Part shown: piece by piece, positions 1-64,000 of the stretch | How the letters are laid out: each line of letters opens with the position of its first letter | Numbering within the stretch: the first letter of the stretch is position 1 | DNA from: Polytrichum commune | Taxonomy: Eukaryota; Streptophyta; Polytrichopsida; Polytrichales; Polytrichaceae | DNA: 64,000 bases | Direction: 5' to 3' | Assembly: GCA_950295325.1 (NCBI GenBank) | Contig: OX485803.1 | Span: 21,328,001-21,392,000, forward strand | Translations under genes and position numbers: made by a program | Notes under the pieces: generated by a model | Told to the model about the DNA's origin: nothing | The model's database searches: none | The model's input: only the letters and a program-made list of their open reading frames with translations

Positions 1-1
1 C

Positions 2-1086
2 CGGGACCGATTTTTGTTAGACCTTAGTAAATACCTCCAGGCGCTCTGGGGAAGCGGACTTCCCGTAAACAATTTTGTTAGGAATAATCCCATAGGCGAG
101 AGATACTTGGATCCACGAGACCATTTGTACAGAGAATTGTTATCTCACGCGAAATTTAACAAACTCATTTGAGACAGTACGTGTGTTTGTATGTGTGTGT
201 GTGTGTATGCGCCCGCCCATTTTGTGTAATTTACGCTTCATATGTATCTTGATTTTCACGCGCTCTATCTCCCCCCTTTTCCTTGGGTTTTGTTTTGTTC
301 CAATTTTGGCTCCAGCGTTTGGAGCCCTCGATTGACATCGTCAGCGAGTCAGACTTGGGGAGCTTCTTCTACGAGACCGTTTACGACGCCGCGTCAACCA
401 TCGACTACTCCAAGGAGCCTCTTGACGCCGGCGTCGTCGATAGCCCCCCACCCAAGCAAATCTTCCGGCGATCTGCGTCCCCGTCACCGCTCAAAGGTAT
501 AAATCGCAAATGCATCCGGACATCCCCCTCTCGGCCCGGCGGCTGCGGATGGACGCTCGGCCTACGAAGAGTGGAACCCTTCCTATTCCTTTGCGGGATG
601 CCTTGCCCCTCCTCGCCAACTCCGACGGGAACGCCCCCGGTGACAAGGTGAACCCCCCCCCCCCCAAAAAAAACATGGTTATCCGCGCATTACAATCATT
701 TTGCACTTAAAAAATGAACGTGTGATACGTTTGGGTCTTCCTCCCTAAACTAACACATGTGTTCTTGCATTGACGCGTTGCAGGTTGCTCCCACCCGTAA
801 ACCTATGCGGTCTAGTGCGTCCATTGAGTTGGAGCGTTTCTACTCCATGACCAGAAATGCAAGACAGTCCACTTCATTGTATTCGAATTCTTCGTCGTAT
901 AATTCGGGCGGCCGACGGAATCCAAAATGTGTTATTGATGGCGTTCACCCCAAGAATGGCTATAGTCGCGGGGCGGAGATTTTCAGGAATGTTGAAGCAA
1001 TGCGAGCAAAAGAAGCTGCAGCAAAAGAAAAAGAGGCAAAAGAAAAAAAAGCAAAAGAAAAAGAGGCACTCTCCGAGGCTAGATAG
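2..1086 (+). CDS. 3' part of an unrecognised multi-exon gene (5' end outside window)
   Basis: No family recognised. Bases 2-171 read openly as a 56-residue fragment beginning RDRFLLDLSKYLQALWGSG and closed by TGA at 170-172, so any splice donor must lie before it. A second block starts after an acceptor-like CCAG near 315 and gives an acidic stretch (LEPSIDIVSESDLGSFF). A block at 510-645 in another frame ends at a GGTGAAC donor-like site. The last exon begins after TTGCAG (about 782) and runs to TAG at 1084-1086. Its C-terminus is a Lys/Glu/Ala-rich, probably coiled-coil tail (repeats of KEKEAKEK). Exon 2-3 joining is uncertain because the frame changes near 495 without a convincing intron. 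A 28-nt sequence of its 3' flank recurs downstream of the DUF7869-like pseudogene, which suggests both derive from one mobile-element family (inference). Confidence 0.45.
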
Positions 1087-1239
1087 GCCATAGTAGGCGT
1101 AGGGTTTTGGGCCATAGGCAAGAACATTTTGGGTCGCACTATCCAATGCATGTGTGGTGTTAGCATGATATGCATTTTACATGCCACACTTTGTATGTTT
1201 TTTTTTGCAATAATACAAGTTAGACATGATTTCCCCTTC

Positions 1240-1490
1240 CATATGGTCTAAGGTTTGGATTGCCCTACCTAAACCATCACAAATATGAGTTTGGAATATT
1301 TTGTATGCAATATTATATTGGTTAACATATTAACCCTTCAATAAGATCTATGGTTTGGATTGCCCTACCTAAACCATATTCATACAAGCTCTAATATTTT
1401 GTGTGCAATAATATGAATGTTTTAAGGTTTCCCCTTAAATGTGGTCTAAGATTTGGATTGCCCACCCTAAACCATCACAAATATGAGTTA
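1240..1490. repeat. Three degenerate copies of a ~100-bp tandem unit
   Basis: The motif TTTGGATTGCCCTACC, followed by TAAACCAT, occurs near 1254, 1355 and 1451 with similar AT-rich spacers. It lies in the 3' flank of the preceding gene. The rest of 1,090-2,060 shows no coding signal. Confidence 0.6.
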
Positions 1491-2062
1491 TTTATGGGGT
1501 TCTTGGTCTAAACACCTGCTTCAAAGTGTTCGCATCTTACAACTTTCTCCAATATGTGTTCCATTTATCCTTGTTCTTATTTATGTGAATGTCTCAAAAT
1601 GCCCAAAAAGTCTCAATTTAACGAATATAGTGTTATTCAAGCAATCATGTTGTTATTCATTGTTCTCTGCACGTGTATTAGATAATGGAGGAAGATATAA
1701 CAGATATTGTTTGCATAATATGAAGAAGAATCTAATCGGAAGGCCATAGTAAATACAATGTTGATCATGTGAATATGTTATATGGGACGTTTAAACACGA
1801 TATCCTAATTGGTTTTGTATTTAGTCAATACGTATTTCATGTTGTGGATGTTATAAGGGTTGAGGGTCCAATTTTTGATGTTTTGCTCACACACATTTGT
1901 AAACTTGAAGTGAACTTGAGGATGGATTCAAGTAACATTAAAAGATTGAACTAAAAAGGGACATTGGTAGTTAGTATCCCCTTAACAACGTCCACATACG
2001 TTTGTCATTGCCACACTTGCATGCGAGATAATAGAACAATGTTCTAGGGTGTAGGGTTTAGT

Positions 2063-2200
2063 GGAAACTCTCTCATAATTGAAGCCTCCAAAGGCCCAAA
2101 CCCCACCTAAATAGGTTTACACTTGAAAGGCTTGGAAACTCTCTCATAATTGCAACCTCCAAATGTCCCAAATCCCACCTAAATAGGTTTACACTTGAAA
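2063..2200. repeat. 71-bp direct tandem duplication
   Basis: The sequence starting GGAAACTCTCTCATAATTG at 2063 is repeated at 2134 with a few substitutions, both copies ending in TAGGTTTACACTTGAAA. No gene overlaps it. Confidence 0.75.
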
Positions 2201-2478
2201 GCATTGAATGGAGTTGTGTTTGGATCTATATATTGGTTAAAATATACCGTCATGATACTTGAAAAAATTAATGTGGCCGCCACCCTTCCTCCCAATGGTG
2301 TATGTCATATGCACACAAAACCAAAAAAATAGATTAAATATCATAGACTAAGTCATACGACGGCTGCGGTATGAGAGGGGCATTGATAGATGCGCATTTT
2401 CTACAATAAACAGAAAACGGGGAATGAAGTCAGGAGGTTTGAAATAACCTCTGCAGGAGAACAAGGCGGGAAAGGCAT

Positions 2479-2530
2479 CCAATGAGGAAGTCGGGGAAGG
2501 GGAGGTGGATAGTATAAAGGGGCGCACCCC
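2479..2530 (+). promoter_or_regulatory. Promoter-like CCAAT and TATAAA boxes
   Basis: CCAAT (2479-2483) is followed 30 bp later by TATAAA (2513-2518). The next plus-strand coding candidate is the acidic exon at 4110, separated by a palindromic array. This mirrors gene B at 22.4-24.1 kb: promoter, leader, array-bearing intron, then an acceptor just before ATG. Position and parallel architecture are the only support. Confidence 0.3.
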
Positions 2531-2762
2531 CCAAAAGTCGGTCTTTTTTTGCTCTGCTCCCACACCTGAATTCATAGAGAGAACTCTTAGTCGGAGTTGT
2601 ACTTCAAGGTTCGTGCACGCTGCTGTTCATGAGCACCTATCCACAGCATGCAAGACCACCGTGAACTTTGCAATCAGCTCAAATTCCACACATTTCGCAA
2701 TATCCGCCGCATTATACGCCGGATTTTGCGGTGTCTTTGGGACCCTCTACCCCTACATCATT

Positions 2763-3905
2763 GTGGGCGGGTTTTAGTTTTACCCTTATGAGGTTTGGGT
2801 CGGTCGACCCAAACCCCTCCAGTAGTGTGGGCGGGTTTTTTATGACCCCTATAAGGTTTGGGTCGGTCGACCCAAACCCCTCGAGTAGTGTGGGCGGGTT
2901 TTTTTATGACCCCTATAAGGTTTGGGTTGGTCGACCCAAACCCCTCCAGTAGTGTGGGCGGGTTTTTTTATGACCCCTATAAGGTTTGGGTCGGTCGATC
3001 CAAACCCCTCCAGTAGTGTGGGCGGGTTTTTTTATGACCCCTATAAGGTTTGGGTCGGTCGACCCAAACCCCTTCAGTAGTGTGGGCGGGTTTTTTTATG
3101 ACCCCTATAAGGTTTGGGTCGGTCGACCCAAACCCCTCCACTAGTGTGGGCGGGTTCTTTTAGGACCCCTATAAGGTTTGGGTCGGTCGACCCAAACCCC
3201 TCCACTAGTGTGGGCGGGTTCTTTTAGGACCCTGATGAGGTTTGGGTCGGTCGACCTAAACCCCTCCACTAGTGTGGGCGGGTTATTTTAGGACCCTGAT
3301 GAGGTTTGGGTCGGTCGACCCAAACCCCTCCACTAGTGTGGGCGGGTTCTTTTAGGACCCTGATGAGGTTTGGGTCGGTCGACCCAAACCCCTCCACTAG
3401 TGTGGGCGGGTTCTTTTAGGACCCTGATGAGGTTTGGGTCGGTCGACCCAAACCCCTCCACTATTGTGGGCGGGTTTTTTTAGGACCCTTATGAGGTTTG
3501 GGTCGGTCGACCCAAACCCCTCCCCCAATGTGTGCGGCCTCTAATTTCCCCCTTCTGAGGTTTGGGTCGGTCAACCCAAACTTCTTCGCAGACCATGAAC
3601 GAATTGTTTATGACCCTTTACCAATATACTCAGAAGGTTGTTCGGACAGAGTACGAACCTTAACACATCACTTCCAATGTTTGGGTCGACCGACCCAAAC
3701 CCTACCCAGTGTGCGTGGATTTACGCTAAGAAAGTTTGGGTCGGTCGACCCAAACATTTTCCCACAGGGTGATGGAATTCTAAATGGCCCTCAATCCATC
3801 ATTGTACAAGGTTTGAGTCGGTCGACCGAAGCCCGACCCCATTCCATGGGCAAGTTGTGGATGACCCTCAATCCCTGGTGCCACAGGGTTTAGGTCGGCC
3901 GACCC
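2763..3905. repeat. Palindromic minisatellite, core TTTGGGTCGGTCGACCCAAA
   Basis: About twelve tandem units of 62-64 bp run from 2763 to about 3530. Each consists of GTGTGGGCGGGTT, a T-rich/ACCC spacer and the 20-bp palindrome. The palindrome has 9-bp perfect arms around a GT centre. Five further degenerate, non-tandem copies of the palindrome alone lie at about 3558, 3680, 3735, 3810 and 3890. Open frames through the array follow from the repeat and are not genes. If the coding exon at 4110 belongs to a gene starting near 2.54 kb, the array lies in its leader intron. Confidence 0.9.
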
Positions 3906-4109
3906 AAACTCCTTCCCAAAATATTTTGTGGAACTTTTTTTGGACTTGCGCACAGTATTGGGAGTTCACATTGTAGTTGTGTTGCTTATGTCTTTATCCT
4001 TGGTATCCCCATTGATCATGATGTCTTGCATTCTCCGATATTTGATTCTTTTGGAACCTTGCATTGTGTCCATGTGTGTTGAGGTTTCATGTGCATGTGT
4101 GTAGGCGCA

Positions 4110-4595
4110 ATGGAGGGAGTTGGTGGAAGAGGGGACTCCTTCTCTGAAGACATGGGCAACACCCATTCTTCGTCTGGGGATGAGCTAGACATTGTCGGGG
4201 AGGATAGTTTTGATGACAGTGCAGATGAAGGTCCTTTGGGGAGTCCTTCGCCATCTGCCCCTTTTTGCCCCATTGTGGAATGTGCGGGGCTTTCACGAGC
4301 TTCATGGGTGAATTTGGATGTGGTACTTGTTAATGACAGTGGAGTTGCTGTGGCGGAGGATATTTGTCGTAACACACATCCACAAGATTGCATTGATGAA
4401 AACCCCCTTGGAACCGAGGACGTTGGAGTTGTTATATTGGAATCACTCGTACATTCCGAAGTGAATCCAACTCATAGGTTCTTGTTGCGAAGGTGGCCGT
4501 TGAGGAATGTGACAATTGAGGGGGTTAGCTTGCATGACTGTGGTACAACTTTTTTGTCTCAGAATAGTCACTTTAGAATTTTTGAGCAATTGTGA
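4110..4595 (+). CDS. Acidic protein / first coding exon candidate
   Basis: Open from ATG 4110 to TGA 4593-4595, 161 codons. The ATG follows an acceptor-like TGTGTGTAG by five bases, so this is probably the first coding exon behind a leader intron. The N-terminal 50 residues are Asp/Glu/Ser rich (FSEDMGNTHSSSGDELDIVG), and the remainder has no motif I recognise. It may be the 5' end of the DUF7869-like gene whose conserved part begins at about 7.41 kb, with 2.8 kb of intron or later insertion between. That link is inferred from order and strand only. Confidence 0.4.
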   Translation: MEGVGGRGDSFSEDMGNTHSSSGDELDIVGEDSFDDSADEGPLGSPSPSAPFCPIVECAGLSRASWVNLDVVLVNDSGVAVAEDICRNTHPQDCIDENPLGTEDVGVVILESLVHSEVNPTHRFLLRRWPLRNVTIEGVSLHDCGTTFLSQNSHFRIFEQL

Positions 4596-7407
4596 ATTCA
4601 TAGTGTCACTTAAAAGGTGAAGTGAACATTAAAGTGAGTCATTAGTGACCAATTAGCTGAAATGGGCTTAAGGTGACATATTTAGTTCATCAGGATAGAT
4701 TTCAAGAGAAAGTGACTATTGGGCAGGGCAATAGACATGTGACCAAAATTGAAGAGACTTGTGAGATCTGGCCCCAAGAGACGGGGAAGTTAGCTCAGGA
4801 GATATAGAGGAAAGGGAAGGAGAGAGAGGGGGGGGGGTCTTCTCGGGAAGAGAGTCCCATGTGTGGGCATAAACTTTGAACGCACCTAAGTTTGGTGTGA
4901 AGTTTTTTTTATTTGTATATCTCATTTTATATAATATATCGAGCGTGAAGCCATTCTATCTACTGCAAGTGTGAAGAGTGAATCTGTTGTACTTGTGATT
5001 GTTGTGAAGGTGTGGAGTCACATTGTCTCTTTCTGGCTTGAGTGAAGTCCAGGAAATTTGTGTCATCGTTCTTCTGTGAAAGAAGCCAGTTGTTTGATTA
5101 TGTGATCCTAATTGTGAAAGTGTATAAGTCAGCGTGTTTGGAGGTGGAGTTCTAATGTGACTAATGTCCACGAGTCCTCTCGGGAAGGGAGTGACAATCT
5201 CTCTACAGTTGCTAGAGTCTACCTTATTTAATTACTCTTGGCGTGAAGCCTATTGAAAACTGTAAATCGTGTCTTATTACTCCCCCCTGTAATGGAAGTG
5301 TAAGTTCGCATGGTGAATTCATCACGTCATCATCGGGTGAATGTGAAATTCATCCCTTCAGTGTGTATTCGGCCATGTGAATTGGTTGGATTAATCTTAA
5401 TCTATCTGATGTGAATTCATGGTAGAAGTCTGAGGAACATCTTGTCATCTCTTTGGAAATCCCTATAAAGGTGCAAGTTGAAATCAAATACCGGTGAAAG
5501 GAGTGAATTCTATTTACCTTTGTCTTGTGATTATCTGAAGTGAAACTGTGTGAAACAGTTGTAGTGTCTCCATTTCAATATGCTCATTCATGACCATAAC
5601 TTACAAGTGAAATGTGAAATTTCATGATGAGTAACCGCAACATTTACTTATGTGGATTGAGTAAGAGTCGTTATAGTGATTCTCTCGGGAGGGGAGAGAA
5701 AGAATTGTCCTTATATTGAAATATCCTCGGTATATAATCATGAAGGAACTTGAGGGTGTGAGACCCGTAATTGATCTGCAAGTCCGAATTGGAAACTTCT
5801 CATGTTATAAACTGGTGAAGTTTTAATATATGAAATCTGTCTTGAATGCGGTGAGCATACATCAAATTTGAGATGGTGTGAATCAGTTGAAGTGTGTCAA
5901 GTACCATATACTGTCACCGGAATGTAAATTGGATGCGGAAGCATGACATTTTATTGGGAAGGAATTGTTCGTCACACCTGTGTAATCAACATGTGAATCT
6001 TTAACCGAACCCGCAAGCCAAAATGGCACTCTCAGATGAGTGTGTGCTTCATTGAGGAAGAAATTCCCGAGGAGGATCGGAAGAATTATCACCTCTTGTG
6101 AAGAGAGGGATTCTTTACTTGCTATTGTTAAGACGGAGCCATTCAATTCCAGGAGTCTCTGGTTGGCTGGGGACCCTTGAGAGTCGGCAACAGACTCATC
6201 TAATTTCCTGTGAAAAGAAATCGAATACTCGGTTGGCCCGTAGGTTCCGAAGTTAACTTCTTGACTGGTAGAGGTTGCTTTATTGACTAAGAGCAAGTAA
6301 TTTTAAGGTCTCCATTGCTGACGATTTCCTGAGAAAGGAGAAGCTTTTAGTCATGGATTTTGTGGGGAAGTGCTACTGAGTATATAGGTGCGGAAGAGCG
6401 TGAAAATCTGTTCCGTGAAGCATTCAGATGAAGAGCAACCCTCGCCGATCGGAGAAGAGGAAGAATCAGTATGCGCGTGGAGTCTGTTGAAGGAGACGCG
6501 CGGGAGAGCTAAGTTGCCCTTTAACCCATATTGTTAGGGGGAGCACTCAAAGGCAAGGATAAAAGGAGTAGCAGCCAACTCCTTTGTCGAGAACTTGACG
6601 CTGACTGGTTACTGGCTATTGTTACTGGTTACTAGTTACTAAGATTATGGTTACTGGTTACTTAGACTATGGCCCTACCTTTCAGACGTGACTTGACACT
6701 GGTTACTTGTGACTGTTACTGGTGACTAGACTATGGCCGTGCTGTGTAGACTATGGTCCTGCGATTAGACTCTTACGGTCTTGGTTCTGTTCGGTTCGGT
6801 TCTAGACGCGGTCACTAGGTTACTGTCACACGTTAGACTTTTGTTAATTTTAATAATTTACTTTAATGCATTCAATTCCACTGAGATAGTGTTAAGTCTA
6901 AAACCGACTAAGGAAATAATTCATTTCTGTGGCCTTTATCTAATTTAATTAAATCAATCACTTAACCATAGGAGGGGTCAATTGTGAACATGATATCCTT
7001 ACTAACTGTGGTATGGCCTTTTGGTACTTGGTTACTTTACTGAAGAGACTATGGTTCACTCAAGGAGTTCATGCCTTGGGTTTTCTAAGACTATGGCGTA
7101 ACCAAATGGCAATTGCTGAGCTGTGACTCCCTGAATTGCAAAACACATTATAAGAGTGATGTTACTGATGAGAGTGGGTTGTGAGGGAGTGACTGATCAA
7201 TTGCATGTACTGTTGTGAGTGACCCTCAACCTTAATTGAATCAATCCTAAAACTCACTCTAGAAGTCTTTTTCCCTGTGTTTGTTGTTCTAAATACATCC
7301 TAATTCTCTTGTAATCTATCAATTAACTCAATGGTGATCCTTAGATGCAACACCTGACACTCATTTGGTCTTCCCTGTGTGGTTTTCTTAATTGGAACCC
7401 AATCTAA
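4596..7407. other. Non-coding stretch between exon candidates
   Basis: No convincing gene. The first two thirds are rich in GTGAA and contain recurring TCTCGGGA(A/G)GGGAG inverted-repeat motifs (about 4841, 5176, 5682). From 6.59 to 7.10 kb the motifs GGTTACT and AGACTATGG recur many times. TGTTAGGGGGAGCACTC at about 6,530 followed by GGATAAAAGG looks like the start of an LTR, but I found no second LTR, no target duplication and no retroelement coding sequence. It may be a decayed solo LTR or intron. Confidence 0.4.
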
Positions 7408-10065
7408 AAACCTATCTACAATGACCATGAGCGACGACACATCCAAATCCAACAGGAGCTCCAAGCAAACATTCGGCCACGCAAAGGCCTACGGAAGTAC
7501 GATACACTGGCACGTCCTACTCCGTCTGCAAATGAGTGTAAACGTCAAAGGTTGCTCTGTGAGGAGTCTATTAGAGAAGTTGCCACAAAGGATTGTTGTG
7601 TACATCGTTGTTGCCAATTGTTCCCAAGAGATAAATTGAAGGCCATCCGTGAAGAAATGTGGCTTGGAGATTTCCGTCTAAGATCCACCAAAAAACTTGA
7701 TGTCCATAGGGCGATACATGTGAACGGAGCGGGTCGCAAGGTCATCACCCTTGAAAGCATAGACGTGTGTTGTACGGCATGGTACACCATTCACGGTGTG
7801 TCGAAAGCGGAATTTTATAGACAAGCCGCGTATGCCAAGGAAGGCCGCCGTTCCCGTCACCATGGGAACACGGGCTTAAAGAAACCAAGGGAAGCAACAA
7901 GACAAGCAACAGCCACTCTGGCAACCATCATTGTCCCCATTGCCGATGCAATGCCGCACAAAACACGCACACTCGCAACCGGTGAAAAGGTTGTGGAGAA
8001 GGTTCTTCCTACAGGCACGAAATGGAAAGACATATTGTTGGACGTAAACGCAGTTGGCGAGAAGGCCGGGTTGGACCCAATTTCGTTGTCGAAACTGAGT
8101 GCTATCAAAAAATCAAACTTTAGCGAATACATCACAAAAAGACGAGGCGACAAATTTGCCCGTTGTTCCAAATGCGAGAAGTTGAAACGCCTTCGAGATG
8201 CACACACGATGGGGACAGAGTCCTATGCCGCACATCAAATGAACTATTTCAAGCATGTGAACATGCAAGAGGCACACTGTAATGATTACTACACAAATAG
8301 AGCTTTGTCCATCTCCAGGCCTTTGGAGGTCCTTACAATTATCCATGACAAAATGGACCATGCCAAAACAGCCTCACCATGTTTTGCAAATCGAATCAAA
8401 ACCACGGACGGCCTTTTTAAGCTTCCTGTTTCAGTTACAAGTGATTTTGATAACAATTGCATTGCATTACCTAAACACAAATTTGTGCTTTTAGGTTTGT
8501 ACTTGAGGCCATAGATGTACACCATGTGAATTTTTTGGTGTTATAGTTGAATATTAAACCATTGGGTTGGCTTTGCAGGAATGATTGCACATGGACATGG
8601 CGATGTCAAGTATGCTCATTATGCTCTTGATTTGTATCCGGCGGATTCAAACCACACGATAGGGTCATTTGCAAAGTTTTTACGTGATTTGGAGAAACCG
8701 CCGTCCTATTCATCAAGATTGTTATTTGAAAACTCGGGATCAACACCTCTATATGAAGCGGTCTTGGATGGAAGAGATGTATGCGTGCACTCGTTGCCGG
8801 AGCCACCAAGTGAAGATGTGATTGCCAAAAATTTGCCCCCAACTCTGCGTGTCCAATTGGACAATTGTGCGAAGGACAATAAAAGTAGATATGTTTTTGC
8901 ATATTGGTCGTTGTTGGTGGCGAAAGGCATTTTCAAGGAGGTTTTTGTATCCTTTCTATTGGTAGGCCACACACACGATGATATTGATGCATCTTTTGGA
9001 CGGTGGAGCATGAAGTTGCGCGAGGAGGATTTTCCAACAATCCCATTGTTAATGAAGTCGTACATGGATTTGGAGAACATTCCCGTCATCCCCCATATGA
9101 TCGAGGAGGTTCCAGACTTCAAGGCATTTATAGAACCGTATATTCGAAGCGGAGCTCACCGATTGATCGGGCATACGAAGGCACAACAATTTCGGTTCTA
9201 CGTGCGTGACGATGGTGTTCCCGCCATGCAATACAAGTTGTTGTGCACGTCACAAGACTGGAGCCTGCCGGAGGGTCTCCTTGTATGGCGTGTTGATGGG
9301 GAGGGAAGGACGATGTTGCCTGACGGAGAGCCTAAGCCTTGCAAACCAATACCCATGAAGAATTTGGAGGACATTGGTAAAGGCATATCAGGCTTCATAC
9401 AATATTGGGAGAGTTTGAGGGTAGCAGATGTTGGTGGATCGTGTTGGCTTCGTTACGGAACTTGGATATAATATTGGACACGTGTACGTGGCGCTTTGGC
9501 AAACCTTCATCAAGATACACCCCTTATTTTAAGGCATGGATTTTGGCCACAAACACGTGTCAATGTACAACCTTCGGAGGCTAGTCTTTTGGGAAATAGA
9601 GAGGTTTGAGAGGAGTTTGATGTGGACAACCATTACGTGGGGCCTGCTAGTAGTCGTCCGCCACCATCTTTCCGCATTGCAGTGGATTGTCATGAAGGTT
9701 ATATGCTCATTTTGCGCCCTAGAGATGAAACATATGCAAAGCCAGTGTGGGTGGCAAGAGCTTTGTCCAAACCAAATTTTGTAACTTCTAGCCCTCATTT
9801 TCGACAAATACAAGTAGAGTACTACCGACCGACAGCACGGAATGAAGATGTTGTTCGGCATTATACAGGCTGGGATACAAACCAACACTTTCGGAGGAAG
9901 GTGGATTCTGAGCACGGTCCATCTTGGGTAGATACAGATTCCATATTCATAGCATGGAAACCACGGAAAAATCATAGTGGATCAATGTCCATCCCTCAAA
10001 AGTACATAACTTTTGCAAAAGACAACCTTGCTCGGATCGCAGAAGAAGCAACCCACGTTGAATGA
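7408..10065 (+). pseudogene. DUF7869-like (DDE-fold-like) mobile-element gene, two in-frame stops
   Basis: One frame runs from about 7408. Exon 1 ends at 8440, an intron (8441-8578, GTGATT...TTGCAG) keeps phase, and exon 2 starts at 8579 and continues in the same frame to TAA at 10063-10065. It is broken by TAA at 9469-9471 and TGA at 9607-9609. Both sides of each stop still read as well-composed protein (HGFWPQTRVNVQPSEAS between them, EEFDVDNHYVGP after), so these are nonsense changes rather than gene ends. Visible blocks are a Cys-rich N-terminus (CCVHRCCQLF), a C-x2-C (CSKCEKLKRLRD), MDHAK, VQLDNCAKDNKS and VGHTHDDIDASFGRW. These last three resemble the acidic core of DUF7869 proteins found in plant, algal and animal mobile elements. 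A nuclease/transposase role is inferred. The true start is unresolved; exon 1 may be preceded by the acidic exon at 4110. Confidence 0.7.
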
Positions 10066-10627
10066 GAAGTTGGTAGGATTGTGTTAGCATGATTATAGTG
10101 TAATATGTAATTCGACGAATATATATTACTCATATGTGTGCTCCTCAAACTTGGGGCAAAGTTTGGGTAGAACTTGCGAATGCTATATTGTTTGGGGTTG
10201 GATGAATATCCATTTACTATATTTCAATACAATTGTGAAATTCATTTTTTTATTAAGTTTGGGACTAAATTTTCCATTGAAGAAATATGCATTTATTGCA
10301 TGCACTTTGTATGTTGCAAGGTCTATATTTTATTGACCATGCTAATAATAGAAATCATTTTATATGTTTTTTGGGTGAAACTAGTTTGGAGTGCTCTACC
10401 CAAAGTGTTTTTGTTGATGAAGTTGGTGTTGAGTGCTCTACCATATGTGCTTATGTCCACACATAATAGATTTGGGATATTAGAACATATAATATATTTG
10501 AGATTGTTCTCAATATAGTTTCGGAACACGGAATGTTGTTTGATCCATATATTAATTTGAGACTAGAGAAAGTCTCAATTTAACGAATATAGTGTTATAG
10601 ATGATTATATTCCTGTATCCTCTCGTA
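10066..10627. other. 3' flank of the DUF7869-like pseudogene
   Basis: AT-rich, no gene. It contains AAGTCTCAATTTAACGAATA and following bases at 10570-10597, identical over 28 nt to 1609-1636. Confidence 0.5.
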
Positions 10628-11207
10628 GAGGATCCACTTGGTGGCTAGGAACCACTCGACCGAGTGGATCCTAACCCGTAGAATTGGCTTGCTGGCGAGG
10701 ATCCACTCGATCGAGTGGATCCCATCCGAGAGGATCCCCTAGGTGTAAGAGGATCCTCTCGATCAGGTGGATCGAGAGGCTTTTGTCAACAGGATAACAA
10801 ACAACACAAACAATTATGCCCGCGAGCACTGAATTACACACTAGCTACCGTGGACTCAAATGCCCTAAAATGGTGTGCATATATTATAATAATAATAACA
10901 ATAATAAGGTCGGACAAGTAATATTATAAGTGGGCTTTGGAAGCCTCTGTATATATAGGCGGACTTTTGGGAGTTTGATCCTCTCGATCGGGTGGATCCC
11001 CTCCGAGAGGATCCCCTTGGTGCAAGAGGATCCACTCGATCGAGTGGATCCCATCCGAGAGAATGCCCTTGGTGCAAGAGGATCCACTCGATCGAGTGGA
11101 TCCCATCCGAGAGGATCCCCTTGCTGGAAGAAGATCCACTCGATCGAGTGGATCCTCTCCTAGGTGATCCCGTTGGTCTAAGCGGATCCACTCGATCGAG
11201 TGGATCC
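10628..11207. repeat. Palindromic minisatellite, core CCACTCGATCGAGTGG with GGAT/ATCC arms
   Basis: Two loose clusters (10.63-10.78 and 10.98-11.21 kb) of a 55-60-bp unit. Each unit holds the 16-bp core extended by GGAT...ATCC to a perfect 24-bp palindrome, followed by CCATCCGAGAGGATCCCC and TTGGTGCAAG. At least four copies are perfect; others are decayed (for example CTCGACCGAG, CTCGATCGGG). Open frames here on both strands follow from the repeat. Confidence 0.88.
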
Positions 11208-12130
11208 GCGTGGCACAATCCCAACCGGAACGGTAATCTGCTATCCGTACTGTTGTACGGATAGCATGAGGGAGCACACCCAACAGCAAAGGTAGCCCAG
11301 TACTATATTGAACTGCAAGTCTGAAAGAGCATGTACTCTATTTATGGGAGGCAACGGGAAGAAACGCAGAGCTTTGTTGGGGCTCTCCAAGAGTGAGTGA
11401 AGACAATGAGGTGAGATATGAGCCTTTTATACTAGTCGATACCCAATTTGGTGGGAGATTGCACAGACAGGCCAAACAGAATTTAAAGCTTCCCTCCCTA
11501 TTGTACAAGGTCCTATCTTGAAGGACAAATTATTGTTTGGCAAGGTTATGTAGTACAGAATGATGGTATAGCAAGCTGATGTGGTACTTGGTCGACGGGA
11601 GAACTCCGTCTACTCATTTGCGGATAAGTGTCCATCTTATTGACGAATTGAAAAGAAATTTCCCTTCATATTTGGACCATCAAATTTATCGATGATTTTT
11701 AGATGACATTGACATTAATCACCCCACAGGATGCTGGTAACCCTCTACACTTTCTCCTTACAGGCTAAACAAGGTGATTATTAGGTCATGCCTTAGTACG
11801 CTACTGGTTCCCACAATGGTTTGTGATAGCATAAGGTCGTCACATTAAGAACTGTGTTGAATGTGTGGAAGTTTGGTGGAAAGTTCTTGAAAAGGTCTTC
11901 ATGGTTGATTCCTCATTTTCTTTATTTTGGCAATATTTCTCCGAGATTTGAGCAACAAATATAAGAATGCACACATCTGAACTTTGGGGCTCACTTGTTC
12001 TTAAGGGTTTGAGTGCAATTTTATGCGTGATAGCTCTTGGAAAGCAAGAAAAATAGAGCCTGAGGGGATTAATTCCTTTGTAGAAATACAAGCCATGTGC
12101 AATAAAGGGGCATTTTTAGGGGGGGCTTTG
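11208..12130. other. Non-coding
   Basis: I see no gene, RNA or clear element in this stretch. Confidence 0.4.
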
Positions 12131-12176
12131 AAATAATATACATGTTATATACATTGGATGAATATTCTTGGAATGT
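12131..12176 (+). repeat. Left member of a ~46-bp inverted repeat pair
   Basis: GAAATAATATACATGTTATA and the following bases to GAATGTAC match the reverse complement of 17897-17942 with one mismatch. The two could be ends of a 5.8-kb element or two opposite copies of a small element. No matching target duplication is visible outside them. Confidence 0.6.
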
Positions 12177-12771
12177 ACTGCAAACGTTACCAGAATTAAT
12201 TGTTCCCATGTCCATGACTCACCAATGCTCATGCCACGCAAAGCACATCCACTAGTCCCCATGAGCGTTCCCTCACACGTTCCCTTCTGCTCAGAGGTGC
12301 TTGTGAGCCCAAAATGGTGCTCACATGTGTTCTTAATTCTTCGAGACCATAAGAAGTGATGCTTTTATGATTTATGACTATTCACAAAAATATAAAAAGA
12401 GTGAAGCTTGAAGAAAGCTAAATTTAAGCATTAAGCTTGTGTGTAGTGGATTGAATAAGTTTAGTAGTGTGAGAACATGACCTTGGTGGAAAGTGTGATA
12501 GGTAGAAAGCCAAGGATAGTTAAATATTTGAATTAGGATCTTTGTTGATCGTTTGAGGGAGGAAGGCTTAGGAGATAAGATGAAAGCCTACAAAGTAGGA
12601 GAAGATTTCGAAGGCTTATCGTGAGCCTTGAGGGTGCTCACCTCCTCAAACTCATTATTTAAGACCTCGTTCTTCCCTCACTCATCCTCTCTTTCCTTCG
12701 TGCTCCTTGGCTGTCGCAACCCTTACTAGCCCCCTTAGCAATTTTGCCAATTTTCCTTTCTAGCAAAAGTT

Positions 12772-13089
12772 ATGAGCGCTAACCCTTCGCATACCGCCAT
12801 GCTAATGGTTAGCTCCTCTTACCCCGGACCATATAATTCAAAGAAGGGGAACCAACCCTCCTACTTTGCTTTCAGGACTCACCCCTTAATCGGTAATCCA
12901 TTCCTAGATGTGGACTTCCATCCATGGAAGTCCCATCTGATGTTGATCATCGCGTTGCCGGAGGAACACTACAACAACCCGAGTCATACTAGGCAACTAT
13001 GGCCTCACATTGGGCCAATGCCCATTAAGGCCATGCCGTTCGGCCTCGGGTGGGTGAGGCCACACCACCTCACCCATATAAGCCTCTAG
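12772..13089 (+). CDS. Doubtful 105-codon open frame
   Basis: ATG to TAG, no recognised domain, ordinary composition. It follows a TTATTTAAG box (about 12,656) and a pyrimidine-rich leader, which might be an LTR or promoter. There is no conservation evidence and it could be chance. Confidence 0.15.
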   Translation: MSANPSHTAMLMVSSSYPGPYNSKKGNQPSYFAFRTHPLIGNPFLDVDFHPWKSHLMLIIALPEEHYNNPSHTRQLWPHIGPMPIKAMPFGLGWVRPHHLTHISL

Positions 13090-13197
13090 GACTTCACGCG
13101 GGGCCCCTACCCCACCGTCAACCAACCTCTTGTCTCTCTACCAAGAGTTGGGGCCAAGTGGACATTTTCCCTTAGCCGCTGGGCCTAGAACCCCCCA

Positions 13198-13385
13198 GCA
13201 GCTTCAGACCATCATAACTTCCTTGTATGATGTCTGATCATAACAACCAACCACTCCACCTTCATCTACGCTTCACGTAGATGCCGATGGACTCCTCACT
13301 TGCCCCATTCGGGCAAGTATTGAGGAAGTTATGCCTGTTTGAACCTTTGCAGTCCCGGGAATCACTCCCAGGCACTGCTGTACCA
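13198..13385 (+). repeat. Structured ~190-bp dispersed repeat, diverged copy
   Basis: GCAGCTTCAGACC through CAGTCCCGGG to GCACTGCTG. It aligns along its length with three copies at 31.99, 32.46 and 32.95 kb. The shared hairpin reads CATCTACG...CGTAGATG here but CATCTACA...TGTAGATG in the other copies, a compensatory pair change. A TTGCCC...GGGCAA hairpin and a CAGTCCC-led stem are also shared. Confidence 0.75.
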
Positions 13386-13409
13386 GGGCGCTGTCCCGGG
13401 ACAGCGCCC
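13386..13409. repeat. Perfect 24-bp palindrome
   Basis: GGGCGCTGTCCC followed at once by its exact reverse complement; single copy in the window. It directly follows the structured repeat. Confidence 0.9.
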
Positions 13410-14092
13410 CACTCAAATGGCCATAACTCCTAGCTCACACCTCCGATTGAGGTGTTCTTAAGCTTTCTAGAATCACCACGCCATGAGCTACGCATAACTC
13501 ATGGCCTGACCCTTGTGCCTCCTAGTCTTCGTGGGTGGGAGGCGTCCCCAACGCCCGGGGCCCTCACCCACACTAGGATCACTTGGGCCCTCTCACCAAC
13601 GGCGCCACAAGTCCCGGGTGTCACTCCGGGGTCCCCCTTGTGCCCATGGTGTTTCGGGCACTCCTCATGAAGAGGTGCGCGACATTGGCACCCCACGTGT
13701 TATAAGTGTGGGTGCGTGGGAAGTAAGATAGGAGCACGTGTGTGTGCATGGGTGTAAGGTTAGGAGCCAAGGCTAGTTGGCCTTGAAGAGGGCTTGACCT
13801 CTTGTTAGTAATAGTTGGGCATGAACGATTTAAAGTTCAATTTATGGCTTTGTTTGAGTACTTGGATTTACATTGATTAGTCTTATACTTATGCGGATGT
13901 GCAAATTCTCTTATGACAACATTTAGTTTTGTTGGACTTACAAAGTTACCTTATTGAAGTAGGTGAGCTTGTATGTGTGTGGAGTAAGAGAGAGGCACGT
14001 AGGTATGCGATGTTATAAGGTGAAGATGCAAGATCAATTAGTCTTAAATATTAGCCTTATATTATTAGATGTGATTTAGACTCAAGGCATTC
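13410..14092. other. Non-coding, GC-rich then AT-rich
   Basis: 13.45-13.70 kb is GC-rich with short overlapping open frames on both strands and no recognisable protein. Nothing else seen. Confidence 0.4.
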
Positions 14093-14412
14093 ATTATTGC
14101 ATATTCATGTAGAGGACTTCATTACCTACCCACGGATACCAAGAGTTCATTTTTTGGACTTCATATGAATTTTTGAGAGCCAAAAAACCGAGACTATGTC
14201 CAAACTTCCAAAAACTAGTGAAAAAATGTAGATTCAAAGGGAACAACGTAGAATTGCGACCATATACTTATTGGCAGTAGAAATATTATTGCATATTCAT
14301 GTAGAGGACTTCATTACCTATCCATGGATACCAAGAACTCAGTTTTTGGACTTCATATGAATTTTTGAGAGCCAAAAAACCGAGACTATGTCCAAACTTC
14401 CAAAAGAATAGT
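14093..14412. repeat. Direct duplication of ~125 bp, offset 191 bp
   Basis: ATTATTGCATATTCATGTAG at 14093 and 14284 begins two nearly identical blocks ending in GACTATGTCCAAACTTCC. The 65 bp between them is unrelated. Confidence 0.8.
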
Positions 14413-16130
14413 GACACACTCTTATAGTTTTTGACTTATGATGTTTAGACTTAAAGTGTTGGATTCATTAGGTAGGAAGGGTAATGTGTAACTTTTGAAT
14501 GTATTGGTGATTGACCATTGAGGTAAGTATTTTTAAACACTCGCACTCTTTTTGTTGAAATAATTATACATTCAAATATCAAGAAGGAGTTACTACGTGT
14601 CATTCCAACATTTTCCACTCGGACTAGGACGAAATTAAGGGTGGCGAACTTTGGGTGACAGTGCTCCCATCCGAGTTCTCACGTTCCCAAACGTGTTCCC
14701 ATTGACATTCCCGTGTTCCCGATGGGCAACAGTGCACATGTTTTTCAATTTTGGGATACTCACAAGTCCCGAAATGTTTAATATAGGGATGAAAGTCGTC
14801 ACCAACTGTTGCACTTCTTCACCGTAGTGTAAACCGGGCCTTGATAGATCTAACCTAACCATACACCAATCAAAATATACTACATTGTTTATGGTAATTA
14901 GTATCACATGCGTAATAATGTCACTGACTCTGCTTTTAGGTGTATGATAGGTCATATTGATGATTACCATAAGTGTCATGTCATGACAATTGGCATTCAA
15001 GTGCGCTGAATTTGAGATTTTTGAGCATATTTGCGGGCATGAGTGTCTTTAGGCCATCGCTACCGTTCCCCCCAACGGCCACGCCAACGGCAGGTGGCCG
15101 GGGCCGGGGTCCCGGTCTATGTTCGGGGAAAACCGACGGCTAGTTCATTATCAACCGATGGATTTCCCCTCATGGCCGGTCCAAATTTCCAACCATTGGA
15201 TGGCAATCCGACTGTAATTTCAATCCTCCGGCAATTAGCCGATGGACCAGAAAATGTCCCGGAAATGTAGCCGATTCTTCTTGTGAATTACTGGATTTCA
15301 ACCGGAAGCATCCAGAGCGCTATTTGTCTGGGGTATCCGATGATGCACTTGAGGAAGTACTCTAAACCTTAAACGTTTTGAATTATGCAACCTTTCCATG
15401 ACCAAATCCAATTGCTTCTATGAAGAATCGGGGGACCCTTGGCCTTCAAGCGGTGAAGGCATTGCTAGGTTCAATTCCCAAGGATATTAACTCTTCAAAT
15501 TTAAAGTTTTGAACATGCCTTTCTTTTCACTTATTCAAGATTTCTAATAACTTTTCATACATTTTTTAAACAATTAGTGCCGATGTGAATTCCATTTAAT
15601 CGGATATTGGCCAATGAAAATATGAAAATATAGGCAATTGGCCGATTGATTTTACAAAAGACCGGCTCTTGCCGATGTAAATTGGTAAAAATCCGACCCT
15701 TCGTAGCGACTACCGGCAATTAGCCACTAAGGCTTCAAAAACTTCCCGAACTCTGGTTCCGGTACAGCCGCCACCGCCCTCCCGGCAACCCTAAACCCAC
15801 TGCCGGTCACGCCATCCCAGCTGCCTTGGACGGCAACTTGGTGTGCAATTTTTCCACCCTCCAAAACTTGACTTTTTCAGTCTGACACTGTTGGAGGTTT
15901 TGTCAATGGCTGGTCGGAGGGAACAAGGTGGTGGAATGGGATCACCGGAAGGGGGGCCAGCAAAAGGTCCAATAAAAATGTATATTAAATATAAAAGCAG
16001 TATATTAAAGTAAAATAACATAAAGTAAAAACATCATATATACAAATGTTAAGTATAACGTAACTCATAGTTATTTAATTTAATATTTTAAATGATTTCA
16101 ATTACTAACTAATTGAACGCTATCATGGTA
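14413..16130. other. Non-coding
   Basis: No gene supported. 15.05-15.75 kb is rich in CCGAT/CCGGC motifs and may be a decayed element. Confidence 0.35.
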
Positions 16131-17075
16131 GTTTTTAAATAACCTCAAATTTAGCTTAAATTAAGAGAATAATAGAACGGCCAAACACCTATAGGTATGT
16201 ATTGGTTTTTGTCATTGTCAAGATAAGAATGCTTTGCGTGCAATTTTATATAAAATAAAATAATATTTTATAATGATGTGACTAATGTAACCAATACCCT
16301 ACCGAGGTATTAGTCGCATTAGTCACAACGTTATAAAATCTTGCACAACTCTCACACCGTGAGGCTTAACTTTGTTACAATTTTTGGTATAGTTGCCACA
16401 TTAGAGAAGGTTCAATTGTGCAAATTTTTACAGTCATTTGATATTGTGACATATTGTAATGAATTTTTTATTTTTTACTTGCTTTAAATTGAATTTGAAA
16501 TTGAGAAATCGTTAAAATGGTCTAGTACATGTTGGAGTGTGTTGGTTTTGGTCATGGTAATGATAGGAATGTTCCACATGCAAATTCATATACAATACAA
16601 TAATATTAGAGACGATTGTATAAGGATGTGACTAATGTGTCTAATACCCTGCCAAGGTATTAGACACATTAAGCACAACATTATAAAATCTTGCACAACT
16701 CTCATACCTCGAGGCCTAAGTTTGTGAAATTTTTTTGTATAGTTGGTACATCAAGGAAGTTTGGATTTTGGAAGTTTTTATGGTCATTTGATATTGTGAC
16801 ATTTTTTTATTTTTTTTGAATTTTATTCTCTTTAAATTGAATTTGAAATTGAGAAATTGTTAAAATGGTCCAGTACATGTTGGAGTGTGTTGGTTTTGGT
16901 CATGATAATGATAGGAATGTTTCACATGCAAATTCATATACAATAAAATGAAATTATAGACGATTGTATAAGGATGTGACTAATGTGTCTAATACCCTGC
17001 CGAGGTATTAGTCACATTAGTCACAACATTATAAAATCTTGCACGACTCTCATATCTCGAGGCCTAAAAATATGC
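16130..17075. repeat. Three ~345-bp tandem copies, each with a ~20-bp-arm hairpin
   Basis: The block TTGGTTTTTGTCATTGTCAA/TTGGTTTTGGTCATG...CTCGAGGCCTAA recurs from about 16,200, 16,545 and 16,890, the last one shorter. Each copy has an inverted repeat around GTGACTAATG...AATACC and GGTATTAG...CATTAGTCAC at about 16276-16328, 16625-16679 and 16974-17028. The arms are more conserved than the rest. Confidence 0.75.
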
Positions 17076-17896
17076 TAAAGATGTTTTGAAATTTATGGCT
17101 AGCCAAGGTTCCCAGATTTTCGACACTCAGGTTTTGTTAGGAATGGGAAAAATCCATGACAAACTCATGGGAATTGGTGTTGGACATTTAACATCACTAA
17201 AACAATGTGACATTAGAAGGGGCGGAGAGGAAGGTGTAGGGAAGGGGGTGGAGGATGGTGGAAAGCACAAGGAAGGGGGCCTTGTCAGTGACCCCCCTCC
17301 GCAGTCCGCCACGTGTGCGGTTGGCGGGCCGTTGCCTGGGCCCGCTGCCAAAGAGCACGGGAGCTGCCCCGGCACAGTGGCCGGCCCACGCCATCCAGAC
17401 CCTCCCCCCGTTGGCGTTGGGGGGAATGGGTGGAGATGCCCTTAGTAATGTTATGAGTTGCATGCCTATATTACTTAATGGTCTGTAAGTTGACTAAAGT
17501 GCACACTAATGACAATTGGCAATAATATGCTCAAGAATATCTTCCCCTTGCATACTAAAATGGAAGACTATTATCTCACGTAGCCCAATGTACTATTTTC
17601 ATTGTCATAAAGAAGTTAAGGAAGTTTAAAAAGATATTGATGTTGACGAATGGAATCATGATATTGGCAATTAGCAGGCGTGACACTTTGAGACCTCTAA
17701 CATTCTATTTTAGGCCCTTCACAAATACTGTACGTGACATTAAATACAATAAACATCATAGGTGTCCAATTGAGATAAATACACTCTAAACTCGGTATAA
17801 ATATAAATATAAAATACTACAATTTTTAATATAAATATACTAAACATAAATATAACATAAATATAAAATACTAAATTTTATTTTGGGAATATATTG
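17076..17896. other. Non-coding, with a GC-rich patch
   Basis: 17.2-17.45 kb is GC-rich and open on both strands without recognisable protein. The rest is AT-rich. Confidence 0.35.
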
Positions 17897-17942
17897 GTAC
17901 ATTCCAAGAATATTCATCCAATCTATATAACATGTATATTAT
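17897..17942 (-). repeat. Right member of the ~46-bp inverted repeat pair
   Basis: Reverse complement of 12131-12176 with one mismatch. Confidence 0.6.
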
Positions 17943-18036
17943 TTCCATGCATGCCACTAGAATTTCCACTAGAATTTAGTGGACGAGCAACCTACATGGA
18001 ACCTAACCCTAAGTTGGCGAGGTGCAATAGCACCTC

Positions 18037-18059
18037 GGGGGGGGTGGGGGTGGGGGTGG
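18037..18059 (+). other. G-quadruplex-capable G tract
   Basis: G8-T-G5-T-G5-T-G2; the first run can supply two of the four stacks. Confidence 0.6.
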
Positions 18060-18489
18060 TGATTTGTTGGAGTAACTGGACATCTTCAAAGTGCTATACT
18101 AGGGTATGGAATAATAGGTAAATTGGAGTTATAAGTAATGCAAGCCCCTCCATATTTAGTCTTTGTCTATACATTGGATGCTAATTACTTGGGTAGGGTG
18201 ATAATCATTGACAGTTAGTGTTTCCTGAAGTATTAAGGGAACCTTCACTAACTAGTATTCTTCAATACTATCTAAATTACCTAGCTTCCCAGCAACCCAA
18301 AGCTTAAGGCCTCCACTTCCAACATGTTAAACTTTCGTGGCATGGGAGAGTGGAAAGTGGAGACGGGGTTATTTCCATTGGATGCTTTAAGCTTTAAAAT
18401 TTTCAAAATGCCTAACGTGAGAAATGGATAAGTTATTATTATATTCTTGCCAAGTGAGTCGTATTTCATTTTAAGACCAACCCTAGACT

Positions 18490-18517
18490 CTAAACCCTAA
18501 ACCCTAAACCCTAAACC
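18490..18517. repeat. Interstitial telomere-like repeat
   Basis: Four uninterrupted CTAAACC(C) units, the Arabidopsis-type plant telomere sequence. Confidence 0.8.
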
Positions 18518-18824
18518 ACATGCTCCACATTACTGCATATGTCTCGTAATCGATTCTATCACATAATCCTCAAAAAGCACACGCAATCTTGGAGCATATG
18601 GGATCAATGTTGTATATAAGTGAACTAGTTGTAACAAAAACTTCCGCCTCTGTATTTGTCAAAGTCTATGCTAATGAAACTACACTAAATATGATATTTA
18701 GTGTTTGATTAGATTTAGTGTTTTACCACCCTACTTTGCTCAACACTAATTTTCAATTCTTTGATAATTAGTGTTAGACATAAATGCGCCGCCGCCGCCT
18801 TCCTTGTTGCCACCATAGATGATA

Positions 18825-18885
18825 TTTAGTGTTTGAGTTTACATTTAATGTTACTTTCATAGGGTTAGTGATATTTAGTGTAGTT
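18825..18885 (+). repeat. Dispersed ~60-bp repeat, copy 1
   Basis: ATTTAGTGTTTGAGTTTACA...TTTCATAGGGT matches 21419-21475. 18.52-20.23 kb otherwise shows nothing but AT-rich DNA. Confidence 0.6.
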
Positions 18886-20234
18886 ACATATGTATGTGCA
18901 CTTGACGTATGTGAGTGTATGCACGGGCCGGGGATTCGTGGCACTCAAGTAAAGTCATGCGGTAACAAATATCCGATGAGTCCATGAAGATGCTCGGATG
19001 GAGCTTACTTTAGTTATCACCTCCAAGTTGGTATGTAAGACCTATTGTCCCCCTCATAGTTATTTTATAAATATTAATTAATTGGCAAGGGGCAATGATG
19101 TGGCCTTGGATGCATCAGCCTATTTTCTAACCTCCCATGAGTTGTTTCCAAGGCCATGATGAGGCTTTAAATTCTACATGGTTATTTTGATAAAATATCG
19201 CAATATATGAATGTGTGCAATATATAATTATGACGTGTTGTCCTAGACATTTTTTTTGTTCAAAATTTATTTATTTTACACGGGTGTGATTGCTGAAACA
19301 TTTGTAATATGTCAAAATAATATATATCACCTTATGATAAATTGGTGAACTAAAAGATTAGGCAATTATTATTATTATTATATGATATTTATTGTTAAAT
19401 AACTAATATACACCATGTGATCTTAAAGATAAAACAATATGTGATGAGGATAAATTATTACAATACTTCAGATAGGCTATAGTCAAAAACTTATGATTTT
19501 CAGAGTATACCCCATCCATAACATTGTCCCACAAGTCTAATTCCAAATAACATATCATTTATTTATACCTTATATTATATTACTTTAAAACATAATTGAT
19601 ATTTATATAATGTTTTGTTATATGTTTTATATTCTATCCTCATTGTTTCATTTTGGACATTTTATGAACACTTGCATTACTCTATCATTAGAATGACAGA
19701 TAAATTTAAATGGTAAGTCACAAAAATATAACCTCAATGTTAATGAGGATTTTGTAATGTTTTTGATCTCCAAGTTAATTATGTGTTTCATTGATGGTTT
19801 CACTTCTGGGATGAAATCCTAATCAATTGCTTAATATTTACTAATGGGAAGTCCAGATATATATTGGATTTTAGACCTTGAAGGTGAAGTGCACTGCATA
19901 AGGGATTCATACTCAAGCGGCCTTCAAGAATGCAAGGGAAAATCTTTTTTCGGAAGTTGGGCAAGGCGGACAACAGTTTTCGGTCGGGTCCTATAAAATT
20001 TCTCTACAATCAAGCCCCACCCCGGATGGAATACCTCCGAAAGTTCATGAGGGGGTATTTAACGTCCGCCCATGTTAGTTTTTCTTGAAAATAACCGGAA
20101 TAGTAGTGATAGGTTGGCAACACAAGATGGCCCCACTTGCTTCTATATGAGGCATTATTTAGTTTTCATGTCTATACTCCTTTATAGTAGTGCCACAAGT
20201 ATTAGATTAACCCACCCACATAATGTCAGCACAA

Positions 20235-20620
20235 TGCCAAGATACGACGTAATTGATTTAGAACAATCAAGTCATGATGCCACATGGACATACATGTAGT
20301 AATGTCAATTGTGGCAATATATTTCGGAGTTGGTCAATCAATCATGAATTGATTGTTGTAAACTACAATTGGCGACTCGATCAATCATGAATTCATTGTT
20401 GTAAACTATAATTGGGGCCTCAATCAATCATGAATTGATTGTTCTAAACTACAATTGGTTTCTCAATCCATCATGATTTAATTGAGTAGTAATTGATTTG
20501 GAACAATGAATTAATGATGTCACAAGGATTCTTGAGAGACCAATTACTACCTCCCCCACCAATGGTGTAGTAATTGGTTCCTGAAATGTACATGTGGCAT
20601 CATGAAATGATTGTTCCTTT
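20235..20620. mobile_element. Foldback/MITE-like element with internal palindromic tandem repeats
   Basis: 20262-20291 and 20586-20615 are inverted copies of each other at 27 of 30 positions (TCATGATGCCACATG core). Between them are three and a half tandem ~55-bp units, each with CAATCAAT...ATTGATTG around CATGA and ending in AACTACAATTGG. No coding capacity. The exact ends and target duplication were not resolved. Confidence 0.5.
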
Positions 20621-21050
20621 TAGGGTTGGAAGCTTATAATGGATTTATTTAAGTAATGACGGGTATGTCCCAAGATGACCATTGCTAGGTGAATAATAAA
20701 TAATCGAGTAGATCTAAAATCGTGGAATCACTCGAGAGAGTGAGAGTATGAGAGAGAGAAGCATAAGCTATCGTCAAAAGGTTTGACATTTCGAGTCCAT
20801 CCTACCCATTGACCCTTGATGATGATGATCCTACATATTACATGACCACAAGGAAGGATGAATGTGATGCATGCAATAAGATAAATTGCGTAAGTCAAAC
20901 CTTTTCATTTTCATTAAATAGAAATAACCACATTGCGTGTTATATTCAATTGCGAAATATCATATTCCCTTCGTCGTAAGAAGGTATGTTGCAAAGCCAA
21001 ATGAGAAGATATTCACAGATACTCAATGTCGTTCAAGTTGGCTATAGAAT

Positions 21051-21079
21051 CTTAAACCCTAAACCCTTAAACCCTAAAC
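21051..21079. repeat. Interstitial telomere-like repeat, degenerate
   Basis: Three CCCTAAA-type units with one extra T. Confidence 0.6.
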
Positions 21080-21418
21080 AGTTCGTAATGGTTGTATTGC
21101 CAACCATTCTTGCATGATCTTGCTCATATACTTGCAATGGGATCATAATCATGTTGAAAGACATACTTGGATATGTTTTACAAGCTCATATTGCTACCGC
21201 CCAATTTTTTTCTTGTATTGATGTTTGAAAGATGCTATTATGAATTGATCCAAAGGTTCAATTTCGAGTTTAGGACCCGTTATTACCATGAAGTTCCCAA
21301 TAATTAGTGAAGTCCCAATAACTAGTTAGACGAGGTTATGTTTTAACTCTTTTTATCATACCAACATTTTATGCATATCCTTACATAACAATAACTGTCA
21401 CATATTACCAAAGTTGAG

Positions 21419-21475
21419 ATTTAGTGTTTGAGTTTACATTTAATGTCACTGACTTTCATAGGGTGATTGATATTT
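21419..21475 (+). repeat. Dispersed ~60-bp repeat, copy 2
   Basis: Copy of the block at 18825-18885, with a four-base insertion (GACT) before TTTCATAGGG. Confidence 0.6.
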
Positions 21476-22040
21476 TGTGTAATATGCGTCGTATTTACTG
21501 CATCAAACCTTAAATGTCATATTTGGTATAGGTAATGGTGCTATTTTGAATGATGCATTGCAATAACGACACAGTGAATACTGAAGTTGTAGTCACGGAT
21601 GGGCATACCCATTGTCCAAATTTATTGTCTTCAATTCTATAATATACTTTGTTCTCCATTCACTTGACCTATGGACTGGAGGCAAGATGGACAAGCAAAC
21701 GGCATACTCCATACACTAATAGTGCCATATATGTGGAACGGGCTAGACTTCAATGTGTGTTTTCTAGTGGGCCCAGGGTGGAAACTGTAGAGGACCAATG
21801 CCAAGACAATTTAGACCGGATGGATGGTGGAAATGTTGACAAGTGTTCACTCTTGTTCAAGGCCTTATTATGCAACACATGAACCATGCTTAGTATATAC
21901 AAGTGAAGTCCTCATTTTAGATCATGTCAACTTATAATCAAATAATTGAAATTGTGAACCCACAATTTCCGCAATTTTTTTTCCAATCCATAATATCATG
22001 TGTGCAATAACTTTCTAAGGGCCTCAAGCGCTTCAACCAT

Positions 22041-22385
22041 GTTTCCAAATACAAGTCGCTAATTAGTCTGTAATGTCCAAATGAAAGTCAGTAATTAGTG
22101 TCTGTAATTGACATAACGAATGTCCTAGTTGGCATAATTGGCATAATTGGCATGAGGGCTCGTTCATATCATATGAAGTGGACAGGCAATTCATAATTGT
22201 TTTGATTTGTAATAACATGCAAGCCACTAATTGTTAAAGCCTATGTCCAAATACAAGTCACTAAATGTCTGTAATGCCCAAATGCAAGTCACTAATTAGT
22301 GTGTAATTGGCATAACGAATGTCCTAGTTGGCATTATTGGCATAATTGACATGAGGCTCGTTTATATGAAATGAAGTGGAAAGGT
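22041..22385. repeat. ~190-bp direct duplication
   Basis: TCCAAATACAAGTC(G/A)CTAA...CATAACGAATGTCCTAGTTGG...CATGAGG(G)CTCGTT occurs twice, from about 22,044 and 22,246. Confidence 0.65.
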
Positions 22386-22399
22386 CATCATTGCTTGAA

Positions 22400-22743
22400 G
22401 TGACAAGCTAATAGGGGGCTGCATCCTCTAAAAGCATGCGTACCCCAGTAATTATGGGTAGGTATGCGCGAATCTGAACCGTCCATGTTGACGGCCAAAT
22501 CCGTGACGTCTGATCTGAGGAAGGGCCGCATCCCTTCGGCGGACTGACACCCGCCTGGCTCTTTTTCGACCAGGCCATTTTGACTCTTCGCCTTGCTCCC
22601 TCGCCTCTCTTCCTCTGCTCTTCGCTCCTGTTGTGGTGATCGGTGCATACTATTCGGTGCACGGATTGCGTTCCGGGCGGAGCTTGTGTCAATTAGGAGC
22701 GCATCTTGTGGAAGCGCTTGGCGCCCTTCGCATTTCCCTCGTG
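22400..22743 (+). promoter_or_regulatory. Probable promoter and 5' non-coding exon of gene B
   Basis: This block contrasts with the AT-rich DNA around it: mixed composition, pyrimidine-rich 22.56-22.63 kb, no ATG in frame with the exon end. It ends at a strong donor CTCGTG|GTAAGT (intron from 22744). The matching acceptor is the authentic-looking TTTCCATCCCCATTGCAG at 24134, now 3' interrupted by the MULE. An identical ATTGCAG|GT, regenerated by the 9-bp duplication, lies at 52027-52035, immediately before the ATG at 52037. Assignment as leader exon follows from that join. Confidence 0.5.
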
Positions 22744-23721
22744 GTAAGTAATGCAAATCATTGCATTTTGCTTGGAATTCATTGCATGTTGCTTGCAACT
22801 CAGTGCATTTTGCTTGTGTTTTGCAATGCTTGCCAATCATGATCGTTTTGCTTGCAATTCATTCCATCTTGAACCTGAACTTAAAACTTCTGAACTTAAT
22901 GTTAAGTTCTCAACTTCATGTTAAACTGTACTTAATGTTAACTTCTTAACTTAGTGTTCTCAACTTATGTTAACTTCTGACCTTAAAGTTAACTTCTAAA
23001 CTTAAGTTTCTGAACTTCAAGGTTAACTTCTGAACTTGAAAGTTGTTAACTTCTAAACTTAAAGTTAGCTTTTGAACTTAAGTTGCTAACTTCTGAACTT
23101 AAAAGTTGTGAATGCCTACATTTCAACAAACATCTCAACTTCTTTTAGTGAATGCACAGTTGAACCTAAACATGTCAACTTCTGTAAGTTATGAATGCAT
23201 ACTTAATTGCTACTCTGAATTGCAATGCTACTCTGAATTCCTACGCTGACAATGCAAGATCGTGTAGAAGCCCATTCAGTCAAGCATAACTTTTTCCAGA
23301 ATCAACAAGGTCACCTCCAATTTCCCCTAATAACTTCTTGTGTGTCCTGAATTCTTACAAATGTGCTGAAATACCCTTCAAAGTGCTGAATTGTTTGCAA
23401 TGTGCTGAATTTCACTTCAATGTGCTGAATTGTTTGCAATGTGCTGAATTTCCCTTCAATGACTGCTGAATTGTTTGCAATGTCCATTGAAAGAAGACAC
23501 TTCATTCCCAAGACTCAATGCAGATACTCATTGAGAACTAAACCTGCAGTGTGGATGATATGAAAGGGGATTGCAATTGTAAAAATTAAATTTACATTAA
23601 CCCACACTAATTTCCACAAGGCAGTCGACATCAGCTGTCCTTATAGGCTAGAAAGTCATCATGAGCACTCCGTATTGTACGGATAAAATGGAATGCTTGA
23701 ACCCAGGCACCCAGGCAATGG
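22744..23721 (+). other. First part of gene B intron 1
   Basis: From 22.86 to 23.11 kb it is dominated by short GAACTTAA/TTAACTTC runs. Near 23.36-23.48 kb GTGCTGAATT(G/T) recurs five times. No gene. Confidence 0.5.
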
Positions 23722-24053
23722 ACACTTCCACTCGATCGAGTGGAAGTGGCCAGTGCCTTGCGCTTGCGTGTGGCCAGGGCCTTGCGCTTGCGTTTGGCCA
23801 TGGCCCTGGCCACTTCCACTCGATCGAGTGGAAGTGGCCAGTGCCTTGCGCTTGCGTGTGGCCATGACCATGGCCCTAGCCACTTCCACGCCACTTCCAC
23901 TCGATCGAGTGGAAGTGGCCAGTGCCTGGCACCTGCCTTTGGGCCTGGCCCTGGCCACTTCCACGCCACTTTCACTCGATCGAGTGGAAGTGGCCAGTGC
24001 CTGACACCTGCCTTTGGGCCTGGCCCTGGCCACTTCCACTCGATCAAGTGGAA
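23722..24053. repeat. Palindromic minisatellite in gene B intron 1, core TTCCACTCGATCGAGTGGAA
   Basis: Five units of about 60-75 bp, each with the palindrome extended by CAC/GTG (the last decayed to CGATCA) and followed by CCAGTGCCT plus CTTGCGCTTGCG or GCACCTGCC spacers. The same 20-bp palindrome occurs once in each of two downstream introns of the same gene (53537 and 55353). It shares CCACTCGATCGAGTGG with the array at 10.6-11.2 kb but has different outer arms. Confidence 0.9.
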
Positions 24054-24128
24054 GTTTCTCTTGAATGAGAGTTGCATGAATTGTTTAAACCCTACACCCA
24101 TATTAATCTATTTATTGTTTCCATCCCC

Positions 24129-24137
24129 ATTGCAGGT
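24129..24137 (+). other. Left target-site duplication of the MULE (ATTGCAGGT)
   Basis: Identical to 52027-52035. It covers the splice acceptor CAG|GT of gene B intron 1. Nine bp is the usual duplication length of Mutator-like elements. Confidence 0.85.
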
Positions 24138-24350
24138 GGGAAACTCAAGTATGTGAGCGTAGAGCGGAGAGCGGAAAATTTAGATTTTGTTGGGTAATTT
24201 TAGGAGAAGCAGTGCCTATTTCCGTGGAATTAGAGATACTTTGAATTCTATATTTGGAAAGGTACCCCCATTCCCGTGGACATAATAACCCAGAATTGTT
24301 TGAGAAACCAACGGATCCTATAGGCGTGGAAGATTGCATTTGTTATCAAA
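24138..24350 (+). repeat. Left terminal inverted repeat of the MULE
   Basis: Starts GGGA, then the long identical block from 24149. Beyond about 24,176 the match to the right end is patchy, with TTCCGTGG-type motifs repeated (TTCCGTGG, TTCCCGTGG, GGCGTGG). Confidence 0.75.
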
Positions 24351-24525
24351 CATCTTATAGTATATGTTTTCAAATGTATCATATTAAATTAGGGCTGACG
24401 TCACCAAATTGAAATCAAAATACCATACACAAAATATTTTATTGGTCAACAAAATGTAGCCAACCTCAAGACTTACAAAAATGGGTAGTTAGTTAAAATA
24501 GCTATATACTCTAGTTTAGGGCCAT

Positions 24526-24834
24526 CTACACCCTATCTGCCGGGCATGTCCAATATGGGTAAAATGATCCAAAGAACATGCCATAAAACTCCGTCGCACC
24601 ATAACAGCCTTCCAATTCAGTCCTTAGCTTAGCCAAAGACCTCAAAGACAAATCCCCCAAGTCCAACCTTAGAATCCTTTTGGAAATTTTTGAGGTGACG
24701 TGCCGGCTCTTTGAGAACAACATGAAGTTCAATTTAAAAAGTTTGACGAGGTTATGTTCGCGTGCCAAACAAAACTTCCAATTGCTATATAGCAATTGGG
24801 ATTGGAAGACGGCCAATGTGATTAGTGTGCACAA
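24526..24834 (-). CDS. Doubtful 102-codon open frame near the left MULE end
   Basis: Open on the minus strand downstream of gene A. Part (LDLGDLSLRSLAKLRTELEG) has protein-like composition, but no domain is recognised. It could be a decayed exon. Confidence 0.2.
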   Translation of the reverse strand: MCTLITLAVFQSQLLYSNWKFCLAREHNLVKLFKLNFMLFSKSRHVTSKISKRILRLDLGDLSLRSLAKLRTELEGCYGATEFYGMFFGSFYPYWTCPADRV

Positions 24835-25118
24835 CCATTAAATAAACCATCCACACTAATAGAAAATATGGTCTCCCTATAACTAAGATCTCACACTAAG
24901 AGCCGAGAGCTAGATTGTTTTGTGACTAGAAGTTAAGAGATCCGAACGATGAAGAAAAAATAAAGAATGCAATGCGGGTTGACATTATGAATATGAAATA
25001 ATGGAGAGAAAGAATGAAACTTGCGCTGGATATCAAAAATAAAACCAACACACAACTTTTATTAAAGCCGGATAACAACAACAAACGGAGTTATAATCTC
25101 CAAAACCAAAATGATAAA

Positions 25119-28100
25119 CTAAGGGCTTGGAGAACATTCCCTATCACTCTCCTCACCCTCATTTGCTTCTAACAAGAAAAGATTTCGTGTTCTACGCGAG
25201 AAATGACGAACGCGAGGAGGAGATGGGGACTCCGCCTTCGCAAAACAATCCGCCATTGCACTAGCATACGGGGGAAGCTCAAACGGCTTCGGAGGACTTG
25301 AAAACATGTCTCGACGAATGACTGCGACCTCCGCTGGCTCTCTAAACACCCAAGCAAAAGGATTAGAAACATGATGACACTAGAAAATGAGAATTTGAAA
25401 TCAAGGCAAACTTGGCAAAATATAGAAAGCAAACTTACGCACAAAGGAATCCGAATGCCCTCTTGGTCATCTTTTGAGGACGATCAAAGATAGATATAGA
25501 CGGTGCGGCAACTGAGCGAGATATACGCGCAGGCTGGGGATCGCGCATGGGGAGTAGGAGTGAATTGAAAATGACGGGGTCACTCTCAAGGGCCACAATA
25601 TGCCGCTCAAGGGAGCGACATGCTGTAATCGAACCACCTAAAGCAACGAGAGGTAAAATGTTAGTATGAAAACTAGTCAATGAAAAATAATGGAAAATTC
25701 AAAGTAAGGATGAAGTTGAAAAAGAAGGCGTACCTATACCACATTGCTAGTCCATAATAACATCATTCTTGTCGGTGAGAGTAGCGAGAAGGATGGAAAA
25801 AAAAACATGATGCTTCTCACGGGCACCTTGCCAAGGTACCCCATCACTGCGCATCGCCTGGCTCTTTTCATCGGTGAAGGTATTCAACCATCCATCTCGT
25901 TGGAGGTTGTAACCATACTCTTGTATGGCCTCCTCCCGCACTCTAAGAATGGAGTTAACACGAACAAGAACTTTGATGCTGAACTTCCGAGTCTGCAACA
26001 ATGAAAATGAAATGGAATTGAAATTGAATTGAAATTGAAATGATAAGCAATACGGAAGGGGAAGAGAGGGAGACTTGCTTACCACTCCAGAGGGAACAAC
26101 GGGAGATTGGAGGTCCAAATCATTCATTCCAAACCAATCTTCCGCGACGTAGAAGTCATAAGTGTGTGCCCAATCAAAAATACTCCTAGAAACACTGGCA
26201 CTCGCACAATGGGCAAGAACAAGGACACCATGATCATAGAGGTTAGATTTCGCAAATGCAAAAATACACTCATAGTATGATTCATGGAGCTTGTTCCAAG
26301 CAGGAACATCAGTGGAGATGTTCGGCACCGGCAAATTCTCGGGAATGTCGGCGAAGAGCAAATCGAGGCCCTTGTGAGTTGTAGTCGAGGTGTTCACACG
26401 GGAACGACCTGCCCCAACCTGCAATTGAAACTTCATGAGAAAACAAAAAGGAAAGAAATAAGCAAAGCAAAGGAAAAAAAATTGAGAATTGACGAAGACA
26501 AGTATACAAACCTTGGCAATGAACTCTTGGATGCGGGTATATGCGGGAAGGGGACCTCTGGCAACCTCGGAATCCAACATTAGTTGAACCATGTCCACAT
26601 TTTCGATGAGGGAAAGCGTGTTAGGAGCATCCGAAGAGGTGGCACTGGTATCCAAGAGAGCGGCCTTCCTCTTGCGAGGCAAAGAGAGGAGAGAAGTGCC
26701 ACTATGAGATGGAGTGGCAAGAGATTGTGGATGAAATGCAGATGGAGTAACAGAGGGGGCAAGAGAGGGAGCAACGGAGGGAACGATAGACGGACTGTGT
26801 GGGAGGGTGGGTGGCTCAACCGGGGTCTTAGAAGCAGACCGAGTGAGAACTTGGGAAGATGCTTGAGTGGCGGTCTTCTTTGCTCTGCCCTTTCTCCTTG
26901 GTGCCTTAGAAGGAGGAGGGGGAAGCTCAACGATGTCAGGCTCCTCCAAGGTAACAATGTTATCATCCGGAGCACTACCCACAAGGCTAGCAAACAAAGC
27001 CTTCTCTTCCCCGGGGACAAATCCTGCAGCACAATCCAAGTACCATCCACCACCTTGCAAGTGCAATTCGGAGAACTTGTTTGTTTGCGCGGTCGTGTAC
27101 ACGCAGAGGCTAGAAAAAATATTCACCCAGTCCGAGAGGTAGTCCGGCAAGGAAGATGAGGCCAATGCATTCTTCACAACCAATTCTCTCATGATATACC
27201 TACATGACAAAACAAGAATGTAAGAAAACCAAGAAAACGAGCAAGAAATGAAATTAAGGAGAGGTGCAAAGTGGAGGATAGATGTATTACCGATAGGCCA
27301 CACGCTTGATAGCGAGAGTCCCCTCCTCGAACTCCAAGAGATTATCACCTTTGACAAAGGTGATGTCAGGCTTATCGCCGAGGTAAGGCTTGAAGGCCTT
27401 GTCCCAAAGGACAATCCGCCAATGATCAACGTACTCACGAGGGCGCAAGATAGTTTCTGATGCGTCCCAATCAATGTCGACGGAGAGGCTCTCCTCTAAG
27501 GTCTCAATTTCAACCGCGACTTCCTTCTCCAACTACAGAGAGAGAGATGATTAGATATGAGATAAATAGAATAGAGGAAAATGAAAATGAAGAAGGTCGA
27601 GGAATGGATTTACCTGAGCCCAGAAGGACGCCTTGTGTAGCTAGTCGTCCAAAGCCCTCTCCCTCATAGGCTTGTCCTCGGGGAACTTGTCATCTAACCT
27701 TTCACGAAGGGGGGCGTTCCACCAGTAAAGCCACTTAGCTTTGAATGAAGTTTCGACCGGGCATGTGACAATTTTTTGCAATTTTTCAATTGTCATGTCC
27801 GTCGAAGAGAACTCATTAAAATGGCGGTCAATCTGTGCACAAAATAAAAATGATTTGAATTCAAAAGAGTAATAGAGTTGAAGAGTGATTTGGATGAATT
27901 GCGTTCAAGAGTGATTTGAATTTAAAAGAATACCTCATGAAAGAAATCCTCTTCATTGTCAGGGTGTGCAACGGATATGTACTTCTCAAAAGAACGGGCC
28001 CGAATACTTTTGATTGTCCTCTCCTGGGCCTTGGTCATAACATTCCAAATCTCAGTGGCCGACCTCTCCGCAATGGGTGTGGTCTCACGGTAATGTCTCA

Positions 28101-29307
28101 CTGCAAGGTCTGCTTGAGCCGAAATGTCTCTCTGCAAGAAATGACCTTGTGAGTTCATATAATCGGCATGGAAATTATCTATGTTGGAAGCTCTAAATGA
28201 TTGAATGTACAAAACTATACCTTGTAAAGAAACTTAACGAACACATCCGCGGTCAAGGTGTACTAAGTTGGACGACTCTCCTTTTATCTTCTCGCATGCT
28301 TTGTAATCAGATGGCGATATGAGATCCTTGAAGGTGGACAACTCTAACCTTCCAAAAGTGCGGATTCGAAGGAGCTTGGTTGGAATGTTTGCCTTGACAT
28401 AATCATGCTCGGTTGACCTGAGAGAAAATATGTGAGGAACGTGAGGTAAAAAGAATGAAAAAGAATTGAAATAAAAATGAAAAATGAATGAAAAAATGGA
28501 GTGAGCTTACCAATTAATGTCGCTCATGGCATTGAGAAATACACCGGTGTATCCTCTAGGGTCAACAACAATGCAATCCACCGAGATATGCCAACTCTTG
28601 TTATCGGCGTGGTGGTTATTGATGTGTCTCCACCAAGCGGTGAGACGATGATTGCCTTCCCAGACAAAGAACATCTTCCCGGTGAAATGTGCAAGATCCG
28701 GATCCTCCTTGAGCTTGGCGTCAAATTCTGCAGAGGCCTCTTGCCAGAGAGGGCTCCAAGAGGCCATAATGCCAGGGGGAATGGGGAGGTCCACGGGAAC
28801 GTCGTTGAAGGCAGACACATAAAGAACCCGATCACCCTCTCGGTATCCCATTACAAATTCACATTCCAAGCGCTGCACCTCAACCTCACTGATAGGACGG
28901 ACGAGAGGGAGGGCTCACAAGCGGCACAAAGGAATGGATAAGCGGGACTTACAGGTTGGCTTAATCTGGAGGCGTTGGATAACACCAATGGAGTCCTCCT
29001 TTTGTGATTTCCGAAGCTCAAGCTCACACACCACGGGATCCGTGTCGGCAACTGCTTGAACAGCATCTTCGCTCATTGCGAGAGCCTAACAAAAACACAA
29101 ACAATAAAACCATGCTTAGAAAGCTAGAACTCAAAAAACTTGCTCAACAAATTACTCAACAACTATCCAACTCACCTTTACTTGTAATGGGCCCTGCGAA
29201 TTGAGACTCTCAACCTGCACAGCTTCAACTTCAACCGCGGGGGCCGTAAGAACAACATCCTCTCCAGATTGGGGTTGCGATTGCGCAACCTGTGAAGAGT
29301 CCATATC
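25119..29307 (-). pseudogene. Gene A, exons 3-14: ParB-like domain plus amino-methylase-like domain
   Basis: Exons on the minus strand, each with GT-AG borders: 29307-29176, 29085-28953, 28888-28511, 28417-28221, 28131-27934, 27832-27614, 27532-27291, 27199-26512, 26418-26083, 25992-25734, 25637-25439, 25341-25119. Exon 5 has FVWEGNHRLTAWW, like the G-x-x-R/A motif of ParB/Srx nucleotide-binding domains. Exon 10 carries a basic, Ser/Pro-rich nuclear-type linker (APRRKGRAKK). Exons 11-13 resemble N4/N6 DNA amino-methylases: GVPWQGAREKHHVFF, VIMD-stop-QCGI then GGSITACRSLERHIVALESD, matching an AdoMet-binding motif I and following acidic residue. No clear DPPY is seen. Damage: TAG at 27641-27643 (exon 8), TAG at 25747-25749 inside motif I, a frame loss between exons 4 and 5 and another near 28.26 kb. 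Exons 1-2 lie at 45-46 kb. Confidence 0.72.
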
Positions 29308-30311
29308 CTAAGAACATGGAAAAAATGAGAATTTTACAAAGAAAAGTCAATAACTTCGTAACTATAAAGAAACAAATCCTCACAAAAACAATACAAGGCC
29401 GAGAGCAAACTACAAATGGAAATGGCCGAATGCTAAGTCAAGTGGTCAACTCTAGCACTAACCTACCTACGAATGAGAGGCCTCGGATCTGAGGCCTCTT
29501 TTCCTACCTCCTCCTTATGCACTACCCAAAAGAAAAAGGCCGAGAGAAATCTTATGTGAACATAGTAGTTTGACTTTTCAAGCCCATACATTGTCTCCAA
29601 AATGAGGCCTCGGATCCGAGGCCTCTTCACAAACCTCCTACTCATATAGTACCCAAAACAAGAAGGCCGAGAGCAATCTTACACGAACATAACATTTTGA
29701 TTTTTCTAGCATAAAATTGATACAAACATGAGGCCTCGTATCCGAGGCCTCTTCCCAAAACACATACTTATTCACTACCCAAAACAAGAAGGCCAAGAGC
29801 ATTCAAAAATGAACATAAGATTTTCATTTTTCAACCACATAACACAAAAACGAGGCCTCAGATCTGAGGCCTCTTCACAAAGTACCTACTTATGCACTAC
29901 CCAAAACAAGAAGGCCAAGAGCATTCAAAAATGAACATAAGATTTTCATTTTTCAAGCACATACCTTGACACAAAAATGAGGCCTCGGATCCGAGGCCTC
30001 TTCACAAAGTACCTACTTATGCACTACCCAAAACAAGAGGGCCAAGCGCATTAAAAAATGAACATAACATTTTAACTTTTCATGCACATACCTTGACACA
30101 AAAATGAGGCCTCGGATCCGAGGCCTCTTCCGAATGCCCCTCCTTATGAAATACATACTACAGAAAATGGCCGAGAGAATTCAAAAATGAACCTAACATT
30201 TTCATTTTTCAAGCACACAACCTGATTCAAAAATGAGGCCTCGGATCTGAGGCCTCTTCCAAATGCCCCTCCTTGATGATTTTAAAACCTAACCAATTTA
30301 CTTGTTACATG

Positions 30312-30800
30312 GCTCACGGGTGTTCACCCGTGAGGTTCACATTTGATGATGTTCCAGGGGAGGTCACTGCATTGCCAAGTTGCATCACCAAAATGGGTCA
30401 AAAGTTTCTCAATTTTTTTTGGGAGGTAGATATACATGATATCTATTACGGAGTAAAAAAATATGACCAAATTTGATGACCATATTTTTCTAGAAAACAT
30501 ACCATTTCTACCTAGAATGACGCAGAATTCAACTAAAACAATTACTAGGAAAAATGAAGATGACAAAAAATTTCAAAAAAATATACAAAAGATATAATCA
30601 ATGGTTGTGAATATAGAGAAAACAAATCATAATTTAAAAAAATATTTGACATGGAGACATCTCCCCGTGATGATGCTAAATCCTACCCAAATTACCTATT
30701 ACATGGCCCACGGGCGTTCGCCCGTGGGGCACACATTTGATGATGTTAAAACCTAACCAAGTTACTTGTTACATGGCCCACGGGCGTTTGCCCGTGGGGC
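30312..30800. repeat. Three GC-rich hairpins, CCCACGGGCG-TT-CGCCCGTGGG type
   Basis: Copies at 30312-30334 (CTCACGGGTGTTCACCCGTGAG, arms changed in compensation), 30706-30730 and 30776-30800, each preceded by TTACATGGC. A fourth is at 44048-44072. They sit at the borders of the uniform satellite block. Confidence 0.75.
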
Positions 30801-31987
30801 ACAAGGCAGAGAGCAAGGAACCAAAAAAGCAAGAAAGTTGACATTCTATTAGTTTGAGAAATCAAGAACCTCACCTCTCTCAAAACCCTACCTTTCACAT
30901 ACTCAAACTTACACAAATATGAGGCCTCGGATCCGAGGCCTCTTCCTATGGCTCCCACTTATGCACTACCCAATAGAAGAAATGGCCGAGAGCAAGGAAT
31001 CAAGAAAGCAAGAAAGTTGACATTCCATTAGTTTGAGAAATCAAGAACCTCGCCTCTCTCAAAACCCTACCTTTCACATACTCAAACTTACACAAATATG
31101 AGGCCTCGGATCCGAGGCCTCTTCCCCTAGCTGCTTCTTATGCACTACACAAAAAAAGACAAGGCCGACAAAAATTGATGTGCACATAACATTTTGATTT
31201 TTCAAGCACAAACCTACCCACAAATAAGAGGCCTCGGATCCGAGGCCTCTTCCTATGGCTCCCACTTATGCACTACCCAATAGAAGAAATGGCCGAGAGC
31301 AAAGAATCAAGAAAGCAAGAAAGTTGACATTCCATTAGTTTGAGAAATCAAGAACCTCGCCCCTCTCAAAACCCTACCTTTCACATACTCAAACTTACAC
31401 AAACAAGAGGCCTCGGATCCGAGGCCTCTTCACAAACCTCCTACTCATGTAGTACCCAAAACAAGAAGGCCGAGAGCAATCTTACACGAACATAACATTT
31501 TGATTTTTCTTAAATAAAATTGACTCAAACATGAGGCCTCGGATCCGAGGCCTCTTCCCAAAACACATACTTATTCACTACCCAAAACAAGAAGGCCAAC
31601 AACATGAAAAATGAACATTAGATTTTCAGTTTTCAAGCACATACCTGGACACAAAAATGAGGCCTCGGATCCGAGGCCTCTTCCCAAAACACATACTTTA
31701 TTCACTACCCAAAACAAGAAGGCCAAGAGCATTCAAAAATGAACATAAGATTTTTATTTTTCAACCACATACCTTGACACAAAAAAGAGGCCTCGGATCC
31801 GAGGCCTCTTCACAAAGTACCTACTTATGCACTACCAAAAACAAGAGCGCCAAGAGCATTCAAAAATTAATATAAATTTTTAATTTTTCAAGCACAAACC
31901 TTGACACAAAAAAGAGGCCTCGGATCCGAGGCCTCTTCCCAAAGCTCCTACTTATGCACTTAACAAAATACAATCCCCCCCCCCCCC

Positions 31988-33140
31988 CCGCAGCTTCAGA
32001 CCTCCATATCTTCCACGTCTGGTCTCCGAATCTAACAATCAACCACTCTATCGTCATCTACATGAAATGTAGATGCCGATGGACACCTCACTTGCCCCAT
32101 TTGGGCAAAAATAAAGGAAGTTATGCCTGTTTAAACATTCGCAGTCCCGGGAGCCACTCCCAGGGGACTGCTGATCGAGGGCACTAAAAGGAGGCCTCGG
32201 ATCCGAGGCCTCATTTTCAAACTAGTGTACATACTCAAAAACAAGCAAAGTGCCTCATTCATACAAGCTATACGTTGAATCAAAAAACCTCAAGTGGCCT
32301 CGGATCCTAGGGCTCACACACAAAGTAATTTACGTACTCCAAACCAACCATAGTGCCTCATCCGTACACTAGTTTTGGAACACATAAAAGAGGCCTCGGA
32401 TACGAGGCCTCTTCTCCTAGCTCCTACATATGCACTTAACAAAACACATTTCCCCCCCCCCCCGGCAGCTTCAGACCTCCATATCGTCCACGTGTGGTCT
32501 CTGAATCTAACAATCAACCACTCTATCGTCATCTACATAATATGTAGATGCCGATGGACACCTCACTTGCCCCATTTGGGCAAAAATCAAGGAAGTTATG
32601 CCTGTTTAAACATTCCCAGTCCCGGGAGCCACTCCCTGGGGACTGCTGATCGAGGGCACTAAAAGGAGGCCTCGGATCCAAGCCCTCATTTCCAAACTAG
32701 TGTACATACTCAAAAACAAGCAAAGTGCCTCATTCATACAAGCTATACGTTGAATCAAAAAACCTCAAGTGGCCTCGGCTGAGAGGCCTCGGATCCGAGG
32801 GCTCACACACAAAGTAATTTACGTACTCCAAACCAACCATAGTGCCTCATCCGTACACTAGTTTTGGAACACATAAAAGAGGCCTCGGATCCGAGGCCTC
32901 TTCTCCTAGCTCCTAGATATGCACTTAACAAAACACATTTCCCCCCCCCGGCAGCTTCAGACCTCCATATCGTCCACGTGTGGTCTCTGAATCTAACAAT
33001 CAACCACTCTATCGTCATCTACATGAAATGTAGATGCCGATGGACACCTCACTTAACCCATTTGGGCAAGAAATCAAGGAAGTTATGTCTGTTTAAACAT
33101 TCGCAGTCCCGGGAGCCACTCCCTGGGGACTGCTGATTGA
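31988..33140 (+). repeat. Three copies of the structured ~190-bp repeat
   Basis: Copies begin at about 31988, 32464 and 32947, each behind a run of 9-13 C and containing CATCTACAT...ATGTAGATG, TTGCCCCATTTGGGCAA (third copy TTAACCC...) and CAGTCCCGGGAGCCACTCCC. They are part of a higher-order unit of about 480-490 bp that also carries GGCCTCGGATCCGAGGCC. A diverged fourth copy is at 13.2 kb. Confidence 0.8.
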
Positions 33141-33639
33141 GGGCACTAAAAGGAGCCCTCGAATCCAAGGCCTCATTTTCAAACTAGTTTACATACTCAA
33201 AAACAAGCAAAGTGCCTCATTCATACAAGCTATACGTTGAATCAAAAAACCTCAAGTCGCCTCCGCCGAGAGCCCTCGGATCCGAGGCCTTACACACAAA
33301 CTAGTTTACATACTCAAAACCAACCAAAGTGCCTCTTCCGTACACTTGTTTTGGAACACATAAAAGAGGTCTCGGATCCGAGGCCTCATTCACAAACTAG
33401 TTTACATACTCAAAACAAACCAAAGTGCCTCATCCGTACACTTGTTTTGGAACACATAAAAGAGGCCTCAGATCCGAGGCCTCATTCACAAACTAGTTTA
33501 CATACTCAAAACAAACCAAAGTGCCTCATCCGTACACTTGTTTTGGAACACATAAAAGAGGCCTCGGATCCGAGGCCTCATTCACAAACTAGTTTACATC
33601 CTCAAAAACAAGCAAAGTGCCTCATTCACACAAGTTATA

Positions 33640-36600
33640 CTTTGAATCAAAAAACCTCAAGTGGCCTCCGCCGAGAGGCCTCGGATCCGAGGCCTTACAC
33701 ACAAACTAGTTTACATACTCAAAACCAACCAAAGTGCCTCTTCCGTACACTTGTTTTGGAACACATAAAAGAGGCCTCGGATCCGAGGCCTCATTCACAA
33801 ACTAGTTTACATCCTCAAAAACAAGCAAAGTGCCTCATTCACACAAGTTATACTTTGAATCAAAAAACCTCAAGTGGCCTCCGTCGAGAGGCCTTGGATC
33901 CGAGGCCTTACACACAAACTAGTTTACATACTCAAAACCAACCAAAGTGCCTCTTCCGTACACTTGTTTGGGAACACATAAAAGAGGCCTCGGATCCGAG
34001 GCCTCATTCACAAACTACGTTACATACTCAAAACAAACCAAAGTGCCTCTTCCGTACACTTGTTTTGGAACACATAAAAGAGGCCTCGGATCCGAGGCCT
34101 CATTCACAAACTAGTTTACATCCTCAAAAACAAGCAAAGTGCCTCATTCATACAAGTTATACTTTGAATCAAAAAACCTCAAGTGGCCTGCGCCGAGAGG
34201 CCTCGGATCCGAGGCCTTACACACAAACTAGTTTACATACTCAAAACAAACCAAAGTGCCTCATCCGTACACTTGTTTTGGAACACATAAAAGAGGCCTC
34301 AGATCCGAGGCCTCATTCACAAACTAGTTTACATCCTCAAAAACAAGCAAAGTGCCTCATTCACACAAGTTATACTTTGAATCAAAAAACCTCAAGTGGC
34401 CTCCGCCGAGAGGCCTCGGATCCGAGGCCTTACACACAAACTAGTTTACATACTCAAAACCAACCAAAGTGCCTCTTCTGTACATTTGTTTTGGAACACA
34501 TAAAAGAGGTCTCGGATCCGAGGCCTCATTCACAAACTACTTTACATACTCAAAACAAACCAAAGTGCCTCATCCCTACACTTGTTTTGGAACACATAAA
34601 AGAGGCCTCAGATCCGAGGCCTCATTCACAAACTAGTTTACATACTCAAAACAAACCAAAGTGCCTCATCCGTACACTTGTTTTGGAACACATAAAAGAG
34701 GCCTCAGATCCGAGGCCTCATTCACAAACTAGTTTACATCCTCAAAACCAAGCAAAGTGCCTCATTCACACAAGTTATACTTTGAATCAAAAAACCTCAA
34801 GTGGCCTCCGCCGAGAGGCCTCGGATCCGAGGCCTTACACACAAACTAGTTTACATACTCAAAACCAACCAAAGTGCCTCTTCTGTAAACTTGTTTTGGA
34901 ACACATAAAAGAGGTCTCGGATCCGAGGCCTCATTCACAAAATACTTTACATCCTCAAAACAAACCAAAGTGCCTCATCCGTACACTTGTTTTGGAACAC
35001 ATAAAAGAGGCCTCAGATCCGAGGCCTCATTCACAAACTAGTTTACATACTCAAAACAAACCAAAGTGCCTCATCCGTACACTTGTTTTGGAACACATAA
35101 AAGAGGCCTCAGATCCGAGGCCTCATTCACAAACTAGTTTACATCCTCAAAACCAAGCAAAGTGCCTCATTCACACAAGTTATACTTTGAATCAAAAAAC
35201 CTCAAGTGGCCTCCGCCGAGAGGCCTCGGATCCGAGGCCTTACACACAAACTAGTTTACATACTCAAAACCAACCAAAGTGCCTCTTCTGTAAACTTGTT
35301 TTGGAACACATAAAAGAGGTCTCGGATCCGAGGCCTCATTCACAAAATACTTTACATCCTCAAAACAAACCAAAGTGCCTCATCCGTACACTTGTTTTGG
35401 AACACATAAAAGAGGCCTCAGATCCGAGGCCTCATTCACAAACTAGTTTACATACTCAAAACAAACCAAAGTGCCTCATCCGTACACTTGTTTTGGAACA
35501 CATAAAAGAGGCCTCAGATCCGAGGCCTCATTCACAAACTAGTTTACATCCTCAAAAACAAGCAAAGTGCCTCATTCACACAAGTTATACTTTGAATCAA
35601 AAAACCTCAAGTGGCCTCCGCCGAGAGGCCTCGGATCCGAGGCCTTACACACAAACTAGTTTACATACTCAAAACAAACCAAAGTGCCTCATCCGTACAC
35701 TTGTTTTGGAACACATAAAAGAGGCCTCAGATCCGAGGCCTCATTCACAAACTAGTTTACATCCTCAAAAACAAGCAAAGTGCCTCATTCACACAAGTTA
35801 TACTTTGAATCAAAAAACCTCAAGTGGCCTCCGCCGAGAGGCCTCGGATCCGAGGCCTTACACACAAACTAGTTTACATACTCAAAACCAACCAAAGTGC
35901 CTCTTCTGTAAACTTGTTTTGGAACACATAAAAGAGGTCTCGGATCCGAGGCCTCATTCACAAAATACTTTACATCCTCAAAACAAACCAAAGTGCCTCA
36001 TCCGTACACTTGTTTTGGAACACATAAAAGAGGCCTCAGATCCGAGGCCTCATTCACAAACTAGTTTACATACTCAAAACAAACCAAAGTGCCTCATCCG
36101 TACACTTGTTTTGGAACACATAAAAGAGGCCTCAGATCCGAGGCCTCATTCACAAACTAGTTTACATCCTCAAAAACAAGCAAAGTGCCTCATTCACACA
36201 AGTTATACTTTGAATCAAAAAACCTCAAGTGGCCTCCGCCGAGAGGCCTCGGATCCGAGGCCTTACACACAAACTAGTTTACATACTCAAAACCAACCAA
36301 AGTGCCTCTTCCGTACACTTGTTTTGGAACACATAAAAGAGGCCTCGGATCCGAGGCCTCATTCACAAACTAGTTTACATCCTCAAAAACAAGCAAAGTG
36401 CCTCATTCACACAAGTTATACTTTGAATCAAAAAACCTCAAGTGGCCTCCGTCGAGAGGCCTTGGATCCGAGGCCTTACACACAAACTAGTTTACATACT
36501 CAAAACCAACCAAAGTGCCTCTTCCGTACACTTGTTTGGGAACACATAAAAGAGGCCTCGGATCCGAGGCCTCATTCACAAACTACGTTACATACTCAAA

Positions 36601-38800
36601 ACAAACCAAAGTGCCTCTTCCGTACACTTGTTTTGGAACACATAAAAGAGGCCTCGGATCCGAGGCCTCATTCACAAACTAGTTTACATCCTCAAAAACA
36701 AGCAAAGTGCCTCATTCATACAAGTTATACTTTGAATCAAAAAACCTCAAGTGGCCTGCGCCGAGAGGCCTCGGATCCGAGGCCTTACACACAAACTAGT
36801 TTACATACTCAAAACAAACCAAAGTGCCTCATCCGTACACTTGTTTTGGAACACATAAAAGAGGCCTCAGATCCGAGGCCTCATTCACAAACTAGTTTAC
36901 ATCCTCAAAAACAAGCAAAGTGCCTCATTCACACAAGTTATACTTTGAATCAAAAAACCTCAAGTGGCCTCCGCCGAGAGGCCTCGGATCCGAGGCCTTA
37001 CACACAAACTAGTTTACATACTCAAAACCAACCAAAGTGCCTCTTCTGTACATTTGTTTTGGAACACATAAAAGAGGTCTCGGATCCGAGGCCTCATTCA
37101 CAAACTACTTTACATACTCAAAACAAACCAAAGTGCCTCATCCCTACACTTGTTTTGGAACACATAAAAGAGGCCTCAGATCCGAGGCCTCATTCACAAA
37201 CTAGTTTACATACTCAAAACAAACCAAAGTGCCTCATCCGTACACTTGTTTTGGAACACATAAAAGAGGCCTCAGATCCGAGGCCTCATTCACAAACTAG
37301 TTTACATCCTCAAAACCAAGCAAAGTGCCTCATTCACACAAGTTATACTTTGAATCAAAAAACCTCAAGTGGCCTCCGCCGAGAGGCCTCGGATCCGAGG
37401 CCTTACACACAAACTAGTTTACATACTCAAAACCAACCAAAGTGCCTCTTCTGTAAACTTGTTTTGGAACACATAAAAGAGGTCTCGGATCCGAGGCCTC
37501 ATTCACAAAATACTTTACATCCTCAAAACAAACCAAAGTGCCTCATCCGTACACTTGTTTTGGAACACATAAAAGAGGCCTCAGATCCGAGGCCTCATTC
37601 ACAAACTAGTTTACATACTCAAAACAAACCAAAGTGCCTCATCCGTACACTTGTTTTGGAACACATAAAAGAGGCCTCAGATCCGAGGCCTCATTCACAA
37701 ACTAGTTTACATCCTCAAAAACAAGCAAAGTGCCTCATTCACACAAGTTATACTTTGAATCAAAAAACCTCAAGTGGCCTCCGCCGAGAGGCCTCGGATC
37801 CGAGGCCTTACACACAAACTAAGTTACATACTCAAAACCAACCAAAGTGCCTCTTCTGTAAACTTGTTTTGGAACACATAAAAGAGGTCTCGGATCCGAG
37901 GCCTCATTCACAAACTACTTTACATGCTCAAAACAAACCAAAGTGCCTCATCCGTACACTTGTTTTGGAACACATAAAAGAGGCCTCAGATCCGAGGCCT
38001 CATTCACAAACTACTTTACATACTCAAAACAAACCAAAGTGCCTCATCCGTACACTTGTTTTGGAACACATAAAAGAGGCCTCAGATCCGAGGCCTCATT
38101 CACAAACTACTTTACATACTCAAAACAAACCAAAGTGCCTCTTCCGTACACTTGTTTTGGAACACATAAAAGAGGCCTCGGATCCGAGGCCTCATTCACA
38201 AACTAGTTTACAACCTGAAAAACAAGCAAAGTGCCTCATTCACACAAGTTATACTTTGAATCAAAAAACCTCAAGTGGCCTCCGTCGAGAGGCCTTGGAT
38301 CCGAGGCCTTACACACAAACTAGTTTACATACTCAAAACCAACCAAAGTGCCTCTTCCGTACACTTGTTTTGGAACACATAAAAGAGGCCTCGGATCCGA
38401 GGCCTCATTCACAAACTACGTTACATACTCAAAACAAACCAAAGTGCCTCTTCCGTACACTTGTTTTGGAACACATAAAAGAGGCCTCGGATCCGAGGCC
38501 TCATTCACAAACTAGTTTACATCCTCAAAAACAAGCAAAGTGCCTCATTCATACAAGTTATACTTTGAATCAAAAAACCTCAAGTGGCCTCCGCCGAGAG
38601 GCCTCGGATCCGAGGCCTTACACACAAACTAGTTTACATACTCAAAACAAAGCAAAGTGCCTCATCCGTACACTTGTTTTGGAACACATAAAAGAGGCCT
38701 CAGATCCGAGGCCTCATTCACAAACTAGTTTACATCCTCAAAAACAAGCAAAGTGCCTCATTCACACAAGTTATACTTTGAATCAAAAAACCTCAAGTGG
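33640..38800. repeat. 2,568-bp higher-order tandem duplication within the satellite
   Basis: Private variants recur at exactly 2,568 bp spacing: CTTGTTTGGG at 33963/36531, GTGGCCTGCG at 34183/36751, CTTCTGTACATT at 34475/37043 and CATCCCTACA at 34571/37139. A shorter 405-bp period is seen at 34941/35346 (AATACTTTACATCC). Confidence 0.85.
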
Positions 38801-41800
38801 CCTCCGCGGAGAGGCCTCGGATCCGAGGCCTTACACACAAACTAGTTTACATACTCAAAACCAACCAAAGTGCCTCTTCTGTAAACTTGTTTTGGAACAC
38901 ATAAAAGAGGTCTCGGATCCGAGGCCTCATTCACAAACTACTTTACATACTCAAAACAAACCAAAGTGCCTCATCCGTACACTTGTTTTGGAACACATAA
39001 AAGAGGCCTCAGATCCGAGGCCTCATTCACAAACTACTTTACATACTCAAAACAAACCAAAGTGCCTCATCCGTACACTTGTTTTGGAACACATAAAAGA
39101 GGCCTCAGATCCGAGGCCTCATTCACAAACTAGTTTACATACTCAAAACAAACCAAAGTGCCTCTTCCGTACACTTGTTTTGGAACACATAAAAGAGGCC
39201 TCGGATCCGAGGCCTCATTCACAAACTAGTTTACATCCTCAAAAACAAGCAAAGTGCCTCATACACACAAGTTATACTTTGAATCAAAAAACCTCAAGTG
39301 GCCTCCGCCGAGAGGCCTCGGATCCGAGGCCTTACAGACAAACTGGTTTACATACTCAAAACCAACCAAAGTGCCTCTTCCGTACACTTGTTTTGGAACA
39401 CATAAAAGAGGCCTCGGATCCGAGGCCTCATTCACAAACTAGTTTACATCCTCAAAAACAAGCAAAGTGCCTCATACACACAAGTTATACTTTGAATCAA
39501 AAAACCTCAAGTGGCCTCCGCCGAGAGGCCTCGGATCCGAGGCCTTACACACAAACTAGTTTACATACTCAAAACCAACCAAAGTGCCTCTTCTGTAAAC
39601 TTGTTTTGGAACACATAAAAGAGGTCTCGGATCCGAGGCCTCATTCACAACCTACTTTACATGCTCAAAACAAACCAAAGTGCCTCATCCGTACACTTGT
39701 TTTGGAACACATAAAAGAGGCCTCAGATCCGAGGCCTCATTCACAAACTACTTTACATACTCAAAACAAACCAAAGTGCCTCATCCGTACACTTGTTTTG
39801 GAACACATAAAAGAGGCCTCAGATCCGAGGCCTCATTCACAAACTAGTTTACATACTCAAAACAAACCAAAGTGCCTCTTCCGTACACTTGTTTTGGAAC
39901 ACATAAAAGAGGCCTCGGATCCGAGGCCTCATTCACAAACTAGTTTACATCCTCAAAAACAAGCAAAGTGCCTCATACACACAAGTTATACTTTGAATCA
40001 AAAAACCTCAAGTGGCCTCCGCCGAGAGGCCTCGGATCCGAGGCCTTACACACAAACTAGTTTACATACTCAAAACCAACCAAAGTGCCTCTTCCGTACA
40101 CTTGTTTTGGAACACATAAAAGAGGTCTCGGATCCGAGGCCTCATTCACAACCTACTTTACATGCTCAAAACAAACCAAAGTGCCTCATCCGTACACTTG
40201 TTTTGGAACACATAAAAGAGGCCTCAGATCCGAGGCCTCATTCACAAACTAGTTTACATACTCAAAACAAACCAAAGTGCCTCATCCGTACACTTGTTTT
40301 GGAACACATAAAAGAGGCCTCAGATCCGAGGCCTCATTCACAAACTAGTTTACATACTCAAAACAAACCAAAGTGCCTCTTCCGTACACTTGTTTTGGAA
40401 CACATAAAAGAGGCCTCGGATCCGAGGCCTCATTCACAAACTAGTTTACATCCTCAAAAACAAGCAAAGTGCCTCATACACACAAGTTATACTTTGAATC
40501 AAAAAACCTCAAGTGGCCTCCGCCGAGAGGCCTCGGATCCGAGGCCTTACACACAAACTAGTTTACATACTCAAAACCAACCAAAGTGCCTCTTCCGTAC
40601 ACTTGTTTTGGAACACATAAAAGAGGCCTCGGATCCGAGGCCTCATTCACAATCTAGTTTACATCCTCAAAAACAACCAAAGTGCCTCATTAACACAAGT
40701 TATACTTTGAATCAAAAAACCTCAAGTGGCCTCCGCCGAGAGGCCTCGGATCCGAGGCCTTACACACAAACTAGTTTACATACTCAAAACCAACCAAAGT
40801 GCCTCTTCTGTACATTTGTTTTGGAACACATAAAAGAGGTCTCGGATCCGAGGCCTCATTCACAAACTACTTTACATACTCAAAACAAACCAAAGTGCCT
40901 CATCCCTACACTTGTTTTGGAACACATAAAAGAGGCCTCAGATCCGAGGCCTCATTCACAAACTAGTTTACATCCTCAAAAACAAGCAAAGTGCCTCATT
41001 CACACAAGTTATACTTTGAATCAAAAATCCTCAAGTGGCCTCCGTCGAGAGGCCTTGGATCCGAGGCCTTACACAGAAACTAGTTTACATACTCAAAACA
41101 AAACAAAGTGCCTCATCCGTACACTTGTTTTGGAACACATAAAAGAGGCCTCAGATCCGAGGCCTCATTCACAAACTAGTTTACATACTCAAAAGAAACC
41201 AAAGTGCCTCATCCGTACACTTGTTTTGGAACACATAAAAGAGGCCTCAGATCCGAGGCCTCATTCACAAACTAGTTTACATCCTCAAAAACAAGCAAAG
41301 TGCCTCATTCACACAAGTTATACTTTGAATCAAAAAACCTCAAGTGGCCTCCGCCGAGAGGCCTCGGATCCGAGGCCTTACACACAAACTAGTTTACATA
41401 CTCAAAACCAACCAAAGTGCCTCTTCCGTACACTTGTTTTGGAACACATAAAAGAGGCCTCGGATCCGAGGCCTCATTCACAAACTAGTTTACATCCTCA
41501 AAAACAAGCAAAGTGCCTCATTAACACAAGTTATACTTTGAATCAAAAAACCTCAAGTGGCCTCCGCCGAGAGGCCTCGGATCCGAGGCCTTACACACAA
41601 ACTAGTTTACATACTCAAAACCAACCAAAGTGCCTCTTCCGTACACTTGTTTTGGAACACATAAAAGAGGCCTCGGATCCGAGGCCTCATTCACAAACTA
41701 GTTTACATCCTCAAAAACAAGCAAAGTGCCTCATTCACACAAGTTATACTTTGAATCAAAAAACCTCAAGTGGCCTCCGCCGAGAGGCCTCGGATCCGAG

Positions 41801-44800
41801 GCCTTACACACAAACTAGTTTACATACTCAAAACAAACCAAAGTGCCTCATCCGTACACTTGTTTTGGAACACATAAAAGAGGTCTCGGATCCGAGGCCT
41901 CATTCACAAACTACTTTACATACTCAAAACAAACCAAAGTGCCTCATCCGTACACTTGTTTTGGAACACATAAAAGAGGCCTCAGATCCGAGGCCTCATT
42001 CACAAACTACTTTACATACTCAAAACAAACCAAAGTGCCTCATCCGTACACTTGTTTTGGAACACATAAAAGAGGCCTCAGATCCGAGGCCTCATTCACA
42101 AACTAGTTTACATACTCAAAACCAACCAAAGTGCCTCTTCCGTACACTTGTTTTGGAACACATAAAAGAGGCCTCGGATCCGAGGCCTCATTCACAAACT
42201 AGTTTACATCCTCAAAAACAAGCAAAGTGCGTCATTCACACAAGTTATACTTTGAATCAAAAAACCTCAAGTGGCCTCCGCCGAGAGGCCTCGGATCTGA
42301 GGCCTTACACACAAACTAGTTTACATACTCAAAACCAACCAAAGTGCCTCTTCCGTACACTTGTTTTGGAACACATAAAAGAGGCCTCGGATCCGAGGCC
42401 TCATTCACAAACTACTTTACATACTCAAAACAAACCAAAGTGCCTCTTCCGTACACTTGTTTTGGAACACATAAAAGAGGCCTCGGATCCGAGGCCTCAT
42501 TCACAAACTAGTTTACATCCTCAAAAACAAGCAAAGTGCCTCATTCACACAAGTTATACTTTGAATCGAAAATCCTCAAGTGGCCTCCGTCGAGAGGCCT
42601 TGGATCCGAGGCCTTACACAGAAACTAGTTTACATACTCAAAACAAAACAAAGTGCCTCATCCGTACACTTGTTTTGGAACACATAAAAGAGGCCTCAGA
42701 TCCGAGGCCTCATTCACAAACTAGTTTACATACTCAAAACAAACCAAAGTGCCTCATCCGTACACTTGTTTTGGAACACATAAAAGAGGCCTCAGATCCG
42801 AGGCCTCATTCACAAACTAGTTTACATCCTCAAAAACAAGCAAAGTGCCTCATTCACACAAGTTATACTTTGAATCAAAAAACCTCAAGTGGCCTCCGCC
42901 GAGAGGCCTCGGATCCGAGGCCTTACACACAAACTAGTTTACATACTCAAAACCAACCAAAGTGCCTCTTCCGTACACTTGTTTTGGATCACATAAAAGA
43001 GGCCTCGGATCCGAGGCCTCATTCACAAACTAGTTTACATCCTCAAAAACAAGCAAAGTGCCTCATTAACACAAGTTATACTTTGAATCAAAAAACCTCA
43101 AGTGGCCTCCGCCGAGAGGCCTCGGATCCGAGGCCTTACACACAAACTAGTTTACATACTCAAAACCAACCAAAGTGCCTCTTCCGTACACTTGTTTTGG
43201 AACACATAAAAGAGGCCTCGGATCCGAGGCCTCATTCACAAACTAGTTTACATCCTCAAAAACAAGCAAAGTGCGTCATTCACACAAGTTATACTTTGAA
43301 TCAAAAAACCTCAAGTGGCCTCCGCCGAGAGGCCTCGGATCCGAGGCCTTACACACAAACTAGTTTACATACTCAAAACCAACCAAAGTGCCTCTTCCGT
43401 ACACTTGTTTTGGAACACATAAAAGAGGCCTCGGATCCGAGGCCTCATTCACAAACTACTTTACATACTCAAAACAAACCAAAGTGCCTCTTCCGTACAC
43501 TTGTTTTGGAACACATAAAAGAGGCCTCGGATCCGAGGCCTCATTCACAAACTAGTTTACATCCTCAAAAACAAGCAAAGTGCCTCATTCATACAAGTTA
43601 TACTTTGAATCCAAAAACCTCAAGTGGCCTCCGCCGAGAGGCCTCGGATCCGAGGCCTTACACACAAATTAGTTTACATACTCAAAACAAACCAAAGTGC
43701 CTCATCCGTACACTTGTTTTGGAACACATAAAAGAGGCCTCAGATCCGAGGCCTCATTCACAAACTAGTTTACATCCTCAAAAACAAGCAAAGTGCCTCA
43801 TTCACACAAGTTATACTTTGAATCAAAAAACCTCAAGTGGCCTCCGCCGAGAGGCCTCGGATCCGAGGCCTTACACACAAACTAGTTTACATACTCAAAA
43901 CCAACCAAAGTGCCTCTTCCGTACACTTGTTTTGGAACACATAAAAGAGGCCTCGGATCCGAGGCCTCATTCACAAACTACTTTACATACTCAAAACAAA
44001 CCAAAGTGCCTCATAAAGACATGCCTAACCAAGTTACTTGTTACATGGCCCACGGGCGTTTGCCTGTGGGGCACAAGGGAGAGAGCAAGGAATAAAAAAT
44101 GGAAGAAAGTTGACATTCCATTAGTTTGAGAAATCAAGAACCTCACCTCTCTCAAAACCCTACCTCTCACATACTCAAACTTACACAAATATGAGGCCTC
44201 GGGTCCGAGGCCTCTTCCCCTAGCTCCTTCTTATGCACTACACGAAACAAGACAAGGCCGAGAGCAATTGATGTGCACATAACATTTTGATTTTTCAAGC
44301 ACAAACCTACCCACAAATAAAAGGCCTCGGATCCGAGGCCTCTTCCTATGGCTCCCACTTATGCACTATACAATAGAAGAAACGGCCGAGAGCAAGGAAT
44401 CAAGAAAGCAAGAAAGTTGACATTTCATTAGGTTGAGAAATCAAGAACCTCGCGTCTCTCAAAACCCTACCTCTCACATACTCAAACTTACACAAATATG
44501 AGGCCTCGGATCCGAGGCCTCTTGGCCTAGCTCGTTCTTGTGCACTACACAAAACGAGCCAAGGCCGAGAGCAATTGATGTGCACATAACATTTTGATTT
44601 TTCAAGCACAAACCTACCCACAAATAAGAGGCCTCGGATCCGAGGCCTCTTCCTATGGCTCCCACTTATGCACTACACAATAGAAGAAATGGCCGAGAGG
44701 AAGGAATCAAGAAAGCAAGAAAGTCGACATTCCATTAGTTTGAGAAATCAAGAACCTCGCCTCTCTCAAAACCCTACCTTTCACATACTCAAACTTACAC

Positions 44801-45066
44801 AAATATGAGGCCTCGGATCCGAGGCCTCTTCCCCTAGCTCGTTCTTGTGCACTACACAAAACGAGACAAGGCCGAGAGCAACATGATGTGCACATAACCT
44901 TTTGATTTTTCAAGCACAAACATACCTTTCCTGACATGTTCCTAAACCCAAATCAAGACAAGGCCGAAAGCAAGTCAAGCTGATATTCCAAATACTATGA
45001 GAAATCAAAGTGATAGAAAGCAAAAACGTTGGCGAACATAGCTTGGCCAAGATCCCGACACCTTAC

Positions 45067-46015
45067 CAGAATTTGGAGTATGCCCTCCACTGAAGCCCCT
45101 ATATTGGCGCCACTATCTTCCGAGGTCCCGTCCTCTGTCGGCGTTATTGGAGTGCTTCTCGAATCTCCGAGGTTTACTTGCGCCATTCCTCTCCCGCGGC
45201 CACACCCTCGCCTTGATGTTTGTTGTGTTCCGCCCGCCTTGCTTCGCAGAAATCTTGAAGCAGGGGTCACAACATCCACACTTAGGGTTTCTGCGCATGG
45301 GTCTCCTCCTTCAGCTCTTTCGCGGCCTCCCAACAAATTTGATTTCAGATCTTCCTTTGCCGCTTTCCTCTTGGACGCCTTCATTTTTTCTCTTGCTTGA
45401 ATCGTTGGTTGTCCCGACATCGGTTCTCGCTCTTCTAACGCCTTCTCAATTTGTTGTGCTACCTCCTTGTTGTCTTCTTCGTAGATATTTCCACTATCTC
45501 CACTCCCCCCCTCTTCCTATATTTAAGATAAAACAATGTTTATAACAATGATGACAAACCATAATATCTAAAAGAAAAGTTGTTTCACAGTTGAATATGT
45601 TCTACCATTTTCATTATGTGCTCAAACAACTGAATATATGGAGAACCCGAAGAATACGTACGACACTTGTAGAGTTTGTCTCTTCGCGTGAGTCCTCTTG
45701 GATGATGTCGTTTCCCAACTCCTCCACTTCTGCCATTGGTTGCGCTTTACTTCCGTCCGCCTCTTCTACAATCGGTGATAAATGAAAAGGCGGAATCCCA
45801 CAGTCTAGCCTCCACGAAGGTTTCCGCAGGTCCTTTATGCTTTGGCTCAAATCCTCGGGCGTCCCACGGCCCTCGATTGGCGCTTTCCTTGCCTGTGACT
45901 TTTGTGTCCTCACTGTTTTTCTCTTCTTATCAGTGTAATGTGTAGACGATCGCCTCCTCTTCTTTTTCTTAGATGGTTCCGTTGTTGGAGGTTGTGAATT
46001 GCCTATTTCCTTCAT
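45067..46015 (-). CDS. Gene A, exons 1-2: Lys-rich N-terminal region
   Basis: Exon 1 is ATG 46015 down to 45662 (118 codons, donor GTC|GTACGT). Exon 2 is 45516-45067 (150 codons, acceptor AAATATAG, donor CTG|GTAAGG). All borders are phase 0 and match the phase of the exon starting at 29307. The protein is highly charged, with nuclear-localisation-like clusters KKKKRRRSS and ASKRKAAKED and an RGCGRGRG patch, no catalytic domain. No stop or frameshift is seen here. Joining to exons 3-14 across the satellite intron is inferred from strand, splice sites and phase. Alternatively this is a separate short gene. Confidence 0.6.
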
Positions 46016-46335
46016 GTGTTCAACCCTCCCGCAATTCAGACCTATTCGCTCTATTTCCTTTCCACAACCTCACCACATCAAACTCACACATTGGAAAGAA
46101 AGTGAGCAATCGCATTCTTCTCAGTATATAATTGCAATACCTCCCGATGGGAGGCGCGCTTTACTATCTGACAACCATCTTTGTAATTAGGGGTATCTTT
46201 TTTTAGGATGCCTGACAGTTTTGTCTCCTTCCTGATATTCATGCGTATTTGTTTATAACTTCATCGTCATCACCATTCTTCTTCTCTATGCATCTTTGCA
46301 TCTTTGTTCCTTCACGTTTGCTTTCTCTGCCTTCA
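46016..46335. promoter_or_regulatory. Shared divergent promoter region of gene A and the transposase gene
   Basis: Only 320 bp separate the two divergent start codons (46015 minus, 46336 plus). A TATATAA lies at 46125-46131. No coding signal. A common control region is inferred. Confidence 0.4.
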
Positions 46336-48494
46336 TGGCTTCCACCTCAATTCTTCCTCCCGTCTCTGAGATGGCCGAACTTCGTTCACATGGCATCGGG
46401 GTCCCTATTATATTCCCCATTGGTGCACAAGGTATTGTTGTTGTCTCGGAGCTTCATCTTAGCATTAGGTTCTCTTTGAAAGCTAGTACAATATGGGTAG
46501 AGCGTGAGATCTACCATCCTGATACTGGATTGCTCGTTCATACCTTCCATGAGACCTCCAAGGTAACTGACAATGGCAATGTAGTGTGGGAGCTTGGCGC
46601 GGGAAAGTATAGGGTTTGTGGCTAGCCAGATTCTCAGATGGGAGTGTCAACAGAAATCCTTCCTCCTCTTCGATCATCCACTGTTGCCTTTAGCACACCT
46701 CCGGTAATAAGCGTCAAGACCGAGCCTGGTGTAGACAACGTTATAGACTTGTCTGATTCTTCGAGTGAAGATGTACCAGTGCATAAGGTTGCTGTCCATG
46801 ATTCCCCTCATTTGTTTCCCTTTGCATCCTACGTAACGCCTTCTCCATCTAGCTCTGTCCCTTCAACTCCTTCGGTCCCTACGTCTAAACCTCCTCAAAC
46901 TATTGTTCAATGTCTTCGTCGTCTTGGCTCTATGCCCGGTAGTAAGAACGTCCTCAAGAAAATAGATTACGATAAAATCAAAACCCAAGAAGTTAATCAC
47001 CTTCCCCCTCGTTTCGATGGCACCCAATTATTTGTCCTCCCTGCAGCAGAAGTCTCTTCATCTCAAACCAGGGCCAAGTCGTTGGACGGCATGGACAAGC
47101 AATATGATGGCCATGTTTGGACTAAGACTCAAACCACCAACATTACAAACGACGTTGGCCTTGCATTTCGTTCCTCTACCTGTGTTGGCCATCTCCAATG
47201 CCAAAACCCGAGTTGTGATTACCTTCAACGCGCCCATCGTACCTCTAAGGTCAATGACACAGAATTTGAAGGTTTCACTAAAGATCCTTTCCCTCTCTCT
47301 GGCTTTGTGCCATCCGGATCTACTCTTGTCTACAGGATCTGTAAAGAGCCTCCCAAATGCATTGCACTATGCGAGGCCAAAATCTTCTATGTCCATGGGA
47401 AGGTGTCATTCCAAAGAGCCTGCATTCATCTCGGTTCTCATCAACATCCAGTGAAGGTTGAAGACTGCAGAGACAGTCGGAAGCGTATCAATGCACTTCT
47501 TGAGGAGCACGTTGAACGTACGCCTCAAGCCACCCACAGCAAGATCGTCCTTGAAGCTAGCAAGGACATTGTTGGTGAGTTTCTCCTTTCTGGCGATAAT
47601 GACACACACCGTCTCTTCTCTTTAAAAGAGATTGAACCTGTTTTTGAGAGTTGTAGAGAGTTGAATTCCCCAAACCTTCGCTCTAAGGTTACCTCTTTCA
47701 AATATTTGCGGAGGTTTGGTGTTATGGATGGCATCGCAAAGCTCCAAGGCGTTAGCAATTGGGCCTACGTCCAACGGAACCAATTCCCAGGACAAGGTGA
47801 CGATACAGACAAGGTGTTCGTCTTCAAGATGTCGGAGGTTGGTCCTGGAAGTGGAGTGGATTTGGTTCGTCGGATGCAACCGGGTGGGGACCTGGAGAAC
47901 GCGTGGATGATGTCCGATCACGTGAAGTGGGTCAAAGGGTGGACCACCATGGCCGCTCATGTGTACACTACTAGAAAATCATGACCAAATCAACAAAAAA
48001 TCAACAGATCTTTGTCGATCTGGGCACTGCAATGACCGATTTCACTGATTTTTGAATTTTTGTAAAAATCAACAGTTTACTGCCTACATTTTTGTTGATT
48101 AGAATAGTACAATGACCAAATCAACAAAATTTTAGTAAATGTGGAATCTTTTTGGAATATTCTAAGATCTATTGGAATATTGTAAAATATTTTTAATTTT
48201 TTGCAATTTATGGTCTTGTAAATGTATGGGTATGGAAATAATTACGAATTCAAAGGTGTGTAAATATTATAAATATTATATTAGTTGATAGTTAATATTA
48301 TATATATATATATATATATTAATATGTATATGTATATGAATTAATATTAATATGTATAATATGTATATAATATATATGTATATAATATGTATGTATATAA
48401 TGTGTATATATATAATATATGTAACATATATGTATATAATATATGTATACAATATATGTAACATGTATGTATATAATATATAATATATAAATAT

Positions 48495-48780
48495 GTATAC
48501 ATTTACAGTAATTATATATAGTATATATTTACTGTAATTATATACAGTATATATTTACTGTAATTATATACAGTATATATTTACTGTAATTATATACAGT
48601 ATATATTTACTGTAATTATATACTGTATATATTTACTGTAATTATATACAGTATATATTTACTGTAATTATATACTGTAATTATATACTGTAATTATATA
48701 CTGTAATTATATACAGTAATTATATACTGTATATATTTACTGTAATTATATACTGTATATATTTACTGTAAATATATACA
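48495..48780. repeat. AT-rich minisatellite inside the CACTA element
   Basis: About ten units alternating TATATTTACTGTAATTATA and CAGTA/CTGTA, period about 26 bp with shorter 16-bp variants. It is preceded by TATATGTA-type simple repeats from 48,300. Confidence 0.85.
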
Positions 48781-48851
48781 TCAAGTAGGTAGTAAAGAGA
48801 AAATAGTGGCCTTATTCTAGAAAGGTTTAAAACACTCCACTTATATCATGT

Positions 48852-49056
48852 GTGATGTGATGACCTAGTGGTTAAGGCACATGTGTGGGTGTCACTAGGT
48901 GGAAGGTTCGATTCCCGTGGCCGACACCTTCGGCCTTGGCCTTGCCACCTATGTGAGTTGTAGGTAGTCTATACTTGTAGGTGAGGTATAGGTTGAGGGT
49001 TACTTAGGAGGGGTTAGGAATTGCAGATCTGACATTTATTCATTTTTTATTTTTTA
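48852..49056 (+). mobile_element. tRNA-derived SINE nested in the CACTA element
   Basis: A-box TGACCTAGTGGTTAAGGC (48860-48877) and B-box GGTTCGATTCCC (48905-48916), correctly spaced as an internal pol III promoter. A non-tRNA body and a T/A-rich tail (about 49035-49056) follow. It is not a functional tRNA: the arms do not fold and no anticodon loop is clear. Confidence 0.7.
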
Positions 49057-51043
49057 ATGTTATATATATATATATATATATAATAAGTTTTTTTTAAAAA
49101 ATATTTTTGTGACCATATCAACAGAAAAAATCAACAAAATTGTGTTACATCATGTCCAGGTCAACGCGTCCTAAGTGACAACCGCGACCAACGCCTTTCT
49201 GTTGATCCGGACGCAGAATTTTCTACTAGTGGTACGATGGGACTTATCAACGGGTCATGACCATTTCATGTTGTGATTTCCAATCGGAGGATAAGGATGC
49301 CCAAGTTCTCTTCTGGCAGAACCTCAACCACGTCATGGCCCGACACGGTATCCCACATCCAAACTTTATAGGCTTCATGGCGGACAGTGCCCAAGCCAAT
49401 TGGAACGCTGTTCGCATTGTGTATGGTTCAGGGGATCCCAAAGTTCCAATGGAGGGTCGTGAGCGCACTTGTTTTTTCCATTGGAAACAATCGCTCGAAA
49501 AACATACAAAATCGTATATAAAGCATGAGTTACAAGACCAACATAGACATCTTTGCTTTCAATATCGAAATGTGTCATCTATGGAAGAGGCTGAGACTAG
49601 GTACCTAGCTATCAAGGCTTGGTGGGCGTCATCGAATTGTACAAGTGAGGACGGTCTCAAGCATCTTCAGCTCTGGCTTGCTTTTTGGCACTTCCGCTAC
49701 CTTCAATGGGGTGGTTTCATGGAACTGGTACATCTCCTTCATAATTCATTATTGGTTTTTCTTGGATTCGATTTCCTCTCTCTGTACATTTATATTAATA
49801 CTTGATTTCTCCAATCAGGAAAAAATTTTAACCCAAGACCAATTGGCCGAGATGCCGTCGTGCAATCTTGCGGAATCCGTCCACAACAAGTGGCTTCAAG
49901 CCTCCGGCAACAAGGGTGGAGATCTATACGTGGCTACGGTTGACGACTACATTCGTGTCTTCTTACAAGTTGTTGCATACTACCAGTTCCTTAAAGGTGG
50001 AATTGGCGGAGATGGTCCAAGCAAAGAAGAACTAAAGCTCAGGGGTGCTCAACGTCGAGCTCAGCGTACTGGCGACCCCACAGTGTTGCAGAAGGTCTTG
50101 CTTGACATGTCCGGTGGGGAAGAATTTTGCACTCGCGATCCACACCTTGAGGGCGCCGAGGTGTTTGGATCGCAGAAGCGAAGACCAGATACTCCAATTG
50201 GTGATGATGGCGAGACCCACCGCCCCGATACCGTGAACTTCTCTCGCCCTCCCCCCGGTAAGCGTGTCACTCGATCTCAACCAGAAACACTACCCACTAT
50301 CATTGAGGAGTCTTCCCCCTCTGTACAAGAGGTTCAAGTACCTTCATTTGCAGGACTTGGTTTCCAGCGTGTCACTGCCGTGCAAGAAACCAAAGTAGAT
50401 GTCTCTCTTTGGCATATTGCCCGCATACCCTATACGTCTAGGAAGTCTTGTTGGGCTAATCATGCGGGCACGAAGAAGAAGTGCATCGCAAGAATCGTCA
50501 CTAATAATAAGAGCATCCCTGCGCCGACCTACACCGGTATGTGGCATCATTACAAACTCCAATCTCTGAAGTTAACTATGATCCCTCAACCGGGATTTGG
50601 TTGCATTATCACACTGCAGTCCAAATCAGAACCCCAACCACCGATCTACCAAGTGACAGTGAGTTCTCTTCCAGAGTGCAACTGCGCATACTTCTTGGAT
50701 ATGATTTCCAAGTTCAGCCGCAAACGAAATTCTTATCTAAATTGTAAGCATTTGTATTACATTTTCATCAAGGTTTCTAATTTGGATGCGGAAGTGAATT
50801 TGTTCATTCACGCCCCGACATTTAGCTTCAACGAAGTCAAACTTATCCTCGAAGGGGGTCTTTTGACAAAGTCTACTTCTTAGGATTTATCTCAGCCTAG
50901 CAGTACTTTGGGCTATGATATATGTGTCCATTTCTGGACCTCTTGTGAAGCAATAATTGATTAATATAATAAAGGTATAATCTCAATGATTATTTTTATT
51001 TGCTTCAAAATTTGTATTACAATGCTTCCTATGTCTATCAACT

Positions 51044-51515
51044 CTATTTCCGTTTTGCATACTTCTTAGATGATTGCGAGGGAGGTGGACTCGGTCGAAG
51101 CAAATCCATATAAGAAACTATCTTATCTCTCTTTCGATCCTTCAGCGGAAGATGATGCGGCGTCATTCCTCTCATCCGTTCGCGAAATGAAAGAGACTTC
51201 GAAGATTCCCCTTCCACCTTCACCTCCTCCTCCTCCGTTTCGTTCGATTTGTCTTCATCCAAATCAGCATCCTTCTCCGGCACATCTTCCTGCATTTTTT
51301 TCTTTTTTCTCATATTGTTTTTGCTCCTCCCGCACCCTCCACCTCCATGCTTGTGTAGACTGCGAAAATGGAGTCAGTTCGTAGTCATCACTACTTCGAT
51401 TTCCAGCAGCAAACTCAAATTCCGGCGATGAATTAAAGAGAATATGAGGATCTCCTAGACTTCTAATTTCTTTCTCCCATCCTAATCCAGCAAACATGTC
51501 TCTCTCATCTCCCAT
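51044..51515 (-). pseudogene. Small charged protein convergent to the transposase
   Basis: ATG 51515 opens MGDERDMFAGLGWEKEIRSL in one frame. A neighbouring frame from about 51,313 carries a strongly charged tail (KKKKMQEDVPEKDADLDED, then EEEE and a basic C-terminus) to the stop at 51044. Joining them needs a one-base shift near 51.32 kb, so this copy is either frameshifted or has a tiny missed intron. No domain recognised. Its position at one end, convergent with the transposase, recalls the mudrA/mudrB arrangement of maize MuDR; sequence similarity to mudrB is not claimed. Confidence 0.45.
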
Positions 51516-51829
51516 TGTGTGCAACTGTATATACAATCATGTTGGGTATGAGTCCAATTTATAATTTATTCGGCCACAAACAATAATTGCTAAAGTCCAA
51601 GCTATAGAATAGACTCACATATAAGACAAAGAGAAAAGTGATGAATAAAAACTAAGCAAGTTTATTATTTTGATTATTTTGTATTTTGATTGACTCATTC
51701 TTCAATTATACCAATCTCAAAAAATCCATTTTCATTGATTTTTTCTTGTAGTCATCCTTGGTTTTAATAATTCAACCACCTCACGGTTTCCAAACTTAAT
51801 GAGACCATTTCAAATTCAGGGTTTTTATT

Positions 51830-52026
51830 TTATTTTATGACCTATACATCCCACGGAAATAGGTCCAATTTTTTTACTATTATTGTCATATTCTGGAATA
51901 TTCTTGGTATATTCTTGGCTATTTTGAAATATCCTAATTTTAGTATGACAAGTTTACTATTTTTATTTCCTCTACGCTCTCCAAATCTCCGCTCTCCGCT
52001 CTACGCTCACATACAAGTGTCGTCCC
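51830..52026 (-). repeat. Right terminal inverted repeat of the MULE
   Basis: Read on the minus strand it starts GGGACGACACTTGTATGTG and matches the left end exactly through GAGCGTAGAGCGGAGAGCGG. CCTATTTCCGTGG follows about 165 bp in. Confidence 0.75.
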
Positions 52027-52035
52027 ATTGCAGGT
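52027..52035 (+). other. Right target-site duplication; regenerated splice acceptor of gene B
   Basis: ATTGCAGGT, identical to 24129-24137. CAG|GT here lies two codons before gene B's ATG (52037), so an acceptor still exists next to the coding region. Confidence 0.8.
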
Positions 52036-53536
52036 CATGGACAGGGAGGTGCTCTGGACAGACCTTGTTGGTACCCTACATGAAGGGCCTAATGGGCCCT
52101 ACTGGGCTGTGAAGGACTCTCATTTAAAGCATTGGTCACTCCAAGTTCATCAGAAAGACATAAGGTCTCCCTTGCAGTTGATATTTTCTTATTGGATAGA
52201 CAAGAACTGGATTCCAAATCCAGGAAATCCTATAATGATAGCTGCTGTGGGATCTCGGGATAAGTTAGATATTTCAGTTCAAGAGGGCCTCGAAGTGAGA
52301 GTACTGTCTATTGATTGCAAGAAACATGTATTCCACTTGGAGCCATTTTTAGAGTTCATGTCAACGCTCCCTTTAAAGGACAAGGAAGAAATACAGAGAG
52401 TTATGGTATCTGGAGTATCAAAGAAGGCGATCAATTTTGTACTGGAGACACTAGGGGATATCAATGAGAAGTCGAATGCGGAACAAGAAGCATCAATGAA
52501 GCACAAGAAGAAGCAAGCAGAGACACTTCTAAAATCAAGGTCACATGAGGGAGGGAGTAGCAGGTCCAGAACCCCCCAATCAAAGAAAGGGTCGCAGAAA
52601 TCCGCGGACGATGAGTTGAGAGGTACTACTGAGGCGAAGTCTCAAAAAAGAGGTGACATTGTGCAATTCTCCACGCCGATGGAAGCCGACGATATTGCCA
52701 GGCCTCCTAGTACAAAAAACAAAGCGCATGGAAAGAGAGCAGCATCACCAGAAAGAAAGACAAAGCCCAAGAAGATAAAGTCCAAAGAGGAGGACACCCC
52801 CTTGGTGCTAACTGCAATAGAGAAGGGGAGGGTTATCATGCATGGCGAGGAACCCAGCCTCGAAGAAGCAGCAAAGGACCGGAAAAAGTTCATTCAACTT
52901 TTTGGACATCTCTATCCATTTGGGGTCGAAACAGTCTTCCGGTGAACATCAAAAAAATGACGAGCGCAAAAGCATATCAGGTCACTCGTCCACTGGATGA
53001 TGCTGGGGTGGCTCTTATGAAGAACTACCTCATTCAAACGCCACCAGCATGGCCCCATCATAATCTGTGTTTGATGCCCAAATTTAAGAAGGGGGGAAAA
53101 TGGATAGAAGGGATGACGTGGGATGACATCAAGGACTGTCAGTTCGTCATCATCAACGGTCAGCACAGCGTTGCTGCCTCAAGGCAGATAATAGGCCATA
53201 GGGATACAGAGCCTTCATTGCGAGAAAAATTGAAGGTATGGCCGTGCACAATAGTTTGGAGCGATGATCCAAGCATGACTGTTCGACTCTCCTACACGTT
53301 GAATAACTCAAACTCCTTCAACAAATTTACTCCAACATGGACAACACAGATCATGTATTGTCGCCGGGTGTGGGTGAAATTGGGAAGGCCTTATAAGCAG
53401 TGAGTCAATGCTGCTGGGAAATCTCTCGATCGAGATATGTCTACGGCCTGGAAGGTATGTCTTAATATCATATACTATGTAATGTATGTAATATATACTA
53501 TGAAACCCAGCTGTATACTATGCCATAGGTGCAGGG

Positions 53537-53558
53537 GTTCCACTCGATCGAGTGGAAC
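53537..53558. repeat. Single intronic palindrome TTCCACTCGATCGAGTGGAA (G/C-extended)
   Basis: A perfect 22-bp palindrome within the intron that starts at 53455 in gene B; same sequence as the array in intron 1. Confidence 0.9.
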
Positions 53559-55352
53559 TCCCCTCATGCAAGTTTGTATGATTAATGTTGTCTTGTATTG
53601 ACACTGAGAAATTATGGAATTTTGACGTGGGAGAATTTCACCACAAGTATGGAGGCGTCTTTCACAGCCATAGCTAGGGGAATCACACACGCAGATCTGA
53701 ATGTAGAGCTCACCCTCATCATGGCTCCAGATCCGACGTCTAAATTGTGGAGAAAGATTTTTGTAGCACACAAAGAGGGCACACTTATGAATCCAGATAA
53801 GCCCGGCTACACATTTCTGGATGAACACGTTGAGACTCAACAGAAGCTGCGAGCCCGTCACGAAAAGAAGAAATTGCCTGCTGCATTTGAAGAGAAGCCT
53901 TATGTTTGCAAACCTCTAACTAGGGAGACATTCAAAAACATGGTCGGGCTAACACGGGCTGATTTCTTCCTTTGTGCACAACGTATACTGGATACAAAGG
54001 ATGGAGAGGATGTTCCCAGAGTGACACTGAGAACGACAAAGAATCCGAAGGTTTTGACCTTGAAGTCCTGGGCCCACTTTAGAAAGTGGAAGAATATCTT
54101 GCTGCAAAAGTTGTCGTTACGCGATCCAAAAAAACGTGGTATATGGGGGAAGGATTCAGAGGGTTTTGATTGCCTTGACCGAGCCGTTTGGAACAAATTC
54201 AAAAAGGAGCACGGGATCACAAAGGCAAAATGGGTTAAGCTCTACCAGGTTGCGGGTGATACATGGCTCAATAAGAAGCGCTTGGCGAACAACAAGTACC
54301 TTGAGGCACCCCCTGCATGCGACCGATTGCTGCACGAGTGGCTTCAAACAGATATCCGGGAGTGTAGATCCAAGGTCATCACACGCTGGGTAGATTACAA
54401 TTCAATGAAGAAGCAATTGGTTATCCCCCACCAAGACAATAGCGATATCCAGTGGTTAAGCAAAAGCAACATATGTGCTGGATTTATAGACTTCAGATTT
54501 ATCCCAGGCAGTGTGGATCAACCTGTGTCCACTTCAGTCATGGAGTCATTGGTGAAGTACATTAGCAACCCCGTATGGTCCCCGGGTCTCAAGGTTGTCC
54601 CTGCTTGGATGATTGTATCGGACCTCCGTAACCACACAGCAGCTGTTGAGTTCATATCTATGTTGTGTCGGAGGCATCCAGACACGTTTGTCAATGTACC
54701 ATCATTCTATTTCCCCTGCCCCGCTGAGGATCTGCCACCATGCAAGGAAGTAGATAGTAAGAGGACTTCTCCGGCTCTTTATGTCGACTTTCTCACGACG
54801 AAGCTCCTACCGAGGTTCAAAGTCTTCCCATGCCCCATGTTAGCTCCGGGATCTCGACGCTACACAGTCAGTCCCAAGTAGTGGTCCAAATTAACTTATG
54901 AAGTGAGTCGCGGCAAGCTGAGAATGGAAACTTATCTCACGTTCCTTTGCCACCTGGGATGCTCGGGAGCAGTGGTCATTAATTTCTTCGGGGGCCTGAA
55001 GCCAATAGCTACCGCACTGGTCAGTTCAATGCACCTCATTTTCTCGAACCTTGTTCCATTCATTGCTATGCTTTCAATCATGCATTCTCTATTTTTTGCT
55101 CATTAATTTCATGTATGTGCAAATGAACGAATACAATGTATTTTCGTACATGGATTTGAATTTCATGTACTCGTTTGATGATAAATTGGCGCATATTCGT
55201 CCTCTTCGGGCCGGTGACTTCGCAGAGGAGGAGTCTCTTTTTGATGCTCACGGAGCACAGGAGCTAATTGAACCTATTCGAGATGCTTTGCCTCCTAAAT
55301 TTCTGGTACGTATACATTATTGCATGTGCTAAGTAGTCACACCATAGTCAGT

Positions 55353-55372
55353 TTCCACTCGATCGAGGGGAA
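55353..55372. repeat. Single intronic palindrome, one mismatch
   Basis: TTCCACTCGATCGAGGGGAA inside the 137-bp intron 55306-55442 of gene B. Confidence 0.85.
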
Positions 55373-56700
55373 GCCTGGTGGCCTGGTCTTCCCATCACCT
55401 CCTTCATTCATACCTTGGCCTAACATTCTTGATTTCCCACAGGAGTATGTCGCAAGAGACCATTCTCCCGTTGTCGGCATCGACAATATGGATATCGACA
55501 ACCCTGTCTCTGATGGGGACGATTACGAGGAGGCTGAAGATGATGACGACAAGCGGGAGGCACCAAGTGAGCAGGACACCGATGAGGCAAATAGCGAGCA
55601 TGATCCTCAATCCTCGCCTCCTAAGTTACCCACTTCTCCTTTGCGAGCCAAGGCACTCGACTTCGACTTAGGGTTGGACGCACACCGAGAACATCCGGCA
55701 GAGCCACAAGAGCATGAAGACGATGACGATAGATATGCCGTTGGCGACCGCGAAGCCAACGAGGGTGATGAAGATAATCAAGAAGACGATCAAGAAGACG
55801 ATCAAGAAGACAATCAAGAAGACGATCGTTACTCCGACCGTGAGGATGATCGTAATGACGACCGCGAGGACATAGAGGAACTTCAGGAGGGTTGTTCGAG
55901 GTCATCCAGTTCAGATGATATCGGCCAAGACCTTCCTCCCCCGAGTTCATCAAAACCTAGTACATCCACGAGGAGTAGACATTTATCTAGTAGATCCCCA
56001 CCCAAAGAACTGCAGTGGAGACGGCGCAAAAATAGAGTGATGGAGCCTGCCATCACCGAATCAATGATGGAAGACAAGATTGTGGGCATTCTGAGCAAAA
56101 CATTGCCTCATATGCTGTCGGGTATGTTTCAAGAAGCGATGTCTCAGGCCAAAGTTCTGCCCTTCCAACAAGCGCCTCAGGTGACCCCTTCAGTGCATGT
56201 CGGAACCTCTACTCGGCCCGCAGTCCCACTCGACCAGCTGGATGCAGTGCATGCAGATGAGGCTATTGCCTTGCAAGGTGTGGATAAATCCATGAACGTG
56301 GATTCCCCGACGTTGCAAGCGGTTGCCCCGGCGTTGCAAGCAGATGCCTCGACGTTGCAAGACGATGCCCCGATAGTGCAAGTGGATGCCCCGGCGGTTG
56401 CCATTGAAGCGTCGGCTATTGCCATGGAAGTGGACTCCCCCGGCACGGCTGATACGAATGTAAGTAATCATTCCGAATGATTTATTTCTTTGAATGCCCT
56501 TATATTAGTGACTGAATCTCCACCTGGATGTTTGATCCAGGTCCGAGATGGCGCACCATTGTGAAGCGTTCGTGATCGACTATGAAGCCAGTTCCTTCGA
56601 TCAATAGTTTAGTTTAGTTTAGTATGGTTTTCCCCCATTCAGGACACTGTAGACCGCCTTCAATGTGAAGGCAAGATGGAATGTGCGCCTCATTATTATG

Positions 56701-56706
56701 AATAAA
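56701..56706 (+). terminator. AATAAA poly(A) signal of gene B
   Basis: 137 bp after the gene B stop codon, in a T-rich context. Confidence 0.4.
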
Positions 56707-56775
56707 GTCATGTTTTCCCTTCATACTTCAATGTCATGTTTTATGCAGTCTTTAATGATCTGTTGCACTTCACAG

Positions 56776-58613
56776 GCTTCCTTGCCAATCTTAGAGCACG
56801 TGGATCTTCCGTCTACAATAATGCCTCTTCCAACGTCGCCTTTGTTCGATGGTGGGAACAATGAACCCTCGCCCATTTTTGAGCCCGTGCAAGCACCAAT
56901 AGCCACAATATCTTCTCGGCCTCCCCCGCCACTCTCGGACCCCTCAGAATCCATTCCAGATACTCCTCCGCCGTGCCCAGTTCCATCGATCCCCTCACTT
57001 CTGTTGCCCAATGTAGGGGAAGAACGCCCCATGCGAATTGTACATTGCACAGAGCCTCAGCCCAGCGGGATGGAGTCCTCTCTCCAGTCACAAGTCGAGT
57101 TGCAACAAGTCGACTTGCCACCTTCGACGTCTGTTGTGGACGTCATCCCCACAGATCCGACAAGTCCAGAAGCAGACAAAATTGTCCCAAAATCAGTGAA
57201 GAGGTATTTGCAACGATGGCCACTCGGCGACAGCAAAGGCGACCCCAGATTTGACAACACCACTCTACATGATTTCCGAGCGATGCACAATAAACAAGAT
57301 GAGGACAAGCGACGGGCAGCTCTCATCGACAATGTCCCCAGTCATGTCAATGTAAGTTTCCCTACATCCTTGACTACTCCCCGGTGCGTACAATGCATAT
57401 CTATGTACCTATCTATGTATAGAGTTTTGCGCTCACATCGAATTTTACATCGCGTAGTTTTGGGTTCAGGGTCCCCAATGCACGAAAACGGCTATGGATG
57501 CGCCTGTGCCAAAACATCTTGTTTATGATAAGCTCTTTGTTTACGATGACACCTACCCAAAGGTCAATAGGCCTCTCCAAGTATTTACAAGGGAGATGGG
57601 AATCGCGTGTGCTAAAAGACTAATGTCTAAGTATCCCTCCTTAGGATCTTCTGATCTATGGGAATTCAATCCGATACGCTATGAGGTATTGGTCCGGTCA
57701 CATATTACTGTTAGGTTTCTCACTTTCGTATCCTCTACGCCATTGATCTACCATACATTGGTGAACTATATCATGCTTAGTTTAGTTCAATTGTTAAGTT
57801 CATGGTAGTAAGTTTGAGATGCTCACCATGGATTCATTTCGGCAGGCGCCTGCTGCTGTCCCCCGTCGAAGGTTCATTGTGGTGTTCGATTTAAATGGCA
57901 TATTTTGCCACTGTACCCCCCGTCTCAAGAATATGGTAGCTGTCCCTACTTGGATAATGCAAGATCGTGCGCTTGGTCATGCCTTGGTAGGGCCCAAGGT
58001 TGTCCTCCCTAGACTGGGATACAAACAGTTTTGGGAGAGCATGTCTACAATGTACCATCTTTGCATTTGGTCCTCCATGAAAAAATCTACAGTCGATCTT
58101 GTGGTGGAGTATCTTTTTGCTGGGATGCCTAAACCCGCTATGGTACTCCGCCAAGAGGATTGCATCACGTTCAAGGATATGTGGGGAAATGTCGTGAGGA
58201 ACCCTTTGAAGCCACAATCTGTCTTGTTTTTCAAAAGTTTGACATCAAGGTTTTGGTGGCCAACTATATCCCTTGATGAAGGGAGGATTACTGCTACAAT
58301 TTCGAACACCATACTTGTAGATGACTGCCCTTACAAGTCTGCTTGTAATCCGGACGAGTGTGGTTTGTTTCCCAGTCCCTTCACCAATAACCGGGTCGAC
58401 GATGCAGACATGACAAAGGTTCTCCTCCCTTTCTTTCAAAATATGTTCTACTCACCAATGTCAGACGCACGCGATTTCTTGGTAAGACGTAGATTTGGGC
58501 AGCAACCTATCAGGCATAACGACGCAGTGAAGCTGGCAATTCAGAAATCCAACAAGTTTCCCAATCAACCCGCCTTGCAACCCTTAGAGCCTGTGCAAAG
58601 AAAATTAGGCTAA
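56776..58613 (+). CDS. FCP1-like (HAD) phosphatase-domain protein
   Basis: Exons 56776-57351 (CACAG| ... AAT|GTAAGT), 57470-57685 (TTCAG| ... GAG|GTATTG) and 57846-58613, all phase 0. The first in-frame ATG after the first acceptor is at 56821. The N-terminus is Pro/Ser-rich and low complexity, then a basic segment (KSVKRYLQRWPLGDSKGD). Exon 3 has the FCP1 homology fold: RFIVVFDLNGIFCH (motif I), CIWSSMKKSTVD (motif II) and ILVDDCPYKSACNP (motif III). Motif I is normally DxDx(T/V); here the second Asp is Asn and the Thr is Ile, so catalysis is doubtful. Either the gene stops at TAA 58611-58613, or it splices at GAGCCT|GTGCAAAG (58592/58593) to the exon at 58668, which keeps phase. No stops inside. 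CTD-phosphatase activity is not supported. Confidence 0.7.
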
Positions 58614-58667
58614 ATAGCATAATTAGGATTATATGCCATGTAACATTGTATGTTATGCTATCTTCAG

Positions 58668-58862
58668 TTTCCTCCTGCTGGATACACACCCTCAAGTTCC
58701 ACACGATCTGCTTTCGTGTGCCCGACACCGGGCCATCTGCGCAATCAAGTCGTGGTGCAAGAAAGTTCAGTAATGAGTCATCCATTGGAGGATGCAGTTG
58801 TGAAGGGCACTCACTCACTCGGTCTCTTCCACCACTCCCAAACGACTGAAGGTTCCCATCTG
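58668..58862 (+). CDS. Probable exon, Ser/His-rich
   Basis: Bounded by CTTCAG|TTTCCT and CATCTG|GTAATT, 65 codons, phase 0 at both ends (FPPAGYTPSSSTRSAFVCPT...). It fits as the exon after the FCP1-like exon if that splices at 58592. No domain recognised. Confidence 0.45.
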
Positions 58863-59063
58863 GTAATTTTTGTGGCAATTCTCACTGCTTGAACACGGAG
58901 ATTGTTATTGAGTAAATGTTTTGTAATATTCTACACATCATTGTCAATGCAGGCTCATTTGCATGAATGACTGAGAATGGATATGAATATGCATGGATGT
59001 ATATGTCAATATCAACGGAATGTAGTAAATTGGCCCAATGCTTGTCCCGTTGTCACCGTGCAG

Positions 59064-59585
59064 AATGTTGACCTCAATGTGATCCCCCAAGTGGAAGAAT
59101 CGGCACCCCCTATTGAAACATTGTCAATCGGGCGCCCGACCACCACACGCGATTACCAAATTTCGTTAATCGAATCAAGAGGCCCTAATTCAAGGGGTGT
59201 CCACATGTTGCGTGCTGGATTGGCTGGCATTGGCAAGAGTTATGTGCCTAAAGCAGTAGCGACTACAGTACCGTTTAGGCCATTCAACGCGCAGGGTGCT
59301 GACCTCCATATGACTGGTCCACTGGACAGTTCAACACCACCTAGCGAAACAATGCGCATCCCCCGTCCCCTAGCTACCCGTGAGCATCAAATTGCTCTAA
59401 TCGAATCAAGAGGACCTAATTCACAAGCTGTACATCTCTTGCATGCTGGACTAGCGGACATAGCCAAGACAGCTTCCCTTCACACCGGGCAGCCAATGGT
59501 CACCCCCCCTTTTGAAGCCACAATACATAATCTCCATTCTGATGGACAACTATTCCGTTTGTACCCTAAATTTAGTAGAAGTTAA
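59064..59585 (+). CDS. Exon with two copies of a ~45-residue repeat
   Basis: Follows acceptor GTGCAG (59063) and is open to TAA at 59583-59585. It contains two related segments: ETLSIGRPTTTRDYQISLIE...RAGLAGIGK and ETMRIPRPLATREHQIALIE...HAGLADIAK, sharing ESRGPNS and AGLA. No known family recognised. It may be a downstream part of the FCP1-like gene or a separate gene; splice partners are not resolved. Confidence 0.45.
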   Translation, partial: NVDLNVIPQVEESAPPIETLSIGRPTTTRDYQISLIESRGPNSRGVHMLRAGLAGIGKSYVPKAVATTVPFRPFNAQGADLHMTGPLDSSTPPSETMRIPRPLATREHQIALIESRGPNSQAVHLLHAGLADIAKTASLHTGQPMVTPPFEATIHNLHSDGQLFRLYPKFSRS

Positions 59586-59901
59586 AGCTTCGCATACCAA
59601 ATGTGTGCGGACATTCATACTTGTCTACTGCATTACTGCATTATGTAATATATAAAAGGTGGCCAATGCAACCACATTCACCACCCAATGCAGTTGCGTC
59701 CATCATGTGCATGTCTATGTACCCCATTGTATGTTACCTATATGACTTGCATCAACATTTCCATGATGGCTAGGACTGTCCTAAACCTCATACATGTCTT
59801 GCATCAACATTTCCATGAACCACTGTATGCACTATGTAAGGCTGCCATTGTTTGTTGCACAAATATTCACGCGCGTATATATATTTCAAATGTCATTTCA
59901 G

Positions 59902-60774
59902 GACATTACAGAGGCTCCTCCTGACCGAGCCCCCTCATGGCCATCTAGATTTGGGGAGTGGATCCAGAGATTACAAACAGCTGTTCCGGATGCCCCGTTG
60001 GACGCCCCCACATTCGTGGGAAGTATGGACAACGAGTTTAAGAAGTTAGCCAATGATATTGATGTGTGCACGGAGCGGTTCTGGCAACTACAAACGAATA
60101 TGACTACAGCTCTGGATAGATATCAATGGTGCCGCTTGGTTGGAATGGATGCACACATGCTTGGTAGATTGGTGCATGCATCTATCGATATAGGGCTCAC
60201 CACGGATCAAGTGGAGTTCCTCCAACAACGTGTACCCGATTTGCACTTAATGGAGAACGATATGTGGGAAGCCACGCAAGAAATCGAACCTCATTTACAG
60301 AACCTACTCCATCCTGATTCAGAGGCGATGGTGAACCATGTCTATGACAATGAGGAGAACCTCCCAATCACACCAATGTTGGAAGCATGTCGGATGGACC
60401 AACCATCTCATGAGGAAAGGGGTCCGGTCGAACCCCCAATGGGAGAGCATACAATTGACGAGGAGTTTATTCACTTAGCAGACGAGATTGATGAAGTTAC
60501 GGATAAGTTTATGAGGCTACAAACGACTATGACCCCTGCTCTAGAGAGATATACGAAGTGTATTTTGCTCAACGATCGCATATATAACCTTGAGAGAGTG
60601 GTGCTTGCGGCACAACATATTGGGTTTGACTCTCAACAAATGGGCTATATGGAGAGCAAAATCCCAGACTTGATGTACATGGAGAAAGTTGCGTGGGAAC
60701 AATCTTTGGAAATCAAACCTCATTTGGAAAACATCTATGCGTCCATGGACAATGAGCTAAAAAACTTAGAGTAA
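59902..60774 (+). CDS. Exon with a tandemly duplicated helical domain
   Basis: Follows acceptor CATTTCAG (59901), DITEAPPDRAP..., open to TAA at 60772-60774. Two ~95-residue homologous halves: MDNEFKKLANDIDVCTERFW ... IEPHLQNL and IDEEFIHLADEIDEVTDKFM ... IKPHLENI, with LQT(N/T)MT.ALERY-like and (R)VPDL/(K)IPDL blocks aligned. Leu/Glu-rich and probably alpha-helical. A third start, MDNELKNLE, closes the protein, so the ancestral unit may have been longer. Not recognised. Confidence 0.5.
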   Translation, partial: DITEAPPDRAPSWPSRFGEWIQRLQTAVPDAPLDAPTFVGSMDNEFKKLANDIDVCTERFWQLQTNMTTALDRYQWCRLVGMDAHMLGRLVHASIDIGLTTDQVEFLQQRVPDLHLMENDMWEATQEIEPHLQNLLHPDSEAMVNHVYDNEENLPITPMLEACRMDQPSHEERGPVEPPMGEHTIDEEFIHLADEIDEVTDKFMRLQTTMTPALERYTKCILLNDRIYNLERVVLAAQHIGFDSQQMGYMESKIPDLMYMEKVAWEQSLEIKPHLENIYASMDNELKNLE

Positions 60775-61544
60775 TTCCAGTTCAGCCATTTAAAATGCAT
60801 TGTACTTAGGACAATACTCAACACATTACGTGCCTTCTAGCATAGACGCAGTGTTTCATTGGAGGACATTGTGGGAGCAGTTCCCTCCTTGTATTATCAT
60901 TAAATTTGTTTAGTAAAATCAACATGCAAGCAACTTGCTGGGGGCCCATCAGATAGGTCCCCAGGTGTGTTCATTTTGTTGGTCACCCACATGGCAAATG
61001 CAAACAAGCATTGCTCTCATAGTGTTCCCAATGAGTTCCCAATGAGTTGCGTATGAGGTCCCCACTATCATCACATATGTCCCAAAATTACCCAAAAGTC
61101 CCATTATGTTTAATATCGTGTTGGTGTATAAACTCTTACAAGATTCATGTCTTAAGACCAACTATTAAAGATAGACCATCATTTTCAAGTATTGGGATAA
61201 TGTTTTGGGGCAAATACGAAAATTTGAAATCACAACACTAGCGAAATCTACAATAGTTATTTCAAGATTGAGGGTGTGTACTTAAAACTTATATGATCAA
61301 ACCTCAAGCATCAAGTGAAACAATACATATAAATGATTTACATACCTAAACATCCCGCTCTTGTGTTGTAACGTAAGAAATTGGAATTTCAATCACTTGT
61401 GCCTAGGATATTTCAAGACATAATTATGTTAGTCTACATCAAAAATAATACTTAACAAGAACATTTTTACCAAAACTAGTACCAACAACTTGCACTATCT
61501 TACAAAAAAATTACAATATATGTAGAGAAGGTATATAATTACTC
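60775..61544. other. Non-coding, possible small minus-strand exon
   Basis: On the minus strand, TATCCTAG|GCACAAGTGATTG...GATGTTTAG|GTATGT (about 61411-61355) looks like a short exon reading AQVIEIPISYVTTQERDV and stop. Its phase does not match the donor of the SAM-domain gene upstream. Nothing else seen. Confidence 0.3.
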
Positions 61545-62747
61545 TTAAAACTTACCACTCAAGGATCCAATTGTTGCATTGTGATAGGGAAATTGCTGCC
61601 CACATGGAATGAACCACGAAGAGCAAGCGTCATCAATCTCACTCAATATATCGATTTGAACAGACCAAGCTATATAAGGTTTGTTCCTCAACAATGTCAA
61701 TGGAGTTCCAGCGCCAAACACTACAGCAGTCTGGACTCCCCATCTATTGGCAGTTTCCAAAAGTCCAATATCTCCTGTCTGGGTCCCCGATATATCATCT
61801 GGAAGTGTGGAAGAATAGTTTACTATGACATGATCTCGCATAGCCAACTTTGTGGTCGACGTTTGATTCCTTAGTCCGATCATGTGGAAAGAATGTGTGC
61901 TGGAACATAACTCCAGAACTTTAAGATCTTGAGAAGAAAGACAAGGAGCATTAGGAACATCCATAGTTGTTGAACTCCCGCCCTTCTTCGCATCCAAGAC
62001 AGCGCCTTTTCCAGTCTTGTAGTGCTTTTGTTGTAAAAAGAACAAGTAAATATCGTCCACCTTCCACCTTATAATTGAAGAACCCCCATCGAAAACCAGA
62101 GAGCTTAATTCACTCTCTCTCGCTTGAATGAAATCCTTTAAGGCTTTTTGAAGCTCAGGATTATGGCGGAAACTACCTGTGAAAAAAGAATCGATCAATG
62201 GTTGCGACCGGTTCAGAAACCAACTCTTCACAATACCCTCGTTGTTCTTCAATAGCTTGTGCTGATGATGATAATTATACTCCAACAAATATTTCTTTCC
62301 CCACAGATGAGATGTATCATCTGTAAGCTGCCTTGCCTTTGGAGGTTTGAAAATCCTCTCATAGGAAGGCCCTGGATCGGACTTCAGCCTTTGAAAACTT
62401 GATTCTGTCCTCATTGTTTGACTTGGATATGACACTTGGGTTGGCATGCATCGTTGGATGGGCAAATCAGTATGTGTTGAAGCAACTTCCACCTCACACG
62501 TGCTAGACTTCACAATATTTGCCTCAATCCACCTCAAAACATCTTTCTTGTGTTTCAATGTCGTCACACCCAACTCTGTCAAATCTTCTGCTTTTAAATC
62601 CAGGAGCTCCCGTCCATCGATCTCATTGTCAATAAAAGCTTCGCAATATTTTGAAGTGAACACTATATCGCTTACTAGCTTCTCAGCAACTTCCTCCTTT
62701 GACCAAGCAAGGATCTCGGGTGATGTGTAACTGCTGGGTCTAGCCAT
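61545..62747 (-). CDS. SAM-domain protein
   Basis: ATG 62747, 400 codons. Residues ~13-76 form a SAM domain (ILAWSKEEVAEKLVSD ... GRELLDLKAEDLTELGV ... KKDVLRWIE), a helical module for homo- or hetero-oligomerisation. A Ser/Thr-rich linker follows, then a ~270-residue region I do not recognise (WFLNRSQPLIDSFFTGSF; CGQQFPYHNATIGS). The frame stops at 61545 just after TTGAGTG|GTAAGT, a consensus donor, so the real protein probably continues in a further exon and the printed C-terminus (GKF) is intronic. No internal stop; one of the few intact-looking genes here. Confidence 0.7.
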   Translation of the reverse strand: MARPSSYTSPEILAWSKEEVAEKLVSDIVFTSKYCEAFIDNEIDGRELLDLKAEDLTELGVTTLKHKKDVLRWIEANIVKSSTCEVEVASTHTDLPIQRCMPTQVSYPSQTMRTESSFQRLKSDPGPSYERIFKPPKARQLTDDTSHLWGKKYLLEYNYHHQHKLLKNNEGIVKSWFLNRSQPLIDSFFTGSFRHNPELQKALKDFIQARESELSSLVFDGGSSIIRWKVDDIYLFFLQQKHYKTGKGAVLDAKKGGSSTTMDVPNAPCLSSQDLKVLELCSSTHSFHMIGLRNQTSTTKLAMRDHVIVNYSSTLPDDISGTQTGDIGLLETANRWGVQTAVVFGAGTPLTLLRNKPYIAWSVQIDILSEIDDACSSWFIPCGQQFPYHNATIGSLSGKF

Positions 62748-62759
62748 GTCTCAAGGTTG

Positions 62760-63409
62760 ACAAGAGTTTCCTACAAAATTCAAAGACAGTTTCAGACAAT
62801 TATATCCATTTGTTGTGTGTGAACATTTGTTTTCAAGGTAGAACTTGAATGTGAACTTCTCCTTTTTAATGACATTCCTACCAAAACACACTGGACGAAA
62901 CCCACTACTCCAGTCTTTAGAAGAATTGGGTTTAGGATCAAGGATCTGAGAATTAAAGATCAACGCATGAGGCAACGCATGAGGCAGAAAGAAACTTGCC
63001 TGATCTTGGTGGCTTTCTTGATTGCTGAATGGCTGCACATTCTTAATGTTTATCAGTGATCACATTATAGGATTTGGATATATCATGCTCTGATGTCTTC
63101 AGTAGGTTGTCAGATGTCTCTCAAAACTACTCATACTGCAGCTCTTTTTGTGATTGCAATTTCTGATTTTTGATGTGTTTTTACAGGCACTCATGCATTA
63201 TTGAAGAGTAGTTGCCCTTATGCAACTAGGCATATTAAATTACCACATGCCTAGTAGGGTAGCTTTCATTACGAAGCCCTTGCCAGAAACAAACATTTCT
63301 TCCACACCAGAACATAATTATCAACTGCAACTTCGAACGAGATCAACACTACATACAGAGAATAACCCTCTGAGCCTCTAGCCCACCATCGCATGCAGCT
63401 GGCCTATAA
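62760..63409. other. Non-coding upstream region of the SAM-domain gene
   Basis: No coding signal on either strand. Probably promoter and leader of the minus-strand gene; no clear TATA box picked out. Confidence 0.35.
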
Positions 63410-63500
63410 ATTGGACTACGTGCTCATATGCTCATATTACCACAATCATGTTGACTATTTAGCCTAGAATGATTAGCATAATATGAGCACGTAGTCCAAT
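63410..63500. repeat. 91-bp hairpin with perfect 20-bp stem
   Basis: ATTGGACTACGTGCTCATAT at 63410-63429 and its exact reverse complement at 63481-63500, 51-nt loop that itself holds a second ATATG(C/A)TCATATTA-like partial pairing. Confidence 0.85.
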
Positions 63501-64000
63501 CTCTTTTGAACACATGTCTTTTTGGTGCCAATTTTTAGGTCCACAACCATATATGTTCAAATACAGGTGTCCAGATTATTGTTCTAATCGATTAGGCATG
63601 CCTACCTTAATTTACCTCTTCAATATCAAAATTCCACATCTTTTTCTTCAAGATCTTTTCCTCGATCCCATTGGTCAAAGATACATCATAGTTTGAACAC
63701 CTTGACAGTGTATTAGCTGGAACAGAGCTCAAGAAAGTGATACTTCAGGGCGTTGACAAGAAATTGAGTACAATATGAACTACTGACCTTTAACAGAAGC
63801 CTCCCCATCTATGCGGCCAATGGGTTCTTTCAAAGGCTTTGTTCAAAGCTGAGGATTCATGCAGGAAGAAAGTAGTGCACACGGGAAATTTGTTAACACA
63901 AAGATGGTACTCAATTTTGCATCTCAAATCAACGAAAGCCTAGAACAACAGATCATTCTGCTTTGCATGACCAATCTTGCAACCACTCGGATGATTGCAT
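63501..64000. other. Non-coding
   Basis: Nothing recognised. Confidence 0.35.

Follow-up and report, generated by a model that had tools for sequence, protein, structure and literature searches.

The window analysed here is a 64-kb stretch of DNA (C1:21328001-21392000) in a genome of 407.8 Mb comprising 64 contigs. Positions 24138-52025 of the window are occupied by a 27.9-kb element, one member of a Mutator-like (MULE) family, which contains a ParB-like/amino-methylase-like gene (MT), a palindromic satellite, a transposase gene, and two smaller genes, C and D. The features of this copy, together with the coordinates of the MT exons, are listed in Table 1.

Table 1. Features of the element and its borders, numbered from the first base of the window
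Feature	Position	Strand	Remarks
Left target-site duplication, CATTGCAGGT	24128..24137		10 bp; read from sequence, compared with other copies
5' terminal inverted repeat, starts GGGAAACTC	24138..24175	+	27 bp identical to 3' end
MT gene, ParB-like/amino-methylase-like	25119..29304	-	11 exons in model; pseudogene in window copy
MT exons 1-6	29304-29176, 29085-28511, 28417-28221, 28131-27934, 27832-27614, 27532-27291	-	
MT exons 7-11	27199-26512, 26418-26083, 25992-25734, 25637-25439, 25341-25119	-	
MT exon 8	26083..26418	-	motif IV position, FADIPENL
MT exons 9-10	25439..25992	-	motif I position, DWQCGxGGS...ALESD; W = stop in window copy
Palindromic satellite	29477..44926		units of several lengths sharing GAGGCCTCGGATCCGAGGCCTC; TRF
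Gene C	44995..46069	-	frame in at least two exons
Transposase gene	46335..50883	+	two exons, intron 49728-49818 in window copy; broken
Non-autonomous CACTA (En/Spm-like) element in transposase gene	47966..49231		1266 bp
Gene D	51044..51515	-	single-exon frame, ~154 aa; frameshifted in window copy
3' terminal inverted repeat, starts GGACGACAC on other strand from 52025	51988..52025	-	
Right target-site duplication, CATTGCAGGT	52026..52035		10 bp; read from sequence, compared with other copies

Termini of the element and condition of its genes

The original prediction described inverted ends that start with GGGA and share a long exact block, and this was borne out by a block of 27/27 identical bases in the two ends (24149-24175 and 51988-52014). 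Within the 5' terminal inverted repeat, the number of AGAGCGG repeats varied from copy to copy. The target-site duplication, first given as 9 bp, was found to be 10 bp long; the C at position 52026 had been counted as part of the element. In 6/6 copies read, copy-specific 10-bp repeats bracketed GGGAAACTC...GTGTCGTCC, those of the five other copies being AGCTCTACAC, ACACGATTGA, CAATAATGAT, GTTCGGGTAA, and CTATCCTCGC. Moreover, when six 5'-end loci (including that of the window) were compared at the junction, all began at the same first base and the flanks before it were unrelated. The duplications in the six copies read thus lie within the 8-11 bp of MULEs, and the terminal inverted repeats, which are absent from some MULE families, are represented here by the 27/27 block and by a constant 5' start in six loci. 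Copy c1_65M is located in a tandem array; when its flanks were joined and one 10-bp copy was removed, the resulting sequence aligned across neighbouring units of the array that lack the element; identity was 93-96% in most alignments and 87-92% in some. This array supplies its own empty-site test. For the insertion in the window, the expected empty-site sequence is ...CCCCATTGCAGGTCATGG.

Both large genes of the window copy are damaged. MT contains stops in exons 2, 5, and 9, a TGG-to-TAG change in exon 3, and an insertion of a single base. An earlier MT model that read through 28220-28132 was rejected when a six-copy alignment pointed to an intron there, and one stop (TAA) of that model proved to be an artefact of the one-base insertion; the gene, initially assigned 14 exons, has 11 in the present model. 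The transposase gene carries an in-frame TAG at codon 97 and the 1266-bp CACTA element, and near 50569 it has lost 393 bp in frame. The CACTA element is flanked by a 3-bp duplication, GTA (47963-47965 and 49232-49234), and none of the other five transposase genes read contains it. With this duplication, and with a frame that continues when the two sides are joined, the possibility that the gap is an intron was ruled out.

The condition of these genes was also examined in the other copies. An open MT frame of 1087 aa was present in copy c3_40M, and two and four internal stops were found in c1_65M and c1_13M, respectively; the window copy, c4_47M, and c7_5M have frameshifts in MT. The two-exon transposase frame is open in c1_13M and in c1_65M (1193 aa in the latter), the frame in c3_40M is open with the intron acceptor lost, and the gene is interrupted by a stop in c7_5M and by a frameshift in c4_47M. 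Thus, the window copy is dead, certain other copies keep an intact frame of one gene or the other, and none of the six copies read had MT and transposase both intact with all splice sites. As for the smaller genes, gene C encodes an RGRGRGRG stretch in other copies, and an open gene D was present in three of four other copies in which it was examined.

Pairing of ends and gene content across the family

The genome was searched with 300-bp queries from the 5' end (40 scored of 270 first-look candidates) and from the 3' end (40 scored of 412 first-look candidates). Of the 40 scored 5' ends, 32 faced one of the 40 scored inverted 3' ends (31 distinct 3' ends), compared with a chance expectation of 0.08 for pairs within 40 kb. 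The spacing of the 32 pairs among the scored ends was 12.8-34.6 kb, with a median of 17.5 kb; members of the family are therefore typically giant, with 16-19 kb the most frequent size in these pairs. Eight 5' ends (40 of 270 candidates scored) and nine 3' ends (40 of 412) were without a partner among those scored, which may simply reflect the limit of 40 scored ends on each side. One pair, at C5:43357836, was left out because its 3' end was shared with another pair, and 31 pairs were kept.

Five other copies, read end to end, measured 16.6, 34.5, 33.8, 18.0, and 27.6 kb; the 27.9 kb of the window copy includes a long satellite and the CACTA element. In all five (5/5), the order was 5' end, MT (-), satellite, gene C (-), transposase (+), gene D (-), and 3' end, and the order in the window copy was identical. 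Individual copies differed in detail: gene D is truncated and an additional, inverted portion of gene C is present in c1_13M, a 17-kb insertion lies within gene C in c7_5M, and MT has a 220-bp deletion in c4_47M. In their MT exons, copies were 2-3% apart. From each of the 25 further end-paired copies (31 distinct pairs minus the six read), two 900-base pieces were taken, one where MT and one where the transposase would be expected. MT was found in 23, transposase in 20, and both in 18; the missing pieces may reflect deletions or shifts caused by insertions. The possibility that MT was a one-off gene capture was ruled out, as most of the sampled copies carry it.

Starting from MT, a further genome search was performed (40 scored of 100 first-look candidates). 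A listed 5' end was located within 8 kb of 32 of the 40 scored matches; for 31, an inverted 3' end from the list lay no more than 60 kb away. Taking only ends in the right orientation, 26 of the 40 matches had both listed ends, 37 had at least one, and three had neither. The original prediction of a giant MULE lineage with a methylase-like gene as a resident is thus supported by the pairing of ends and by the constant gene content: in the six copies read, paired ends with duplications enclose both genes, and in 18 of the 25 sampled copies the ends enclose pieces of both genes (ends and gene pieces being what was scored in these). Ends at unrelated distances, or genes that never lay between the same ends, did not appear.

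Affinities of the transposase and MT and selection on both genes

Pfam analysis of the window transposase protein gave no transposase or SWIM match. Protein searches recovered 59 relatives of the transposase, and when 26 of them were analysed, a SWIM domain (PF04434, E=6.8e-5) was detected in one, the full-length relative P0058, most of the others being without the C-terminal exon; Transposase_mut matched one of the 26 at E=0.034. The SWIM zinc finger is common among MULEs, albeit not universal, and its CxC...CxH pattern was seen by eye in the open copies; the motifs DGTY, MADSA, CxxH, and NLAE were likewise read by eye in the transposase. In its predicted structure, P0058 had as its best PDB fold match the transposase of ISCth4 (E=6.5e-5, probability 1.00, with low TM-scores of 0.14/0.31), which we take to be a member of the IS256 family; the structure model was mostly of low confidence (mean pLDDT 56) and reliable in part. 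As judged from this predicted fold, the transposase is IS256/Mutator-like. Of the MULE/SWIM transposase originally proposed, the gene itself is present on the plus strand and a SWIM finger was recovered in relative P0058, but the window protein yielded no SWIM match. The element fits a MULE because of the transposase match, the inverted repeats, and the 10-bp duplications.

Pfam returned no match for whole MT, a protein search with whole MT gave nothing (none of 7994 was scored), the best match of MT to the window flanks had E=0.064, and searches of viral contigs, as well as Rfam and tRNA scans, gave nothing useful. When the C-terminal part was compared with PDB, DpnA (E=0.006) and CcrM (E=0.2) were retrieved, the CcrM alignment covering the motif IV position. 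A tblastn search of phages matched 21 records, with a best E of 0.04, and all 10 of those listed are annotated methylases. Motif I (FxGxG-like) is kept as DWQCGxGGS, the amino-methylase match itself being weak (DpnA, E=0.006). In active amino-methylases the catalytic motif IV is [DNS]PP[YFW]. The six MT copies read all have FADIPEN at this position (downstream of a frameshift in the case of c7_5M), and the five divergent MT loci have one of three variants: FADVPEN, FADISEN, or FADILEN. The consensus FAD[IV][PSL]EN is not DPPY and contains neither the PP nor the aromatic residue found in the amino-methylase motif. Because motif IV is non-canonical, methylase activity of MT is doubtful, though the residues are steady. 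The suggestion that the element carries a DNA-modifying enzyme is therefore unproven, motif IV being non-canonical in every copy examined. The ParB label, in turn, derives from a single MT motif, VWEGNHRLTAW, which we take to be ParB-like; the ParB region had no Pfam match and no meaningful PDB match, and a fold predicted from the single sequence for a part of exon 2 was of low confidence (pLDDT 41). These results speak neither for nor against a ParB fold, and that part of the prediction thus stands on one motif.

Selection on MT was assessed at two depths. When the genome was searched with the core of the methylase (150 scored of 1956 first-look candidates), at least 237 MT exon matches were obtained, with identities from 97% down to 64% among the matches listed and of 64-86% for the divergent MT loci; 17 of the listed matches have an internal stop. 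Exon 8 was then compared among five divergent MT loci and c3_40M, giving 15 pairs that are not independent. In the six pairs with dS <0.5, dN/dS was 0.11-0.27 in five and 0.89, on four changes, in one; five saturated pairs gave 0.09-0.17, and four pairs were not computable. At least one of the divergent loci, L083, is a pseudogene. Taken by itself, exon 8 of the MT loci shows a codon signature of purifying selection on the MT lineages of this genome. Codon tests inside the young family gave mixed results. Among six whole genes, shared sites displayed a synonymous excess for both MT (18/37, p=0.006) and transposase (9/16, p=0.015), as did the singletons of the six whole MT genes (67/183, p=0.006). 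Pieces from 27 MT copies gave 6/12 (p=0.08, not significant), and pieces from 26 transposase copies gave 2/9 (p=0.76, with an omega-like value of 1.35).

The palindromic satellite and candidate roles of MT

The element was predicted to have its own palindromic satellite, and this was present in each of the six copies read. Its shared motif, GAGGCCTCGGATCCGAGGCCTC, is a perfect 22-bp palindrome with GATC at the centre, and the first of the satellite sites begins 173 bp upstream of the start codon of MT. Allowing six or fewer mismatches, the palindrome occupied 159 sites in the window copy (41 of them exact), 37 in c4_47M, 39 in c7_5M, 63 in c1_13M, 46 in c1_65M, and 37 in c3_40M; over the six copies, 192 of 381 sites were exact. 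None was found in the window flanks or in one shuffled copy. When about 4000 22-mers were tested per copy, the palindrome was the commonest satellite 22-mer in five of six copies and the third in c1_65M; in the window satellite it led the best other 22-mer only slightly (132 versus 110). Information content was 1.73 bits per base inside the palindrome and 0.50 and 0.65 beside it, a comparison in which the match-chosen sites favour the inside. From copy to copy, the arrays varied in their length and in the structure of their units. The window flanks hold other satellites with GATC-centred palindromes.

The presence of a methylase-like gene together with identical palindromes suggests that the element may mark or protect its own DNA. 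Our main reading, to which we assign a probability of roughly 0.55, is that of a giant MULE family with a constant MT gene, two small genes, and a palindrome satellite, in which an element protein would bind the palindromes and alter the element's methylation or chromatin. The protein in question, MT itself or a different one from the element, would bind as a dimer to the palindromes upstream of MT; binding would change the chromatin or methylation of the element, and the outcome would be protection from host silencing, regulation of the element's own promoter, or both. The model for such a scheme is provided by the VANC proteins, which act on repeated motifs of VANDAL MULEs. It is tempting, if speculative, to picture a ParB/methylase-fold protein that is without a canonical catalytic motif and that would coat the 22-bp palindrome arrays in the manner of a parS cluster, shielding or positioning the giant MULE in chromatin while MT lineages and palindromes co-evolve. 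That such coating would constitute a transposon-borne partition- or anti-silencing-like system is likewise a tentative proposal.

Self-methylation by MT is the main rival to palindrome binding, and a passive satellite is the null. In the former, the DNA of the element, for example at the GATC of the palindrome, would be marked by MT acting as an adenine or N4-cytosine methylase, and the marks would serve to recruit, exclude, or time the transposase, in the way that certain bacterial transposons are timed by Dam methylation. The weak methylase signal of the C-terminal part, the GATC at the palindrome centre, the purifying selection on MT, and a suggestion published for the Sola1 relative (PMC12477816) all speak for an active MT. 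However, the motif IV without PP and aromatic residue in six copies and five divergent loci, motif I being kept, argues against it, and we regard an active methylase as improbable. As no lineage examined has a canonical motif IV, binding without catalysis is no less likely than self-methylation. Under the null, the satellite would be a passive by-product of slippage, with the palindrome as its most slippage-prone core, and the accessory genes would serve transposition in some other way. The differences in length and unit structure among arrays, the GATC-centred palindromes in other satellites of the flanks, and the small lead of the palindrome in the window would be accounted for in this manner. 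Yet the palindrome is common to units with different spacers, it ranks first among the 22-mers tested in five of six copies, and conservation ends at its edges (at sites chosen by that match); a passive origin therefore appears rather unlikely, and palindrome binding by an element protein remains our preferred reading.

The family was also compared with known systems. Pack-MULEs are MULEs with extra coding sequence, their cargo being variable and host-derived; the present family shares the extra coding sequence, but its cargo is constant across copies and the transposase is kept. VANDAL elements are smaller than the element described here. The SET domain is of the histone-methylase type. In the part of a MULE survey that was available, the table lists this domain in one oomycete group and also includes FAR1, PMD, and an ovarian-tumour gene, and the word methyltransferase is absent from the main text (PMC6446971). 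The MULE groups described in that part have a transposase, often with a SWIM finger, together with terminal inverted repeats and 8-11-bp duplications; the present family resembles them in transposase, inverted repeats, and duplication length and differs in size, in its four genes, and in its satellite (PMC6446971). VANDAL MULEs encode VANC anti-silencing proteins whose motif, according to the text available, is the 9-base YAGTATTAY rather than a 22-bp palindrome, and which, unlike MT, are not described there as methylase-fold proteins (PMC5735166).

The closest precedent is Sola1-1_Ec32 of Ectocarpus, reported as a 21.5-kb DNA transposon with an accessory protein of 1104 aa that has ParB-like and N4C/N6A methyltransferase domains and is transcribed in the opposite direction to the transposase; relatives are cited in green and red algae (PMC12477816). 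Both are giant elements with an accessory protein, in the present case a methylase-like one with a single ParB-like motif, antiparallel to the transposase; the two proteins are likened by domain description. Unlike the present element, Sola1-1_Ec32 has a Sola1 transposase and not a Mutator one, and the available text makes no mention of a palindromic satellite or of a motif IV variant (PMC12477816). With this precedent, the class of accessory proteins has already been described (PMC12477816). Among the literature searched, no MULE carrier of a ParB-methylase-type protein was found. Three features are new here: a Mutator-like element as carrier, an array of palindromes, and an unusual motif IV. 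These data indicate that the little-known accessory proteins of ParB-methylase type, described from giant transposons of algae, are also carried and multiplied by Mutator elements and remain under selection. The 22-bp palindrome, with 37-159 sites per element, is a candidate target of MT-type proteins, and such a candidate makes the function of ParB-methylase-type proteins directly testable, through binding and long-read methylation data.

Exons 9 and 10 of the methylase-like gene

In some lineages of MT, the ParB-like/amino-methylase-like gene of the MULE family, exons 9 and 10 were found to be uninterrupted (82-88% identity), as if the intron between them had been lost. These lineages comprise the divergent locus L081 and those genome-search matches to the methylase core that spanned query 107-224. 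At the pseudogene L083 (∼66% identity), the two exons were still separate.

Right flank and CACTA insertion

Within the right flank of the MULE copy, one plus-strand frame contained INGQHSVAASR, a stretch judged by eye to be ParB-like, and a plus-strand frame farther along matched PF03031 (E=4.6e-11), a phosphatase domain of the NLI-interacting-factor type. When MT was compared with this flank, no similarity was found. The flank is perhaps a second accessory-rich element. The CACTA element carried an AT-rich minisatellite; a relative (∼90% identical) was located directly beyond the 3′ end of c1_65M, another copy of the MULE family.

Further frames and palindromic satellites

Additional features of the window
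Feature	Position	Strand	Remarks
Long reading frames	52034-58610	+	Right flank of MULE copy
CACTA element	47966-49231		1266 bp; within MULE transposase gene
Two neighbouring reading frames	7408-9468		DUF7869 (PF25273, E=2.2e-42) in second frame, 8551-9468
400-aa reading frame	61548-62747	-	SAM domain (PF00536, E=1.7e-9)
Satellite	23713-24060		CCACTTCCACTCGATCGAGTGGAAGTGG
Satellite	10700-11207		GATCCACTCGATCGAGTGGATC

Both satellites have perfect GATC-centred palindromes as their building blocks, and such palindromic satellites may be common in the Polytrichum commune genome.
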